Origin: Gammaproteobacteria bacterium
GTDB lineage: Bacteria > Pseudomonadota > Gammaproteobacteria > Nitrosococcales > Methylophagaceae
Reading direction: 5' to 3'
NCBI GenBank assembly: GCA_014859375.1
Contig: JACUUH010000001.1
Span: forward strand, 1 to 64,000
DNA length: 64,000 nucleotides
A model generated the notes under the pieces. That model saw only the letters and a list, made by a program, of their open reading frames with translations. It had not been told where the DNA came from and made no database searches. How positions within the stretch are numbered: position 1 is the first letter of the stretch; every line of letters begins with the position of its first letter. The translations under genes and the position numbers were made by a program. Of this stretch, positions 1 to 64,000 are shown one piece after another.

Positions 1-31
1 TAGTCGGATAATTTCGATTACTGCCCTATGT

Positions 32-150
32 GCGCCCATAGCTCAACTGGATAGGATATATATCACCGCCTGTCCCTGCACTGACCTTCTAAGTCAGTAC
101 CGTAAAAAGCAGGATGGAGGTGAAAGGTTCGATTCCTGCTGGGCGTACCA
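32..150 (+). tRNA. tRNA-Arg(TCT)-like RNA with encoded CCA and non-canonical insertions
   Basis: Acceptor GCGCCCA (32-38) pairs with TGGGCGT (140-146), followed by A and CCA. Anticodon arm ACTGAC-CTTCTAA-GTCAGT (80-98) has anticodon TCT. TTCGATT T-loop at 128-134. Total 119 nt; D and T stems are imperfect. Confidence 0.6.
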
Positions 151-260
151 TTATAAAAGCGTATTAGCGGCCTGAGATCTATTGTAGCGAACTCACTACG
201 TAACGTACTGCCATACACGTTTACGTCTAGCTACAGGCTTCTAGTGCGCTTCTATAATGG
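148..260 (+). ncRNA. long imperfect hairpin RNA directly downstream of (and sharing CCA with) the tRNA
   Basis: CCATTATAAAAGCG (148-161) pairs with CGCTTCTATAATGG (247-260) with one mismatch. The pairing continues through 162-167/241-246 and GCCTG (170-174)/CAGGC (234-238). No ORF. Confidence 0.5.
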
Positions 261-277
261 TTAATCAACATAACGTT

Positions 278-320
278 TACTACTGTACTCCAAAAGGAGT
301 ACAGTAGTATATTTTTTTTT
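278..320 (+). terminator. intrinsic terminator
   Basis: TACTACTGTACTCC-AAAA-GGAGTACAGTAGTA perfect stem followed by a T tract. Confidence 0.85.
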
Positions 321-346
321 GTCCACTTACCCAAAAAAATCATTTA

Positions 347-385
347 ACCCAAAGTCAACCCCATATTACTAAATTGAATAGTAGA
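347..385 (+). promoter_or_regulatory. phiKZ-early-like promoter element (AAAGTCAACCCCATATTACTAAATTGAATA)
   Basis: CATATTAC at 362-369, with a conserved upstream AAGTCAA and downstream TTGAATA shared with several other loci in the window. Confidence 0.55.
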
Positions 386-428
386 TAGTATTAAGCTATA
401 TATAACAATTAATTTAAGGAGAATAGAC

Positions 429-617
429 ATGAGTTTATTAAAAGTTGTAGCAGTAGTAGGTGGTGCGGTTGTGGCAAGTGTAGCCGTTGGTGGTTACACC
501 GCTTGGAGAAAGTACAAGCGCGATGAAAAAAAGGTCTTAGATATGAAAGGTGAGATGGAAGAGTTTATGAACCGCAGTCACGCGGAATTTAAGAGCGATG
601 CAATAAAGGATAAATGA
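429..617 (+). CDS. small single-TM protein with basic/charged tail
   Basis: ORF with RBS (aaggag). N-terminus MSLLKVVAVVGGAVVASVAVGGY is a TM segment and resembles the ORF at 49686. Confidence 0.7.
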   Translation: MSLLKVVAVVGGAVVASVAVGGYTAWRKYKRDEKKVLDMKGEMEEFMNRSHAEFKSDAIKDK

Positions 618-618
618 C

Positions 619-768
619 ATGAAAGCATTAGAAATTGTAGTGGGTTTTGCGGCGATAAACGTGTCGCTTGTATTCTTAGCTAAATGGCACCATAATAAGC
701 GCCTCCGTGCGGCCAATAGAGCCGCACGTCAAATGGCTGAAGATTTTGATAATTGTCGACCCAAATAA
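619..768 (+). CDS. small single-TM protein (49 aa), absent from the ORF track
   Basis: ATG at 619 overlaps the stop of the previous ORF. Translation MKALEIVVGFAAINVSLVFLAKWHHNKRLRAANRAARQMAEDFDNCRPK. Confidence 0.6.
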   Translation: MKALEIVVGFAAINVSLVFLAKWHHNKRLRAANRAARQMAEDFDNCRPK

Positions 769-802
769 TAAATTAATTTGAGTTATCCAAAATAATAGCT
801 AA

Positions 803-833
803 AGAGCACCATTACGAGTGCTCTTTTTTTTTT
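803..833 (+). terminator. intrinsic terminator
   Basis: AGAGCAC...GTGCTCT stem followed by a T run. Confidence 0.75.
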
Positions 834-899
834 GTTTAATATGGTAACTTTTTTAGGGTATAAATAGACTACCTCTAAAGGTAGTCTATTGTTTACCTT

Positions 900-1790
900 T
901 TAATAACCGCCAGCTGGAGTATCCATAGCTCTGGCTGAAGCATCATTCACCTGATCAGAGTAACCAGATTCAGCTGCTCTAATATCGGCTTGAATTTCTT
1001 GAACGAAAGCTTCTTTAAGGTTAGGGTTAATACCTGACATGTTCATCTCATCAAGATAACGTTGTGCCAAAGTATTTACGCCTAAACCTTCTTGCGTCAA
1101 GCTAGTGAATTCCACAGAATACTGAGTAGGTTCACCAGGTTGAGTTAAGTCGCGGCGACCAAGAACTTCACCGGCAGTTTTAGGATGCATGTTAGTTGAT
1201 AACCATGCGTGTACTACGCGTGTATGAGTAGGATCTGGTTCGATAAACATTACAGTCATACCAGTGTAGTCCGGTAATAGATCTGTAGGCTTCTCACCTT
1301 GTCTAGTCATAACGTTTGGAACCTTAGTAGTCGGGTCCATGATAAGGTTAGTGATCCAACCTGTCAAGAACTGATTAATAGGTTTCCCATATTTTTCTGT
1401 CCATGTAAATACTGGTACAGAACGTGCACGTGTAACGTTGGTTGCAGTTTCCTGCATTTCACCAGCACCACCGACTGCTTCTTCAGAATACTCTACGGTT
1501 AGAGTAGATTGTAGACCTTCGATGGTGTTAGCGTGCAATTCAACCAAAGACTTCAGTGTACCAACCCATTTTTCAGAGTTAGGTAAATGCTGAAATCCTC
1601 TAGGCGCTTCTACAAGTACAGCGATAAGGTTACGACGAATATAAGCTGCGTTAGAAACGTAGCCTTCAAAGTTCGTGCGAATACCATTCTGACCTGATTC
1701 AAGTAAAGATACATCCAACATACCCTCGCCATTGAGGGACTTTTCACCGTGCGCTTTTGTACCGAGTATGGTGCTTTGTAAACGACCCAT
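900..1790 (-). CDS. putative tail tube protein (phiKZ gp30-like position)
   Basis: Complete ORF immediately downstream of the sheath gene; order sheath-tube; structural-protein-like composition. Confidence 0.5.
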   Translation of the reverse strand: MGRLQSTILGTKAHGEKSLNGEGMLDVSLLESGQNGIRTNFEGYVSNAAYIRRNLIAVLVEAPRGFQHLPNSEKWVGTLKSLVELHANTIEGLQSTLTVEYSEEAVGGAGEMQETATNVTRARSVPVFTWTEKYGKPINQFLTGWITNLIMDPTTKVPNVMTRQGEKPTDLLPDYTGMTVMFIEPDPTHTRVVHAWLSTNMHPKTAGEVLGRRDLTQPGEPTQYSVEFTSLTQEGLGVNTLAQRYLDEMNMSGINPNLKEAFVQEIQADIRAAESGYSDQVNDASARAMDTPAGGY

Positions 1791-1834
1791 ATTTTTTTAA
1801 TCTCCTAATTTTGATTAATAAGACTCACCTGAAA

Positions 1835-3967
1835 TTAACCAGGGTAATCCTCGATTCGATGTGCGACAACAGTGAACGAGCCAACAGTTTTCATGTTAGG
1901 TGCGTACATGTGGATGTTACACGCCCAACTATAACCGCGTTGTTCATCGTAAGACGAATAGAAAGTTTCGGCTTGAACAATAATGCGATCACCAAACTTA
2001 TCTCTAACATCTTCTTCGATCAACTGGTCGGAACGTTCCATGAACTGTTCAGGAGTTAAGCCAGAAATACCTGTTAAATCACGCCATGTTCTAAATGCAA
2101 CTTTTTCTAATTCAACAGCAGCAATCATGTTGATAGCTGAGTTAAGTACAGAAGAGTCATCATCGTACACGGTTTGGATACCAGGGAAGAACAAGCTACT
2201 ACGATCGTAGTTTTGTACCCAAGTTAGACCAGTGTCCCAGTTAATACTACGGACATTATCACTAACCCACTCTGCATTAACACCTTTAAATTTCAACACA
2301 CGGTTGTTAGGTGGCATGTCAAACGCTTCACGTGTTTTCCAGATACCATTGCCAGCACCCATGTATCTAGCTGACTTCTGAGCAATCTCTAAAGTTAATG
2401 GCAACAGCCCTTTATAGTTACTATTTAACAAGTAACCAGAATGTCCCACGATAAGTGCACGACAAGTAGGTGTTCCGTAAACTTCAGACTCAGGATAAAG
2501 TCTAGCTTTAGAACGTAACGCCACAGCAATCGACTGTTCTTCAGAAGCTGTGTTCTGAGGTTGCGACACGTCTTGGGTTGATACGACAGGGTAAATATCT
2601 TTACGCTTACCCATAGGTACAAAGAATGCATACTTAGTTTCAAGTGAGAAACCACTATCGTAAAGCACTGACTGTGGATACATTGCCATGTCCATGAACT
2701 TAGCTTCTAGATCGCCGTAGTTAGTCAATTGATGACGAACAGCTAAATCGAAAGTTTCAAAATTCATAACACCGTCGTAACCACCGGTGCAATAATGAGT
2801 AGAAGAAGAACTCAATAGAACGCCACCTTCAGACGGACCTTGAATAATCAAAGATTCGTAAGGGATGTTATTCCAATCAGTACCACCGAACACGTTAACC
2901 AAATGTAGATTTTCTTCACCATCTGGAACATAACCGTGTGGTGCTTCTTTTGCTTGAACCATTGAAAGAATAGTTTCTAAATGGTCTTTGTAAACATGAA
3001 TGCGTTTAAATGGAGCTTGAATTTCAGGTAGACCTGCTGCAGCTTCTTGCGAGTATGCAGGGAGTACAGCGTCATCAATGTATAGTTCTTTTTGAACACG
3101 TGGATTGAAGACACCTTCTTTAAAACTGAAATCTACCGTTTGCTCACCAAATAAAGTTTCTACAGTTTTAGATGTGAAGGTTTGTGTATCGCGTTCCACA
3201 ATCTGTAGTCTGTAAAGGTATGCCAGCTGTTCTTCGATCGTTTGATCGTCAGCTGAAATAGCGCTATCAGTAGTTGGCGCAGAAAATCTAATGCCAACAT
3301 TATTACCATAAGAACCGAAGTGTTGTACTTCAAAGTCCATGATAGGATAGATGGTGGACTGTTCACCGTCACTGTTTGTCATTTGACCTACAGTAGACTT
3401 TCCGTCACCAACGCGTGAATCAAGAATACGCTCATTACCTGATTCAAGTAAACGAGGGTCGTTATCTTCTAAAATACGTCCGTCATCTTCAGGTTTAATA
3501 GTAGGACCTACTAACCAGCGAAGGTTAAAGCCTTCTACTAAGTCCCCGGTAGGGATTTTATTACCGCTTTCATCTAACTTGTGTTTACCTTGTTCGTCGC
3601 GCTCATACACGGGAACAAATTCTGGCAATACATCAACAGACAAACGTAGCGTTGCAGGTGGGTTTGCGCCAGGCGGCACTAACCGTTGAATCATCATGCT
3701 GTTACCTTCAGCACCAATGGTTTCAACAAACGGTGTTGCATGGTTATAGTAAGGACCTTTAGGGTCAAAGGTCTTTTGACCATACATACTAACCATTGCT
3801 GTACCAGATGTCAATTGCGGCAGTGTTTCCCCTCTCTCACTATAAATGAAGAGGTGTGGTAAATGTGTTGGAATTAAGATTGGTTCAATTACTGGTGCTC
3901 TACCAGAATTATCTTTAATACCTTTATAAATACCACGTGGGGCCGCATTTCGTATTGTTAACGACAT
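1835..3967 (-). CDS. contractile tail sheath protein (phiKZ gp29-like)
   Basis: 710 aa. N-terminus SLTIRNAAPRGIYKG...VPVIEPILIPTHLPHLFIYSERG and C-terminal VVAHRIEDYPG are sheath-like; fits phiKZ order. Confidence 0.75.
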   Translation of the reverse strand: MSLTIRNAAPRGIYKGIKDNSGRAPVIEPILIPTHLPHLFIYSERGETLPQLTSGTAMVSMYGQKTFDPKGPYYNHATPFVETIGAEGNSMMIQRLVPPGANPPATLRLSVDVLPEFVPVYERDEQGKHKLDESGNKIPTGDLVEGFNLRWLVGPTIKPEDDGRILEDNDPRLLESGNERILDSRVGDGKSTVGQMTNSDGEQSTIYPIMDFEVQHFGSYGNNVGIRFSAPTTDSAISADDQTIEEQLAYLYRLQIVERDTQTFTSKTVETLFGEQTVDFSFKEGVFNPRVQKELYIDDAVLPAYSQEAAAGLPEIQAPFKRIHVYKDHLETILSMVQAKEAPHGYVPDGEENLHLVNVFGGTDWNNIPYESLIIQGPSEGGVLLSSSSTHYCTGGYDGVMNFETFDLAVRHQLTNYGDLEAKFMDMAMYPQSVLYDSGFSLETKYAFFVPMGKRKDIYPVVSTQDVSQPQNTASEEQSIAVALRSKARLYPESEVYGTPTCRALIVGHSGYLLNSNYKGLLPLTLEIAQKSARYMGAGNGIWKTREAFDMPPNNRVLKFKGVNAEWVSDNVRSINWDTGLTWVQNYDRSSLFFPGIQTVYDDDSSVLNSAINMIAAVELEKVAFRTWRDLTGISGLTPEQFMERSDQLIEEDVRDKFGDRIIVQAETFYSSYDEQRGYSWACNIHMYAPNMKTVGSFTVVAHRIEDYPG

Positions 3968-4249
3968 AAAAGAAATGCTCCTTCGAAGGATAAATTTTTT
4001 TGTTTAAACTCTACCATAACTTGAACGTGTTTAGTGCCATGGTCACACTGACACGCCCCATGGTGAAATGGTATAGTTCTGACTTTTTATACAAGCGTCT
4101 CTTCTTCAATAAAAAGTATCATAGAAAATGTATACATATTTTCTTGAAACAAGGAGATAAACAATTGCTTGTGTAAAAAATATTTAACGACAACAATGTT
4201 TAAAACCTCATACAATCATGTAAGGTTTTACACTTAAAGGAGATAATAA

Positions 4250-5146
4250 ATGTTTTCCACCGCTTACGATACCCTAGCCGCTAGGTTTTATGATGTAAAA
4301 GAAATTAGATCTAAGCTAGAACTTGCACGTATCGACGATGAACTTAAACCTGCTAGATGGCCTGATAGTAGAGAAATTATTGACGGGATATATGAAGTTG
4401 GTGATAATGAAGTTCCGACTTTCACACATCCTTTCAAATATGAATTTGATAAAAAGCCTGTTTATGTTGTCGACTTAAGACCTTACACCAAGATTGAAAG
4501 AGATGGCACTAGAGCTATCACTAACCTACCAGAATACTCTTTACTTTTAATGAGAGCTAAACTAAACAAAATCTGGGATGAAGAACCAAGTCTAGTTGTA
4601 AACATGGGCGACTTACCAATGGTAGTCTTTGTTAGATGGTTAACTGGTGTCATTAGTTCTAGATTAGGTCTATCTCCAGAAGATCAAATCAAACTATCAG
4701 CTGTCACTCTTTTTTATTGGTACGATTTGTCTAGAGAAGAGTCTTTAGAAGAATCTGAGAAAATGAGAGTGCTCGCTAAATTATCTAAGATCTCATACAT
4801 ACCTACCACTGCAGTTGTCGGGTTAGTGGATAGAATTGTGAGAATGGGTAATGTTAGCGATTACATTGCAGTTGCTAAAGAAGTGGTGGGTTCTACTAGA
4901 ATGGAGAAATTAAACCCTGGTTTATTATTCTCTATGTTAGGTGGAAGTTGGTTTGGTTTAAACGCCAAAGAGTTAATAGCTGTAGCCACCGAACACCCTC
5001 CAACGTTCATTGCCATTATAAATGCAGCTTTGGAGAGTAGAAGTTACAAGAAATCTCTTTTAGGTAAACTTGTCTATGAAAACGACAAAGATAGAAGAGG
5101 TAAAGTATTTACTCAGTCCATCTACAACTTAATGAAAGATTATTAA
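4250..5146 (+). CDS. phiKZ-like conserved hypothetical protein (gp28-like position)
   Basis: 298 aa ORF with RBS; collinear with the block leading to TerL. Confidence 0.5.
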   Translation: MFSTAYDTLAARFYDVKEIRSKLELARIDDELKPARWPDSREIIDGIYEVGDNEVPTFTHPFKYEFDKKPVYVVDLRPYTKIERDGTRAITNLPEYSLLLMRAKLNKIWDEEPSLVVNMGDLPMVVFVRWLTGVISSRLGLSPEDQIKLSAVTLFYWYDLSREESLEESEKMRVLAKLSKISYIPTTAVVGLVDRIVRMGNVSDYIAVAKEVVGSTRMEKLNPGLLFSMLGGSWFGLNAKELIAVATEHPPTFIAIINAALESRSYKKSLLGKLVYENDKDRRGKVFTQSIYNLMKDY

Positions 5147-5158
5147 TAAGTTAAGGAA

Positions 5159-7735
5159 ATGATCATGTCTAATTACCTAACAAGACACGCTATAGAAAAT
5201 GTTTGGTGCAGTCATGATCAGGATCATCAACATTTATACCAACCCGCTAGAATCTCAATACCCAAAGGGGTTAGAAGATTTGTTGGTGTGGAATGGTCTA
5301 ATGTTAGACTTCCTGATTATAACAAAACTTACCATGTCTACCAAATAGGTAATATATCTCCAGCTATCATTAACCTTATACCTAATAATGATCGCTGGTA
5401 CATAGCCTCTGAGACTATAAATAAGTATAACATGATAATTGATGTCTATGACGATAAAGGTCGGCATCTACCTAGGTTTACAGCTTATTTTAGAAAAAGT
5501 GTCAGCGGTAATTTAGTTATTGCCGTTGAAGATCAACCAAGAATAAGTGAACTCAGGTATAGAAAGTTATACGTTAGGTTTTATACCAATGCCTATTTCT
5601 CGTCTGAAAGATCCCATGAAACTGAAGACAGAGTTTTCACTAAAGGTATTAAGGTAACTGGTAGAAACCAAGTAGTTGTATTCCAAAATGAAATACAGGA
5701 TATTAAAGACTCTTGGGGCGGTGAGGTTTACGTATTTCTAAATGGTTGGTGGTGTAAAGGGTTTAACCCGGACAATGTTGCAGAGGGAGATATTCTCGAA
5801 TACGTCCACGATACATCCGTTAAGAAAATAGAAAGCTTTAAAATAGATGACTTAGAAACTTTTACCTCTACACTAGATTCTCTTAGAAAGTATTTAATTT
5901 TAAGAGATACTGATTTAATGGATACCATTGATTATAAAGATGACATGGATATCTTTTTGGTTAAAAAGGAAGGTTACTTACAGAAAGGTATAACCTATCA
6001 TCAGTCTACACCGTTCTCTGTAAGAATGGTTACTCATAAAGACTATTCAATCCCAGTGCAACATTTAACAGACTTGGCTAGTGAGATTGAAGATTGGGAT
6101 AATCTATTGGACCTTTACATAGTTCTTCAGATACGCCGAGCAGGGTATGAAAGACCTTTAGTTTTTGAACATCATCGCATAAAAGAACTAATGCGGTTAG
6201 ATAAGGATAAAGTTCTTCAAGCAATGGTTGGCAGTAACTCAAACGTTGAGGAATGGAAAGCTGCTAGTTTAGAGAATAGTAAATATGTTGAGTTAATGAG
6301 AGCTAAGTTACATCAGGTCAATGAAGATTTTGTTCAAACTGCTTATGGTTACAACGCTATAACCAAAATGTTTGGAGATAACCTACATAAGCCTTATAAT
6401 CTTGGAGGAAAGAGAGTAGTATATTTACCCACTCTACTTCAAGACAATGCAACGATCTTTGAATTTGATATGCAAGGAAGATTGGTAGATTTCTATCATC
6501 ATGACTCAGGGCGTATCTATGAAGTTAAGAATGAAATCACAGGTTATGTTGAAGCTATAACTGGCAGAGGCGGGGATAGTTCATACACTTACTACGGATA
6601 TGATTGGATTTTATTAAATCCTTTAGTTGGCTATAAATGCTATATCACTGACCTTGCAGGTGGAAATCCTCTGAAGGATAATTGGAGATTAGCAGTAGAA
6701 GGCAGTGACTACAAAGTGGAGGGTGATGTGCTCACATGGTTGGTTGACAGAGATACCACATGGAGTGCTCTACGCACGGATGATGGTTTCCTTGTAAGGA
6801 AGTTCCAAGATAGCTTTACGGATGGTATTCTTAGATTTACTATCAAGGCTATGGATAGAGTACAAGAAGAAACTGTTGAAGTGTTGAGTCATATACCTCC
6901 TGCCAAACTGGAAGTGTTTTTAAACGGTCATCCACTTATAGAAAATCTAGATTACTTTGTTAAATGGCCCGAGGTCATTATATCAAATAAGGAATACTTA
7001 AAACCTGATTTAGATATCGAACAAGACATAGTTGTCAGATGCTTAGGTTTTTGTACGGATGATTTACAAAGACTACCGGCTAATGATTTTGGATATGTTG
7101 AAAACGGGATTCTTAGCGCTAATAATCGCTTCGATGTTAGGGACGACAAAGTAATGAGATTCGTTGCTGGAGGTAGAATATATCATCAAAACGAATTACA
7201 GTTCTGTGAGGACGACTGTGGCATTAGGATTGGGAACATTGGAAACGGTACTCCTTATCTAATCGACGAGACTCCAGTTGCTTTAGGTAATTTAATTAAT
7301 GAGGAAGTTCATTCGTTTAGAGAAAGAAGTCTTAACTTAGATAAGAGAATATCGGATTATCTAACTATGTATTATCCAGAACCTGAGCGCAGTGAGATTT
7401 CAGTTATTGATAAACGTTACAGAATCATAAGTCCTTTCATCTCTAAGATCTATTATGATCTGGCCAGTGGATTCTTTTACCCAGAAGGTATAGAAAACCA
7501 GTACTCTGAAGAGAAGGCTAGAGAGTGGGTTAAGGATTATGAGTGGTTATTAGATTACGATCCTATCAATCACGGCGTGGATCAGAGATACGTATCTATT
7601 CACCCACATCCATTATTCACAGAGGTGTCGTTGGATATTTACAGATATAACTTCTTACTTAAGATTGTTAAATCGTATTACAACGATAGAATGAATATCG
7701 CTTCCCATATCAACATAAAAGAAGGATGGGTATAA
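5159..7735 (+). CDS. large conserved hypothetical/virion protein (gp27-like position)
   Basis: 858 aa ORF, tightly packed between neighbours. Confidence 0.5.
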   Translation: MIMSNYLTRHAIENVWCSHDQDHQHLYQPARISIPKGVRRFVGVEWSNVRLPDYNKTYHVYQIGNISPAIINLIPNNDRWYIASETINKYNMIIDVYDDKGRHLPRFTAYFRKSVSGNLVIAVEDQPRISELRYRKLYVRFYTNAYFSSERSHETEDRVFTKGIKVTGRNQVVVFQNEIQDIKDSWGGEVYVFLNGWWCKGFNPDNVAEGDILEYVHDTSVKKIESFKIDDLETFTSTLDSLRKYLILRDTDLMDTIDYKDDMDIFLVKKEGYLQKGITYHQSTPFSVRMVTHKDYSIPVQHLTDLASEIEDWDNLLDLYIVLQIRRAGYERPLVFEHHRIKELMRLDKDKVLQAMVGSNSNVEEWKAASLENSKYVELMRAKLHQVNEDFVQTAYGYNAITKMFGDNLHKPYNLGGKRVVYLPTLLQDNATIFEFDMQGRLVDFYHHDSGRIYEVKNEITGYVEAITGRGGDSSYTYYGYDWILLNPLVGYKCYITDLAGGNPLKDNWRLAVEGSDYKVEGDVLTWLVDRDTTWSALRTDDGFLVRKFQDSFTDGILRFTIKAMDRVQEETVEVLSHIPPAKLEVFLNGHPLIENLDYFVKWPEVIISNKEYLKPDLDIEQDIVVRCLGFCTDDLQRLPANDFGYVENGILSANNRFDVRDDKVMRFVAGGRIYHQNELQFCEDDCGIRIGNIGNGTPYLIDETPVALGNLINEEVHSFRERSLNLDKRISDYLTMYYPEPERSEISVIDKRYRIISPFISKIYYDLASGFFYPEGIENQYSEEKAREWVKDYEWLLDYDPINHGVDQRYVSIHPHPLFTEVSLDIYRYNFLLKIVKSYYNDRMNIASHINIKEGWV

Positions 7736-7738
7736 AAA

Positions 7739-9397
7739 ATGAGTGAAGTTTTAGTACCAATACATGACCCTGATAGAGGCTTTAGAATTTGGCACCTATC
7801 AGAAATATTTAGAGGTCCTAATACCGGCAGGTACATACCTAATAAAGACGATCTAGTTTTAGATTGGGATACAGGTATGTATAGAGTAGTGGGTAATGAT
7901 TTATCCACAGGCTTGAGTCGGTTAGAACCCTGGTATGGTCCAAAAGAAGGTGAGGGTGTTACTTTAGAAAATAGTCTATTAGGTATTGACATTGGGAATC
8001 AAGGTGAGTCTTTTAGAGCCTACATTGATACTAGTGTCACACCTCACACCTTGGCATGCGACAGTAGACTGCATATCCACGGGACTGCACCTACAAGCAT
8101 TAAAGTTTTTAAAGGCACGGACATTAGCGATACCGGTACGGTTATCTCCGCTATGTATGATAGAAATAACCAACTACTAGGTGAGAACATTCCATTGGAG
8201 TTAGTCACCATGCCCGATGCCAATAACAAAGCTATTAAAACACCTGTTGTTGGACACACGCTTAGTAAACTAGACGATGGTGAAGTTGTCACTGCAGTAG
8301 TTTATGATGACTTGGGGTATGTTAGAAGTTACAGCACTCTATTAGTTAAGAATACTACTTTCATTAGAAGTACGGAAGCTAATAGAAAATACATTACGTC
8401 TATTCATTTGGAATCACCGTTCCTAGATAAGAATGAACCTAACGTATTAAGATTACCTATTAACGTTGCAATAAGCGATGTACCAGTTATAGGTGTGGTT
8501 ACTTATAGCGATGGTAGTCAGATGAAGTTACCTGCTAACGGCGGTAAGTTCAAACTATATGGAATGACTCATTTTGTATCTACTATCGTAGGGCAAAAGA
8601 TTCCATTAGTATTGACCTATCACTTAAGTCCTGATGAAATTAACTACGGTGCTCAAGCAGGTGACTCCAAACATATCTCTGTAGAATATTGGGGGACTAC
8701 AACTGAATTTGAGAAATCATACTCTGTTAAGATATTTGCCTTCCCAAGATGGGTTGACGGTATTCGCGGTTATGAACTTGATTATTGGTTATACAACCTC
8801 GATCGACACAAAGTTTATAACATCACTAATCTTGTTACATTTACTAACAACTCTGAATTCTTCAGACCGTTACAGTACAATGTAAAACAGAAATTAGTGT
8901 TATCTGTTGAAATGGATAAAGTAGATACAGCTTACCCTAAATATAAGTTTGTACAAGCAATTGATTTAACTTTAATGTCACCAGGTACGTCGGATCAAAC
9001 TAAATGGTTAGTTGGTTTCCAACCTAATCAAGATCCAATGTATGGTCATGACCTTGTAGCTAAAGTTCAATTTGTTAATACAGATTACTGGTTAGTTGAC
9101 ATCACAAGTGGGTTCAACTCTAAAGAAGAATGGTTAAGGCATGTTTACTACGATGCTAAACCATTGTTTAATCCATTGAGTGAAGATGAAGCTCCAATGC
9201 CTAATCTACTTGTTCTTAAAACTAAGAATAATAGATACGAGGTACCGAGTGACGATTGGGATGATCATATCGAATTTGTAAACGATCTCAACGATGGTGA
9301 GAACCTAATGATTGAGTTTGTCTATAGATTAGATGAGACTGATTTACAGCTTGGTGTGGCCGCTTTACCAGTTAAGGCTGTTCAACACTTAGATTAA
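7739..9397 (+). CDS. conserved hypothetical/virion protein (gp26-like position)
   Basis: 552 aa ORF starting 4 nt after the previous stop; followed by a terminator. Confidence 0.5.
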   Translation: MSEVLVPIHDPDRGFRIWHLSEIFRGPNTGRYIPNKDDLVLDWDTGMYRVVGNDLSTGLSRLEPWYGPKEGEGVTLENSLLGIDIGNQGESFRAYIDTSVTPHTLACDSRLHIHGTAPTSIKVFKGTDISDTGTVISAMYDRNNQLLGENIPLELVTMPDANNKAIKTPVVGHTLSKLDDGEVVTAVVYDDLGYVRSYSTLLVKNTTFIRSTEANRKYITSIHLESPFLDKNEPNVLRLPINVAISDVPVIGVVTYSDGSQMKLPANGGKFKLYGMTHFVSTIVGQKIPLVLTYHLSPDEINYGAQAGDSKHISVEYWGTTTEFEKSYSVKIFAFPRWVDGIRGYELDYWLYNLDRHKVYNITNLVTFTNNSEFFRPLQYNVKQKLVLSVEMDKVDTAYPKYKFVQAIDLTLMSPGTSDQTKWLVGFQPNQDPMYGHDLVAKVQFVNTDYWLVDITSGFNSKEEWLRHVYYDAKPLFNPLSEDEAPMPNLLVLKTKNNRYEVPSDDWDDHIEFVNDLNDGENLMIEFVYRLDETDLQLGVAALPVKAVQHLD

Positions 9398-9413
9398 AGT
9401 AATAAAGATGTTA

Positions 9414-9448
9414 TAGGAGGCCTTATCGGTCTCCTAAGCATTTTTTTA
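9414..9448 (+). terminator. intrinsic terminator
   Basis: TAGGAG...CTCCTA stem followed by T7. Confidence 0.6.
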
Positions 9449-9474
9449 TAACGTATTTTTTTGGGGTAAAACTA

Positions 9475-11652
9475 ATGTCAGCAATTTTATTTAAAGATGA
9501 CTGGTTAAAATTCCCAGGTGCTATTGTGGACTATGAGACTAAGAATGAATCATTTAAAAGAATGGTTTCGCTCTATAAACACATGGGAATAGAAAACTGC
9601 TTGTTTCCTTTAGCTTTACTTCAACCCGAACTTCAAGGTGTTGATCCATTTGATCCTAACTTAAGTGATGAAATGAAAACAAAGATAGGTATGGAATGCA
9701 CTTGGAACTATTGGTACTTTATAAGAGAAGTAGCAAGAATTCCTCCGGTGGCTGGCACCAACCCTATACCTTATAAAGCTAATAGAGGAAACCTTGCTGT
9801 GTCTTGGTTATTTCTTAACAACATAGACTCGGCGCTTATTCAACCTCGTCAGACTGGTAAATCAGTATCTACAGACGTTATAATGGATTGGGTAATGTAC
9901 ATAGCTGCGGTCAACACTTTGGTTACACTATTAACAAAAGACCATGACCTCAGAACAAAGAACGTGGAAAGATTGAAGAAGATAAGAGATCTATTGCCTT
10001 CTTATCTATTTACTTTAACAAGCTCCGACTCGGATAACCAGATAGGTCTTACTTATCGCATTAAAGGTAACTCTTATATCACTGGTGTAGCTCAAAACTC
10101 TGAGAGCGCGGCTAACAACCTAGGTCGTGGTTTAACATCCCCTATAATGCACATAGATGAAGGACCCTTCATTAAGTTTATCAAAGTTACTTTGGGTGCG
10201 GCGCTTGCATCTGGTACGGCCGCTAGAGAAGAAGCTGAGATGGAAGGTAAACCATACGGTAACATCTTCACTACAACGGCAGGTAAGAAAGATGATAGAG
10301 ACGGCAGTTACATGTACGACTTTATTCATTCAGGTGCTACTTGGGATGAAATGTTTTTCGATGCTAAGAATAAAGAAGACCTTATCAAGTTAATAGATAG
10401 AAACAAATCTGGTAAAAAGATTTTGGTTAATATAACCATGAGTCACCGGCAATTAGGTAAAACTGATAAATGGCTTTATGACGCCATGGCTAATGCCAAC
10501 GTTAGCGGGGAAGAGGCTGATAGAGATTTCTTTAACAGATGGACTAGTGGTAGTCAGAGTTCCCCGTTATCAACTGAAGTCAACAAGATCATTAAAGATT
10601 CGGAGACAGATCCTGTTTACAGAGAAATATCTAGAGACAGTTATGTTGTTAGGTGGTATGTGTCTGAGGAAGAACTAAGTTCTATGATGAGAACAACTAG
10701 TTTCATTATGGGTCTAGATACTTCTGACGCTATAGGTAGAGACTCCCTTGCTATTGTAATAAGGGATGTTAAGGATTTATCTGTAGTTGGTGCCGCTACT
10801 ATTAACGAGACTAATCTAATTAGGTTCTCTAAGTTCCTAGCAGACCTTTTAATCAAGTACCCTAATATAACCCTTATCCCTGAAAAGAAAAGTTCAGCAC
10901 AGGCTATTATAGACTCTCTATTGATTCATTTAGTGAATGCTAATATAGATCCATTTAGAAGAATATTTAGCAATGTGGTAAACGAGTACACCGAAAGGGA
11001 AAGAGAGTATCACGAAATTCAAACGCCTATGAATAGAAGGTCGCAAGGTTTCTACGATAGGTATAAGAAGATATTCGGGTTTAATACCTCAGGCAGTAGT
11101 AGGGATTTATTATTCTCCACCGTTTTACAAACAGCTGCTAAAGAAAGTGGTCATTTAGTTAGAGATAGAACTTTAACTACTGAGATACTTGGTTTAGTTG
11201 TTAAAAACGGTAGGATAGATCACTCTAATGGTAATCACGATGACATGGTGTTTAGTTGGTTGTTGACACAGTGGATGATTAGTCACTCTAAGAATTTAAG
11301 TTTCTATGGAATTGATACATCTAAAGTGTTATCTAGAGTAACAGGTAAGGCTAAGCAATTAAGTGACTTTGAGATGTATGAAATTGAAGTTCAAAGAGAT
11401 ATAAAGGCCCAGATAGAGGATATCTACGAAGAACTTACAAAAGTTACAGATGAGTTTATGATTGCTCAGTATGAAAGGAAGTTATACTCTTTAAACGCCA
11501 GATTGAAAGATGAGGATGTTTTAGAAGGTATGACGATTGATAAACTTATTACCGATGCCACGGAAACCAGAGCTCAAAATAATCGTAAAAGATTAATGCA
11601 ACAAAGAGCTAGGGTTGGTAGAGAAAATAGGTTCGGCAATTATTATCAATAA
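9475..11652 (+). CDS. terL: terminase large subunit
   Basis: 725 aa. Walker-A-like QPRQTGKS, acidic MHIDEG Walker-B-like segment, nuclease-like MGLDTSDAIGRDSLA and NHDDMVFSWLL; phiKZ gp25-like context. Confidence 0.85.
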   Translation: MSAILFKDDWLKFPGAIVDYETKNESFKRMVSLYKHMGIENCLFPLALLQPELQGVDPFDPNLSDEMKTKIGMECTWNYWYFIREVARIPPVAGTNPIPYKANRGNLAVSWLFLNNIDSALIQPRQTGKSVSTDVIMDWVMYIAAVNTLVTLLTKDHDLRTKNVERLKKIRDLLPSYLFTLTSSDSDNQIGLTYRIKGNSYITGVAQNSESAANNLGRGLTSPIMHIDEGPFIKFIKVTLGAALASGTAAREEAEMEGKPYGNIFTTTAGKKDDRDGSYMYDFIHSGATWDEMFFDAKNKEDLIKLIDRNKSGKKILVNITMSHRQLGKTDKWLYDAMANANVSGEEADRDFFNRWTSGSQSSPLSTEVNKIIKDSETDPVYREISRDSYVVRWYVSEEELSSMMRTTSFIMGLDTSDAIGRDSLAIVIRDVKDLSVVGAATINETNLIRFSKFLADLLIKYPNITLIPEKKSSAQAIIDSLLIHLVNANIDPFRRIFSNVVNEYTEREREYHEIQTPMNRRSQGFYDRYKKIFGFNTSGSSRDLLFSTVLQTAAKESGHLVRDRTLTTEILGLVVKNGRIDHSNGNHDDMVFSWLLTQWMISHSKNLSFYGIDTSKVLSRVTGKAKQLSDFEMYEIEVQRDIKAQIEDIYEELTKVTDEFMIAQYERKLYSLNARLKDEDVLEGMTIDKLITDATETRAQNNRKRLMQQRARVGRENRFGNYYQ

Positions 11653-11659
11653 CGGTATA

Positions 11660-11694
11660 AATAATACAGGTAGGTCTAACCTACCTGTATTATT
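11660..11694. terminator. bidirectional terminator between convergent genes
   Basis: AATAATACAGGTAGG-TCTAA-CCTACCTGTATTATT, perfect 15-bp stem. Confidence 0.8.
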
Positions 11695-11699
11695 GTTTT

Positions 11700-12926
11700 C
11701 TACCCTTGATAATGCTTTTTAGCAAAAGCTCTTAAAACAATATATATCTGTAACCCTGTCCTAACAGAAGCTTGCAACACTCTGTTTCTTGTTCTAACAG
11801 ATCTCTTAACAATAGCCTCAGCTAAATCTCTCATTTCTATCAATTGGGAATCGGACATTCTAGATGCAGAATAAATATTTTTGAGTTTAACTACTAAACC
11901 GCCTATGTCAGAAGGATTAGCCATTATACCTACCTTTTCAGATAAGTATTGATAAGCATGTAATAGAGTTTCATCCAACAACTTCTCTATCTTCTTATCT
12001 CCGCCTGAACCAAAGTTATCTGAACAGTAATCTAACGCCTGTCTTAGATGATCTGGGTTCATGCTAGACATTATATCTGATACCACGTCCACTAATTCAG
12101 ATCTGATGAAAGTAGGTTTATCACTTATGATGTTTTTTAAATATCTAGTATAAGCCGTATGATCTCTCATCTTCTCTAGCAATTCTTTCTCACCGTCTAT
12201 TTCTACAACAGTAGTTTTAGAGGTCACCCTGAGGTTTTCTTCCTTAACCCTAGCAAAGACTGTGTGAATCTTCTTAACGATCTCTCTGAGGCGCTTCTGG
12301 ACGTCTGAGATAACGTTTATGACGTCTTTATCATCTCTCATATGTAAAAAAGATTCATAATGTATACCGCTAGAAGATAAAATCATTTTTGTTCTATGGT
12401 CTAGTAAACCTTGCCAAGAACCATATTGTTTAATTTCAAACTTTCTTGATAAGGCTTCGTATGTAGCAATCGCCACGGCTCTATCTGCTAGATAAGGAAA
12501 ATGTCTAACGACAACGCTACTTAAAAGTTTATATTGGAACATTAGGATAGTTTCTGTCATCCCTTGTTCTTTTTCTCTAGCTGATAACTTAGTGGAATTC
12601 ATAATTTTGTGTGTTATCCAAACACATGATAGATTCACAGAGTCATTTGCTCTAACCCAACCGTCGTCAATAGTATCTAGTCTCTTTATCTTTTCTCTAA
12701 TATCTTCTTCATCTACTTCGAGGACTTCTTCAAACCAACGATCTCTATCGCTAGATTTATACCGAATAGGGTTAACCCCTATAAGGTTTCCAGTAAAGAA
12801 TTCTAGATGATCCTCATTTCTATTCATGAATTCTAAACGAATATCTCTGATAGTTTTAATAGTCGACCTATTAGCTTCAAACCTATCACAGACTTCATCG
12901 AAAACTGACTTAATATCTTTGCTCAT
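11700..12926 (-). CDS. hypothetical protein
   Basis: 408 aa ORF with upstream intergenic promoter region. Confidence 0.5.
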   Translation of the reverse strand: MSKDIKSVFDEVCDRFEANRSTIKTIRDIRLEFMNRNEDHLEFFTGNLIGVNPIRYKSSDRDRWFEEVLEVDEEDIREKIKRLDTIDDGWVRANDSVNLSCVWITHKIMNSTKLSAREKEQGMTETILMFQYKLLSSVVVRHFPYLADRAVAIATYEALSRKFEIKQYGSWQGLLDHRTKMILSSSGIHYESFLHMRDDKDVINVISDVQKRLREIVKKIHTVFARVKEENLRVTSKTTVVEIDGEKELLEKMRDHTAYTRYLKNIISDKPTFIRSELVDVVSDIMSSMNPDHLRQALDYCSDNFGSGGDKKIEKLLDETLLHAYQYLSEKVGIMANPSDIGGLVVKLKNIYSASRMSDSQLIEMRDLAEAIVKRSVRTRNRVLQASVRTGLQIYIVLRAFAKKHYQG

Positions 12927-12980
12927 TGTTAAAGACCTTATAATTAAACTTCACACATAATTCGACAGTAAATAGTGTTT

Positions 12981-13020
12981 AACCTAAAGTCAACTCCATA
13001 TTACTACAATGTAAATAGAG
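12981..13020 (+). promoter_or_regulatory. early-like promoter element (AAAGTCAACTCCATATTACTACAATGTAAATAG)
   Basis: Same AAGTCAAnnnCATATTAC layout as 347-385; CATATTAC at 12997-13004. Confidence 0.55.
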
Positions 13021-13093
13021 ACTTAAGGTTTTTATTATGAGGTATGATGTTAAACTATCATATCTATTTTTTAACCCTTAAAGGAGGGATGAA

Positions 13094-13333
13094 ATGAAAA
13101 CCTTAATAACCACGTTAAGATCAACTGCCCTGTGTATAGAGCACGCGGCATTGGAGGACTGTGATCTTCCAGAGTGTTTGGAAACGGAGATGAAAGCTAA
13201 ACTTCTAAATGAAGATGGTAGCTTGAATCACCAAAATGCTGATATCCTTGAAGCTGAGGGATGGATAGTAGGTCTTAATGAAAAGGACCTGGTAGTGCAG
13301 GTAAATGCTACTAGGTTCAGTGTATCACTTTAA
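13094..13333 (+). CDS. hypothetical protein
   Basis: 79 aa ORF with AAAGGAGG RBS. Confidence 0.6.
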   Translation: MKTLITTLRSTALCIEHAALEDCDLPECLETEMKAKLLNEDGSLNHQNADILEAEGWIVGLNEKDLVVQVNATRFSVSL

Positions 13334-13351
13334 TTTTAAAAGGGAGTCAAG

Positions 13352-14080
13352 ATGAAAGCTTGGCATTTAATATTTTTAGCGTTAGGGTTCTTTGCTCTAA
13401 CAGCTATTTCATTTGATCTAAGAATGGGTCAAAAAGAAACAGTGGACAAAATGGTGAGCGTTGAAGAAAAACTTCAGCTCTTAGAAGAGAAACAAAAAAG
13501 TTTGGAGGAAGAAGTTAAGGACACACAAGAAGTAGTTCTTGACTTATTGGAAACACCCAACGTTTCCATGCTTCCAAAGAAACAAGTTAGGGAGGTTGAG
13601 ATAGTGCAGCCTCCAAAAATTATCATTAGAGGACAAGAAGTCACGCTGGAAGGAGAGCTGAGATGTTTAGCTCTCAATATCTATTTTGAAGGGAGAAATC
13701 GTTCTTCCTTCATGAAGGAAGCTGTAGGTTGGGCTACGGCTAATCGTATCGGTAAATACGGTAATCGTAATTTCTGTGATACCGTAACCAATGCACGGTG
13801 GGTAGATGGTGGCATTGAAAAACATCAATGCCACTTCTCGTGGTATTGCGATGGTGAGGTTATCAAGGAAGTGGCTTTTAATAAGCTTGAAGATGAAGCT
13901 TATAAAAGATCGGTAGATTTAGCTAAGCGTGTTATAGCTAGATCCACTCACGGAGGCCCTGAGGCCGACATCACAGGTGGAGCCACTCATTATCACCGTG
14001 ATGATGTAGAACCTTACTGGAGAGAGTCTATGGCTCTTGTAGGGCAATTCGATGACCATATCTTTTACATAGGTCATTAA
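13352..14080 (+). CDS. membrane-anchored SleB-type cell wall hydrolase (candidate endolysin)
   Basis: N-terminal TM, coiled coil, then LRCLALNIYFEGRN...AVGWATANRI...C..V......C.FSW.CDG...GATHYH, the SleB/Hydrolase_2 pattern. Confidence 0.85.
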   Translation: MKAWHLIFLALGFFALTAISFDLRMGQKETVDKMVSVEEKLQLLEEKQKSLEEEVKDTQEVVLDLLETPNVSMLPKKQVREVEIVQPPKIIIRGQEVTLEGELRCLALNIYFEGRNRSSFMKEAVGWATANRIGKYGNRNFCDTVTNARWVDGGIEKHQCHFSWYCDGEVIKEVAFNKLEDEAYKRSVDLAKRVIARSTHGGPEADITGGATHYHRDDVEPYWRESMALVGQFDDHIFYIGH

Positions 14081-14093
14081 AGAAGCTTTTTAA

Positions 14094-14121
14094 AGAGTAT
14101 TGGGGATATCCCCAATACTCT
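14094..14121. terminator. 28-bp perfect palindrome, probable terminator/processing hairpin
   Basis: AGAGTATTGGGGATATCCCCAATACTCT right after the hydrolase stop. Confidence 0.55.
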
Positions 14122-14154
14122 AATTTATACCGTAAACAGAGAAAGGAGAAACAT

Positions 14155-14520
14155 ATGTTTACATTGAATGAGATCCAATTTCAACAGATGTCGAAAGAAT
14201 TAGACGCCATCCCTGTAATTGAATTTGGAGTGATCATGAATTGGATAGCAAACAAACCAACTCGACTGTTGGCGTTACCTCAAGAGGAAGAAAATGTGAT
14301 AACATTAGCTTCTGATCAATTTCAGCTGATCACTGCTATAATAAACATCATTAGAGGTTATAACACCTCCGAAGGATGTTGCTGCATTCACTGGATGGTC
14401 ACAGACCAAATCTTTAATAGCGTTAGCTATCCAGTATTAAAGATAGTGGCGGACGATGAGCGTCTTGAGTTTATTCTTAATTATCTAAAACACCGTAAAG
14501 CTTTAGAAAAACAAAAATAA
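14155..14520 (+). CDS. hypothetical protein
   Basis: 121 aa ORF, RBS GAAAGGAGA. Confidence 0.55.
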   Translation: MFTLNEIQFQQMSKELDAIPVIEFGVIMNWIANKPTRLLALPQEEENVITLASDQFQLITAIINIIRGYNTSEGCCCIHWMVTDQIFNSVSYPVLKIVADDERLEFILNYLKHRKALEKQK

Positions 14521-14531
14521 AGGAGGGTGAG

Positions 14532-14792
14532 ATGTTAAAGTCAGTCGTTGAAATTAATGAAGAGGTTGAAGTGTCTGTAGGGTTAAAGGTTACCTTTCCT
14601 AGCACCCTAGTTGGGGTCATGGCTTACGCCGACCTTTTGGCGGGTATTATAAACTACAATGCTCAGTCAGAACAGGCGATAGATATAAATGTAACCTCTA
14701 CTAATAGCGGTTATGTATTAGAAGTCCTTAATCCCGAAGTGGGTAATAACCGCCATTGGATTAAGGATTGGGTTAAGGACCTAGACATCTAA
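14532..14792 (+). CDS. hypothetical protein
   Basis: 86 aa ORF, RBS AAAGGAGG. Confidence 0.55.
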   Translation: MLKSVVEINEEVEVSVGLKVTFPSTLVGVMAYADLLAGIINYNAQSEQAIDINVTSTNSGYVLEVLNPEVGNNRHWIKDWVKDLDI

Positions 14793-14806
14793 CTAACGGT
14801 ATATTA

Positions 14807-14835
14807 AGACTACCCCTTACAGGTAGTCTTTTTTT
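14807..14835 (+). terminator. intrinsic terminator
   Basis: AAGACTACC...GGTAGTCTT followed by a T tract. Confidence 0.8.
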
Positions 14836-14926
14836 GTTTAAAATACCCTATTTACTAGGTGTTTTTTAATGTATGTAAAAAAATACTTTTAAGACGAATC
14901 TAAAAAGGGATATTTATTTACAATTG

Positions 14927-14964
14927 GTAAAAGGGGTCCCCCTCCGGGGATCAGACCCCTTTTA
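14927..14964. repeat. perfect 12-bp inverted repeat hairpin
   Basis: GTAAAAGGGGTC (14927-14938) and GACCCCTTTTAC (14953-14964). Confidence 0.8.
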
Positions 14965-14999
14965 CGATTTCTAATTTCTAAGTCTACGTTCGTGCACCG

Positions 15000-15037
15000 G
15001 TCGCTCTGCTCCCTGCTTACTCCAGTCGCTCTGCTCC
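15000..15037. repeat. tandem direct repeat GTCGCTCTGCTCC x2
   Basis: Copies at 15000-15012 and 15025-15037, 25-nt spacing, GC-rich within AT-rich flanks. Confidence 0.8.
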
Positions 15038-15059
15038 TTCTCGTAAGGCACTTCACTAA

Positions 15060-15133
15060 AAAATTTTCAAAAAAATGAAAATCACTATAACATATTAGAC
15101 ATAGTAAAAAAATATTTTTTTTTTGAAAATTTT
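15060..15133. repeat. 16-bp perfect AT-rich inverted repeat
   Basis: AAAATTTTCAAAAAAA (15060-15075) and TTTTTTTGAAAATTTT (15118-15133). Confidence 0.7.
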
Positions 15134-15215
15134 AAATACTAATACTTAAGTTAGAGAGAAAGGTTTCTTTCAGACCTTTCTCTCTGAAGTGTTAAGTTAT
15201 AAACCTTAATCCCAT

Positions 15216-15262
15216 TATTCTTTTTTTGTTGTTTCATCGAGTGAAACAAAAAAAGAATAATG
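15216..15262 (-). terminator. long near-perfect hairpin terminator downstream of minus-strand gene
   Basis: CATTATTCTTTTTTTGTtGTTTCA-TCGAG-TGAAACAAAAAAAGAATAATG. Confidence 0.7.
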
Positions 15263-15277
15263 GTTGTTATGTCTTTT

Positions 15278-15868
15278 TTATTCGTTTGTTAGTTTTATGA
15301 ATCCTCTACGCACGAAGTGCAATAGTTTAGATTTTACAAAACTATAAGGTTTAATAGTGGCATTGGAACTATCTTTAACCAGCGGCACGCCGGACTCAGT
15401 GAATATCTTAGAGATAAAGTTAGAGGCTAGTAATTCACTAACTTCCTTACAACTACCTAGCTCATTATCTAAGTAGGAACTGAAGGTCTTTAGTAACTCA
15501 TTAGATGGTTCTTCGCTTAACTTCTCTAACTCTTCTAGTCTACACTTTATTTTTTGTTTAGTATCAGAATCTACCAATACTTTGTACAACGAGTAAGGTG
15601 CGCCTTCCAATTCTTCTAATTTATCTAATGAAACACCACTACCTACTTTATAAGTAAATAGCGCGTTATTAGGACCTAGTTTATCAAAGTCTTCAAACGC
15701 CACGCTTATGTGAGTATATGGATCAGTGCCAAACACAAATCCTTTGTTATCATTTAAGTTATCTATGTTTGTTAGTATTACATAGACTTCATGTACGTCT
15801 GAGGTAGTTTCTCTCAATTCACTTAAAGCCATAGCTTCAAAGCTAATGTTTAGATTATCTTTATTCAT
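15278..15868 (-). CDS. hypothetical protein
   Basis: 196 aa ORF. Confidence 0.5.
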   Translation of the reverse strand: MNKDNLNISFEAMALSELRETTSDVHEVYVILTNIDNLNDNKGFVFGTDPYTHISVAFEDFDKLGPNNALFTYKVGSGVSLDKLEELEGAPYSLYKVLVDSDTKQKIKCRLEELEKLSEEPSNELLKTFSSYLDNELGSCKEVSELLASNFISKIFTESGVPLVKDSSNATIKPYSFVKSKLLHFVRRGFIKLTNE

Positions 15869-15892
15869 TTCTTTATCTTCCTATCTTTCTTA

Positions 15893-16702
15893 TTAGAATC
15901 TACCGCCGGTTATTCTTTTGAGATGTCGCTTATAAGCTTCCTTATCTCCAAACACAGCCATTTTTCTCCAGGTCTCTTCAAAATACTCTTGATACATTTC
16001 TTCTGCATCTGAATATTCTTCAACTATTGAACTAAACCTACCTAATTCTTGACCACCTGATAGTTGAGCCTGATCTATTTGAATAATTAATTTATTGTAA
16101 ATATAAGACTTTACAGCAAGTTCTACTAATTTTGAGAACTTAGGTAGTATACCAGGAGTTAAGTTATTTAACTCTGCATCATTTTCTAACACACATCTTA
16201 AGTGTAGGTTAGGTGCATACTGATGATTAATGTTTGCTAATACGGTATTCTCACCAACTAATCTAATATCGTGATGTGAGATATTAGGGATTGGTAGATG
16301 AGACATCATTAAACCTGCTGTAGCGTCTTCTATAGCGCTAGCACCTTGGTTATACATATTAGCCGTAGTAGGAGATTGGTTAGAACCAATTACTAGAGAG
16401 TAAACTCTACTGATTCTTCTATTCTCTGTGGCTGCCATCGGGATACGCCATAAGGTCTTATTGTCCATAGTGTATTCTGGAATTATACCTTTTAAAGGAA
16501 TGGTTACTTCCTGACCACCTACTAAGTTTAGATCTTTCATAACTCTAGGTTCAATCACCTGCTCTCTTATTAAGTAATCAATTGAGATAGGTGTTCTTTT
16601 TACGAATGAACCGAATATAGCTTCATTAACAAAAGCTCTTTCTAAAATAGCTTGTGGGATCTTAAACTTTAAATCTGTGATAGCGTTGTCTATTGCATTC
16701 AT
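15893..16702 (-). CDS. phiKZ-like conserved hypothetical, possibly virion protein
   Basis: 269 aa ORF. Confidence 0.5.
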   Translation of the reverse strand: MNAIDNAITDLKFKIPQAILERAFVNEAIFGSFVKRTPISIDYLIREQVIEPRVMKDLNLVGGQEVTIPLKGIIPEYTMDNKTLWRIPMAATENRRISRVYSLVIGSNQSPTTANMYNQGASAIEDATAGLMMSHLPIPNISHHDIRLVGENTVLANINHQYAPNLHLRCVLENDAELNNLTPGILPKFSKLVELAVKSYIYNKLIIQIDQAQLSGGQELGRFSSIVEEYSDAEEMYQEYFEETWRKMAVFGDKEAYKRHLKRITGGRF

Positions 16703-16863
16703 TTTTTTATACCTTAATTAGAACATTCTACCCTACTTATATGTAAAAAAGTAGTTTGCACTTTACTTAATTTGAATCACAAAATAGGTAGATAATAACT
16801 AACCACCTATCGTGTGGGTAAATTTGTCTAACTTTTTCAACCTTAATTGGAGATTAATCTAAT

Positions 16864-17829
16864 ATGAGTGATAAGCAAATCGGAACTCTAAGAGTCTATG
16901 GATGCGGTGGCATGGGTACTAACGTAGCTAGTTACTTCAATGGCGCAGGTGTAGAACCTGGTACAGCCGCTATAGAAGCTGTATACATTGACACTAGTCG
17001 TTCTAATCTTAAAGAAGGTTTAGCCGAAGATGATGTTTACATCCTACCAAATGTAGACGGCTCTGGTAAAATCCGTAAAGAAAACTATCAAGAAATTTCT
17101 AATGTAATTAAGCAGATTTTATTAGAGTTTGTTCCTGGTGATTTTAACGTTGTTGTATTTAGCGCCTCTGGTGGCTCTGGTTCTGTAATTGGACCTTTGT
17201 TATTGGGTGAGTTATTAAATCGTGGTCTTTCAGCTGTTTGTATGGTAGTAGGTTCTGATGAATCTATTCTAACTGCAGAAAACACTTTGAAGACATTGAA
17301 GTCTTTAGAAGCTATTGCTAAATCTTCTAAGTTGCCAGTGGTTATGCGTTATGAACACAATGACCGTCGTCGTTCTGAAGTAGATAATCAAATTCGTTTG
17401 GCGATTTCAGCATTGGCTATCTTAGCGTCTAAGCAAAACCGTGAATTAGATTCAGCAGACATTGCTAACTGGGTTCAATTCTCTAAAACTACTTCGGTGG
17501 CCCCACAGCTATCAATGTTAGAAATCTTTGCTGATGTAGATTCAGCTAATGAAGTTAAAGATCCTATTTCAGTAGCAAGCATTTTCAAAGATGAAGACGG
17601 TGGTCGTCTACAAGCTATTCCTGAATATCATGCAGCCGGTTATACTAACCAAGCAAGTGGTGATGTTTCTGAATTGCACTTTGTAATTAGCATTGATGAC
17701 GTTCCTGGTATTTTTGGTAATATCAAAAAGACTTTAGATCAGTATAGTTCACAGCGTGACGGTCGTGTTAAACAAGCTTCTATTTTAGATGCTAACGATG
17801 TCACTACTGACGATGGTCTAGTTCTTTAA
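16864..17829 (+). CDS. phuZ: PhuZ-like tubulin/FtsZ homolog
   Basis: YGCGGMGTNV N-terminal nucleotide-binding loop and SASGGSGSV (tubulin/FtsZ G-box signature); 321 aa; acidic C-terminus. Confidence 0.8.
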   Translation: MSDKQIGTLRVYGCGGMGTNVASYFNGAGVEPGTAAIEAVYIDTSRSNLKEGLAEDDVYILPNVDGSGKIRKENYQEISNVIKQILLEFVPGDFNVVVFSASGGSGSVIGPLLLGELLNRGLSAVCMVVGSDESILTAENTLKTLKSLEAIAKSSKLPVVMRYEHNDRRRSEVDNQIRLAISALAILASKQNRELDSADIANWVQFSKTTSVAPQLSMLEIFADVDSANEVKDPISVASIFKDEDGGRLQAIPEYHAAGYTNQASGDVSELHFVISIDDVPGIFGNIKKTLDQYSSQRDGRVKQASILDANDVTTDDGLVL

Positions 17830-17852
17830 TAAAGTTATAAAGGAGGTAAGCT

Positions 17853-18071
17853 ATGGCTTTATTTGTATGTGATGTATGCGGTACAGTAGATAGCACTGAT
17901 ATAGCTTACCCCGACGGTCTTATGGACGGCGGTAAGCCTTTAACAGAGTTAAAATGTACAGAATGTCAAACTGGTACCTGGCATGAGCTTTTCGAAAAAG
18001 AAGCTTATCGTCCAGAGTTTGATGTTGTCATTAACAGACCTTCTGGTATAGGTCTGGGTAGTGAGAAGTAA
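17853..18071 (+). CDS. small zinc-ribbon protein
   Basis: 72 aa with CDVC...CTEC. Confidence 0.65.
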   Translation: MALFVCDVCGTVDSTDIAYPDGLMDGGKPLTELKCTECQTGTWHELFEKEAYRPEFDVVINRPSGIGLGSEK

Positions 18072-18083
18072 AAACTAACTTTG

Positions 18084-18432
18084 GTTAGTATTGTATGAGT
18101 TTAGGTGTATAAATCTTTAGTAAAGTGATCCAACCCGACCGAGTAGTAAAGAGCGTAGTTCTTTAGAAGTCCCGCATAACTAGTTTATATACCTAAACCT
18201 TTCCTTTAAAGCATTTGTGGTTGAGTGTTTTAAACGAAGGGTGCTTCCCATTCTTCGTATGGTTAAACCTTATTCTGAATGCATGTTGGGTATTCAGACC
18301 ATTGAATTGGTAAGGTTGGATTTGTTGTATAATTGCTCATTGGTTGGTTAGTTTACCGACAGATAATGCGGTGTAGTTCTTATAAGGGTTTTTTATGTCT
18401 CCTGACCTTAGGGCTACACCGTACTTTTTACT
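18084..18432 (+). ncRNA. candidate structured non-coding RNA
   Basis: ORF-free region. Nested helices GTTTAGGTGTATAAA/TTTATATACCTAAAC (18099-18113/18184-18198), AACCTTA/TAAGGTT (18266-18272/18311-18317) enclosing TCTGAAT/ATTCAGA (18274-18280/18292-18298), and CGGTGTAG/CTACACCG (18369-18376/18414-18421). Confidence 0.5.
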
Positions 18433-18518
18433 TTTTATGCCGCAAAATTAGAAAAATCAATGAAAAAATATACGAACCCTTAATATTAAGATGAGTATGA
18501 ATAGAAGAGGGTGTTTTA

Positions 18519-18920
18519 ATGAGACGAGTAGGTTTAATCTACGACGTTGCCGATTTAAATCTTCTAGTGTTAAGAGACATTAGTAAAGCTTTAAGTTTTC
18601 TAAATCAACAAGAATATAGTGAAGAGGAGATTCTAGACTATTGGTATCAGAAACAGTTTAGATTACAAGGTAAGGTACTACTTCCATATAAGCCAACAAT
18701 TAGATTTGGTTCTATAGTACCTAACGACATAGATTGGTTAGTTGATACATGTGTCCATCCGGCACTTGGTAGAATACTTTGGAGACTAGTCTTAATACCT
18801 TCTGAAATAGGCGGTAGGGAATTAACTAAATATTCCATAACCGAAAGAACCTTAACATTAGAATACTTAGTTAACGCAGACATTAAGTTAAGTTCTATGT
18901 TTTATAAAACAAACACATAA
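18519..18920 (+). CDS. hypothetical protein, member of compact small-ORF array
   Basis: 133 aa ORF, GAAGAGGG RBS. Confidence 0.55.
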   Translation: MRRVGLIYDVADLNLLVLRDISKALSFLNQQEYSEEEILDYWYQKQFRLQGKVLLPYKPTIRFGSIVPNDIDWLVDTCVHPALGRILWRLVLIPSEIGGRELTKYSITERTLTLEYLVNADIKLSSMFYKTNT

Positions 18921-18930
18921 GGAAAGTCTA

Positions 18931-19392
18931 ATGCGGATAATCCTGCCGAGCAAAGAATACACGGATATACTAAAAATAAAATCAGATAACTACTGTAACC
19001 ACAATAACTTACCAGAAATTCCAATGGAAGTTTGTTTCTTAATGGTAGAAGCGATGTTTGATACAGCTCACTTTTCTAGATTGCTATGGTGTAAGTCATA
19101 CGCAAGAATTGAAGATGCTGTAGCACATATCCCCTGGTGGACATATGAAGATGTGGAAATCACAGAGATGAGTGGTATGGCTAGAATCTCTCAGGACTAC
19201 TACGTTAATATAATAGATGAGTTATTCTTAGGTGTGATGGAACTAACACAAAAAATAGTACCTATTACGCACGAAAACGATCAATGGGTATTTTGGCTAA
19301 AGTCAAGGAACTCTTACGACATATTAATTGAAAAAGCAGAAGACTATCGAATAATGGTCTATAACGAAAAAATGAGAAATGGTGAATGGTAA
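18931..19392 (+). CDS. hypothetical protein, small-ORF array
   Basis: 153 aa; end overlaps next ORF. Confidence 0.55.
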   Translation: MRIILPSKEYTDILKIKSDNYCNHNNLPEIPMEVCFLMVEAMFDTAHFSRLLWCKSYARIEDAVAHIPWWTYEDVEITEMSGMARISQDYYVNIIDELFLGVMELTQKIVPITHENDQWVFWLKSRNSYDILIEKAEDYRIMVYNEKMRNGEW

Positions 19393-19856
19393 TGAAAAGT
19401 TTGTTAGTAAACGTAACCGAACTTAACTGTTACATTTCTAGTAGACTTATCCCACATCTTGGACCCTCAGCTGTTTCTAATAATTATTCAGAGATTATTA
19501 GACTAATGATAGAATCTGTACTTTACCCATATACCGATTTCCCTTATGATAATATTCATAGAGAGTTCTCGTTGTATGGGATAGACAGAAATGTATCAGA
19601 GGGTGTAATTGGTGACTTGAGTGTAATGGCATATAGGTTAGTTGGTTGGTATAAACGTCAATTTACCAGTTACGATGAACATGTATTTGACGTAATAGTT
19701 AAAGACGCTAACTGCGTGCAAATAGCCTACCTGGGCATTGCAAGAGTCCAAAGTCAACAGTCTCTAGAAGAACAGCTTAAGCAACAAATAATGAGTGACA
19801 TGGATAACGGTCACTTTATACCTGAGAAGACAAGACACCTGGCTGGTGTTTATTGA
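19386..19856 (+). CDS. hypothetical protein, small-ORF array
   Basis: 156 aa; overlaps both neighbours. Confidence 0.55.
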   Translation: MVMKSLLVNVTELNCYISSRLIPHLGPSAVSNNYSEIIRLMIESVLYPYTDFPYDNIHREFSLYGIDRNVSEGVIGDLSVMAYRLVGWYKRQFTSYDEHVFDVIVKDANCVQIAYLGIARVQSQQSLEEQLKQQIMSDMDNGHFIPEKTRHLAGVY

Positions 19857-20227
19857 AGAAGGTGTTTAGCATGAAAGATGCAAAAGGCATAATTCTAAAC
19901 ACAAACTTACTTGATGGTACATCTCCGGAATATTTTGATGTTAACCCTATAGAAGTGTTGGCATTGATATTAGAATTAGTCGAGGATGTGGGTGACATAG
20001 AACTTGTTGATGACATTGAAGTAGCCCGTCGTTTTATAACGGGTAAATGGATGTCAGAACAAGGCGATGCTCTTGTTGATATAGAGAGAGCAGCTGATGT
20101 AGTTACTCAATTATCACAAGAAATAAGAACACGCTTTAAAAAGCACTTATCTGTTAAACCCAAAGATAAGAAATGGTTTGTTCTTAAAACAAGTAAGTTT
20201 GTAGTCGTGATAGGTGAACTTAAATGA
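19853..20227 (+). CDS. hypothetical protein, small-ORF array
   Basis: 124 aa; stop/start overlap with neighbours. Confidence 0.5.
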   Translation: MKKVFSMKDAKGIILNTNLLDGTSPEYFDVNPIEVLALILELVEDVGDIELVDDIEVARRFITGKWMSEQGDALVDIERAADVVTQLSQEIRTRFKKHLSVKPKDKKWFVLKTSKFVVVIGELK

Positions 20228-20748
20228 CTATAGTAAGAAATTTCATAATGGACAGATCAGCCTTTCCATCAATACATGAAGAAATCTTGGGGCTTCTAAG
20301 AGAGCCCCAAGAGTCTTTTTATTATAACTTCGTTTACCTATTTAGTGTTATTTGTACAATAGACGATGTTTATGAATACTGGAAAGATTTCATAAATGAC
20401 GTTGATTGGATTAACCATAACTTAACCCCCTCTGGATTAGATGCTAACGATGCTATGTGGGAGTTAACTAACAGATACATTGAATTTCATCAGAATAATT
20501 ATAGACGTTTATATTTCCTAAGAAAACCTCCACCTGGTGTTGAGTACGTAGTTACTTCGTTGTCATTTATTACCGACACCACCTTATTAGTTGAGATAGA
20601 TCCTTTTGTTCAGCAAGATGATAATGAAATATATGCGCCTCCTTCAGATGAAATTTTAATGATGAAGAAAGTTGAAAAAGGTGAAAGACTTTACGGAAGT
20701 GATAATTATGAGAGATCAGTCCAACCATTACATTATCGTCCCTATTGA
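20224..20748 (+). CDS. hypothetical protein, small-ORF array
   Basis: 174 aa; ATGA overlap with previous ORF. Confidence 0.55.
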   Translation: MTIVRNFIMDRSAFPSIHEEILGLLREPQESFYYNFVYLFSVICTIDDVYEYWKDFINDVDWINHNLTPSGLDANDAMWELTNRYIEFHQNNYRRLYFLRKPPPGVEYVVTSLSFITDTTLLVEIDPFVQQDDNEIYAPPSDEILMMKKVEKGERLYGSDNYERSVQPLHYRPY

Positions 20749-21139
20749 TTCTGTGTATAACCCTCATACGGAAGACGGTTGTATATTAGACTCTTTAGGG
20801 ATAGATGTAGATTATTTAATTGAATTGGCTATTGTGGCTTTTAATTCCACGGAAAACAATAGAGCTATAGCGTTAGGGTTTGAAACAGATCCTTGGTCAA
20901 CAATAATGGATGATCTTATTGGCGCTGAAATTACAGACCTATTGTTTCACTTAACTCCCATGGAGCAAGAAAACGCTCTAGTTAAGATAGCTAATTTGGC
21001 ATGTAACTTAAGATGGTTATTCTTAAGTGTTATAGATAAAGTAAATCCATCTCTAAGACGAATGGATACTAATGTACGACTTAGTTTAGTAAAGCTTATA
21101 GGTACAACACCAGTGATAGGTATAACAAGAGGTTGGTAA
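20672..21139 (+). CDS. hypothetical protein, small-ORF array
   Basis: 155 aa; more likely start ATG at 20708 (MRDQSNHYIIV). Confidence 0.55.
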   Translation: MKKVKDFTEVIIMRDQSNHYIIVPIDSVYNPHTEDGCILDSLGIDVDYLIELAIVAFNSTENNRAIALGFETDPWSTIMDDLIGAEITDLLFHLTPMEQENALVKIANLACNLRWLFLSVIDKVNPSLRRMDTNVRLSLVKLIGTTPVIGITRGW

Positions 21140-21140
21140 C

Positions 21141-21578
21141 ATGGAACGAAAAATGACATTGGATCTTACAAAGGAACATGATTTGCTATTTAAAAAATTA
21201 GCCAGTCTACGTGTTATACCGGATAACTTAGATAAAATGATAAATGACACATTATTGTGTGTTAATCAGTTATCTATAGAAAGTTCGGAGCAAGAAATAA
21301 CATCAGTTGTTAAACCGATACTTACTTTCCAACCCACTTATCTGCAATGGTGCGTCTTCAACGGCGATGAAGTGTATGAGAGAGTCCCATATCCCGCACC
21401 TGTGGATGATGAATATAATTTTATTTTGAATACATTTGTAACTGTTGTAAAGTCGTTAGTCCAACGTTTAAATAAGTTTGCTATTTTCAAACAGAGTGAA
21501 GAAGGTACTCCAATGGAGGTCTCTATAAAGCTTTTGGAAATTAAACAACGAACTGGTGTAGTTTTGATTAAGAGGTAA
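21141..21578 (+). CDS. hypothetical protein, small-ORF array
   Basis: 145 aa ORF. Confidence 0.55.
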   Translation: MERKMTLDLTKEHDLLFKKLASLRVIPDNLDKMINDTLLCVNQLSIESSEQEITSVVKPILTFQPTYLQWCVFNGDEVYERVPYPAPVDDEYNFILNTFVTVVKSLVQRLNKFAIFKQSEEGTPMEVSIKLLEIKQRTGVVLIKR

Positions 21579-21580
21579 TC

Positions 21581-21916
21581 ATGCCTAAAATATTTATAGT
21601 CGAATACGATGACATACAACATGGTATAGACATCGTCAGATCTGTAATGTATGCAGATACGCCAAGAGGCGATCCATATATTGAACATGAGGTGAGAGTA
21701 GAGTTAGAGTTAATTCTGAACTTTATCTTAGGTCTACATTTCTGCTATATGGATGAAAGAGCTATAAAGTCCAAGGAGTATTATCACTCATGTAAGGCAA
21801 TACTTGAGAACTTATTGGATAAGCAAATTTATCGGTTTTTGTCCGACCAACCTTTGAAGAAGATTGACTTAACACCCAACAATCTTCTTTTATTTAAACT
21901 AGAGGAAGATCAATGA
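21581..21916 (+). CDS. hypothetical protein, small-ORF array
   Basis: 111 aa ORF overlapping next start. Confidence 0.55.
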   Translation: MPKIFIVEYDDIQHGIDIVRSVMYADTPRGDPYIEHEVRVELELILNFILGLHFCYMDERAIKSKEYYHSCKAILENLLDKQIYRFLSDQPLKKIDLTPNNLLLFKLEEDQ

Positions 21917-22317
21917 CGTTAAAAGATTATTTGGAGTATGGTAATATTATCAGCTTCGATACTTATCCTGCAAGTATTATCGGTGCAAGATTTGAAGATG
22001 TAAAAGTTATGGCTCTCTTAGATAAAGAAACAGCCAAACAATACATAGACCCGGATACGTTGCATGTTAACGTATATCCATTGTTACCAGCTGGTTCACC
22101 AGATGATCCCGATGCTTACCAGTATGTTAAACTAAAACATCCAAACGGTAACATCACGGTGATAGGTACACCTTGGATTATCCCAGATACATTATCTATT
22201 GTTAATAAAGGTAACTTAACTATTCTTATTGAAGATGTTACAGTAACTGATAGAGAAGTAATCTTACGCGCAATTAAAGATAATGGTTATCAAGTAAAAC
22301 GTACCGAGTTAGTTTAG
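21913..22317 (+). CDS. hypothetical protein, last of small-ORF array
   Basis: 134 aa ORF followed by hairpin GAGACAGTCC-AACC-GGACTGTCTC. Confidence 0.55.
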   Translation: MTLKDYLEYGNIISFDTYPASIIGARFEDVKVMALLDKETAKQYIDPDTLHVNVYPLLPAGSPDDPDAYQYVKLKHPNGNITVIGTPWIIPDTLSIVNKGNLTILIEDVTVTDREVILRAIKDNGYQVKRTELV

Positions 22318-22367
22318 GTTATAGAGACAGTCCAACCGGACTGTCTCCAATTATACCCTTAATTAAA

Positions 22368-22400
22368 CTAAAGTCAAATACATACTACTAATTTGAATAA
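22368..22400 (+). promoter_or_regulatory. early-like promoter element (TAAAGTCAAATACATACTACTAATTTGAATAA)
   Basis: AAGTCAAnnnCATACTAC...TTGAATA layout; CATACTAC at 22381-22388. Confidence 0.5.
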
Positions 22401-22457
22401 ACCTATTAAAGGTTACATATTAATTTAAAAAAATAAATAGCAAAAAGGAAAAAAGAA

Positions 22458-22619
22458 ATGTTTAATGAAATCTTGAAGACTTTGGCCGGTGCAGCACAAA
22501 ACAACCCACTATCGGCAATCGCCGCCGGTGGAGCGATTGTAGCAGCTGGTGCGGCAATAGTTGCCGCACGCCGTATCAAAGCGATGAACTGCAAAAAGAA
22601 AAACAAAGACTGCGAATAG
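22458..22619 (+). CDS. 53-aa single-TM protein, absent from the ORF track
   Basis: Translation MFNEILKTLAGAAQNNPLSAIAAGGAIVAAGAAIVAARRIKAMNCKKKNKDCE with upstream AAAAGGAAAA and promoter-like element. Confidence 0.65.
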   Translation: MFNEILKTLAGAAQNNPLSAIAAGGAIVAAGAAIVAARRIKAMNCKKKNKDCE

Positions 22620-22668
22620 TCTTTGTTTTTCAAAAAGAACCTTTTCATTAAGGTTCTTTTTTTTTTGT
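22604..22668 (+). terminator. tandem terminators overlapping the stop codon
   Basis: AAAGACT-GCGAAT-AGTCTTT then AAGAACC...GGTTCTT followed by T10. Confidence 0.75.
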
Positions 22669-22749
22669 TCGAGTATGTCTTTTTTAGGTTAAAAAATAAA
22701 GCTTTGCCTTATACTGTTGATGAGCAAAAAAACATACGGGAGAATCGGT

Positions 22750-24945
22750 GTGGAAAATCATTTTATTTTAACCGCAGAAGAATACACCAAAACAAGAGAT
22801 TTAAATATAGTAGGTAACTATATTGAGGATGCCGCATTATTTCTTCACAAAAGAACAGGTAAACCTTTAGAACAATGTAAAGATTATGTCGTAAAGGTAA
22901 CTGGTGTAAATGGTAAGTATAGGTTACAAGACCCTGATGTGTTATCTTTAACTAAACATACGCCTGGTAATAGAGAGAAGGAAGTTATACCCTTTTCATT
23001 ATACCTTAAAGAAGTTGTTGAAGGAGATATGGTTATTTCACCAACCATGGCGGTATATGTACCTGCCAAGGTGAAGGTTTCTATCCTTTCTGAATTTATC
23101 GACAATAACATTAAAAGACGTAGTAAATCTAAGAAAGAAATGTTCGCTGCAAAAATGAGACACGATGAGTTACTAGAGACATTTAAGAATAACGAGCAGA
23201 CGTCCTTTAAGATTTCTAACAACTCGCTATCCGGCGCACAGGCTTCTACAGGTACTATCCTCTATAACAAGTCAGCTCACTCTACTTTAACGTCTACTTG
23301 TAGGACAGCTACTAGTTATGCCAATGCCAATAATGAAAAGTTCTTATTTGGTAATAGACATTACTGGAATCCGGATATAGTCAAGAATAACATTATCTCT
23401 ATTGTTAGAAATACTGACTATGTTTCATTAACGAAGACTTTAGAAACCTACGGCATTGTTCATCCAACAGTTGAACAAACAATGGATTGCATTACCTACT
23501 CTACCGACCTATATTGGAAAAGAAGCAAGAAGGTAATAACTGAAATAGAGCAATTGGTTAGAGGGTTAACCGATATAGAAAGAAGCGCTTTTGTTTATAC
23601 GGGTGACTTCTATCACTTAGCTAAGTATAATCCTGAAATCATGAGGGAGTTTCTTACACGTATAACTATCAAAGATACTTCCATTGTTGATAATCCCACA
23701 GGTTACTTAGATGAGTTAAATGAAGATTCGTTAGCATACGTTTCTCTTTTATGCGCTAAAGAAATTAATGGACGTCCTTTGTTTGAGGTGTTGGGTAAAA
23801 AAGAAGATGTCCCTAGGGATGATGTTACTGTTAACATTCTAGGTGCAACCGCTAAAAATTTAATAAATACCTTGAACCATTATCAATACCTTATTAAAGG
23901 GTTATGGAGAGTTAGATCTTTACCGGCGTCGGTGGCTAATATTAGAAGTAGTTTAAGAAGAGGTGTAGTAACCTCAGATACAGACTCCACTATTTTCTCT
24001 ACTCAATATTGGACAGAGTGGTATGTAGGTAAAATAGACTTTAGCGAACAATCTAAAGCTGTCTCCTACGCCATGACTTATTTAGTAACACAAAACGTGG
24101 CGCATATCCTTGCTACTATTTCAGCTTCAATGGGTGTTGATGAGAAACAAATGTTTAAGCTGGCTATGAAAAACGAATTTGCGTTTCCGGTGTTTGTACT
24201 AACATCCATAGCTAAACATTACTTTGCATTCATATCGGCTCAAGAAGGTAACGTATACAAAGAAATGGATATGGAGGTTAAGGGTGTTCAGTTAAAGGAT
24301 TCCAATATACCGCCACACATCATGGAAGCTTTTAAGGAACGTCTAAAGGATATAATGACTTCTGTAATGGAAGGTAAAATGTTAAGCATAGAAGACCTTA
24401 AGAAAAGAGTTTCTACCATCGAGTACGATATTATTAACTCAGTTAAAAGAGGGGATTCTAGATATCTAACAGGAACTAACATTAAAGAGAAAGGTTCTTA
24501 TGTGAATCCTTTGAGTTCACCGTTTGCACATTACTTAATGTGGCAGGAAGTATTCGCACCAAAGTATGGTGATGCACCAGAGCCACCTTACCAAGCCGTT
24601 AAGGTATCTGTGGAGTTAGATAATAATACTAAGTTAAAACTTTGGTTAAATGGACTCACCGACGTAGGTGTTAGAGATAGAATGGAGAGCTATCTAAAGA
24701 ATAGTAAGAAGAATGGTGTTAAGACGCTAATACTACCTAGGTCACTCATTGAGTCTAATGGGATACCAGATGAGATTATTAGTGCTATGAATATCAGAAA
24801 ACTTGTTTATTCTTGCGTTAGACCTTATTATCTTTTAATGGAATCTTTAGGGTTTTATATGGTCAATGATAATCTTACTAAACTTGTAAGTGATCTAGTA
24901 CCTCCTTATTCCGAAGAAGAACTTAATATGCTAGATAGGAAATAA
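22750..24945 (+). CDS. family-B DNA polymerase, C-terminal part (motifs B and C)
   Basis: KNNEQTSFKISNNSLSGAQAS resembles the polB motif B region (KxxxNSxYG); VVTSDTDSTIF resembles motif C (YGDTDS). No exonuclease motifs. GTG at 22750 preceded by GGGAGA is the likely start; the track ORF starts at 22717. Confidence 0.75.
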   Translation: MENHFILTAEEYTKTRDLNIVGNYIEDAALFLHKRTGKPLEQCKDYVVKVTGVNGKYRLQDPDVLSLTKHTPGNREKEVIPFSLYLKEVVEGDMVISPTMAVYVPAKVKVSILSEFIDNNIKRRSKSKKEMFAAKMRHDELLETFKNNEQTSFKISNNSLSGAQASTGTILYNKSAHSTLTSTCRTATSYANANNEKFLFGNRHYWNPDIVKNNIISIVRNTDYVSLTKTLETYGIVHPTVEQTMDCITYSTDLYWKRSKKVITEIEQLVRGLTDIERSAFVYTGDFYHLAKYNPEIMREFLTRITIKDTSIVDNPTGYLDELNEDSLAYVSLLCAKEINGRPLFEVLGKKEDVPRDDVTVNILGATAKNLINTLNHYQYLIKGLWRVRSLPASVANIRSSLRRGVVTSDTDSTIFSTQYWTEWYVGKIDFSEQSKAVSYAMTYLVTQNVAHILATISASMGVDEKQMFKLAMKNEFAFPVFVLTSIAKHYFAFISAQEGNVYKEMDMEVKGVQLKDSNIPPHIMEAFKERLKDIMTSVMEGKMLSIEDLKKRVSTIEYDIINSVKRGDSRYLTGTNIKEKGSYVNPLSSPFAHYLMWQEVFAPKYGDAPEPPYQAVKVSVELDNNTKLKLWLNGLTDVGVRDRMESYLKNSKKNGVKTLILPRSLIESNGIPDEIISAMNIRKLVYSCVRPYYLLMESLGFYMVNDNLTKLVSDLVPPYSEEELNMLDRK

Positions 24946-24952
24946 AGAAAAT

Positions 24953-24982
24953 AATACAAGGAGGGTTTACCCTCCTTGTATT
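24953..24982. terminator. bidirectional terminator
   Basis: AATACAAGGAGGG-TTTA-CCCTCCTTGTATT. Confidence 0.8.
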
Positions 24983-26070
24983 TATAAGTACTCTTCTATT
25001 TCTTCTTTTAAAAAGTTTCTAACGTACTTGGCAAGTTCAGAAGAACCCATCTGCTCTAATCCCTTATCAGATCTCAATCTTCTCAGACTTTTGGTTATTG
25101 TATTAATTTCCATTTTGTTCTGATAAGTATTGGTTCTTTCATTCCAAAGTAATAACATTGCTATTAACTCTAACCTCGATAAAGTTAACGCCCAATTGAC
25201 CTGTCTGGTAAAAGGCATTTGAGGTATTTCCATTACTTGGCGGATAGAACTAGCTAACACTCCTTCTATAGCTTCAATAACTTCCTTAAAAGGTAAGTTC
25301 TTATCAAGGTAGGTGTGTAAGACAGTTTTAACGCTGTTAATTAAATTACTTTGATAGGTATTCATGTAGAATGGATGGTTATCCTTAGCTTCTTTAATTT
25401 CTTCACCATTAAATATCTTTATAAACATATTTAGGTAGGCAACATCTAAGAATGATCTTAAAGAGTTAGGTAGTAAGTATCCAGCTATGAATTGTCTGGT
25501 AGTTCTAGGGTTATCTGAATTTTCTAATAACTCTCTTTTTCTCCACAGGTGATACATTATACCTAACATAGGTAAGTTAATTAGTATAACTGACAACCCT
25601 TGTTCATCTGAATACTCTTCGCCCATCGGTAAATTTAAAGTCATGTCAGACTTAGGGTGTTTAAGAAATCTAATAGGCGATAGGTTTTCCCAGTTAGAAG
25701 TAATAGCGTGTAGTTCAAACTCCTCTTCCGTGAGTATGATAATTTCTTCGCTATCTTTACCTAAGAATATACCGGGGCTAAAAACAGACCCCGTGGTGTA
25801 AGATGAAGTGAACTTAAAATGTCTAGATAACTCAGAGGTATAATCGGATAACATGTCTCGATATTGTAACAGACTATTGTCTTCTATGTTAGGTAGCGTA
25901 TGTAACAATCTCACAAGTAGGTGATTGGATCTTACCGCGTACCCAGAGTTTCTATAATAGTTTATGACACGTTCTAAATTATCACGTTGTTTATTCTTTA
26001 CGTAGTCTAACCTAGGGAATGATACTTGATGAACATTATATCCCAAAGGTTTATTAAATATAGTATACAT
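24982..26070 (-). CDS. hypothetical protein
   Basis: 362 aa ORF. Confidence 0.5.
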   Translation of the reverse strand: MYTIFNKPLGYNVHQVSFPRLDYVKNKQRDNLERVINYYRNSGYAVRSNHLLVRLLHTLPNIEDNSLLQYRDMLSDYTSELSRHFKFTSSYTTGSVFSPGIFLGKDSEEIIILTEEEFELHAITSNWENLSPIRFLKHPKSDMTLNLPMGEEYSDEQGLSVILINLPMLGIMYHLWRKRELLENSDNPRTTRQFIAGYLLPNSLRSFLDVAYLNMFIKIFNGEEIKEAKDNHPFYMNTYQSNLINSVKTVLHTYLDKNLPFKEVIEAIEGVLASSIRQVMEIPQMPFTRQVNWALTLSRLELIAMLLLWNERTNTYQNKMEINTITKSLRRLRSDKGLEQMGSSELAKYVRNFLKEEIEEYL

Positions 26071-26175
26071 GAATTGGCCTTTTAATATCTTTGTCTATAG
26101 GATGAAAGCTTTAAAAGTCTGTATATGTAAAAAAATACTTTATATACTTAATACTATAGAAAGGTTATCTTTCCT

Positions 26176-26200
26176 ATTGAGTAGCGCTTAGCTACTCAAT
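26176..26200. terminator. hairpin ATTGAGTAGC-GCTTA-GCTACTCAAT upstream of chmA
   Basis: Perfect 10-bp stem in the intergenic region between divergent genes. Confidence 0.4.
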
Positions 26201-26234
26201 TGCAGTAGATTATAAACCTAATTTAAAATATTTT

Positions 26235-26262
26235 TAAACACATATTACTTATTTGAATGAGT
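26235..26262 (+). promoter_or_regulatory. early-like promoter element (CATATTACTTATTTGAATGA) upstream of chmA
   Basis: CATATTAC at 26241-26248, TTGAATG spacing as in other copies. Confidence 0.55.
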
Positions 26263-26332
26263 GCAGGTATTAATTTGCAGCATTCTTTTTCGAAAAAGTA
26301 ATGTAAAACCAAAAACCATGAAGGAGTAATAC

Positions 26333-28228
26333 ATGGCAGTTAAAGACAATAGCGGTTTCGCTGAACAATTGCACAACGCGGCATCTTCTGCAGCCCCACA
26401 AGAGGCTCCGCAGCAGCCACGCGCTAACCAACAGACTCAGTCTCAGGGTCGTGTTAACGGTGCTCATAGGTTGAGTGAGATCAACTCAGTACTACGTCGC
26501 CCGATCAGCCGTAGTTCTGGATCAGAAGTGGTAAACCGCTTCGCTGAAAGCTTCAAACAGTTGTTAGGTACTGATAACGTGGATTACCAAATCCACACCA
26601 TGGATAATAACAACGTAGTTATTGGTCCAATGTCTTTGATCCTAGTAACTATGAATGTTACTTCAGGTGGTAAGAAGTATGTGATGACTTACACGTTAAT
26701 CGTAGAAGGTTCAGGTGATCGTCTAGCACCACGCTTGATCCCTATCGACCAGAACGGCGTACGTCGTCAAATCGAAATTGTGACAACTCCTTCAGAGCTT
26801 TACTCTGCTTCAATGGTTGCGAAAATCGAAGCATACCTAAAAGGCAAGTTAGGTACTAACGATGTAGTAATCGTTGATGCTGGTCTAAGTGTCATTCCTT
26901 CAGAAGTAGATTCTGAAGACTTAGAAAAAGCTCGTTTAGTATTGTTCAACGCCACTGGTGCCTTAATGTCTACTGTGGAAAATATCTTCCCAGAATACAA
27001 GATGGCATTCAACATTGGTATGGTACAAAATGGCCAAGAAAAGTTAACTACTCGTGTTGACTATCACCGTAGTCAGAAGGCCGATTACTACGGCATGCCG
27101 GTGCGTAGCGATATTAGCTTACAGCTAAGCGCTTCAATCAACGATCAGTCAAATGACATTGAACACCAGCAGAACCGTAACATCCTAGAAGTTTCTGGGT
27201 TTGTTGACTTGTTGTATGCACCAGCGCCTAAGCAAAACCCTAACCCTTACTACCAGGGTCAAGTAGATACAACTATTTACCAACCACGTTTTATCATCAC
27301 TCGTTCTGATACAATGATTGATGCTAACACTATGGAACTTCAGTTGTTAGGTCTAGCTCAAGCGCAGGTTATTGCACATCGTCAGTGGGCATGGACTTTC
27401 AGTCCTAACCATGCGGCTAAAGGTATTGATATCACAGATATCGGCGCAGTTGGTTATGAAGATGAAACATTGATTACAGACAAAGGTCGTCAGCGTATTG
27501 ATACTAAAGCTAAAGCATTCGGTCCTGCTGAATTCCAGGCTCTTATTGGTGCTTACTTGAAACCTGATCTTGTATACTCAATGGATATCCAAGAAGGCGG
27601 TGATCTTTCATGGTTACTAGACGTATTAACTGCTGCAGCTTCTGGTGATCACCCTGCTTACGAACATATCGTTGAAGCAGCTGATAACTTAACCGGTGGT
27701 TTGTTCAGTCAAGAACTAACTCACATTTCAGGTGCTGGTCAATTCCTACATCCTAAAGTTGATCGCGTACCTATGGGTTATTACATGACCGATGGAGTTA
27801 TGCGTGATATCCGTGATGTGGATTACCTAGCAGTACTTAACATGTTTGGTAAGTCTGACATTGATACAGTGGTTAAATGGTCTGAAGCTTCTAACAACCC
27901 GAATATCCCAATGGAAATTCGTTTGGAAGAACAGATGAAAATCATTGAAGCTGTTACAGGTCGCCCAGTAATCAAAGCTTACGCACAACGTGTAACTTTT
28001 GGTGCTACCTTCCTATCAGCATTGGTCAATTCATGTACTAAAGCAGGTCTAATGATTAACCTATCTAACCCAGCTGGCGATTTCATTCCGCAGTCACAGC
28101 GTGTTGGATTCGATTCAAGCTACTACTCAACCGCTGCTGTAAACACCGGTTTTGTACAAGCTCCAGGTCAAGGTTATGGCGTAGGTGGCAACCGCCAGTA
28201 CAACCGTACTCGTTGGGGTCAGTTCTAA
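26333..28228 (+). CDS. chmA: chimallin-like phage nuclear shell protein
   Basis: 631 aa, Q/A-rich disordered N-terminus. Immediately upstream of an RNAP beta-prime gene as in phiKZ gp54-gp55; CGT-rich, high-expression-type codon usage. Confidence 0.75.
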   Translation: MAVKDNSGFAEQLHNAASSAAPQEAPQQPRANQQTQSQGRVNGAHRLSEINSVLRRPISRSSGSEVVNRFAESFKQLLGTDNVDYQIHTMDNNNVVIGPMSLILVTMNVTSGGKKYVMTYTLIVEGSGDRLAPRLIPIDQNGVRRQIEIVTTPSELYSASMVAKIEAYLKGKLGTNDVVIVDAGLSVIPSEVDSEDLEKARLVLFNATGALMSTVENIFPEYKMAFNIGMVQNGQEKLTTRVDYHRSQKADYYGMPVRSDISLQLSASINDQSNDIEHQQNRNILEVSGFVDLLYAPAPKQNPNPYYQGQVDTTIYQPRFIITRSDTMIDANTMELQLLGLAQAQVIAHRQWAWTFSPNHAAKGIDITDIGAVGYEDETLITDKGRQRIDTKAKAFGPAEFQALIGAYLKPDLVYSMDIQEGGDLSWLLDVLTAAASGDHPAYEHIVEAADNLTGGLFSQELTHISGAGQFLHPKVDRVPMGYYMTDGVMRDIRDVDYLAVLNMFGKSDIDTVVKWSEASNNPNIPMEIRLEEQMKIIEAVTGRPVIKAYAQRVTFGATFLSALVNSCTKAGLMINLSNPAGDFIPQSQRVGFDSSYYSTAAVNTGFVQAPGQGYGVGGNRQYNRTRWGQF

Positions 28229-28258
28229 TCTTAGCTAAATAATTTTAGTTAAGTGAGA

Positions 28259-28292
28259 TGTACAGAGGGGCTTAACAGCCCCTCTTTTTTTT
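28259..28292 (+). terminator. intrinsic terminator after chmA
   Basis: AGAGGGGC-TTAACA-GCCCCTCT followed by T8. Confidence 0.8.
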
Positions 28293-28318
28293 ATACCCAA
28301 CCTAGGAGATTTCTTAAA

Positions 28319-29566
28319 ATGGGTGTATATTTAAAATTAGTGAATCATGACCAACTCTTTTCAGAGTCTAAGTCACAACAACACATAGTTAACTACTACG
28401 ACCTTAGTAATAAGACACAGATGGATGAGTTGAATAACATCATCTTTACTTCTTATAACCAAGACTCGTTAGAGATTTTACCTACTTGCGACTGTGGTGC
28501 CCTTAAAGGCACTTATAACGTTGGTTTGAAATGTAGTGACTGTAACACTGAATGTTTACCGGTAACAGAACGACCTTTAGAATCAGTATTGTGGATAACA
28601 ACCCCTCAAGGTGTTGATACATTAATAAACCCTGAAGTATGGATTATCTTGCAAAAGAAATTCATGGACGGTGGCGTTAATGTATTGGAGTGGTTAACTA
28701 ACCCTAGATACAGAGTATCTGAAGAACGTGAGCCAGTGAGTATAAAGAAGTTGAAGCAAAGAAATGTAGGTAGAGGGTTAAATCACTTCTATCAAAATTT
28801 CGATAGTTTAATGAAGTTGTTAATTGACGATAAAATAATTAAACTTGGCAATCAACAAGATAGAGATGACTTAAAACTTTTCCTAAAGGAAAATAGAGAA
28901 GCTATTTTCTCTAAGTACATCCCTATTCCCTCTAAGATGGCTTTCATTACAGAAAGTTCAGCAATGGGTACTTACGCTGACCCTAACATGTTACCAGCTA
29001 TTGATGCTGTAAGAACGATTAGTTCTATTGAGAACGGTGTTAAATCATTGAATGATAAGACACGAGAAGTAAGAACTGTTCAAGCTATTCAAAAGTTAGC
29101 TGAGTATTATGAAACCTTTTACGGTAAACCTATTGGTCATAAATCAGGATGGTTCAGAAAACACATTTACGGTTCGAGAACTCACTTTAGTTTCCGTGCT
29201 GTAATTGCATCGTTAACTGATCCACACGACTATGATGAAGTGCATTTACCATGGGGTATGGCGGTGATGTTTTTAAGCATTCATTTGATCAGTAAACTTC
29301 TAAAAAGAGGGTTTACTCCTAATGAAGCTAAAAGGCATATTCATGAACATACGTTGAAATACGACATTCTCTTAGATGAGTTATTTCAAGAGCTAATAGC
29401 TGAATCGCCATATAAGGGTTTACCTATTATACTCCAACGAAATCCTTCATTGACTAGAGGTTCTGCTCAACAGTTGTTTGTAACTAAGATTAAAACAGAT
29501 CCAAACATTAATACTGTTTCAGTTTCTGTATTAATCCTTCCGGCGTGGAACGCGGATTTTGATGGT
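28319..29566 (+). CDS. non-virion RNA polymerase beta-prime-like subunit, exon 1 (phiKZ gp55-like)
   Basis: CDCGALKG...CSDC zinc-finger-like N-terminus; ends in the catalytic motif AWNADFDG. ATG 28319 has AGGAG upstream; the track ORF starts at 28253. Confidence 0.8.
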
Positions 29567-30955
29567 AGATAACATTGCCTTCGTTAAATCTCTCTAATTG
29601 CGGGAAATCCCTTAGAGCTTAATGATACTACTTACAGGTAGCAATACACTGTAATACTTACCCCAGTAATGGAAGTGGTAAGCATAGTAAAAACTCATTA
29701 AGATTGGGTGATCGGCGCAGCGAAGCTTCCCATAGGGAAGTGTGTTCAACGACTAGTGCTATGCACGTAGGGTACCAAGTGGACCCGAAACGGGAGACAC
29801 TCTTAAGAGTGAAGATATAGTCTCAACCGGTATGAAAGTATCGGAAGTTAACAACTGGACATTGTTAACGGTCGGAGTAACGTCCGATAGTCAATTATTC
29901 GTAATATTATTTAAAAAGGCAAAAAAAAATGGATCTAAAGTTAATACCAGATACTTTAGGTTTTTTAGCAGATGGTAAAGGAGGTATATATTCACCCGAC
30001 GGATCTCGTAGAAATACTTATGAGAATTTAGACGGGTACATTACAGCTTCAGTTAAGCATAAAACCTTAGGGTGGAGGACTTTTGGTGTCCATCGTTTAA
30101 CAGCCCTAGCCTTCCATCCTGTAAAAAATCCTGAAGATTTACAGGTTAATCACATTGATGGTAATGTTAAGAACAATGAAAAACATAATCTAGAATGGGT
30201 TAACGTCAAAGAAAATAACGTACATGCTTCAGTATTAAAAAGTAGTGGGAAAAGCAATAGAGTAAAATTATTATCCGAAAACGGAGAAGTAAGATTTTTA
30301 ATAGATTTAAAGGAAACAGCTGCTGAACTTGACGTAAGTGAGGTGGAGGTTTGGAATTCAATTAAGGAAAGAAAACCCTTAAAGGGGTTTGTAATTGAGC
30401 ACGCAGGTAAAAACATAACTAAAAGTAATGTCAAAGATAAGTATAAACCCTACTTAACTAAATTAAAGGCTAAATCGGTAGATACAGGTGAGGAGGTTTT
30501 ATTCGACGGGAATAGAGAAGCAGCCAAATACTTTAGAGTTAGCCGCCCTTTATTGGCACACATGATGTCGGACAACATTAGATTCAAATTACTTAAAGGT
30601 GAATGGTTAGTCGTTTATCAAGAACAGGATTATCCCGTTTACAATGAAGAAATGATAGAAGAGGCTAGATCCCATGGTAGAAAAGAAGTTTACGTCGTTC
30701 GTTTAAGGGACGGTAAAAAATTTATCTACCCCAGCGCGGCATCTTTTATACGTGACTTTAACTTAAGTAAAAAAGCTATCTCTACCAGATTAAAGAAAAA
30801 CAAACTAGAGGAAGTTTCCGGTTTCGTATTTCTATACTTTAACGATGTTAATGTGAAGTTAATTAAAGATTTCTTGGATGGTCCAGCTGAAAAGAAATAG
30901 TTAAAAAAGAATAATTGACGAATAAAAACGGTCTTTGACCGTACAATGAAAATTG
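29567..30955 (+). mobile_element. group I intron with HNH ORF, inserted in the NADFDG|D codons
   Basis: Candidate P1 GATGGT/GCCTTC; core landmarks AATTGCGGGAAA, GCAGCGAAGCTTCCCATAGGGAAG, GTTCAACGACTA, AAGATATAGTCT; exon 2 resumes in frame with DALNGML after AATTG. Confidence 0.8.
29929..30900 (+). CDS. intron-encoded HNH homing endonuclease (I-HmuI/NUMOD type)
   Basis: VHRLTALAFHPVKNPEDLQVNHIDGNVKNNEKHNLEWVNVKENNVHA HNH motif plus NUMOD-like repeats. Confidence 0.85.
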   Translation: MDLKLIPDTLGFLADGKGGIYSPDGSRRNTYENLDGYITASVKHKTLGWRTFGVHRLTALAFHPVKNPEDLQVNHIDGNVKNNEKHNLEWVNVKENNVHASVLKSSGKSNRVKLLSENGEVRFLIDLKETAAELDVSEVEVWNSIKERKPLKGFVIEHAGKNITKSNVKDKYKPYLTKLKAKSVDTGEEVLFDGNREAAKYFRVSRPLLAHMMSDNIRFKLLKGEWLVVYQEQDYPVYNEEMIEEARSHGRKEVYVVRLRDGKKFIYPSAASFIRDFNLSKKAISTRLKKNKLEEVSGFVFLYFNDVNVKLIKDFLDGPAEKK

Positions 30956-31129
30956 GATGCTCTCAATGGGATGCTTATTCATGACAATAAAACATTCCAA
31001 AGGGTTAGTAGGTTACAACCGCATTTATACGCTTTAGATTTGAATAACCCTAGAAAGTTATCTGGCTTCATGGCTTTACCAGGACCTGTAGTTGCAAACA
31101 TTGCAGCTTGGGTACATGAAAACCAGTAA
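30956..31129 (+). CDS. RNA polymerase beta-prime-like subunit, exon 2
   Basis: Frame reads DALNGMLIHDNKTFQRVSRLQPHLYALDLNNPRKLSGFMALPGPVVANIAAWVHENQ*, restoring NADFDGD. Confidence 0.75.
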   Translation, partial: DALNGMLIHDNKTFQRVSRLQPHLYALDLNNPRKLSGFMALPGPVVANIAAWVHENQ

Positions 31130-31179
31130 AAATGGAATAGGGAGACTTATCTAATGTATAAACAATTAAGGAGAGGGAA

Positions 31180-31812
31180 ATGGCACAAATAATAACTGAT
31201 TATGACGGTTTAGGTTATGCTGGCCTAGCTGATAATCTACTTTATGCACAGCCCCACCCTAATACATTGGCTTTTTTACAACAGCAAATAGAAGCACCAC
31301 CAGCAAACTATACAACCGTGAGCAATGACTTTCTATCAAGAGCTAGAGACCTCTATGAAAGAACGTCAGGTTCTACGGCAATGAGAATGGCGCAGGCTGC
31401 ACGCCGAGCCTTTGGTTCCATTTGGGGTTCTAATGACGTTAGAGTCTTAACAGACATTGGTCAATTCCAATGGGCTAAATCTCATATGAGAAGATGGGTT
31501 ATGGCAGAACCCACTGTGCGTGAGATGTATCACAACCAGCAACTAGAGGGATACGAGGGTAGTTATCAAGACCCTTTCCCACAGGAAGCTAGCGGTGAAG
31601 AATTTTACGACTACAGAAGAGTTATGGATGGTGTTGTTGTTGAAACTGACGATGGTTGGTATGCCGACACTTATTATGATGAACTCTTGGAAGGAGATCG
31701 AGAATTAAACCATGTTGAACAGGTGGATATTCTTGAGACTTGGACTAACGTAGTTAATCTAATAAGAAAAGGTGGTGACGATCCAACGTCTAGGTGGAAC
31801 GCAAGCCTTTAA
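31180..31812 (+). CDS. hypothetical protein
   Basis: 210 aa ORF with AAGGAGAGG RBS. Confidence 0.55.
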   Translation: MAQIITDYDGLGYAGLADNLLYAQPHPNTLAFLQQQIEAPPANYTTVSNDFLSRARDLYERTSGSTAMRMAQAARRAFGSIWGSNDVRVLTDIGQFQWAKSHMRRWVMAEPTVREMYHNQQLEGYEGSYQDPFPQEASGEEFYDYRRVMDGVVVETDDGWYADTYYDELLEGDRELNHVEQVDILETWTNVVNLIRKGGDDPTSRWNASL

Positions 31813-31819
31813 AAAACTT

Positions 31820-31850
31820 AAAGAGTACCTTAACGGGTACTCTTTTTTTT
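31820..31850 (+). terminator. intrinsic terminator
   Basis: AAAGAGTACC...GGTACTCTTT followed by T tract. Confidence 0.8.
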
Positions 31851-31865
31851 GTCTAAGGAGAGTAG

Positions 31866-32138
31866 ATGTTTCTTCTACAAGCGAGATATATTTTACATAC
31901 TTTGTCGTACTTTAAGTATAAGGTTAAATACAACCTTTATTTGACATCGAAAAAGATACCTGCAATGTCTGGATTGTTTCTAAAAAAGACAACCGATCAT
32001 TTAAAGTGCAATATTCACAATGATGTGGGATGTCATATGGCTGGATCATCCATCTGCGATATAAACAATTGCACTGAAGAGGTGAGAGTTGATCTTAGTT
32101 ATAAGGTTATCACACCCAAAGACATAAGGAAATTGTGA
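31866..32138 (+). CDS. hypothetical protein
   Basis: 90 aa ORF, AAGGAGAG RBS. Confidence 0.5.
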   Translation: MFLLQARYILHTLSYFKYKVKYNLYLTSKKIPAMSGLFLKKTTDHLKCNIHNDVGCHMAGSSICDINNCTEEVRVDLSYKVITPKDIRKL

Positions 32139-32551
32139 TGAGTAATAAGAAAGTACCTAGCCTAACCACTACTGGCTGGTTAACGGAAATAAGTGATAAA
32201 GCTGATGCTTTAATGGCATATTACATCACCAGTGAGAAATCACAAAGTTATGTTTACTCTGATTCAATAACATCACTACCTTATCACATAGCGGTCTTTG
32301 GTGACGATCTTAATAAGTTAGAGACTCATGTTCAACGTGACCTTACAACTTATTTCGGTAGATACTTTGATAAAGTTGAGGTAACTATTGAAATCAAACC
32401 TCCGCTAGAAGAAGGTGCCGATAGATATAATTTGGAAATAGATGCATTTGTGGTTGAGAATGGGTTTAGATATAACCTAGGTAGACAGATACAGGTGGCT
32501 AATAAAAAAGTTACCAAAGTGTTTGAAGTTAATAATGGGGAAAGAACCTAA
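32135..32551 (+). CDS. hypothetical protein
   Basis: 138 aa ORF overlapping both neighbours by a few nt. Confidence 0.5.
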   Translation: MMSNKKVPSLTTTGWLTEISDKADALMAYYITSEKSQSYVYSDSITSLPYHIAVFGDDLNKLETHVQRDLTTYFGRYFDKVEVTIEIKPPLEEGADRYNLEIDAFVVENGFRYNLGRQIQVANKKVTKVFEVNNGERT

Positions 32552-33159
32552 TGGCTAGAAAATTAGAAAACACAATAGAAGACTTTGACCCTAGTTTACG
32601 GGGCGTGTTGAAAGATTCTATCGACGCTATGGATATCTTACTAGAAGCCACTAAAAATGATTCTGCTAAGATACCTGAAGCTATCTTTAAAGAACACATA
32701 CTTCCTATACTTACTAATACAGATGGCAACCAATCACTTTATAAATGGGCGGATGTAGCGGGTAATATTTTAAGACCGTTAGATGTGATAAATCCAGCTA
32801 CTGGTGAGATCTTATTTAGAGTACCTGCGCCATTAAGAAGTATCAATCGAGAGTTCACTGGCGAGGGTCAAAATTCGGCATTCTCTATAATCAATACGGC
32901 TAGACTCAAAGGAAAGGTTCTACCTACCTTAGGTGATAGATTTATAAAAGAACACATGACCAGTAAGGTTAGTAGAATTCCTGTTGATGTCTCTACGGTC
33001 AGTGCATGGAACGCTATCTTAGCTAGATATGGTTTAAAGCCTAGATTTAATGTAGATCAGGCGAATGACGAGACTACAGATAACAGTGATTCCAATGGTA
33101 AATATACTAACACTAGAACTTCAATAAATTCAGAGATAATTGAGTTTGAAGATATATAA
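32551..33159 (+). CDS. hypothetical protein
   Basis: 202 aa ORF. Confidence 0.5.
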   Translation: MARKLENTIEDFDPSLRGVLKDSIDAMDILLEATKNDSAKIPEAIFKEHILPILTNTDGNQSLYKWADVAGNILRPLDVINPATGEILFRVPAPLRSINREFTGEGQNSAFSIINTARLKGKVLPTLGDRFIKEHMTSKVSRIPVDVSTVSAWNAILARYGLKPRFNVDQANDETTDNSDSNGKYTNTRTSINSEIIEFEDI

Positions 33160-33184
33160 CAAATAATTAAGAAGGTGGTGTAAT

Positions 33185-34309
33185 TTGCTTTCCAAAAAAA
33201 TAAAAGTTATTTCCATCGGGGATATTCATTTAGGTCATCGCAAGACACCAGCAAGGAATACATTAAAATTCCTAGAAGAGGTATTCCCTAATAGAGCTAA
33301 GATGGAAGATGTAGATCTTATTTTTATTACGGGTGATGTATTCGATAGGTTATTATCATACCCAGATGACAATGTTTTTGAAATAGAACTGTGGATAAAT
33401 AAGTTCTTAAGAATCTGTAAGAAATACGATGTTGTGGTTAGGATGGTTGAGGGGACTCCCTCACATGACTGGAAACAATCCAAATCCTTTATGAAGATAA
33501 ATGAGATGATGGACATCGGTGCAGACATTAAGTATTTTGAAGCCTTAGATATTGAACATAATGAGAAATTTGGAATAGATATTCTTTATATCCCAGATGA
33601 GTGGAGACCTGAGTGCGATGACACCTGGTTGGATGTTCAGAAGTTAATGGCTAGGAAAGGATTGGATAAAGTAGATTTTATTAACATGCATGGCGCGTTT
33701 TCATATCAGCTACCAGAATTCTTATCCTCATCCACACATGATCCAGAGAGATACTTATCTATTACGCGTTATTTCATTTATGTAGGTCACATCCACAAGC
33801 ATACGGTGAATGATAGAATAATTGCAGCTGGGTCTACGGATAGACTAGCACACAATGAGGAAGAAGATAAAGGTTATGTTGAAACTATAGTTGACCCTAA
33901 AGGTCAGCACAAAATAACTTTTATCCCAAATGAAATGGCAATTGTTTATAAGACACTTGCTTGTGTAGATGATAACGTGGAGAAAACTTTAAAATTCCTA
34001 GAGAAAGAAATAAAAAAGTTACCAGAACATTCTTATATAAGAATAAAAGCTTCAGCAGATAACCCAATACTTTCTTCTAGTAGTATGGAAACCTTAAAGG
34101 GATTATTCCCAAATGTTCATTTAGACACACTGTTGGATAAGGATACAAAAGTCAATAGTCAAACATTGGTAGACCTTAGAAATTCCTATCAACCTATCAA
34201 GATAACAAAAAACAATATAGTTGAATTATTGACAAGCAGACTATCCTCTAAAGTAGATTGTAATATTAAGTTAGATAAAGCTTCTGATTTATTGAAACAG
34301 TTTATTTAA
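33185..34309 (+). CDS. SbcD/Mre11-like metallophosphoesterase
   Basis: GDIHLGH, ITGDVFDR, VEGTPSHD, VGHIHKH motifs in order. Confidence 0.8.
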   Translation: MLSKKIKVISIGDIHLGHRKTPARNTLKFLEEVFPNRAKMEDVDLIFITGDVFDRLLSYPDDNVFEIELWINKFLRICKKYDVVVRMVEGTPSHDWKQSKSFMKINEMMDIGADIKYFEALDIEHNEKFGIDILYIPDEWRPECDDTWLDVQKLMARKGLDKVDFINMHGAFSYQLPEFLSSSTHDPERYLSITRYFIYVGHIHKHTVNDRIIAAGSTDRLAHNEEEDKGYVETIVDPKGQHKITFIPNEMAIVYKTLACVDDNVEKTLKFLEKEIKKLPEHSYIRIKASADNPILSSSSMETLKGLFPNVHLDTLLDKDTKVNSQTLVDLRNSYQPIKITKNNIVELLTSRLSSKVDCNIKLDKASDLLKQFI

Positions 34310-34330
34310 AAAAAAAATAGGAGACATGAA

Positions 34331-35194
34331 GTGAGTAGGATAATTAACTATGTAGTGGAGAGAGAGAAAGGGGCTGTACCCATCTCTATCCCTACATCGT
34401 TGGCTTTGGAGGGGATATTTGCCTTTGGCGAATACGAATCTTTAAAGCCAACATTCGGACAGGTAGATGAATTGTGGATTAATCTAAGAACTTTATTTAG
34501 AAACTTTCTAAATTCCATAGACCGTGAGGTTCACCAGAGTTTAGTAGTGGAACAGATCCTAGACTTTTTTATAGAAGATATAAACATTGTAATGTCTACT
34601 GTGGATATTAAAAGCTCAGGTAGAGTAAAGACAAAGTTCTATTTACCTCTTTACGAACATAAAGAACTCGTAAAGTTATTCCCACATGCTAATATCAAAC
34701 AAGCCCATACACCTAAACAATTGTTTGAGAAAAACTTTGAAGATTCTACACTAGGTGCAATACTTAGTATGTCCGATAGTATTTTTCAAGAAGGTCAATT
34801 TGAGACATTGGCAGTTAAGTTAAAAGGAGGTCCTTTTAGAGCAGCCTTGTTAACTCACTACCCGCTGGATCTTCTCTGGCGTTCTAAGTTTACCGATCTA
34901 TTCTTATTAGAATCACATACCGGTAAGTTAAAATCCAAGAATCTTTGGCATAGTAAATTGACAGGTGGGAATAAACTTAATAGAATACCTTTTAATAAGT
35001 TAACTATTCAAGTGTTCGGAGATAACAGTACAATGTTTAACTCGTTGTCGCCTAAACTAAAGAAAGCTTTAATTGAACTTTCTGAAAGATATAAATGGAC
35101 ACCTGTCACCACAATGGATAAGGTAACCTTTAATATTCAGAGTATAAAAGACGCAGAAATAAAAGAGCAACTTTTAGAATTAAGTAGAGGTTAG
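34331..35194 (+). CDS. hypothetical protein
   Basis: 287 aa ORF. Confidence 0.5.
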   Translation: MSRIINYVVEREKGAVPISIPTSLALEGIFAFGEYESLKPTFGQVDELWINLRTLFRNFLNSIDREVHQSLVVEQILDFFIEDINIVMSTVDIKSSGRVKTKFYLPLYEHKELVKLFPHANIKQAHTPKQLFEKNFEDSTLGAILSMSDSIFQEGQFETLAVKLKGGPFRAALLTHYPLDLLWRSKFTDLFLLESHTGKLKSKNLWHSKLTGGNKLNRIPFNKLTIQVFGDNSTMFNSLSPKLKKALIELSERYKWTPVTTMDKVTFNIQSIKDAEIKEQLLELSRG

Positions 35195-35250
35195 GTAAAA
35201 AACTACCTTCCAGCTCTATATATTAGTAACTAAAAAACATATAAGATAAA

Positions 35251-35330
35251 GGGCCCTTAGCTCAGCTTGGTTTTAGAGCAAACGACTCATAATCGTTAGG
35301 TCCACGGTTCGAATCCGTGAGGGCCCACCA
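35251..35330 (+). tRNA. tRNA with CAT anticodon (Met, or Ile-2 if lysidinylated)
   Basis: GGGCCCT...AGGGCCC acceptor, AACGA-CTCATAA-TCGTT anticodon arm, CACGGTTCGAATCCGTG T-arm, encoded CCA. Confidence 0.9.
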
Positions 35331-35372
35331 TATTTACTTTTTAATGAAGACTTGATCAACGGAGTGATTAAA

Positions 35373-36056
35373 ATGGCGGAAGCAGAAAGACAACCCCTAC
35401 CGAAAACAGCGTTCAATGATTTTAAATTAAAGATCATTGGTCCTAAGCAAGACGGTTCAGAAAGAAACCCCACATTGTCAGTGGCGGTTATTAAAAACCA
35501 ACCACGAATTGATGTTTATACCAACATCCCTAATGCTAAAGACAATGGTCGTATTTCTGCACCAATGGATACATACACCTTCGTTGTGCTATTAGACGAA
35601 TTGCAAAGAATAATTGATGGTCCTGCAGACGACTTCATTAAAGTAACAAACCGCACCGGTAGACCAGAAGACATGCGTGTGTTGTCTACTACTATTGTAG
35701 GTAAAGATTCTAGTGGTAAAGTTTACATGTCAGTAACTGCTCAAGAGCAGGCTAAAATTAAGTTTGTTTTCGGACCAACTGACTATCATAGTTTTGCTAG
35801 AAAGGACGGTACTGTACCTACAGACGCTGAACTTAGCATTATGTACGCTAAAGCTTTTGTTGATGCGATTCGTCAATTAACTTACAATGTTAAAGACACT
35901 TATTACACAGAGCCTGACTTCCAACGTCAAGCTTCTAATCGTCAATACGATAATAGTGGGTATGGCAATGGTTCTAAGCCTGGTCAAGGCTATAAGAAAT
36001 CTGACTATCAGAAACGCCCAACTGCGTCTCCGGACAATGATGGATTCCCAATGTAA
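35373..36056 (+). CDS. putative ssDNA-binding-like protein
   Basis: Beta-rich N-domain followed by Gly/Gln/Tyr-rich linker and acidic tail SPDNDGFPM resembling SSB C-tails. ATG 35373 preferred over track start 35352. Confidence 0.35.
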   Translation: MAEAERQPLPKTAFNDFKLKIIGPKQDGSERNPTLSVAVIKNQPRIDVYTNIPNAKDNGRISAPMDTYTFVVLLDELQRIIDGPADDFIKVTNRTGRPEDMRVLSTTIVGKDSSGKVYMSVTAQEQAKIKFVFGPTDYHSFARKDGTVPTDAELSIMYAKAFVDAIRQLTYNVKDTYYTEPDFQRQASNRQYDNSGYGNGSKPGQGYKKSDYQKRPTASPDNDGFPM

Positions 36057-36077
36057 ATAGTTTAACGTTATAGTTTA

Positions 36078-36100
36078 AAGGAGAGCAATGCGCTCTCCTT
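36078..36100 (+). terminator. hairpin terminator
   Basis: AAGGAGAGC-AATGC-GCTCTCCTT. Confidence 0.55.
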
Positions 36101-36126
36101 AGCTTTATACCTTTAATCAAAATATT

Positions 36127-36160
36127 TACAATTACATACTATCAATTTGAGAACTGTAAA
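36127..36160 (+). promoter_or_regulatory. promoter-like element ATTACATACTATCAATTTGAGA
   Basis: CATACTAT at 36135-36142 followed by TTTGA; variant of the shared element. Confidence 0.45.
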
Positions 36161-36188
36161 GTAGACTCTATTATTAAAAGGGGAAACC

Positions 36189-37709
36189 ATGCAATACATT
36201 GTTACTAAGACAGAGCGCAACACTCTTTCCTATATTACCGTTAGACATGGTAATAAAGAGATTGAATGGAACGTTACTGTTTATGGGCGATCTACTCTGC
36301 AAAACCCTACAACGATGTTTGATAACGTAAATGCTTACATGAAGACCTTACCGGATGATCTTCAGGATAAGATATTTGACGTATACGTGAATGTCGGTGA
36401 GGTATTGGATAACGTAACGGACTTTAATAAGGTTCATACGCTATTGCAGAAACAAGTGGCCATACTTTATAACTTATTGGACTTTGAAGCGTTAAGTAGA
36501 TGGGTTAAGTTAAAGGGTCAGATAAACACCCCTACAGAATTAAAAACTGATTTCGATACAGATAAGAATGAGTTAACTGAAAAGCTAACTTACCTTAGAG
36601 ACGACTATCGTGATTTAATAGCTTTCAGTCTTTATCTTAAACCCATGTTACCTATCTTTGGTGAGTACTTAAACCACACCTCTAGAGATATATCGGGTAA
36701 ATTCAGAGATCATTTTGTATTATCTCTTTTATCTAAAAGTAAGGTTATTAAATTAAACCCTTATAAGAGATTAGAGATTTATATTAACGCCTCTATCGAA
36801 AAAGAAGAAAGAAAAGCTCAAGCGGCTTTTAAATCTACCTCAGCGGTATTTGGTGGGTTAGGTTCATCTGAATTACCTGAATGGTTGATGTCTAAGGTCA
36901 TTATTAGAAGAGTTGTTATTTACGAAGAAACTCTTGGGGATTCGTTGATAGCTAACATTTATCACACTATCACTCAACAAGTGAATTCGTTAGATAAAAC
37001 CTTTAGCGGTAGAATCAATGAAAAGAGACCTACTGGTAATGTTAACGATGATGATAATGCATCTATTGCAGAAAACTACAAAGTTAAGCAAGAAATAAGT
37101 GACGGGGATTTAACTGTACTATCTGTGTATACGGATAGATTCTTAGACATGGCTTCAATTGTAGACCCTACAATTGATCCCAAATCCGTAGAGGTGTTTA
37201 TTAAACACTTCGATCAGTTAGAGGGGTTAAAGATCCAGAAACATCACTTAGTACTTGCTCAATGGGTTTTGTCAAAAGCTATAAGTCCACGGGGGGTGCC
37301 ATCACTTAACAAACCTTCATTATTGAAGGCCATGGGTGTTACACAAGCATTACTTTGGCATTGGGGTTTTCAAGAAGTATCTTTGTTGTTAAGTGCCCAA
37401 CCAGCACCTAACAATGGACAGCATTTAGGATTACCTACATCTAGAGTTTCTAAGTATCATACTGAGAAGTTTCAAGAATTGTATCCCTATCAAAGAAGAT
37501 TAACTTCCAACATTAATCTAAGGAGTGCTAACGTAGGTTTAAAGGCAATAGATATTGTCTCCACTGATTTAATCAGTAGCGATTGGTTTTATCATCCACC
37601 AGAAAGCATTAGAGCACAACTTTCTGTAGATGTTAATAAACCACAAATGGTTTCCGCTGAGATACGTCAAAACTTATCGGACTTAATAATAAAACTAAAT
37701 GAGTTATAG
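36189..37709 (+). CDS. putative non-virion RNAP accessory subunit (phiKZ gp68-like by synteny)
   Basis: 506 aa; position and size match the gp68 slot upstream of the gp69-gp74 block. Confidence 0.5.
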   Translation: MQYIVTKTERNTLSYITVRHGNKEIEWNVTVYGRSTLQNPTTMFDNVNAYMKTLPDDLQDKIFDVYVNVGEVLDNVTDFNKVHTLLQKQVAILYNLLDFEALSRWVKLKGQINTPTELKTDFDTDKNELTEKLTYLRDDYRDLIAFSLYLKPMLPIFGEYLNHTSRDISGKFRDHFVLSLLSKSKVIKLNPYKRLEIYINASIEKEERKAQAAFKSTSAVFGGLGSSELPEWLMSKVIIRRVVIYEETLGDSLIANIYHTITQQVNSLDKTFSGRINEKRPTGNVNDDDNASIAENYKVKQEISDGDLTVLSVYTDRFLDMASIVDPTIDPKSVEVFIKHFDQLEGLKIQKHHLVLAQWVLSKAISPRGVPSLNKPSLLKAMGVTQALLWHWGFQEVSLLLSAQPAPNNGQHLGLPTSRVSKYHTEKFQELYPYQRRLTSNINLRSANVGLKAIDIVSTDLISSDWFYHPPESIRAQLSVDVNKPQMVSAEIRQNLSDLIIKLNEL

Positions 37710-39203
37710 GTGAAGAGCATGATGCAACAAAATAACCCATACTTCCAAGCGCCACAACCACAGGCGCAAGCTCGAGTCACAAAGGCAATCTTTGTTGAGA
37801 CTGGAACTTACAATGACATGGCTTCCCGACCATACGCCACTAACATCAATCCCGGTGCTGTGGATTATTTTAAAGAAGTAACGCAGGGTGGGTCTAATTT
37901 CTCTGCAGCTAGTATTGCAGGTGCCGCCAGTTCATTTCTAAATCCACTTGCTCAACCTGTAGGTTTTGTGGGTATTACTAACGGATGGGATATCTCAAGA
38001 TTTAGATTCATGTTAGAAATAACTATACATTCAAATCTTGGCCCACCCCAAAGAAAAATTCTGCAAGGGTATACATCACATGCGGGTATTTCCAATAACC
38101 AGCACATAGACCCTAACATGATGTTGCATTTCAATAACGTTATCACCTTGAGAGATAGTGTTTATGATACACCTCATGGTAGAAATATTCAGACTACTGT
38201 AGTTGAGTCTAACCATTTGATTACAGGCAATGCTGACTTTGGTGCTGGAAATGTTACACACGCCATGCGACCTCAGGATCTCTTCTGCTCTATGACTGTT
38301 AACCAGTTAGGTTTTGATGACATTGTGGACACCAGAACTACATTCACAGACTCTCCAATTAAGAAGTCTAGAAGAAGTAATGGTTCACCAACGCATTATC
38401 TTTCAAATTCTTTGAAAGCTTATGTACAAAGTCATTCAGCACCAGATCTCATAGACTCCTTAGGTGGCGCAGAAGTACATAATACTAGCATGGGTCTTGT
38501 GCAAGAGAACTCTGTGGCAGCAGATACCTTCTTTCAAACTTTGATTGATAAGACTTCTAGTTTCCAAGAAGGTGGTACTATAACTTACGGGGAGATGATG
38601 TATGTTCATCCAGAGTTAGACCATGTAGGTATTTTCATTCCAGCCAAGGCTGTTAATAAGATGCCGACAATGTCTGGTAATCCAATGCGAGAAGCACATC
38701 AACGTGGTCAAACGGAGAATTGGAATACGGCTACTTTGGAAACGGTTTGGGCGGCTTCACTATCTCAGTCTATTCCATCAATTATGTTAGACTTGATGAT
38801 TACTCGCATAGGGTTCACAGCAACAAATAGAACTACCAATGGTCAGACAGACATTCGTATATTCGATAGTCAGACATTCGCCGATGGTTTAGATCTTAAA
38901 CCTTATATCGAATGGTTTAACACTCGTTTAGTTCATGAGGTTATTAATAACTTAGTGACTGCTAATAACATTGACTATGAGTTAACCGCTCTAGTAGATG
39001 TTTTAGGTGAGACGAGATTGACTATTTCTGTGGCGGGTGAACATCCTGTGGATTATGCGGCACCATCCTTTGCAGATGCTTTATTTACCCCTGTTTTAAC
39101 ACAGGATCAACAACATCTAAGAAACGTTGCACATGACTTAGAATCCTTGGCTACTCACATTAGACCAGAGGTTCATTATGATCACAGCGATACAATACTT
39201 TAG
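37710..39203 (+). CDS. phiKZ gp69-like protein (candidate nuclear import factor Imp1/PicA by synteny)
   Basis: 497 aa, between gp68-like and gp70-like genes; start probably ATG 37719/37722. Confidence 0.45.
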   Translation: MKSMMQQNNPYFQAPQPQAQARVTKAIFVETGTYNDMASRPYATNINPGAVDYFKEVTQGGSNFSAASIAGAASSFLNPLAQPVGFVGITNGWDISRFRFMLEITIHSNLGPPQRKILQGYTSHAGISNNQHIDPNMMLHFNNVITLRDSVYDTPHGRNIQTTVVESNHLITGNADFGAGNVTHAMRPQDLFCSMTVNQLGFDDIVDTRTTFTDSPIKKSRRSNGSPTHYLSNSLKAYVQSHSAPDLIDSLGGAEVHNTSMGLVQENSVAADTFFQTLIDKTSSFQEGGTITYGEMMYVHPELDHVGIFIPAKAVNKMPTMSGNPMREAHQRGQTENWNTATLETVWAASLSQSIPSIMLDLMITRIGFTATNRTTNGQTDIRIFDSQTFADGLDLKPYIEWFNTRLVHEVINNLVTANNIDYELTALVDVLGETRLTISVAGEHPVDYAAPSFADALFTPVLTQDQQHLRNVAHDLESLATHIRPEVHYDHSDTIL

Positions 39204-39211
39204 GAGATAAC

Positions 39212-40531
39212 ATGAAAGTAAAAGACGTCATAGATTTCTACGAAGGTCTATTAGGGTCAATGGGTGTGGAAGCAGATGAGAATGGTCTGCTTTCCAACGT
39301 TTTAAATAGCGACACCAAATTACCATTTACCGTAGAAGGTAAAAGATTAGCTCTTCCAACTCGAGAAGTATTGAGAAATGCGGATTGGGATAACTACATG
39401 GCATTTCATCCGTTGAGTGAGAATGTGTATCGTGGTGAAAGTAAAATCATCAAAGCTTTACGTGCAGCTACTGTATTTAGAATCACTTCTGTTATTAGTG
39501 TACTTTTAATAGAGTTGACTGAATTGGCAGCTAATCAAAATAAACATAAGAAACTTACTCCAAGACAAAGTGAGTTATTATCTTGTTTTGATAAACCAGA
39601 TAAGCGTACATTGGTCGACTTTGCTAAGATTACAGATGCTATTAGCTTCCCAGGAACTGAAAGACGTTTATGTAGTCTCTATATTAAGCGTGGTGGTAAA
39701 CTTAGCGGCGAAGGTTATAGTCGTGTAGCCATTATGAGCTTTCCGATTACAGATGAGTTTGATAATGACGATAGAAGTATCTTTGGTGTCAAGTTAAGAG
39801 TCAAAGACTTTAATTCTTTCGTTAAGTTATTTAATTACATCTTACCTTACGCTGGGTCTAATGAAGAATATAGCTACGGTTCTAATTCTAAAGAAGCTCC
39901 GTATTTTGATTCATTAGTTAGAAGCTTTTTAAAGGTAGCTGTGGCAGTTAATGATAAAACAGAATTGTTTTATGATTTCCTAGATGCACCTGATAGCATT
40001 ACCATAGATACTTCATGGGAAGATGGTTTGGAAAACATTTCTATTTTCCGAGATCTTATTCCTGCGTTATCTGGAAATTCAGGTGATCCTGGTGTTGAAG
40101 AGCAAGAGAGTGCAAACGAGAATACTGCAGCTGAGTCAACTAGAAGACTTACGCCTGAAGTACCTACACCCCCACCTCAACAGCAACCATATCAGCAACC
40201 TTATCCACCGCAACAAGGCGGTCAACCTGGATACGGCATGGTTCAACAACCAATGCAACATCCACAGCAAGGAGGTTATCATCAACCTCAGCAGCAACAG
40301 ACTCCTCCATGGGAAGAAGAAGCTGCAGAAGGTAGCGTTAGTTTTAGTGAGATGATGGCTAAGAAGTTTGGTTCACAACCTACTCCCCCACCACCACCTC
40401 AACAACCTTACTATCAGCAACCAATGCCTAATGTTGCACCTTACCCAGGTTATCAGCAACCAATGCAGTACCCACAACAACCAATGCAAGGTTATGGTCA
40501 GCCATATCCACCTAGATACCAAGGTATCTAA
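39212..40531 (+). CDS. gp70-like protein with Q/P/Y-rich low-complexity C-terminus
   Basis: C-terminal ~120 aa composed of QQPYQQPYPPQQGG...QQPMQ repeats. Confidence 0.5.
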   Translation: MKVKDVIDFYEGLLGSMGVEADENGLLSNVLNSDTKLPFTVEGKRLALPTREVLRNADWDNYMAFHPLSENVYRGESKIIKALRAATVFRITSVISVLLIELTELAANQNKHKKLTPRQSELLSCFDKPDKRTLVDFAKITDAISFPGTERRLCSLYIKRGGKLSGEGYSRVAIMSFPITDEFDNDDRSIFGVKLRVKDFNSFVKLFNYILPYAGSNEEYSYGSNSKEAPYFDSLVRSFLKVAVAVNDKTELFYDFLDAPDSITIDTSWEDGLENISIFRDLIPALSGNSGDPGVEEQESANENTAAESTRRLTPEVPTPPPQQQPYQQPYPPQQGGQPGYGMVQQPMQHPQQGGYHQPQQQQTPPWEEEAAEGSVSFSEMMAKKFGSQPTPPPPPQQPYYQQPMPNVAPYPGYQQPMQYPQQPMQGYGQPYPPRYQGI

Positions 40532-40561
40532 GTTACGCATTTAAGTTGTTAAGGGCATAAA

Positions 40562-40590
40562 AAAGAAGGGATAAAACCCTTCTTTTTTTT
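40562..40590. terminator. terminator between convergent genes
   Basis: AAGAAGGG-ATAAAA-CCCTTCTT followed by T tract. Confidence 0.75.
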
Positions 40591-40939
40591 ATTTATTTTT
40601 GACTTGCAAATAAAGTTGTCTGATATTATCTACCACGGACAGATCTGGTATTAAAAGATACTTCAAGTCTTGATCAACCTCATTAGGATTAAATATGTTA
40701 TTCAATCTCATTATTAACCAATGGTGTTCTCTTCTTATACCTAGTGTTGACACTAACCCATAGAAGTCACCTCTATGTTTATAAACTTCATGAGGTTGTA
40801 GGGCTATAGGTGTGGTAGCTGAATGGGTCCTTAAGTAGTTCATGTATATCTCCAAAACTCTTCTGAATTTTGGTTCATAATACTCTTTAGGTCCGTCCAC
40901 ACCAGATAGTTTATTTATAGACATCGTCATATCAACCAC
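40589..40939 (-). CDS. hypothetical protein
   Basis: 116 aa ORF embedded between plus-strand genes. Confidence 0.5.
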   Translation of the reverse strand: MVDMTMSINKLSGVDGPKEYYEPKFRRVLEIYMNYLRTHSATTPIALQPHEVYKHRGDFYGLVSTLGIRREHHWLIMRLNNIFNPNEVDQDLKYLLIPDLSVVDNIRQLYLQVKNK

Positions 40940-40957
40940 CTTTAATGAAAAATTTTT

Positions 40958-40990
40958 TAATTACATACTATCATAATGTCTACAGTAGAT
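40958..40990 (+). promoter_or_regulatory. promoter-like element TTACATACTATCATAATGTCTACAG
   Basis: CATACTAT at 40964-40971, as upstream of 36189. Confidence 0.45.
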
Positions 40991-41014
40991 AAACACAATT
41001 ATAGGAGTACAACA

Positions 41015-42220
41015 ATGGCAAATGAACTCAGACCAGAGTTTCTGTCTATCAACTCGTTAAACCCCTGGACACAACACGACAGTAGTCCACGGGGTTACAT
41101 GTTCTCTGCCTCGCATATTGCACAGGCTTTAGTAATCGACGGTGCAACACCAAGACGTTGCCAAACAGGTACTGAGAGAGAATTTGGGAAGTATACCTTT
41201 AATATTAAATTCCCATACGATTCTCAGATTATTAAAGTCATCCCTAAATACCGACACACATTAGGTAATGACAACATCAAGGATAATCCTGCGACATTAA
41301 TTATTTACGAAAGAGTAGATACTAAAGAAGTTGGTATTGTGGAAATGATTCGACATTCAACTGCCGTGGATGTTAAACACCAGCATTTCGGATTTAGATA
41401 CAAATATAAATCTATTGCCGAAACTATATCTGAAGGTATGGTTGTGCATGGTGGTACAATAATAGCAGATTCTCCATCAATTGACGATGCAGGTAATTAT
41501 AATTACGGAGTCGAATCAAACGTTGCTTTTATGTCTGTACCGGGTATCATTGAAGATGGTGTAGTGGTTTCAGAGTCTTACCTTAAGAAGATCTCTTCAA
41601 AAGGTTTTGAGAAACGAGTAACATCGTGGGGTAAGGAGTATTATCCTCTAAACTTATACGGTGATGTTAATAACTATAAACCCTTCCCTGACATAGGTGA
41701 TAGAATCAGAGATGATGGCTTGCTATTTGCCTTAAGATCATACGATGATTTATTAGGACCGGTGGAGATGAATAAAGCATCTTTACAATCACCTGACTAC
41801 GTATTTGATAAGTTAGTCTATGCTAAACCAGGTGCAAAGGTAGTTGACGTTGCTGTTCACCACGATACCATTAATCGTAATCCTCCTACACCAGTGGGTA
41901 TGGAAGTACAGGTGGATAAATACCACCAGGCAATGGTGAGATATTACACTACCATTCTAGAAACTTATAATGAGCTGCATAGAGTTAGAAAGGATTCATT
42001 GGTAGTAACTCCTGAATTTCATAGACTTGTTGTGGAGGCTGTGGGGTATATAGGCCTGGACGGTAATCCATTAACAAAACACTTGAAAAGTAAGGATGTG
42101 GTTAAACGTCGAGTTCAAAAACTTCATAGAAGAAAAGAAATTGATGACTGGCGCGTTGAAGTAACTTTTGAGTACGATGTATCACCCGTTGACGGTTTTA
42201 AAATTACAGATGCGCACGGT
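41015..42220 (+). CDS. non-virion RNA polymerase beta-like subunit, exon 1 (phiKZ gp71-like)
   Basis: Beta C-terminal-half features: VPGIIEDGVVVSESY, HRRKEIDDWRVE, DGFKITDAHG. ATG 41015 has TAGGAG upstream. Confidence 0.8.
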
Positions 42221-43412
42221 GGTTAGAAACAATTTGAGTTTCTACTTAGGATAAATATGCTAAGTGATCTTCAATTTGATTTTGACAAAAAATGGATGGA
42301 ATTAATTGAGTTGTATCAATTTCCATTCGATAGATTACCCAGTGTAAATCCAAATAACATTGTTTTTACACAACCTGTACCCAGATTAAAATCAAAACCA
42401 GTACCATGGATGATTTTTAATAAACCAATAATGGTTAATTTGAAGTACAGACTTATTCCAAACTTTCCCTTCAACGCCATATGCAAGAAAGGTGAAGTCA
42501 TCTCAATAGTTACTGGTAAAATACTTCCAGTTAGTATTTATCACGAATACCCAACTGTTGAGGTTTATGACCCACTAAGTTTGCGGCACCGCAGTGTTAA
42601 GTTACACAGACTCTTAGCTTTGGCTTGGATTAAAAATAATATTCCTTGGGAAAAACCGTATGTTAATCATAAAAACGGTAACAAGGTAGATTATAGACTT
42701 TCTAATCTAGAGTGGTGTTCTTCATCGGAGAATGCAACGCATGCTATTAAACATGGGTTAAGAAAAGATAACTTTACATGTACGGTAAAGAATATAGAAA
42801 CAGGGGAAAGTGTCGATCTTGAATCTATTAGAAACGCCTGTCGTTTCATGGGTATTAGCGAAGACACTCACTTCAAAGATTTACAACGTTGGATGGAACG
42901 AGATGGTTCCATATGTGGAAAATACACGATTACTAAACACAGCTCTAAAAGCGGTGTTAAGAATGAAGGGTTTAGGGTAACTGCTAAGAGTGACAAAGAA
43001 ACTTTAGAGTTTAATTCACTTAGGAAAGCCGCTACACATTTTAACGTTGATAGATCTGTTATTCGAGACGGTAGAGTTTGGAAAGGGTATAAATTGTCAA
43101 TATATAGCCCGACCGTGTAGTGATACACGGTTGAAACTTCTCTAATTGCTGGAAACTCCCGTTAGGGTTAACGTAGGATACTGAGCTGTAAAGACTCAGC
43201 GACCCCTGAAAATCGTTAACATAGGGACAATCAGCAGCGAAGCTTCCCATAGGGAAGAACGTTCAACGACTAAGACATTTACCAGTCTGTACATCCAAGT
43301 GGATGGAAACGGGAAGGCACTTTATTGTAAAGTGTAAGATATAGTCTGTTCTACATGGAGACATGTAGCGTGTGCACGTAATGGTGCGGGTGAGAAGTAA
43401 CGAATCTCATTG
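42221..43412 (+). mobile_element. group I intron with HNH ORF, between HG and NKKKGV codons of the beta subunit
   Basis: Core landmarks AATTGCTGGAAA, GCAGCGAAGCTTCCCATAGGGAAG, GTTCAACGACTA, AAGATATAGTCT, as in the 29.6 kb intron. 5' splice site inferred from protein alignment logic and may be off by a few nt. Confidence 0.75.
42257..43120 (+). CDS. intron-encoded HNH endonuclease (phiKZ gp72-like position)
   Basis: [49 protein letters not shown]. Confidence 0.8.
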
Positions 43413-44327
43413 AACAAAAAGAAAGGAGTTATCGTAGGTGTGTGGCCAGATGAAAAGATGCCTGTTGACAGAAATGGCAACAGAGCTGAAATTATCATGG
43501 ATGGTGACGCCACTATTAAACGTATGAATATTGGTCGTCTTTATGAACAATGGTTAAACGCATGTTCAAGAGACGTTACAAATAGAGTACGTGACATGGT
43601 AGAGAACGATCATAAAAATGGATGGCAACAAGCTTATGATTATTTGTTGGGGTATTATGAAATTTGCTCTCCAAGAATGAGGGCTCTATTTGATAAATAT
43701 CCTAAACCTAAACAACATGTGGAGGAAATTCTTAAAGATGGTGTTTACCTTTGGCTACCGACAGATAATCCTCGAGATAGCATGGAAGCTATTAAGATGT
43801 TAAAGGATGGTCCATACGCACCAACCTTTGGTCCTGTTACTTATGCTGAGGGAGTAGTTACGGATAGAAACGTATTAATAGGTAGTTTGTACATAATGCT
43901 CTTAGAGAAAACTGGCTCTGATTGGTCTGGCGTATCCTCAGCTAAACTTCAACATTTTGGTATTCCAGCCAGAGTTTCTAACAGTGATAAGTATTCTAGT
44001 CCAGGTAGAAACCAACCCGTGCGTATTTTAGGTGAGTCTGAAGTGCGTCTATTAAACTCGGTCATAGGTTCTGATACAACTGTGGATATGTTGGATCAAT
44101 CCAATTCTCCAACTACACACAAGTATATCGTTAATAAGATCCTTAGATCAGATCAACCCACAAACATAGATGTAATGGTTGATAGAAAAGAAGTCCCTCT
44201 GGGTAATGCTAGATCTAACTTATTTGTCAAACACATCATGGAATGTGGTGGTGTCAAATTTGTCAGAGAGATAGATGACCCTATCAGAGCGCAGGATGTT
44301 GAAAACCAATTAAAAGGTAAGGGGTAA
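43413..44327 (+). CDS. non-virion RNA polymerase beta-like subunit, exon 2 (phiKZ gp73-like)
   Basis: NKKKGVIVGVWPDEKMPVDRNGNRAEIIMDGDATIKRMNIGRLYEQW matches beta-subunit GNKGV...MP...RMNIGQ. Confidence 0.8.
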   Translation, partial: NKKKGVIVGVWPDEKMPVDRNGNRAEIIMDGDATIKRMNIGRLYEQWLNACSRDVTNRVRDMVENDHKNGWQQAYDYLLGYYEICSPRMRALFDKYPKPKQHVEEILKDGVYLWLPTDNPRDSMEAIKMLKDGPYAPTFGPVTYAEGVVTDRNVLIGSLYIMLLEKTGSDWSGVSSAKLQHFGIPARVSNSDKYSSPGRNQPVRILGESEVRLLNSVIGSDTTVDMLDQSNSPTTHKYIVNKILRSDQPTNIDVMVDRKEVPLGNARSNLFVKHIMECGGVKFVREIDDPIRAQDVENQLKGKG

Positions 44328-44330
44328 AAC

Positions 44331-46313
44331 ATGAGTGTAGTCAATGCACGAGATATTTATAACCTAACTAAAGATAAAGTTTGGAGATTACCTGAAGGTA
44401 AAATGTCTCTAAAGTTTGACGATGGTGTGGTTATTGAGACTACCAATAGAGCCACTGTTTTCTCTTGGTATTTAGGTGTGTATCACCGAATGTATCCTAA
44501 GACACCCTTACTTGCCAGGCATCATTTAGGTGACCGGCAGATTGGTAAGAATACACACTTAGATATTTTAGGTGATGCGTTATTCGATGCAGTGGATGCA
44601 TATAACGGTAGTCTTAACATGGAAGAACTATCGTTAAAGGCTTATCAGCTTACAAATGAAATCTATAATGATTTTACTACTAGACTTAAAGCCTATGTAT
44701 CTACAATTACTATTCTTGATTTTCTGGATGCTTTGGAACATCCAGAAATAAAGAAAGCTAACAGTGAAGTCAAACCAACGCAGTTATCTATAGACCAAAC
44801 CTATCAAGCTATTGGTGGGGTGTTGAAAAGAGATGGTGAATTGGTTGGTAATACTGTATCTAGAATGGCTAAGTCCGGTCTAGTATCAATGGGTCAGATT
44901 TTACAATGTGTGGGACCGCGTGGTTACCTAACGGACATTGATTCTAACATCTTTAGAAAACCCGTATTAACAGGCTATGCACAAGGCGTTAATCTTCTGT
45001 ATGATTCAATGATAGAATCTAGATCTGCTTCTAAGGCATTAATGTTTGCTAAAGATCCAGTGGCTGAATCTGAATACTTTAATAGACAGATGCAGTTGAT
45101 GGCGTCAATAGTTACACGTGTTCACGAAGGTGATTGTGGTTCTAATGAATACATCCTCTTTAAAGTTAGATCCAGTGATTTACAAAAGATTACTGGTAAG
45201 TATTACTTGGATGAGACAGATAAGAAGTTAAAAGAAGTTAGAGCGGGCGATAGACATTTGGTGGGTCAACTGCTTAAATTTAGAAGTCCTCTCAAATGTA
45301 AGCATTCTGATTCGTACGGCGTGTGTAGTACTTGCTATGGTGCTTTGCATAAATCTTTACCCTTGCAGACCAACGTGGGGCACATTAGTGCAACTGTTTT
45401 ATGTGAGAAGATTTCACAAAACGTGTTATCTACTAAACATTTGGACGGTTCATCTAAGGTAGATGATTTTGAGATTAGTGATTACGATTCTAGATATATT
45501 AGATCCGAGTCAAATGTCATTGACCCCAAGGACGGTGGTGAGGGCGGCACAGTAATAAAGTTATCTGAAAGACTCAAAGGTGCCAAGATTAAGATGACTC
45601 TGGTGGAATCACAAGCCAGAAACTTATCTGATATCGAATACCATAAAGTTGAAGCCTTGGCACCTAGTCAGATTACAAGTTTGACAGAAGTGGCCTTTAC
45701 TTTAGAAAATAAAGAAGGGTTTACAGAGACCGTAACAATCCCTGTAAGTATGGGTAGTAGATTTTCATGGTTAACATTTGATGCTTTGAAGTATGTCAAA
45801 GAAAAAGGTTGGCATTTGTCTTCTAAGGGTAATTATGTTATCGACCTTACTGACTGGGATAACGATCTACCGTTGTTCCAACTGCCGTTAAAACACACTG
45901 ATATGGTTCAGTATATGAAGACCATTAAACGGTTTGTAATTCACGCAGGTAAACCTTACCGTGGACCTGATAGTAAAACTATTAAACCGGTAGTGGATAG
46001 AAAGCTAATAGATTTTTACAATCTTATTTCATCCAAACTATCTGTTAACTTAGTCTCATTGGAAATAATCATGCTTTCAGCCATGATTAGAAGCGAAGCG
46101 GATAGAGACTTTAGATTACCGAGACCTGTTACCTCTGGTGAATTAGGTTCTTACGATGAGAATATGGGCTTTAGATCCATGGGTGTTTCGATGGCGTATC
46201 AGGCACAGTCTAGAAGACTAACTGACACTAGATCGTTTACAATCAGAACTAGACCAGATTCTTTATTTGATAATTTATTGTTACCTTTCCCCCATGCTAA
46301 TCCTAGAGATTAA
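44331..46313 (+). CDS. non-virion RNA polymerase beta-prime-like C-terminal subunit (phiKZ gp74-like)
   Basis: RSPLKCKHSDSYGVCSTCYG zinc site and GHISATVLCEKISQNVLSTKHL beta-prime-like region. Confidence 0.75.
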   Translation: MSVVNARDIYNLTKDKVWRLPEGKMSLKFDDGVVIETTNRATVFSWYLGVYHRMYPKTPLLARHHLGDRQIGKNTHLDILGDALFDAVDAYNGSLNMEELSLKAYQLTNEIYNDFTTRLKAYVSTITILDFLDALEHPEIKKANSEVKPTQLSIDQTYQAIGGVLKRDGELVGNTVSRMAKSGLVSMGQILQCVGPRGYLTDIDSNIFRKPVLTGYAQGVNLLYDSMIESRSASKALMFAKDPVAESEYFNRQMQLMASIVTRVHEGDCGSNEYILFKVRSSDLQKITGKYYLDETDKKLKEVRAGDRHLVGQLLKFRSPLKCKHSDSYGVCSTCYGALHKSLPLQTNVGHISATVLCEKISQNVLSTKHLDGSSKVDDFEISDYDSRYIRSESNVIDPKDGGEGGTVIKLSERLKGAKIKMTLVESQARNLSDIEYHKVEALAPSQITSLTEVAFTLENKEGFTETVTIPVSMGSRFSWLTFDALKYVKEKGWHLSSKGNYVIDLTDWDNDLPLFQLPLKHTDMVQYMKTIKRFVIHAGKPYRGPDSKTIKPVVDRKLIDFYNLISSKLSVNLVSLEIIMLSAMIRSEADRDFRLPRPVTSGELGSYDENMGFRSMGVSMAYQAQSRRLTDTRSFTIRTRPDSLFDNLLLPFPHANPRD

Positions 46314-46372
46314 AGAAAGGGTAAAAAAAGGGTTCAATTAAGAACCCTTTACTTTAAACAAAAGGAGTGATA

Positions 46373-47914
46373 ATGGAGCACTCAAACGCCATCGCGCGAA
46401 TTGATGTTTATAGTCATCACTTTTGCATTTATCGTTTCGATGGGTATTTTCAAGACAAGTTAAGGGACTATTGCAGAACCATAGCCGAATACGGATTAAT
46501 AAGACTACCTACGGGTAAGTTCGTCCGTGGTATGAAGAAAGTATATGTGGGTGTTGATAAAGACAGAACTGTTTTTAGAATACACATTAACTTACTTGAT
46601 GACTTCTTAACATTTATGTCTAATCGGGGTATAAATGAAAAGAGATTTACCATTATTAGGAAAAGATTATACTCCGCACATTTCGCCGATCTTAAATATG
46701 TTGACGATAGAGCACCTAGGGATTACCAAGCGCCTATCATAGACTATATAGTAGACCCTGGCAAAACTAAGGTAGTTACATTAGATCCTGGTAGAGGTAA
46801 AACTTTTATAGCGCTAAGAGCTATCCATCTTTTAAGAGTTAGAGCTTTTTTCTGCATCAAAGCAATGTATTTGGAAAAATGGGTTGGCGATGCTAAGCAA
46901 GCTTTTGATTTTAAGAAAGGTGAGCTCCTAGTTATAAGAGGTGCAGATGCTTTAAAGTCATTAATGAATATGGCAGGTACAGAGGAATATAACGGTAAGA
47001 TAATTCTTTGCTCCAATACTACATTCTTACTCTACCTTAAACAGTACGAGTTATATAAGAGTAACGTAAAGGACTTGGGTTATAGATATCTTCCTCATGA
47101 GTTATTGGAAGCTTTGGATATAGGTCTGCGAGTTATTGATGAGGTTCATCAGGACTTCCATCTTAATTTTAGACAGGACTTGTATTCTCATGTTCCAAAA
47201 ACCTTATCCCTATCCGGAACATTAATAACAAAAGATCCATTCACTAGAAGAATGTACGATGTCATGTTTCCACCAGAGGAAAGATGTCATATCGTTCATA
47301 GAGTAGTGTATTTGCGGGTTAGCGCGTTTCTTTATCGAATAAGAGATGCTGATAATCGAGTTAAATATACTAACCATCAGCTCAAAGCTTATTCGCATAT
47401 GAGATTTGAGAAGAGTATACGTAGAGACAAGAAGCTTTTAAAGCCATATCTTGAAATGATCATGGAACTGGTGAGAACTAAGTTTATTGAAAATAGAGAA
47501 GATGGTCAAAAGGCTTTGATTTACTTTACTACTGTTGAAATGTGTACCAAGATGACAGATCTTTTAAAAGAGAACTTCAGTCATTTAAAAATCAGTAGAT
47601 ATACTCAAGAAGATGATTATAGTGAAATGCTAGAATCTGACCTAATAGTGTCCACACTTAAATCGTTAGGTACAGCCCACGATATACCAGGTTTGGTACT
47701 AGCGGTAATGACAGATGCATTGGATAGCGTGCAGGGTAACCTACAGGCTTCTGGTAGGCTTAGAGAGGTAAAGGATTGGGACATTACCCCTGAGTTTATT
47801 TATCTGGTTTGCACAGACATCAATAAACACATGATTTACCATGAATCCAAGAAGGAGTTGTTTGCAGGAAGAGTTCTTTCCCATGACAATATCTTCTCAG
47901 GATACACTTTATAA
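46373..47914 (+). CDS. SF2 DNA/RNA helicase (UvsW-like)
   Basis: RDYQAPIIDYI, DPGRGKT Walker A, VIDEVH motif II, SLSGT motif III, C-terminal helicase region. Track ORF starts at GTG 46367. Confidence 0.75.
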   Translation: MEHSNAIARIDVYSHHFCIYRFDGYFQDKLRDYCRTIAEYGLIRLPTGKFVRGMKKVYVGVDKDRTVFRIHINLLDDFLTFMSNRGINEKRFTIIRKRLYSAHFADLKYVDDRAPRDYQAPIIDYIVDPGKTKVVTLDPGRGKTFIALRAIHLLRVRAFFCIKAMYLEKWVGDAKQAFDFKKGELLVIRGADALKSLMNMAGTEEYNGKIILCSNTTFLLYLKQYELYKSNVKDLGYRYLPHELLEALDIGLRVIDEVHQDFHLNFRQDLYSHVPKTLSLSGTLITKDPFTRRMYDVMFPPEERCHIVHRVVYLRVSAFLYRIRDADNRVKYTNHQLKAYSHMRFEKSIRRDKKLLKPYLEMIMELVRTKFIENREDGQKALIYFTTVEMCTKMTDLLKENFSHLKISRYTQEDDYSEMLESDLIVSTLKSLGTAHDIPGLVLAVMTDALDSVQGNLQASGRLREVKDWDITPEFIYLVCTDINKHMIYHESKKELFAGRVLSHDNIFSGYTL

Positions 47915-47939
47915 CTTTAACTATTCATAGGGGTTAACT

Positions 47940-48380
47940 ATGTCAGAAACAGAACTTAAAACGTTGAGAGCTGGGTTACAATTCACAAACGACGTTTATC
48001 CTCCGTTGGACAAAGATACTGCAGCGTATACTAATGTGGTGCAAGGCGAATTTACTTTTCCAGTAACAAAGGCCGATGGTCGTTTAAGTTATTGCGAAGA
48101 AGTAGAACAAGTTTTCGATGAAGTCTGTAGGTTCCTAAGAGAAACTAATGTGATTCACACACATTGGCGTTTACTAATTGCGTTGGATGGACGTTGCTGG
48201 TTCATAGAACCTAATACGGAAATATACGATGTAGTTAAGGCAAATCCTAATAATTGGATTGACTTTATCTATAAGGTAAATGAAGATGATAAACCACCAG
48301 TCAAATACGAACTGGGATATTTTGATTATCCTGATTCAGAAGAATGGTGTGTAATAGGTGTTGAACCTGTGAAGTGTTAA
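47940..48380 (+). CDS. hypothetical protein
   Basis: 146 aa ORF. Confidence 0.55.
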   Translation: MSETELKTLRAGLQFTNDVYPPLDKDTAAYTNVVQGEFTFPVTKADGRLSYCEEVEQVFDEVCRFLRETNVIHTHWRLLIALDGRCWFIEPNTEIYDVVKANPNNWIDFIYKVNEDDKPPVKYELGYFDYPDSEEWCVIGVEPVKC

Positions 48381-48412
48381 AGTTAAGACCGGGTTAATGC
48401 TCGGTCTTAACT
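48381..48412 (+). terminator. hairpin terminator
   Basis: AGTTAAGACCG...CGGTCTTAACT. Confidence 0.6.
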
Positions 48413-48455
48413 ATATTTATTCGTTTTATAATTAGAAAAAAGAAGGTACTTGTAA

Positions 48456-48677
48456 ATGAAAGTGATTAAAGGTAATGACATTGATTATTTGTTGGGATTC
48501 ACTCAAGCTAAGAATGTTTCTTTAGCCCAAGGTGCGGTGGTGGAAGCAGTTGAGAAGTTATCTAATAAATATAGAGATAACAAACTGCGACTGAGAGTCC
48601 CAGTGTCTACTCATAATTTCTTTGAGGAGGTTCAAGGGTTATTACCCGAACACTTAACTTTACAAGTAGTTGCATAG
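48456..48677 (+). CDS. hypothetical protein
   Basis: 73 aa ORF. Confidence 0.5.
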   Translation: MKVIKGNDIDYLLGFTQAKNVSLAQGAVVEAVEKLSNKYRDNKLRLRVPVSTHNFFEEVQGLLPEHLTLQVVA

Positions 48678-48754
48678 ATATTCTAAATGATGGAAGCGCG
48701 TGATCGCATTCTATCTGATATTGAGACCGACTAAATAATAAAAGGAAATAAAAA

Positions 48755-49231
48755 ATGAGCAAGATTTTAAACAAAGAAGTTATGCATGTAGAAATGTCTG
48801 ATCGCTACCACACATCATCGGAAGGTGTGGTGAGTCACATAGGGTCGGTTATGACATTTTTAATTTACGATAAACCACATACGGGCATAAAGCCTATGGT
48901 GAATACCATTGCCAACGTCATACCCACAATGTCCACAGGTGATATGCTTCGGGTTAGATTCTCTGATTATCCATTGTCCTTTGAGATTACATTAACTGGT
49001 ATTTTAGTGACTGATCGAGATGATATTGCTGAACCGGTACTATTTGTTTATTGCGAAGATAACTATGATGATTGTCCATCACTACCTAACTTAACTGACT
49101 ACGGTGTCTGCTATGAAGATTATCTGGTACAGGAGCTAGGTGCTCTTAGCTTCGAACATTACTTCTTTAAGAATTTAGCGACGTCAACCAATTTTGAGTT
49201 ATTACGCAAGTTTCATAACCTATTCCGTTAA
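48755..49231 (+). CDS. hypothetical protein
   Basis: 158 aa ORF. Confidence 0.5.
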   Translation: MSKILNKEVMHVEMSDRYHTSSEGVVSHIGSVMTFLIYDKPHTGIKPMVNTIANVIPTMSTGDMLRVRFSDYPLSFEITLTGILVTDRDDIAEPVLFVYCEDNYDDCPSLPNLTDYGVCYEDYLVQELGALSFEHYFFKNLATSTNFELLRKFHNLFR

Positions 49232-49244
49232 TTAATTACTACAG

Positions 49245-49292
49245 GGAAAATGAGTCTTAAAGACTCATTTTCCTATAACTATTTTTTTTTTG
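49245..49292 (+). terminator. intrinsic terminator
   Basis: GGAAAATGAGTCTTAAAGACTCATTTTCC then T10. Confidence 0.8.
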
Positions 49293-49297
49293 CATTT

Positions 49298-49335
49298 AAC
49301 TCTAAGTCAACGCCATATTACTTTATTGATAATAA
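49298..49335 (+). promoter_or_regulatory. early-like promoter element (CTAAGTCAACGCCATATTACTTTATTGATAATA)
   Basis: AAGTCAAnnnCATATTAC; CATATTAC at 49314-49321. Confidence 0.55.
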
Positions 49336-49355
49336 AAGGTTAGCAGGAGGAAATC

Positions 49356-49664
49356 ATGCAAGTCATAACCTTAAAGGCGAACTTGTATCTGGTATTAGAT
49401 ACCGGATCGCCTATCGTTAAAAACACCGTAGATGCTTGTTCTAAAAAGAGCTACATGGTGTTCAAACCAGTAACCAGAGCCCTCTTTGAAAGGGCGGCAA
49501 CGGTGCGGTGGGAGTGCGCGCGCGCCCAATATCGAGAGGTATTGGAATTATTAACAGTAGATAAAGAGCATGTCACCGTAGTTGTCGATAAGAATGACAA
49601 CGACCTTTATGCTCTTTATCTTGGTCTTAACTCTAACAAGAACGTTAGAGTGATTTTAAAATAA
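49356..49664 (+). CDS. hypothetical protein
   Basis: 102 aa ORF, GCAGGAGG RBS. Confidence 0.6.
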   Translation: MQVITLKANLYLVLDTGSPIVKNTVDACSKKSYMVFKPVTRALFERAATVRWECARAQYREVLELLTVDKEHVTVVVDKNDNDLYALYLGLNSNKNVRVILK

Positions 49665-49685
49665 AAAAAAAATAGGAGATTTATC

Positions 49686-50177
49686 ATGAGTGCATTAAAA
49701 ATTGTAGCGGGTGTAGTAGGTGCCATTACAGTGGGGGTCGCTGTTGGTTACATAACGGTAAAAAGAAAAAAGAAAAAAGAAGAGCAAAACAAACCATCCA
49801 AAAACGAATGGGTCTTTGGGCTCGTTGACGAGGTGGTTAACAACCCACCTTCACTCAAGGAGCAGTCAGACGCCAATGAAACGGCGTTTGAATACCTGTT
49901 CACCGTCGCTCCAGAACATTGGGCGGTGGGGTCTGACTGCTCACTAGTGGAGTTCTCCACTAGTGAGTGTGGAGACGACACGTCTGAGTTTTATGCCTCC
50001 GGTACATGCGGGGGTAAACGGTTCTTGGCCGTGGCGAACACACTAAATAACAGATATGTCATTTACGGTGAAGACTCAGGTTGGTTAAACCTTCCTGAAG
50101 GTTACAATGAAGACACACCCTTGGGTGTCTTCTTTAGACCTCCAGTGGAGGAGGACAATGCCGTTAAAGTAGATTAG
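49686..50177 (+). CDS. single-TM protein with soluble C-terminal domain
   Basis: MSALKIVAGVVGAITVGVAVGYITVKRKKKKEE N-terminus resembling the 429-617 ORF. Confidence 0.65.
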   Translation: MSALKIVAGVVGAITVGVAVGYITVKRKKKKEEQNKPSKNEWVFGLVDEVVNNPPSLKEQSDANETAFEYLFTVAPEHWAVGSDCSLVEFSTSECGDDTSEFYASGTCGGKRFLAVANTLNNRYVIYGEDSGWLNLPEGYNEDTPLGVFFRPPVEEDNAVKVD

Positions 50178-50185
50178 GTTATAAT

Positions 50186-50218
50186 ACAGCAAGGGGCTTC
50201 CCTTGCTGTATTTTTTTT
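50186..50218 (+). terminator. intrinsic terminator
   Basis: TACAGCAAGGG-GCTT-CCCTTGCTGTA then T8. Confidence 0.8.
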
Positions 50219-50289
50219 GTTTAATATAGTAACTTTTTTAGTTTTTTAATATTATGACCTTTTTTAACAGGATACTAATAGGAGAGAAA

Positions 50290-51318
50290 ATGTCGCTATT
50301 AAAGAAATATGCAACGGTGGAAGAAACAGTCGGAGAATCAACACAAAAGGTTGAAGGTATACTGTCGATAGAAACTACACTAAAAACTAATGTATTAGAA
50401 ACAACTGATGTATCTACAGAAGGGTTAATAGATAATATAAAAACCTGGTGGCAGACATCCAAAGATAAAGCGGCGGCTAAAACCACCAATTGGAATAACT
50501 ATAAAGAAAACTTAACCGATATAGAAACTAGGTTATCACTTATAGAGAAAAGTCTTAAGGGCAGTAAGTACGAAGGTAGTTGGACTTTTGACATTACTCC
50601 TTACTTTACGACTTTTTATATAAATAAAGAAAATGTTTGGCTAAACGATTTTGTTACCTTGCTGAAAAAAGAATTGAAAAGATCTAATGACTTTAGTACT
50701 AAAGTGCACAAAGAGTCTGTCAAAGCTTTAAAGGAAATGGCGGTTAAGGGTAAGAAAGTAAACGTAGACAGTACTGTAGAAGATTTTGATAAGAGCATCG
50801 AACCTATATTAAAAATAAAAAGACCTAATGTCTTAGTGCCTAGAGAGTATTTTAAAGACGGTCAGTTCTTTAGAGCTAAAGAAATAGCGGCTGGAAAACA
50901 CCCTGGTTCAGTAACGTTAATGGTAAATGCCGAAGGTCCTAAGTTTACTACCTTAGCAAAAAAACAGGATAAAGCTAAAAGAGAAGTTACTTTAACTATT
51001 AAGTCGGTCATGGAGATGATCTCCTACATCAAACCTTTACTTAAAAATTTAGACACTTATCATACCGATGATGATATTTTTGTTAAAAGCTTTAACGAGG
51101 CATATTTAGTATTTGATACCATATTAGATGACCTAAGTAGCGCTTCCTTTAAACCAGTGGAATCAGATAACTTAACTCCTTATTTTAGAGCTATGATTTC
51201 ACATAAGGAATTTATAGACCTTATTGAATATAATGATAATATCATAACCCTAGCTGGTCTAAAGTTGGTTATAAATACTCTAGAACGGTTTGCTAAACAT
51301 GTCAATGATAATTCGTAA
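50290..51318 (+). CDS. putative inner-head/inner-body-like virion protein
   Basis: MSLLKKYATVEETVGES... with STEG-type candidate cleavage site; helical, Lys-rich. Track ORF starts at 50254; ATG 50290 has GGAGAG. Confidence 0.45.
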   Translation: MSLLKKYATVEETVGESTQKVEGILSIETTLKTNVLETTDVSTEGLIDNIKTWWQTSKDKAAAKTTNWNNYKENLTDIETRLSLIEKSLKGSKYEGSWTFDITPYFTTFYINKENVWLNDFVTLLKKELKRSNDFSTKVHKESVKALKEMAVKGKKVNVDSTVEDFDKSIEPILKIKRPNVLVPREYFKDGQFFRAKEIAAGKHPGSVTLMVNAEGPKFTTLAKKQDKAKREVTLTIKSVMEMISYIKPLLKNLDTYHTDDDIFVKSFNEAYLVFDTILDDLSSASFKPVESDNLTPYFRAMISHKEFIDLIEYNDNIITLAGLKLVINTLERFAKHVNDNS

Positions 51319-51326
51319 GGTGTTAA

Positions 51327-51662
51327 ATGAAGATAATGTTAAAAGTTAGATCTAATCTTGATCGAATGAAAAATAGATTAGCTTGTATTCACCTGGTGCC
51401 AGTCAACGGTAAAGATGACGTTCTTATAGGTAGATACATCAGTCATGGTCTTTGCCCCAATGGTAGATTACTTATAGATGTCATAACAGAGAAAGGTCAT
51501 GGTAGAGGTTATCTAAAAACCAAAGGCGAATTTGATTATGTAGAAATCAATGAGTTTGTCCAAAAGGAACATTTTGATTACTCAATGCTTGAGAAGTATC
51601 ATGAAATGCCTTTAAGACTCAAAACAGTTTTAACTTATAGTCTTATTAGACTAAAACAATGA
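51327..51662 (+). CDS. hypothetical protein
   Basis: 111 aa ORF. Confidence 0.5.
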   Translation: MKIMLKVRSNLDRMKNRLACIHLVPVNGKDDVLIGRYISHGLCPNGRLLIDVITEKGHGRGYLKTKGEFDYVEINEFVQKEHFDYSMLEKYHEMPLRLKTVLTYSLIRLKQ

Positions 51663-51678
51663 TTGAAGGAAGTAATGC

Positions 51679-51969
51679 ATGCAAAACATCCTAGGTAAAT
51701 ATACGGAAGCTAACGTATCTCAAGAAGAAGGTAAAGAAAATCCTTTGGAAGAATTAGTTGATAAAACTGAGTATCATGTTTTTAAAGGGACTAACCGAGT
51801 GGTTTGTTGCTTGCATTTAAAAAAAGGTGGTTCTGTCATTGCTGTCTCTGATGCACCAGTGGAAGATGATTTCAATGAAGATGTAGGTAAAAGCATAGCG
51901 CGTGATCGAGCAATGGATCAGCTATCCATGATGGAGAACTATGCTAAAAGTAAAGGGTCTAGTAAGTAG
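51679..51969 (+). CDS. hypothetical protein
   Basis: 96 aa ORF. Confidence 0.5.
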   Translation: MQNILGKYTEANVSQEEGKENPLEELVDKTEYHVFKGTNRVVCCLHLKKGGSVIAVSDAPVEDDFNEDVGKSIARDRAMDQLSMMENYAKSKGSSK

Positions 51970-51998
51970 ACAGTTAAGTAAAAAAAGGAAATAAAAAA

Positions 51999-53192
51999 AT
52001 GAGTTTATTACAGAAGTATAATGTAGTGGGTGAACCTACGGTAGAGAGTTTTTTAGAGAATTTGGATCAAGTTGTTCATAAACTAGAAACCTCTTCTAAA
52101 CATATGACTATTTTAGACGCAGAGATAGCTAGAATAGAAGGTTTGGAAGCTAAAGGAGTGACTGTTTCTGTTGAGGATGCTTCTTCTGAGTTACTGGAAG
52201 TAGTTAGATGTCTTTCAAACGAGATTGATCTTGAATCTTTAGGTATTGAAGACGAAGTCGGTGGACATAGCGATCTTTTAAAGAGATTGTTAGATGGTGT
52301 AATTCAGGACAAAATAAGAACTATTAATTTATTTCTCGACGTCTTTAAAAGTTGGCCAAGTATGGCTAAGAAGTATAAAGAAAAGCTTACAGGTCAGAAA
52401 AATAAACTAAAAAATATAAACAAAGATGTAAATTTTAAATCCCATATAACAACCGAATCAATTGCAAGAATTTTCCTTAAGGCGAAAGGTAAAAAATGGG
52501 AGATGTCGGACTCTATTGTTCAAGACATTTCAGATTTAAATAATTTGGCAGATTTTTTTATTAACGATTATCATCCTAGGGTATCGTCGATTTTATTAGA
52601 CGCCGTTGGACTTTTAGACAAAATTAGTAAAGATAATACCGACGCTAATGAAATTTTGAAAAAATTTCTATCATCCACACCTAGTTTGGATAAAATAATA
52701 CCTAAAAAATACTTGACTACATTTATATCAGGTACCGAGTTAAAAATAGAAGATAAATCTGAAAGTATTTTGGGTAAATTAGGATTACAGAAAGGTAAAG
52801 AAGTAAAATTCACATCAGCTTCCGAGGGGTTTTTTAAAGACGCGTTTAAACTTTATAAATTAGAATACCCTGACGTTAGAATGAGTTATAAAGAATTATC
52901 CGATTTAATAGACGAATCTGAAAAAACGTTAACTATAATTGAAGAAACCATGGGTGTGAGTAAAGGGTTTGAGGAAATTAATAAAAGAATAGACGTAGCG
53001 TTAAACAAACATCTCAAAGGTCTTGAAGGTGTCTCCGACATCGACGCAGATACTTTAAAGGGCTTAGGGGAAATATTGAAAGACTTATCGACCAATGCCA
53101 TTAAACCTATGATTAGTATATCAAAAACTATTATTTTGACCAATAGTCAAACTTACATGTTAACTGACAGCCTCTTAAAAAACCCCGAGTAA
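51999..53192 (+). CDS. putative inner-head-like virion protein, paralog of the 50290 ORF
   Basis: MSLLQKYNVVGEPTVESFLENL... shares the N-terminal MSLL[KQ]KY..V pattern and helical Lys-rich character. Confidence 0.45.
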   Translation: MSLLQKYNVVGEPTVESFLENLDQVVHKLETSSKHMTILDAEIARIEGLEAKGVTVSVEDASSELLEVVRCLSNEIDLESLGIEDEVGGHSDLLKRLLDGVIQDKIRTINLFLDVFKSWPSMAKKYKEKLTGQKNKLKNINKDVNFKSHITTESIARIFLKAKGKKWEMSDSIVQDISDLNNLADFFINDYHPRVSSILLDAVGLLDKISKDNTDANEILKKFLSSTPSLDKIIPKKYLTTFISGTELKIEDKSESILGKLGLQKGKEVKFTSASEGFFKDAFKLYKLEYPDVRMSYKELSDLIDESEKTLTIIEETMGVSKGFEEINKRIDVALNKHLKGLEGVSDIDADTLKGLGEILKDLSTNAIKPMISISKTIILTNSQTYMLTDSLLKNPE

Positions 53193-53199
53193 TAATATA

Positions 53200-53355
53200 A
53201 TGTCCAATTGGAACCCAGAATTTACAGAAGCGCAACGAAATAAGAATTTAAAACGATTGTCTAAATTTAGTGAAGTATCCTTGGAAGCTATTCCTTCTAT
53301 ACTTAGTTGTACAGAAGATTATTACGGTATGGATAATCCATCAATTAGATGGTGA
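53200..53355 (+). CDS. small hypothetical protein (51 aa), absent from the ORF track in this frame
   Basis: MSNWNPEFTEAQRNKNLKRLSKFSEVSLEAIPSILSCTEDYYGMDNPSIRW; weak RBS. Confidence 0.4.
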   Translation: MSNWNPEFTEAQRNKNLKRLSKFSEVSLEAIPSILSCTEDYYGMDNPSIRW

Positions 53356-53365
53356 ACAAAAAAAT

Positions 53366-53398
53366 AATAGAGTAGAGGGTTTCCCCCTCTACTCTATT
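53366..53398. terminator. bidirectional terminator
   Basis: AATAGAGTAGAGGG...CCCTCTACTCTATT. Confidence 0.8.
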
Positions 53399-53406
53399 TA
53401 TAACGT

Positions 53407-55098
53407 TTATGCTACGTTTTCAGTATCTTTAATAAACTCTTCAAGTAATGTGTCGAACTTTGGAGCTTTAAAGATGTTACAGGCTATCTCTACTGCGTTA
53501 ACTGGTCCACCTGTAAGGTTTATACCAGTGAACCTCTGAACTTCCTCAGGCACGCCTCTAATTCTACATAACTCACGATAAGTAGTTTCCTTAGACATAT
53601 TCAAGAATACTTGAGTGGAAGGGTAACTACTACTAACGTCTAAGTCAGCAACGTGTGTGAATATAAGCGTAGATAAATCTGGAACTTCTCTAACTACCTT
53701 AACACCGTTGTGTAGCGCTAAGTGAGCAGGTAACGTTATAATCCAATTTCTCATTGATACAACATGCTTATCTAAATCATCCACCATGTCATCGGATGCA
53801 GCAGCTACCACCAAACCTTTCTCTTCACAGAAAACATTTAATTGATCCACTAATCGTTTAGGTTGAGAATCAAATATGTAAAATTCGGAAATACCGGATA
53901 GAACAGTTATTGTCACAGCGAGATCTTTAACTTTCTCATCGAAAAGTTCAACACCTATGCAGTCAAATAAGTTATATACCCCATATTCAACTTTATACTT
54001 ATCCTGCATTATTACGTGCCAGGCTAAGCCTTCATGATCTTTAGCCTCTTCAAACTTTAACTTACGCACACCTAAATGCTTATTTAATTGGAAATCTAAA
54101 CTATAAGACGTATCATTAGATCCAGCTAAGCGAACCCTCTTATAAGTACACATAGAGTCAATCAACATAAAACTTGCTGGACACATAGCCTTATGCCATC
54201 GGTCAGCAGGATGTATAGGTGTTATGAGACCAGACGCTGTGACCTTCTGACTTTTACCTTGCATATATTTAAAGAATCTATACTCGGGTGGGACTATTGG
54301 ATCGCTAAAGACCTCAGCTGGATCATAACCACCATTCTTTAAACATTCTACAATTTTGGGTATATCGAAATCTATATTCCATATTGTTAAGAAATCAGGT
54401 TGCCATTCATGAGCTCTAGCTATAACCTTGGCACAGGCCTCCGCTGCCGTATCACATATCAACACCTCTAAATTAATGTTTCTAGACTTCATGTACTCGC
54501 CTAGTAACTCATCTGTCTTTTTTCTCAACTTGGCTTCAAAGTTAGTATCACCGTCGATAAACTCTTTTGTAACTGCGAGAACAGCTTTATCTTTAAACGT
54601 TATAGTTACATATATCGGTCTACCATGACCGTGTACTACATCTGTTTCTATATCTAGTACAGCTACCGAGTTCTCACTGAAAGCATCGGGATATCTTTCT
54701 CTATATTTTTTCTTCATTAATGTTGCAGGGGAAATGTCTGTACCGTAAAGATAAGGGCTTCTAGCCAAAGTCTTAAGTCCACCTTTAGCACCAGGTCTAC
54801 CTAACGCTCGACCTATTGATCTTAGTAAATTATTCTGGGTAGTGGTGAATTTCTGTAACTTTGTTACTTCTTCCCATTCTTTCTTATCTTTATGTTTTTG
54901 AAACCCTGGTTTAGTCACGTAGAAATCACGTTTAAAGTTTTTCAACATAACCATATTAGGAATTTTTCTACCATCTTTGGTGTGAATAACTTCTTTAATG
55001 ACTAAAAGATCATCGTAGCTACCATTGTTAGCTTTGCAATAATTAACATGTTTACATTCAAGAGCTTCTATTTGTTCTTTAGATACTGGTCTAACCAC
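53407..55098 (-). CDS. family-B DNA polymerase, N-terminal part (exonuclease + motif A)
   Basis: Exo I AVLDIETD, Exo II TIWNIDFDIP, Exo III-like YNLFDCIGVE, motif A HVADLDVSSSYPS; ends before motifs B/C. Confidence 0.8.
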   Translation of the reverse strand: MVRPVSKEQIEALECKHVNYCKANNGSYDDLLVIKEVIHTKDGRKIPNMVMLKNFKRDFYVTKPGFQKHKDKKEWEEVTKLQKFTTTQNNLLRSIGRALGRPGAKGGLKTLARSPYLYGTDISPATLMKKKYRERYPDAFSENSVAVLDIETDVVHGHGRPIYVTITFKDKAVLAVTKEFIDGDTNFEAKLRKKTDELLGEYMKSRNINLEVLICDTAAEACAKVIARAHEWQPDFLTIWNIDFDIPKIVECLKNGGYDPAEVFSDPIVPPEYRFFKYMQGKSQKVTASGLITPIHPADRWHKAMCPASFMLIDSMCTYKRVRLAGSNDTSYSLDFQLNKHLGVRKLKFEEAKDHEGLAWHVIMQDKYKVEYGVYNLFDCIGVELFDEKVKDLAVTITVLSGISEFYIFDSQPKRLVDQLNVFCEEKGLVVAAASDDMVDDLDKHVVSMRNWIITLPAHLALHNGVKVVREVPDLSTLIFTHVADLDVSSSYPSTQVFLNMSKETTYRELCRIRGVPEEVQRFTGINLTGGPVNAVEIACNIFKAPKFDTLLEEFIKDTENVA

Positions 55099-55183
55099 GA
55101 TTCTTGTGCTCCTTATTATGAGTTGATTAAAACATCTATTACATTAGGGTCGTAGATAAGAATTTATATTCGGAGGTATTCAA

Positions 55184-56464
55184 ATGGCTAGAAAGCCGCT
55201 ATTAGTTTCTAACGAGGCTATTAACCATCAACCGGAGAGCATGTTATTTAAGGACTTAGTAATTAACCTTAGAGACATAGTGGAAAGAGAAAATAAAAAT
55301 GCGATGACCAATCAAGAGGTCACCAAAGTTCTAGACACTATCTCCAAAATTATTCAAAAGCGCGTAGGGGTTAATGCTAATGTCACGTTAGGTAAAGAAA
55401 ACTTTGCTAATGCGTGGGTTTTTTTCCCTGACTTAGATAGAAATAACCCAGTCCTAACGGATTACCATAGACATTATAATTCTTCTACAGAAGGGCTAAA
55501 GGCACTTAAGAAGAATAAAGGTTCTGTTTTAAAAGGCGAAGTCGATAGAGTTAACTCTAAAGTCAGTGGTGTGTTTTCTAAACTAGATGTAAAAATAGTT
55601 GTTACTAAAGGTTTGATATTTGATAACTACTATAAGTTCACAGCTGAGGAAGTAGCTGCTATCATTATACACGAGATAGGTCATGTATTTACATACTTTG
55701 AACACTTGGGTACTATGATCACCACTAACTATATCCTTCAACATACCTCAAGATCATTAATGAATGAGAGAGAGCTTGTTAGACAATATGAGATTATAGG
55801 TGAGTTAGAAGATGTCACTGGTATCAAGGTGGACGATAAAGACGCTCTTATAAAAGCTAAAAATGAGACTATTGTTCAAACAGTTATTCTCAGACAAATG
55901 ATGCAAAAGAGAGTTTCTGAATTGGACTCTAAAACTTACGATCTAACGGCATGGGAAATGTTGTCTGATCAATTTGCTACTCGTCACGGCGCTGGTAAAT
56001 ATAATGTTACAGTACTGGATAAGACTCATAGATCATCTGGCGATTTAGCTTACATGTCCTCTTTTGGGTTTGGTATTAATAATTTACTTAATTTGCTGAG
56101 TCTGCTATTTATAACAGTTATCACTGCGGGTATAATGTTAGCTGTACTTATCATCTTTGGTAAACCTACGGAAAGTCTTTACGATAACACATTCGACAGA
56201 TTTAGTCGCATTAAACGCGATATGGTAGACTCTCTAAAGAACCCTAAGTTAGATTCTGAGACTAAGAAGAGAATTGCTTCGGATATTGAAGACGTAGATA
56301 AGATCATCAATGGTTTAACTAATCGCAAAGATATCTTCACTAGTATTTGGTTAACCTTGAATTCTAAAGGTAGAAGAGAGTATGATCAAATGACATTTCA
56401 ACATGAGTTAGAGCAACTTGCCAATAACGATCTGTTCGTTAAAGCTGCTAAGTTATCTACTTAA
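55184..56464 (+). CDS. putative membrane-associated zinc metalloprotease
   Basis: AAIIIHEIGHVFTYFEH (HEXXH) with a C-terminal hydrophobic segment LLNLLSLLFITVITAGIMLAVLIIFG. Confidence 0.7.
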   Translation: MARKPLLVSNEAINHQPESMLFKDLVINLRDIVERENKNAMTNQEVTKVLDTISKIIQKRVGVNANVTLGKENFANAWVFFPDLDRNNPVLTDYHRHYNSSTEGLKALKKNKGSVLKGEVDRVNSKVSGVFSKLDVKIVVTKGLIFDNYYKFTAEEVAAIIIHEIGHVFTYFEHLGTMITTNYILQHTSRSLMNERELVRQYEIIGELEDVTGIKVDDKDALIKAKNETIVQTVILRQMMQKRVSELDSKTYDLTAWEMLSDQFATRHGAGKYNVTVLDKTHRSSGDLAYMSSFGFGINNLLNLLSLLFITVITAGIMLAVLIIFGKPTESLYDNTFDRFSRIKRDMVDSLKNPKLDSETKKRIASDIEDVDKIINGLTNRKDIFTSIWLTLNSKGRREYDQMTFQHELEQLANNDLFVKAAKLST

Positions 56465-56485
56465 TAAATAAAGAAGGTTTAATAA

Positions 56486-56905
56486 ATGGACATTATTCAA
56501 GTCGTTAAAAGCATCCAGGAAGATAAAGGCATTGACTTCCAAGATAAGGGTAAGTATACCGAGATCGTTGTAGCTGAACACGTAGCTTATCTTTTATCTA
56601 TTCCTGCAACTCCACTAGAAGAGGTGGCAATGTGGTTTAGAGCTAACCTTAAAGTATCCGCACTGCAAGAAATTGGTAAAGCTAACGAAATTACAGTTTT
56701 AGACATTGATAGAACAGTTGAACTGGTATTCAGTATTTGGTTAATCAGATACAATGTAGTTCACCGTATGAACGACGCACGTACAGGTAGACTATTGTCT
56801 CACGTGGTGGCGTCAGACTACATTACGCTGCAACCTAAGACTATTGAATTGCTAAAGCGTTACGCTAATAAATTTACCAGTAAAGCAGTTGTACCTGTAA
56901 CTTAA
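56486..56905 (+). CDS. hypothetical protein
   Basis: 139 aa ORF. Confidence 0.5.
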   Translation: MDIIQVVKSIQEDKGIDFQDKGKYTEIVVAEHVAYLLSIPATPLEEVAMWFRANLKVSALQEIGKANEITVLDIDRTVELVFSIWLIRYNVVHRMNDARTGRLLSHVVASDYITLQPKTIELLKRYANKFTSKAVVPVT

Positions 56906-56921
56906 TTAATAGGAGGGTGAA

Positions 56922-58160
56922 ATGTCACACGCAGAAATGTTGTTGAAAGATGACTACGAACCCTTGGATGATAGTGTCTTCCACGATATGGAGGACATTG
57001 TCTTTTCATTAGAGTCTAAGCTAAGCGATATAAAGTTTACCTTAGACAAAATGATTAATATGCAAGGTATATCAAAAGGAATGATGCTAGGGTTGGAGGA
57101 TGCTTTACCTTCAAATACATCTATTAACAGTTACACAGCTCAACCTACTCTAACAAACTTTAGACAAACCGTGGTTAGTTTAGAGAATTTAGCGGTTAAA
57201 ATCTTTAACTCTATAATTAAGGCTATAATGGAGTTCTTTAAAAAGATCATCACTTGGGTAACAAAGTTAACTAAAGGTAAAAGAAGTTTTAAAAATTTAG
57301 ATGACACTAAGTCGGCTGAAAAGGCTTTCGATGAGATACTTAATGCAAGTGAAGAACATTCTAGAATAGATACTTTAAACTCAGTTCGAGAGAAGGTTAA
57401 CACTAAATATGAAAGTATGTGGAATGCTTATTCAGAAGCTTGTGCTGTTAACCCTAGTCATGAAATGATAGAGTTCTTTAAGATTGGTGAATTTGTTTAT
57501 AACGACCTTTTAGATGAAGTTACTAAGGTGGCTAAACATCTTAAGGATATTTCGGAAGATGGACCGTCGCCTGAACACGTTTCAGGTAACATGTTTGAAA
57601 CTATCAATAAAGCAATAGACATTACAATCATTAATGGGTTCAGTTCAATGAACTTCCCTACATTGAAACTATCTGACGGTGAAGCCATAGCAAGATTAGA
57701 TGATTTTACTGCTAAGTATAAGAGTTATGTGAGTTCGATGAAGAATAGACCTTCAGAGAATCAATACGACATAGGTTCTGTTAGTAAAACTTTGGTTGAT
57801 TCTAAAGGAACTTCTGGGGTATCTTCTAAAGTATTAAAACCTTACTTACATGTAGACTCTAAAGTTATTGATAAACTAAAAGATTTGCAGAAAATCATTT
57901 ACGGTATCTCAGGTTCTAAGTTTAAATCTTTGGATAACCTAAGATTAGACAGATTGAAAAACCAAATTGATATTGATGCTTTCGGAGATGGCAGTAAGTT
58001 TATAGAAGACCTTAAAGGACTACTATTTAAACTACAGAAGATCTCAGTGTTTATAGGTACGTACACTGGCGAAAGAGCCAATACTATTAATACAGAGAAC
58101 GTTCAGAAAATCATTGTAGATGGTTATCTAGCTAAAGTTATTGAGTTAAGTAAAAAGTAA
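56922..58160 (+). CDS. putative inner-head-like virion protein
   Basis: 412 aa, helical, Lys-rich, GLE-type candidate cleavage site; same neighbourhood as the 50290/51999 ORFs. Confidence 0.4.
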   Translation: MSHAEMLLKDDYEPLDDSVFHDMEDIVFSLESKLSDIKFTLDKMINMQGISKGMMLGLEDALPSNTSINSYTAQPTLTNFRQTVVSLENLAVKIFNSIIKAIMEFFKKIITWVTKLTKGKRSFKNLDDTKSAEKAFDEILNASEEHSRIDTLNSVREKVNTKYESMWNAYSEACAVNPSHEMIEFFKIGEFVYNDLLDEVTKVAKHLKDISEDGPSPEHVSGNMFETINKAIDITIINGFSSMNFPTLKLSDGEAIARLDDFTAKYKSYVSSMKNRPSENQYDIGSVSKTLVDSKGTSGVSSKVLKPYLHVDSKVIDKLKDLQKIIYGISGSKFKSLDNLRLDRLKNQIDIDAFGDGSKFIEDLKGLLFKLQKISVFIGTYTGERANTINTENVQKIIVDGYLAKVIELSKK

Positions 58161-58171
58161 AGATGGTAATA

Positions 58172-58203
58172 AATAGTAGACTGGATGGTTCCAGTCTACT
58201 ATT
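58172..58203. terminator. bidirectional terminator
   Basis: AATAGTAGACTGGA-TGGT-TCCAGTCTACTATT. Confidence 0.8.
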
Positions 58204-58208
58204 ATTTT

Positions 58209-58664
58209 TTATGCTTCTCTATGAAGTAGGTAAACATCAATATCTAAAGGATCTAAGTATTTCTCAAACAAAGGTCTGACGTCTTTATGGTAATCTAGCT
58301 TACCAAGACCGCACCCAATAGGTACCATAGCCAATTCTTTTATACCTAATTTTTCAATGTTCTTTACAAGGTCTTTCAAACCACTCTCAATGTATTCTAT
58401 CTTAGAGTCGTCTTTCCAATGGTCTTTAGAAGGAAACAATAACACAAGTTTCTCTTTCTCAGGCACCTTGTATACCTGACACTTACCGATAGTTAAATCA
58501 CCGGTGTAACACAATCTTTTGTAATGGTCTTTAAGACCTTGAACTCGGTTTCTCATAAATAAAGCTAAGCCAGCACCCATTACACCTACGGTATTTACTG
58601 GACAGGTAATTGTCTGAGCTTTATGATTTAAAACATTTCCGAACCCTTCGTATACAATCGGCAT
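58209..58664 (-). CDS. macro-domain protein (DarG/TARG1-like ADP-ribose hydrolase family)
   Basis: GNVLNHKAQTITCPVNTVGVMGAGLALFMRNRVQGLKDHYKRLC and IPIGCGLGKLDY match macro-domain ligand loops. Confidence 0.85.
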   Translation of the reverse strand: MPIVYEGFGNVLNHKAQTITCPVNTVGVMGAGLALFMRNRVQGLKDHYKRLCYTGDLTIGKCQVYKVPEKEKLVLLFPSKDHWKDDSKIEYIESGLKDLVKNIEKLGIKELAMVPIGCGLGKLDYHKDVRPLFEKYLDPLDIDVYLLHREA

Positions 58665-58746
58665 ATTATTATTTTTCTCCTATTAGTTTAGTGAACGTAT
58701 AAAATATTAGCCATGACTAGCATGGCTAATAAACGTTCTGTAAAAA

Positions 58747-59532
58747 CTAGACGCCGGAGTAGAAGGCTTCAACTCTCTGTTGCATTTCAGAGTTCTTAAA
58801 TCCTTTCATAACCAGCTCTAGGTCTACTTGTTTTAGAGCTTGTGCTCTAGTAGCTGAATCACAGGTTGTTAGAAGTAAAGACATAAATCTTTCAAAGTTT
58901 TTACGCTGGTCGTCAGCAAGTTTTACTTGAGACATATAACGGAAAATGTACTTCTCACCAAACACACCTTTACGATGGTCTTTAATTTTAGATAACAAAT
59001 AATTCATCATCTTGTTAAAACTTGTACCTTCTAAACGCAAGATAGCTTGGATAGTACGATATAGTTTAACTTGACGCATCGGACCTTCTTCACCAAAGTG
59101 TGACTTACCAGGTTTCATTTCTTCGATGTAAGTTTCGATTTCTTTCATCAAGTTTTCTTCAATAGAATTTGATGCTGTAGGTGAGGCGGTTGGCTCTTGA
59201 ACCTTTGGTTCAACCTTAGGCTCTTCTACCTTAACTACTTCAACAGGAGTAGGTTCAGTTTCACCTTCTTCTTCATCTAGAAGTTGATCAATTGTATCAT
59301 CGACTGGCGCGGGTTCAGGTAGCTCAGTTTCTTCACTTCTATCTCCAGTTAGAAACGCTTGCAATTCTTCCAAAGATTGGAATGTATTATCTGCGCGTTT
59401 ACCAGCTTCTGCTAATAGATCAGCTTCGTTTGTTCCAGAGCCAATAGACATTGCACCTTCTGACCATTTGACGATATCGTCATCTGTCCAGTTACTAGCC
59501 TTCTTGTTGTTTACAGGGATGTTCTCAGACAT
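58747..59532 (-). CDS. hypothetical protein with long acidic low-complexity segment
   Basis: 261 aa with EETELPEPAPVDDTIDQLLDEEEGETEPTPVEVVKVEEPKVEPK. Confidence 0.5.
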   Translation of the reverse strand: MSENIPVNNKKASNWTDDDIVKWSEGAMSIGSGTNEADLLAEAGKRADNTFQSLEELQAFLTGDRSEETELPEPAPVDDTIDQLLDEEEGETEPTPVEVVKVEEPKVEPKVQEPTASPTASNSIEENLMKEIETYIEEMKPGKSHFGEEGPMRQVKLYRTIQAILRLEGTSFNKMMNYLLSKIKDHRKGVFGEKYIFRYMSQVKLADDQRKNFERFMSLLLTTCDSATRAQALKQVDLELVMKGFKNSEMQQRVEAFYSGV

Positions 59533-59615
59533 AAAACATTTCCTTTATATTTAAAGTTATCATTAAAAAAGTGGAATAGTGAACATACTATCCCACTAAT
59601 AGTACGAAAAAACTT

Positions 59616-60905
59616 TTAGATGATAGTAGAGACTACATCAAACTTAGTTGTTTTCAATGCCTTGCCGTGAGCAGCCTGCATGGATATATCCATTAGTTGA
59701 CTAGTTACGGCTGCAGCGTATGCTGCTAGAGCGTTCTCATTTTCGGAATTAGGTTCACCAACACAATGTTTGCAGAACTTATTTCCTGAGGTTTTACAAA
59801 ACTGAGGTGACCTAAGAGTAATGACTTTACCCACCAACTCTTTTACATTATCGGCATTTATCAAAATGGACTTATTACCACTTATGTAATAAAACCCAAT
59901 GAAATCTTTAGAGTTGTCTTTTGTAACTGACTTTTCCCAACCCATATTGACGCCGCAATCGTCTTCACCTATTTTAACGTTTTGTAAAACACGGTTGACG
60001 ACCTTAGTGGCATAACCACCAAGACCTGTCATCTTACCACGACCATACGAACCTTCTCTTAATGAGTTGACCATGGCAGGTAGTTTTTCTATATCCCAGC
60101 CATCGCTCAAAGGTGTAGTTATAGTATCTGGGTTCATGCCGAGACCTGATTCATAGCCGTGCATTAAAAATGCTTTCTTTCTTATAATATCGAAATCTTT
60201 ACCCGAGTTGTAGAAACCTTCACTGATATCACCTTTAATCCAATCCTTATCCATTTGTATAAGTTCTGCTTCGATCTTAGCTATAACAGTAGGATCATCT
60301 AATTTACCTTCATACTCCTTTAAAAGCTCATTACGACGCTTTTCAATGTTAGGGTCGGTCATAAGACTTTTAGGTGATGCAGATGGCACAGCAAGCTGCG
60401 TATAGCCTTCTAAGGATAGAATGCAGTCAATGAAGTTTAAATATTCAGATACATAGATTGGATCATCGTGTTTAAAGGTTTTAGCTGTTTGAAACTCAGG
60501 GTCAGTAGTTAACCTTTTAAATATCTCTTCTTCGACTTGTTTTATGTTAAACTCACCATTGACAAAAGGTATCTTACCACCTAAAGGATATATGAGACCA
60601 ACATAGTTAACTAGTATACTACCGTAAGTAGTTTCTATATCCTCAAATAGATTAGGTACGTCGCCACTTTTTAAATTAACCTTAGTTCTGAAACTAAATA
60701 ACCTTTGATTGGGGTCAGCGTCTTCAATTTTAATGTAAGCACCTTCCAACGGTTTAAAGTATATCCCGTCTTCTCGCTTATCTAATTTAAAAGGGTAATC
60801 TTCTTTAGTAGTACCTTTAGTTATAGAGAAAGCAGCCATGACCCAAGATCTATATCTATAGCACTCGTTAGCCATGGCTTCTAAGAAGTATTGTTCTCTT
60901 TTCAT
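59616..60905 (-). CDS. virion RNA polymerase beta-prime C-terminal-like subunit (phiKZ gp80-like)
   Basis: SYGRGKMTGLGGYATKVVNRVLQNV, LRSPQFCKTSGNKFCKHCVG and SQLMDISMQAAHGKALKT resemble beta-prime regions; distinct from the 44331 gene. Confidence 0.6.
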   Translation of the reverse strand: MKREQYFLEAMANECYRYRSWVMAAFSITKGTTKEDYPFKLDKREDGIYFKPLEGAYIKIEDADPNQRLFSFRTKVNLKSGDVPNLFEDIETTYGSILVNYVGLIYPLGGKIPFVNGEFNIKQVEEEIFKRLTTDPEFQTAKTFKHDDPIYVSEYLNFIDCILSLEGYTQLAVPSASPKSLMTDPNIEKRRNELLKEYEGKLDDPTVIAKIEAELIQMDKDWIKGDISEGFYNSGKDFDIIRKKAFLMHGYESGLGMNPDTITTPLSDGWDIEKLPAMVNSLREGSYGRGKMTGLGGYATKVVNRVLQNVKIGEDDCGVNMGWEKSVTKDNSKDFIGFYYISGNKSILINADNVKELVGKVITLRSPQFCKTSGNKFCKHCVGEPNSENENALAAYAAAVTSQLMDISMQAAHGKALKTTKFDVVSTII

Positions 60906-60906
60906 T

Positions 60907-61713
60907 TTATCCTTCTCCGATAAACATTAAAGCTTTAGTTAGAACGTTTATATCTTCGGCGTAATACTCTAATAACTCTCTAACTTTGGCAGTGACTTTA
61001 TCATCTGCTGTGTCACTTATTAAAACCAAGCCTTTAATTTCAACAGCTAGTTTGACATCATTCTTAGATAAGGTGTTGAGGTAATCGTCTGTTAGTTCTT
61101 GAATGTAACAAATAGGAGTTTTTAATCTAATACCTTCTTGTATTAGTTCTTCAGCCTTCAGTAGACCTTTACCTTCTTTGTGTATTTTAAATCTTTCACG
61201 ATAGATACTTAGATCGTGGGGTTCTTCCTCCTCACCAATATTTTTTTCAATGATCTTTTCTACTCGGAATACTAACTCTTCACTTACCGTGGATATTAAC
61301 GGTGCAAAGAAGTACCATGGTTCTGAGTGAACCTCACCAAGTATATCCACCAACTTCTCTGTGCAAGATCTTTCTTTCATTAATATTGTTTGCACGGAGA
61401 AAGGATCGCCGTAATCAGGTAGCGTCAACAACCCTTTTAAAATGTAAGTTAATCCCTTAAGATTAACGTTCTCATCTTCTAATTCAATGCCGAAAGCATT
61501 AATCGAGTCGGATAAATAACTAGTGAGTATATTAAAAATATTCAATATAAAACTTTGTGAATCAAGGTTTTCTTTAGTAGACATTAAATTAAGGATTTCA
61601 TCCTCGTGTTCTACCACACCTAATTTTTCTAGAGACTCACAAGCTTGGGTTATTACTTGCTGATTACCTTCAGTAGTAACCTCTCTTATGTATAACTCTA
61701 ATTCTGCTAGCAT
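60907..61713 (-). CDS. hypothetical protein
   Basis: 268 aa ORF directly upstream of the vRNAP-like gene. Confidence 0.5.
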   Translation of the reverse strand: MLAELELYIREVTTEGNQQVITQACESLEKLGVVEHEDEILNLMSTKENLDSQSFILNIFNILTSYLSDSINAFGIELEDENVNLKGLTYILKGLLTLPDYGDPFSVQTILMKERSCTEKLVDILGEVHSEPWYFFAPLISTVSEELVFRVEKIIEKNIGEEEEPHDLSIYRERFKIHKEGKGLLKAEELIQEGIRLKTPICYIQELTDDYLNTLSKNDVKLAVEIKGLVLISDTADDKVTAKVRELLEYYAEDINVLTKALMFIGEG

Positions 61714-61823
61714 TTAAAACTCCTTGTTTTTTTTCACACTAGTTATCTTATTTATGAAAGCAAATATGTAACCTTATATTTCATTAGGTTGCGATAATTA
61801 AATCATAAGAAGGCATATAAAAA

Positions 61824-62303
61824 ATGGCGAAACAAGAGAAAAATAAAATTTCACAGCGAGAGCTTGCTAGACGCGCTAAGCAGTCTGGTAAAGTAGACTT
61901 AGAAAACAACGGTGGTTGGGACGATCTAAATAACCTATATTTGGAATGTTCTGCGTTATCACTATCGCCAGTAGGTGTTAGTAAATTATTGAAAGATAAA
62001 AATGCTTTAGCTACTGTTAAAGATACTGAAGCTCTTAAATCTGCAGCTTCTGTTTTGGCTAAAGACGTGGCTTCTTTTAACTCACAGTTAACAGAGATTT
62101 ATAACAAACATAAGGCTCGCACAGGTAACGCTGGACCTGAAGAGTTATTGGTGGTCTTATCTCTTGGTGAAGAGTATCACAATTGGTTGACAAATTATCA
62201 GCAAGTAGTTCTACCGGTAATTGCTGATATCACGGCTTTATTTGATACAAGTTCTGTTGATAATACAGAACCTACCCCCGACAACAAAGAAACATCGCAT
62301 TAA
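61824..62303 (+). CDS. hypothetical protein
   Basis: 159 aa ORF. Confidence 0.5.
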   Translation: MAKQEKNKISQRELARRAKQSGKVDLENNGGWDDLNNLYLECSALSLSPVGVSKLLKDKNALATVKDTEALKSAASVLAKDVASFNSQLTEIYNKHKARTGNAGPEELLVVLSLGEEYHNWLTNYQQVVLPVIADITALFDTSSVDNTEPTPDNKETSH

Positions 62304-62331
62304 AAAAATTATGCTTCTTAAGGAGTAATTG

Positions 62332-63867
62332 ATGGATCAGGAAAACAAATTAGTTTCCGCTGAAGTTAAGGAGTCTGCGACTGAACAACCTGTAGTAGAA
62401 AAAGTTGTTCTAGAGCAAGATCCAGTGGAAGTTACAGGCAGTAATGAAGATTTAACAGTAGCTCAGATTAGAGAAGCTATTCTAAACATCCCTAACGTTG
62501 ACATTGACGAATTGGATAAGGTGGTTGAAAACTATCCTAAAATAGAAGCTACCAAAGGTGAAGAAGGTAAAGTTTGGGTGGCTTCTTACTTTGAAGGTAT
62601 TAAAGCTTTACTCCAAGGGTCTTCTTTGTCTGAAGCTGTAAACAGATCTAATAGTGTCTGGAGACAAAAGGTAGAGCATGAAGGTGCTAAACTAGGTATC
62701 TCAAAACCGGTTTATAAAGATATCGAATCTGGTGAAATTTCAGGTGAACGAGCTTTAGACTTAGTAGCGCGTTCTACAGACTTAGGTACAACAGTTACCG
62801 TACCATTGTGGCATACGGGTATTTGGATTACATTACGTACCCCTACAGAACAAGATATGATAAACTTAGATGCTAGAATATCTGGAGAAAAGATTGCGCT
62901 TGGTAGATACACCAGCGGTATGATCTTCTCCAATACTTCTGTGTACACTGCTAGCTATGCAATTAATTTCGTTCTTGAACGTGTGGTCGATTCAAGTATT
63001 AAAAACCTAACTGTGGATAATCTAAAGAAGATTATCAAAATAACGGACATTCCAACTTTATTATGGGGTATGGCATATGCTGTTCACCCTAACGGTTACG
63101 ATTATGCAAGAGCATGTAGTTCAAACCCTGGTAAATGTCAACATGTAGTGAGAGGTAAGATTAACCTTGGTAAGTTGTTCTGGACAGATACTGACTCACT
63201 TACACCTTGGCAGCGAAAGCATATGTCAGATAGAACCGGTAAGTTCACGTCGGATGACTTACTTAAATATGAGAAAGAACACCGTCGTGGTTCAGATCGC
63301 GTATTCTATTTAACAGGTGGATACATTAAAGGTAAACGCATTGGTATCAAACTTAAAGTTCCTAATATTAAAGAATATGAAAGAGCTGGTTTTAGATGGG
63401 TGGACGACATTGTCAATACAGCTACCGAAGCTGTTAGAGCCGATAGTAAGACAACCGATCTTGATGAGTTGATTTTCAACAATGCCAAAACAACTATATT
63501 AAGACAATACGCCCATTGGGTATCTGAGTTCTTGGTATACACTGAAGGCAATGAAGATAGTCATGTTACCATCAAAGATAAAGAAACCATGGAAAGTATC
63601 CTAAGTTCTATTTCATCTAACGATGCTTATTACGAGCGCTTCACAGATGAGATCAGAAAGTATATTGAAGATTCTACTATGGCTTTAATTGCTATACCTA
63701 AATATCCATGTCCTGTATGTGGTGGTGAACAACACACCGATGTAGGTGGTGAATTAGGTGGTAAGTCCCATCCTCATTTATTACCAATAGATGTGCTACA
63801 TACTTTTTTTATCCTTCTCGACCAACACACGTTCAAAGTGCTGGTAAGCAGGCAGACATCCCTTTAG
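62332..63867 (+). CDS. zinc-finger-containing structural-type protein; C-terminus probably continues in -1 frame
   Basis: CPVCGGEQ motif. ORF closes at 63867, but native-looking coding continues in the -1 frame from the T7 run at 63804. Track ORF starts at TTG 62329. Confidence 0.5.
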   Translation: MDQENKLVSAEVKESATEQPVVEKVVLEQDPVEVTGSNEDLTVAQIREAILNIPNVDIDELDKVVENYPKIEATKGEEGKVWVASYFEGIKALLQGSSLSEAVNRSNSVWRQKVEHEGAKLGISKPVYKDIESGEISGERALDLVARSTDLGTTVTVPLWHTGIWITLRTPTEQDMINLDARISGEKIALGRYTSGMIFSNTSVYTASYAINFVLERVVDSSIKNLTVDNLKKIIKITDIPTLLWGMAYAVHPNGYDYARACSSNPGKCQHVVRGKINLGKLFWTDTDSLTPWQRKHMSDRTGKFTSDDLLKYEKEHRRGSDRVFYLTGGYIKGKRIGIKLKVPNIKEYERAGFRWVDDIVNTATEAVRADSKTTDLDELIFNNAKTTILRQYAHWVSEFLVYTEGNEDSHVTIKDKETMESILSSISSNDAYYERFTDEIRKYIEDSTMALIAIPKYPCPVCGGEQHTDVGGELGGKSHPHLLPIDVLHTFFILLDQHTFKVLVSRQTSL

Positions 63868-64000
63868 ACGATGGTCCTAATGGTCACGTCGTCTATAGTC
63901 GTTTCGGCTTAGTTGAGGAAGGTGTAAATGAGATTAATGAACTGATTAACACTGTTATTGATAAAGACTTAGATGCTATAAGTGTTCAGATACTCCTTAG

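What the first reader, a model, noticed from the sequence alone, without database searches (positions are those of the whole stretch)
22750..55098. Family-B DNA polymerase split into two distant genes on opposite strands
Seen: the 53407-55098 (-) product carries Exo I (DIETD), Exo II (NIDFDIP), an Exo III-like YNLFD and motif A (DLDVSSSYPS), then stops. The 22750-24945 (+) product has a motif B-like KISNNSLSGAQAS and a motif C-like SDTDST, with no exonuclease. Together they make one complete polymerase, broken between motif A and motif B. The halves are about 28 kb apart and antiparallel, so trans-splicing or intein explanations are not obvious and the enzyme would be heterodimeric. I recall divergent or split replicases being discussed for phiKZ relatives; novelty must be checked.
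Basis: partly seen in the sequence, partly recalled or inferred. Interest (0 to 1): 0.75.

Follow-up and report, generated by a model that had tools for sequence, protein, structure and literature searches.

The report
Known two-gene jumbo-phage DNA polymerase
This nucleus-forming (phiKZ-like) giant phage makes its DNA-copying enzyme from two proteins encoded about 28 kb apart; the split is real and striking, but it is a published, family-wide feature of these phages rather than something new.

Summary
The window is the first 64 kb of a 209-kb contig of a chimallin-encoding (phiKZ-type) jumbo phage. The 53407-55098 (-) product carries Exo I/II/III and motif A. The 22750-24945 (+) product carries motif B, motif C and KxY. 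Mapped on RB69 gp43, the first ends its homology at residue 434 and the second begins at 455, so together they make one T4-like family-B polymerase cut between motifs A and B. The catalytic residues checked are invariant in 34 and 39 relatives. No other PolB, PolA or DnaE was found on the contig.

The split is not new. Papers call it the 'split subunit DNA polymerase' of phiKZ-related phages, credited to Cornelissen et al. 2012 (phage OBP). About 270 phage records hold each half. Bacillus AR9 and Staphylococcus S6 have the same cut, suggesting an ancient split. The antiparallel layout is common (30 of 39 tabulated); phiKZ itself has both halves on one strand.

Best model (physical complex inferred): an obligate heterodimer whose palm metal site is shared, D487 from the N-half and D410/D412 from the C-half. 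Possibly worth bench work: family-specific extra sequence at both new termini, and a ~195-residue insertion between motifs B and C.

The parts
53407..55098 (-). N-terminal half of split family-B DNA polymerase: N-terminal domain, 3'-5' exonuclease (D149, E151, D245, D379) and first part of palm with motif A (D487)
53410..53568 (-). C-terminal tail of the N-half after the last RB69-alignable residue (P0001 511-563); helical; candidate contact with the C-half
   Evidence: contact role inferred
22750..24945 (+). C-terminal half of split family-B DNA polymerase: fingers (R124, K128, K154, N158), rest of palm (D410, D412), thumb region (KxY K489/Y491)
22750..23031 (+). N-terminal head of the C-half before homology to RB69 resumes (P0002 1-94); candidate contact with the N-half
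   Evidence: contact role inferred
23236..23949 (+). About 195-residue largely helical expansion between motif B and motif C (P0002 ~163-400) relative to RB69 gp43
22632..22661 (+). Terminator-like hairpin just upstream of the C-half gene, suggesting a separate transcription unit
   Evidence: consensus match only
26333..28228 (+). Chimallin (phage nuclear shell protein), marker of the family and syntenic neighbour of the C-half
   Evidence: PF25677 E 7e-55; phrog_4795 E 1e-96

Best explanation
This is the split replicative DNA polymerase of a nucleus-forming (phiKZ-type) jumbo phage. Two separately encoded and translated proteins are the two pieces of one T4 gp43-like family-B polymerase, cut in the stretch equivalent to RB69 gp43 residues 435-454. 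They most likely assemble into an obligate heterodimer: the N-half gives the exonuclease and the first palm Asp (D487), the C-half gives the fingers dNTP-binding residues (R124, K128, K154, N158), the other palm Asps (D410, D412) and the thumb. Neither half has a complete polymerase active site. Extra family-specific sequence at both new termini probably helps hold the halves together. As in relatives, the enzyme would act inside the phage nucleus after import. Shown here: complementarity, conservation and family-wide pairing. Inferred: physical complex, activity and import.
For: Domain and motif matches; complementary RB69 mapping, N-half to 434 and C-half from 455; invariance of nine exo/motif A positions in 34 N-halves and eight fingers/palm/KxY positions in 39 C-halves; RB69 gp43 entries the top structural matches of both models; N-half folds well to about 430 but the motif-A palm piece 438-511 is low-confidence alone, as expected if it needs its partner; about 270 phage records contain each half at >=80% coverage; both halves in AR9, S6, phiKZ and EL; no fused form among the loci examined; no other PolB, PolA or DnaE on the 209-kb contig; published as split subunit polymerase; a RAY DNA polymerase (gp220) co-localizes with DNA in the phage nucleus.
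Against: No co-purification, co-fold or activity data were available here; the fold tool takes one chain only and forbids fused sequences. The C-half's global TM-score to RB69 is poor (about 0.2), partly because the palm is incomplete and an insertion is present. A low-confidence palm in the N-half could also reflect a shallow alignment (34 sequences).
Confidence: 0.93

Rival explanations
1. The halves are joined after expression by trans-splicing or by a split intein, giving one full-length chain.
For: Group I introns are common in these phages, in two RNA polymerase genes of this window and in the N-half gene of several relatives; LucasX DnaB is annotated as intein-containing.
Against: No Rfam intron match in or next to either polymerase gene in the window; no intein domain found by Pfam in either half; both genes have their own start codon, SD-like sequence and stop; both new termini carry extra sequence present across relatives, instead of intein or intron halves; genes lie on opposite strands in most relatives.
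Confidence: 0.02
2. The two proteins work separately: the N-half as a stand-alone exonuclease, the C-half as a polymerase-like or structural protein.
For: The exonuclease domain folds confidently by itself.
Against: Motif A is invariant in the N-half and motifs B/C in the C-half; a stand-alone exonuclease would have no need to conserve motif A, and the C-half alone lacks one carboxylate of the two-metal site; both halves are found together in the four whole records searched and in near-equal numbers of records.
Confidence: 0.04
3. Assembly or annotation artefact: one gene broken by mis-assembly.
For: The contig comes from a metagenome-style genome bin of 106 contigs.
Against: Same two intact ORFs and the same cut in many independently sequenced isolates including phiKZ, EL, VP4B, D3 and AR9, with gaps of 26-52 kb in 39 tabulated records and local gene order conserved.
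Confidence: 0.005

Closest known systems
Split subunit DNA polymerase of phiKZ-related phages (phiKZ gp050 + gp082; SPN3US gp18 + gp44; OBP, EL, PhiPA3, 201phi2-1)
   Same: Same two genes, same cut, same families (PF20286/phrog_2927 and phrog_3011), C-half close to the chimallin gene; N-half antiparallel and 26-52 kb away in most.
   Different: Sequence only: this phage is at most 47% (N-half) and 43% (C-half) identical to the best records in the phage collection. phiKZ itself has both halves on one strand.
Bacillus phage AR9 gp131 + gp151 and Staphylococcus phage S6 homologues
   Same: Same break between motif A and the fingers; the AR9 record notes a 'partial catalytic domain'.
   Different: About 20% identical; shorter B-C insertion; in AR9 both genes lie on one strand about 15 kb apart. 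AR9 motif A (DLSSLYPS) is more canonical.
T4/RB69 gp43 family-B DNA polymerase
   Same: Exo and polymerase motifs, order of domains; best sequence-profile match of the N-half and best structural match of both halves.
   Different: One chain; lacks the extra sequence at the break and the ~195-residue B-C insertion.
Synechococcus phage ACG-2014f gp43 (two adjacent CDS)
   Same: A T4-type gp43 also annotated as two ORFs.
   Different: Cut lies within the fingers rather than right after motif A, and the pieces are adjacent with two small ORFs between; looks like an independent event.
Split minimal PolIII-alpha of group 2.2 jumbo phages (PMC7824862)
   Same: A jumbo-phage replicase split into two distant genes.
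   Different: Unrelated (family C) polymerase fold.

Membership tests
Family-B DNA polymerase (gp43 type), as the sum of two chains | DEDD 3'-5' exonuclease motifs Exo I, II, III | tested here: met
   D149/E151, D245, D379 align with RB69 D114/E116, D222, D327 and are invariant in 34 sequences
Family-B DNA polymerase (gp43 type), as the sum of two chains | Motif A DxxSLYP | tested here: met
   D487VSSSY492P493 aligns with RB69 D411..Y416; invariant D, Y, P
Family-B DNA polymerase (gp43 type), as the sum of two chains | Fingers dNTP-binding residues and motif B KxxxNSxYG | tested here: met
   R124, K128, K154, N158 correspond to RB69 R482, K486, K560, N564; invariant in 39 (motif B matched by eye and by the Pol zeta alignment). 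The motif-B Tyr is replaced in the phiKZ group but kept in AR9 and S6
Family-B DNA polymerase (gp43 type), as the sum of two chains | Motif C DTDS and KxY | tested here: met
   D410/D412 and K489/Y491 align with RB69 D621/D623 and K706/Y708
Family-B DNA polymerase (gp43 type), as the sum of two chains | DNA polymerase activity | not testable with these tools
   needs purified proteins
Split DNA polymerase of phiKZ-type (chimallin-encoding) phages | Both halves present as separate genes with the break between motifs A and B | tested here: met
Split DNA polymerase of phiKZ-type (chimallin-encoding) phages | Chimallin, split non-virion RNAP and conserved gene order around the C-half | tested here: met
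   PF25677 and phrog_4795 at 26333-28228, RNAP subunits, SbcD-like protein, same order as in phiKZ, EL, VP4B, D3, LucasX, Caitlin
Split DNA polymerase of phiKZ-type (chimallin-encoding) phages | The two proteins form one complex | not testable with these tools

The most novel reading that the evidence does not exclude
An obligate heterodimeric family-B replicase whose two-metal active site is shared between two separately imported proteins, held by family-specific termini (53-residue tail, 94-residue head), with a ~195-residue phage-specific domain between motifs B and C that may serve as interface, processivity or import element. This biochemistry appears untested in the papers I could search.
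Probability: 0.6. Interest if true: 0.4.

Novelty: new member of a known kind. Interest (0 to 1): 0.2.

Why it matters
The split itself is known, so the discovery value is small. What remains open is how a replicase active site is built from two chains that must both reach the phage nucleus. The precise break (RB69 435-454), the invariant cross-chain catalytic set and the extra termini listed here make that testable. The same cut in AR9 and S6 points to one ancient event, so the two-chain polymerase is a useful marker for this whole branch of jumbo phages.

Tried and rejected
Trans-splicing and intein: no intron or intein signal at either gene. Full-length PolB elsewhere: none found. A further split of the C-half in Gram-positive phages, suggested by partial tblastn matches and the short phrog_1918, was rejected: AR9 gp151 and the S6 homologue are single ORFs aligning over the full length. 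Fused ancestor in IMG/VR: none among about 50 N-half and 80 C-half loci; one N-half ORF of 936 aa (L023) has an extra tail without an evident motif C. Direct phmmer against PDB with single sequences gave nothing significant; profiles were needed. Partner search in the IMG/VR contigs could not be run because those records are not held. Cornelissen et al. 2012 could not be read, so its claim is cited through later papers. The early expectation that antiparallel placement is special was rejected: 9 of 39 tabulated phages, apparently all close phiKZ relatives, have both halves on one strand. The paper search for the T4-like Aeromonas gp43A/gp43B split returned nothing usable, so I make no claim on it.

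Full report
What is there. The two reported ORFs are real. The window is the first 64 kb of contig C4, 209,130 bases long, in a 2.35-Mb genome bin of 106 contigs. The window encodes chimallin (26333-28228; PF25677 E 7e-55, phrog_4795 E 1e-96), several non-virion RNA polymerase subunits and an SbcD-like protein, in the gene order seen around the same polymerase half in phiKZ, EL, VP4B, D3, LucasX and Caitlin. It is therefore a phiKZ-type jumbo phage, by its chimallin gene expected to be nucleus-forming, that has been binned with a bacterial genome.

The halves. The N-half (53407-55098, minus strand, 563 aa) is phrog_3011 'DNA polymerase' (E 2e-208) and the C-half (22750-24945, plus strand, 731 aa) is PF20286 'Divergent Family B DNA polymerase' (E 5e-245) with a weaker PF00136 match. 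A profile of N-halves finds RB69 gp43 first in the PDB (E 4e-11), ending at RB69 432 just after motif A. A profile of C-halves finds the fingers/motif B region of Pol zeta and delta and the RB69 704-755 stretch. Profile-profile alignment places the N-half on RB69 106-434 and the C-half from 455 (the C-half pieces are individually weak, E about 3e-4 and 2e-3, but in the expected order). The break thus falls in RB69 435-454.

Catalytic set. By alignment and numbering, RB69 D114/E116/D222/D327 correspond to P0001 D149/E151/D245/D379; D411 and Y416 to D487 and Y492; R482/K486/K560/N564 to P0002 R124/K128/K154/N158; D621/D623 to D410/D412; K706/Y708 to K489/Y491. All of these are invariant in the 34 N-halves and 39 C-halves aligned. 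The roles of the RB69 residues (exonuclease metals, polymerase metals, dNTP triphosphate binding) are established knowledge of family-B polymerases, not tested here. Because the polymerase metal site needs the motif A and motif C carboxylates, and these lie on different chains, neither half should polymerize alone (inference).

Structure. AlphaFold2 models: the N-half has mean pLDDT 83.6, above 75 in nearly every block to about residue 430, but most of residues 438-511 including motif A are below 50. The C-half has mean pLDDT 87.0. For both, RB69 gp43 entries are the top matches in the PDB, although the C-half superposes poorly as a whole (TM about 0.2). The C-half has about 252 residues between motif B and motif C against 57 in RB69, a largely helical expansion of about 195 residues; AR9 has a shorter version. 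Both new termini carry sequence not aligned to RB69: 53 residues after the last aligned position in the N-half and 94 before the first aligned position in the C-half (89-184 residues across relatives). A role as inter-subunit contact is a guess.

How widespread. tblastn finds the N-half in 291 and the C-half in 289 phage records, about 270 of each with at least 80% coverage, nearly all phages of Gram-negative hosts. In 39 records where both positions were printed, 30 have the halves on opposite strands and 9 on the same strand; gaps run from 26 to 52 kb with median 35 kb; here it is 28.5 kb. Bacillus AR9 (gp131 and gp151) and Staphylococcus S6 have the same cut at about 20% identity. No fused ORF was seen among about 50 N-half and 80 C-half IMG/VR loci. 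[quoted passage not shown] no tree was built to test this.

Alternatives. No other family-B polymerase is detected in the whole bin, and PolA and DnaE lie on other contigs. No group I intron lies at either polymerase gene in the window, and no intein domain was detected. Each gene has its own SD-like sequence and start, and a terminator-like hairpin precedes the C-half. Trans-splicing, intein and artefact readings are therefore unlikely.

What is known. [quoted passage not shown] The PolB survey of 2020 treats the PhiKZ group as a divergent PolB cluster related to T4 gp43 (PMC7544198), and the jumbo-phage survey lists it as a group 1 hallmark (PMC7824862). RAY gp220 'DNA polymerase' co-localizes with DNA in the phage nucleus (PMC10299810). 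From gene order gp220 is probably the C-half (my inference). I found no biochemical study of the complex in the open papers searched, but subscription papers and preprints were not held.

Verdict. Observation confirmed, interpretation largely right, novelty not upheld. This is a new member of a known kind; interest is modest and rests on the untested biochemistry of a two-chain active site.

Noticed in passing
window 29500-29844 (+): Group I intron (RF00028, 80.8 bits) directly after the RNA polymerase subunit ORF 28253-29572, which matches only up to position 421 of 478 of its family profile; the last exon presumably lies after the intron.
   Followed up: partly
window 42227-43409 (+): Group I intron (RF00028 at 43032-43368, 85 bits) with an HNH/NUMOD endonuclease ORF (42257-43120); the ORF after it (43410-44327) matches only profile positions 403-692 of an RNA polymerase beta family, so the intron appears to interrupt that gene (first exon probably 40976-42226, not tested).
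   Followed up: partly
L014 391-696 (PhiPA3 085), L039, L040, L045, L048: Several relatives carry group I introns inside the N-half polymerase gene, at or shortly before motif A (PhiPA3 and L040 near residue 487; L039 has two); the PhiPA3 annotated CDS stops before the last exon.
   Followed up: partly
L023 2474-5281: N-half ORF of 936 aa with an about 370-aa acidic C-terminal extension of unknown nature.
   Followed up: no
L013 37461-39377 (phiKZ 082), L015 139-2268 (201phi2-1 gp144): N-halves of some Pseudomonas phages are longer (638 and 709 aa); in phiKZ the extra residues are an about 67-residue insertion before Exo III.
   Followed up: partly
L155 2680-5696: Synechococcus phage ACG-2014f gp43 is annotated as two adjacent CDS (491 and 389 aa) cut in the fingers, apparently an independent split at another site.
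   Followed up: partly
window 35251-35330 (+): Single tRNA-Met (CAT) gene within the phage region.
   Followed up: no
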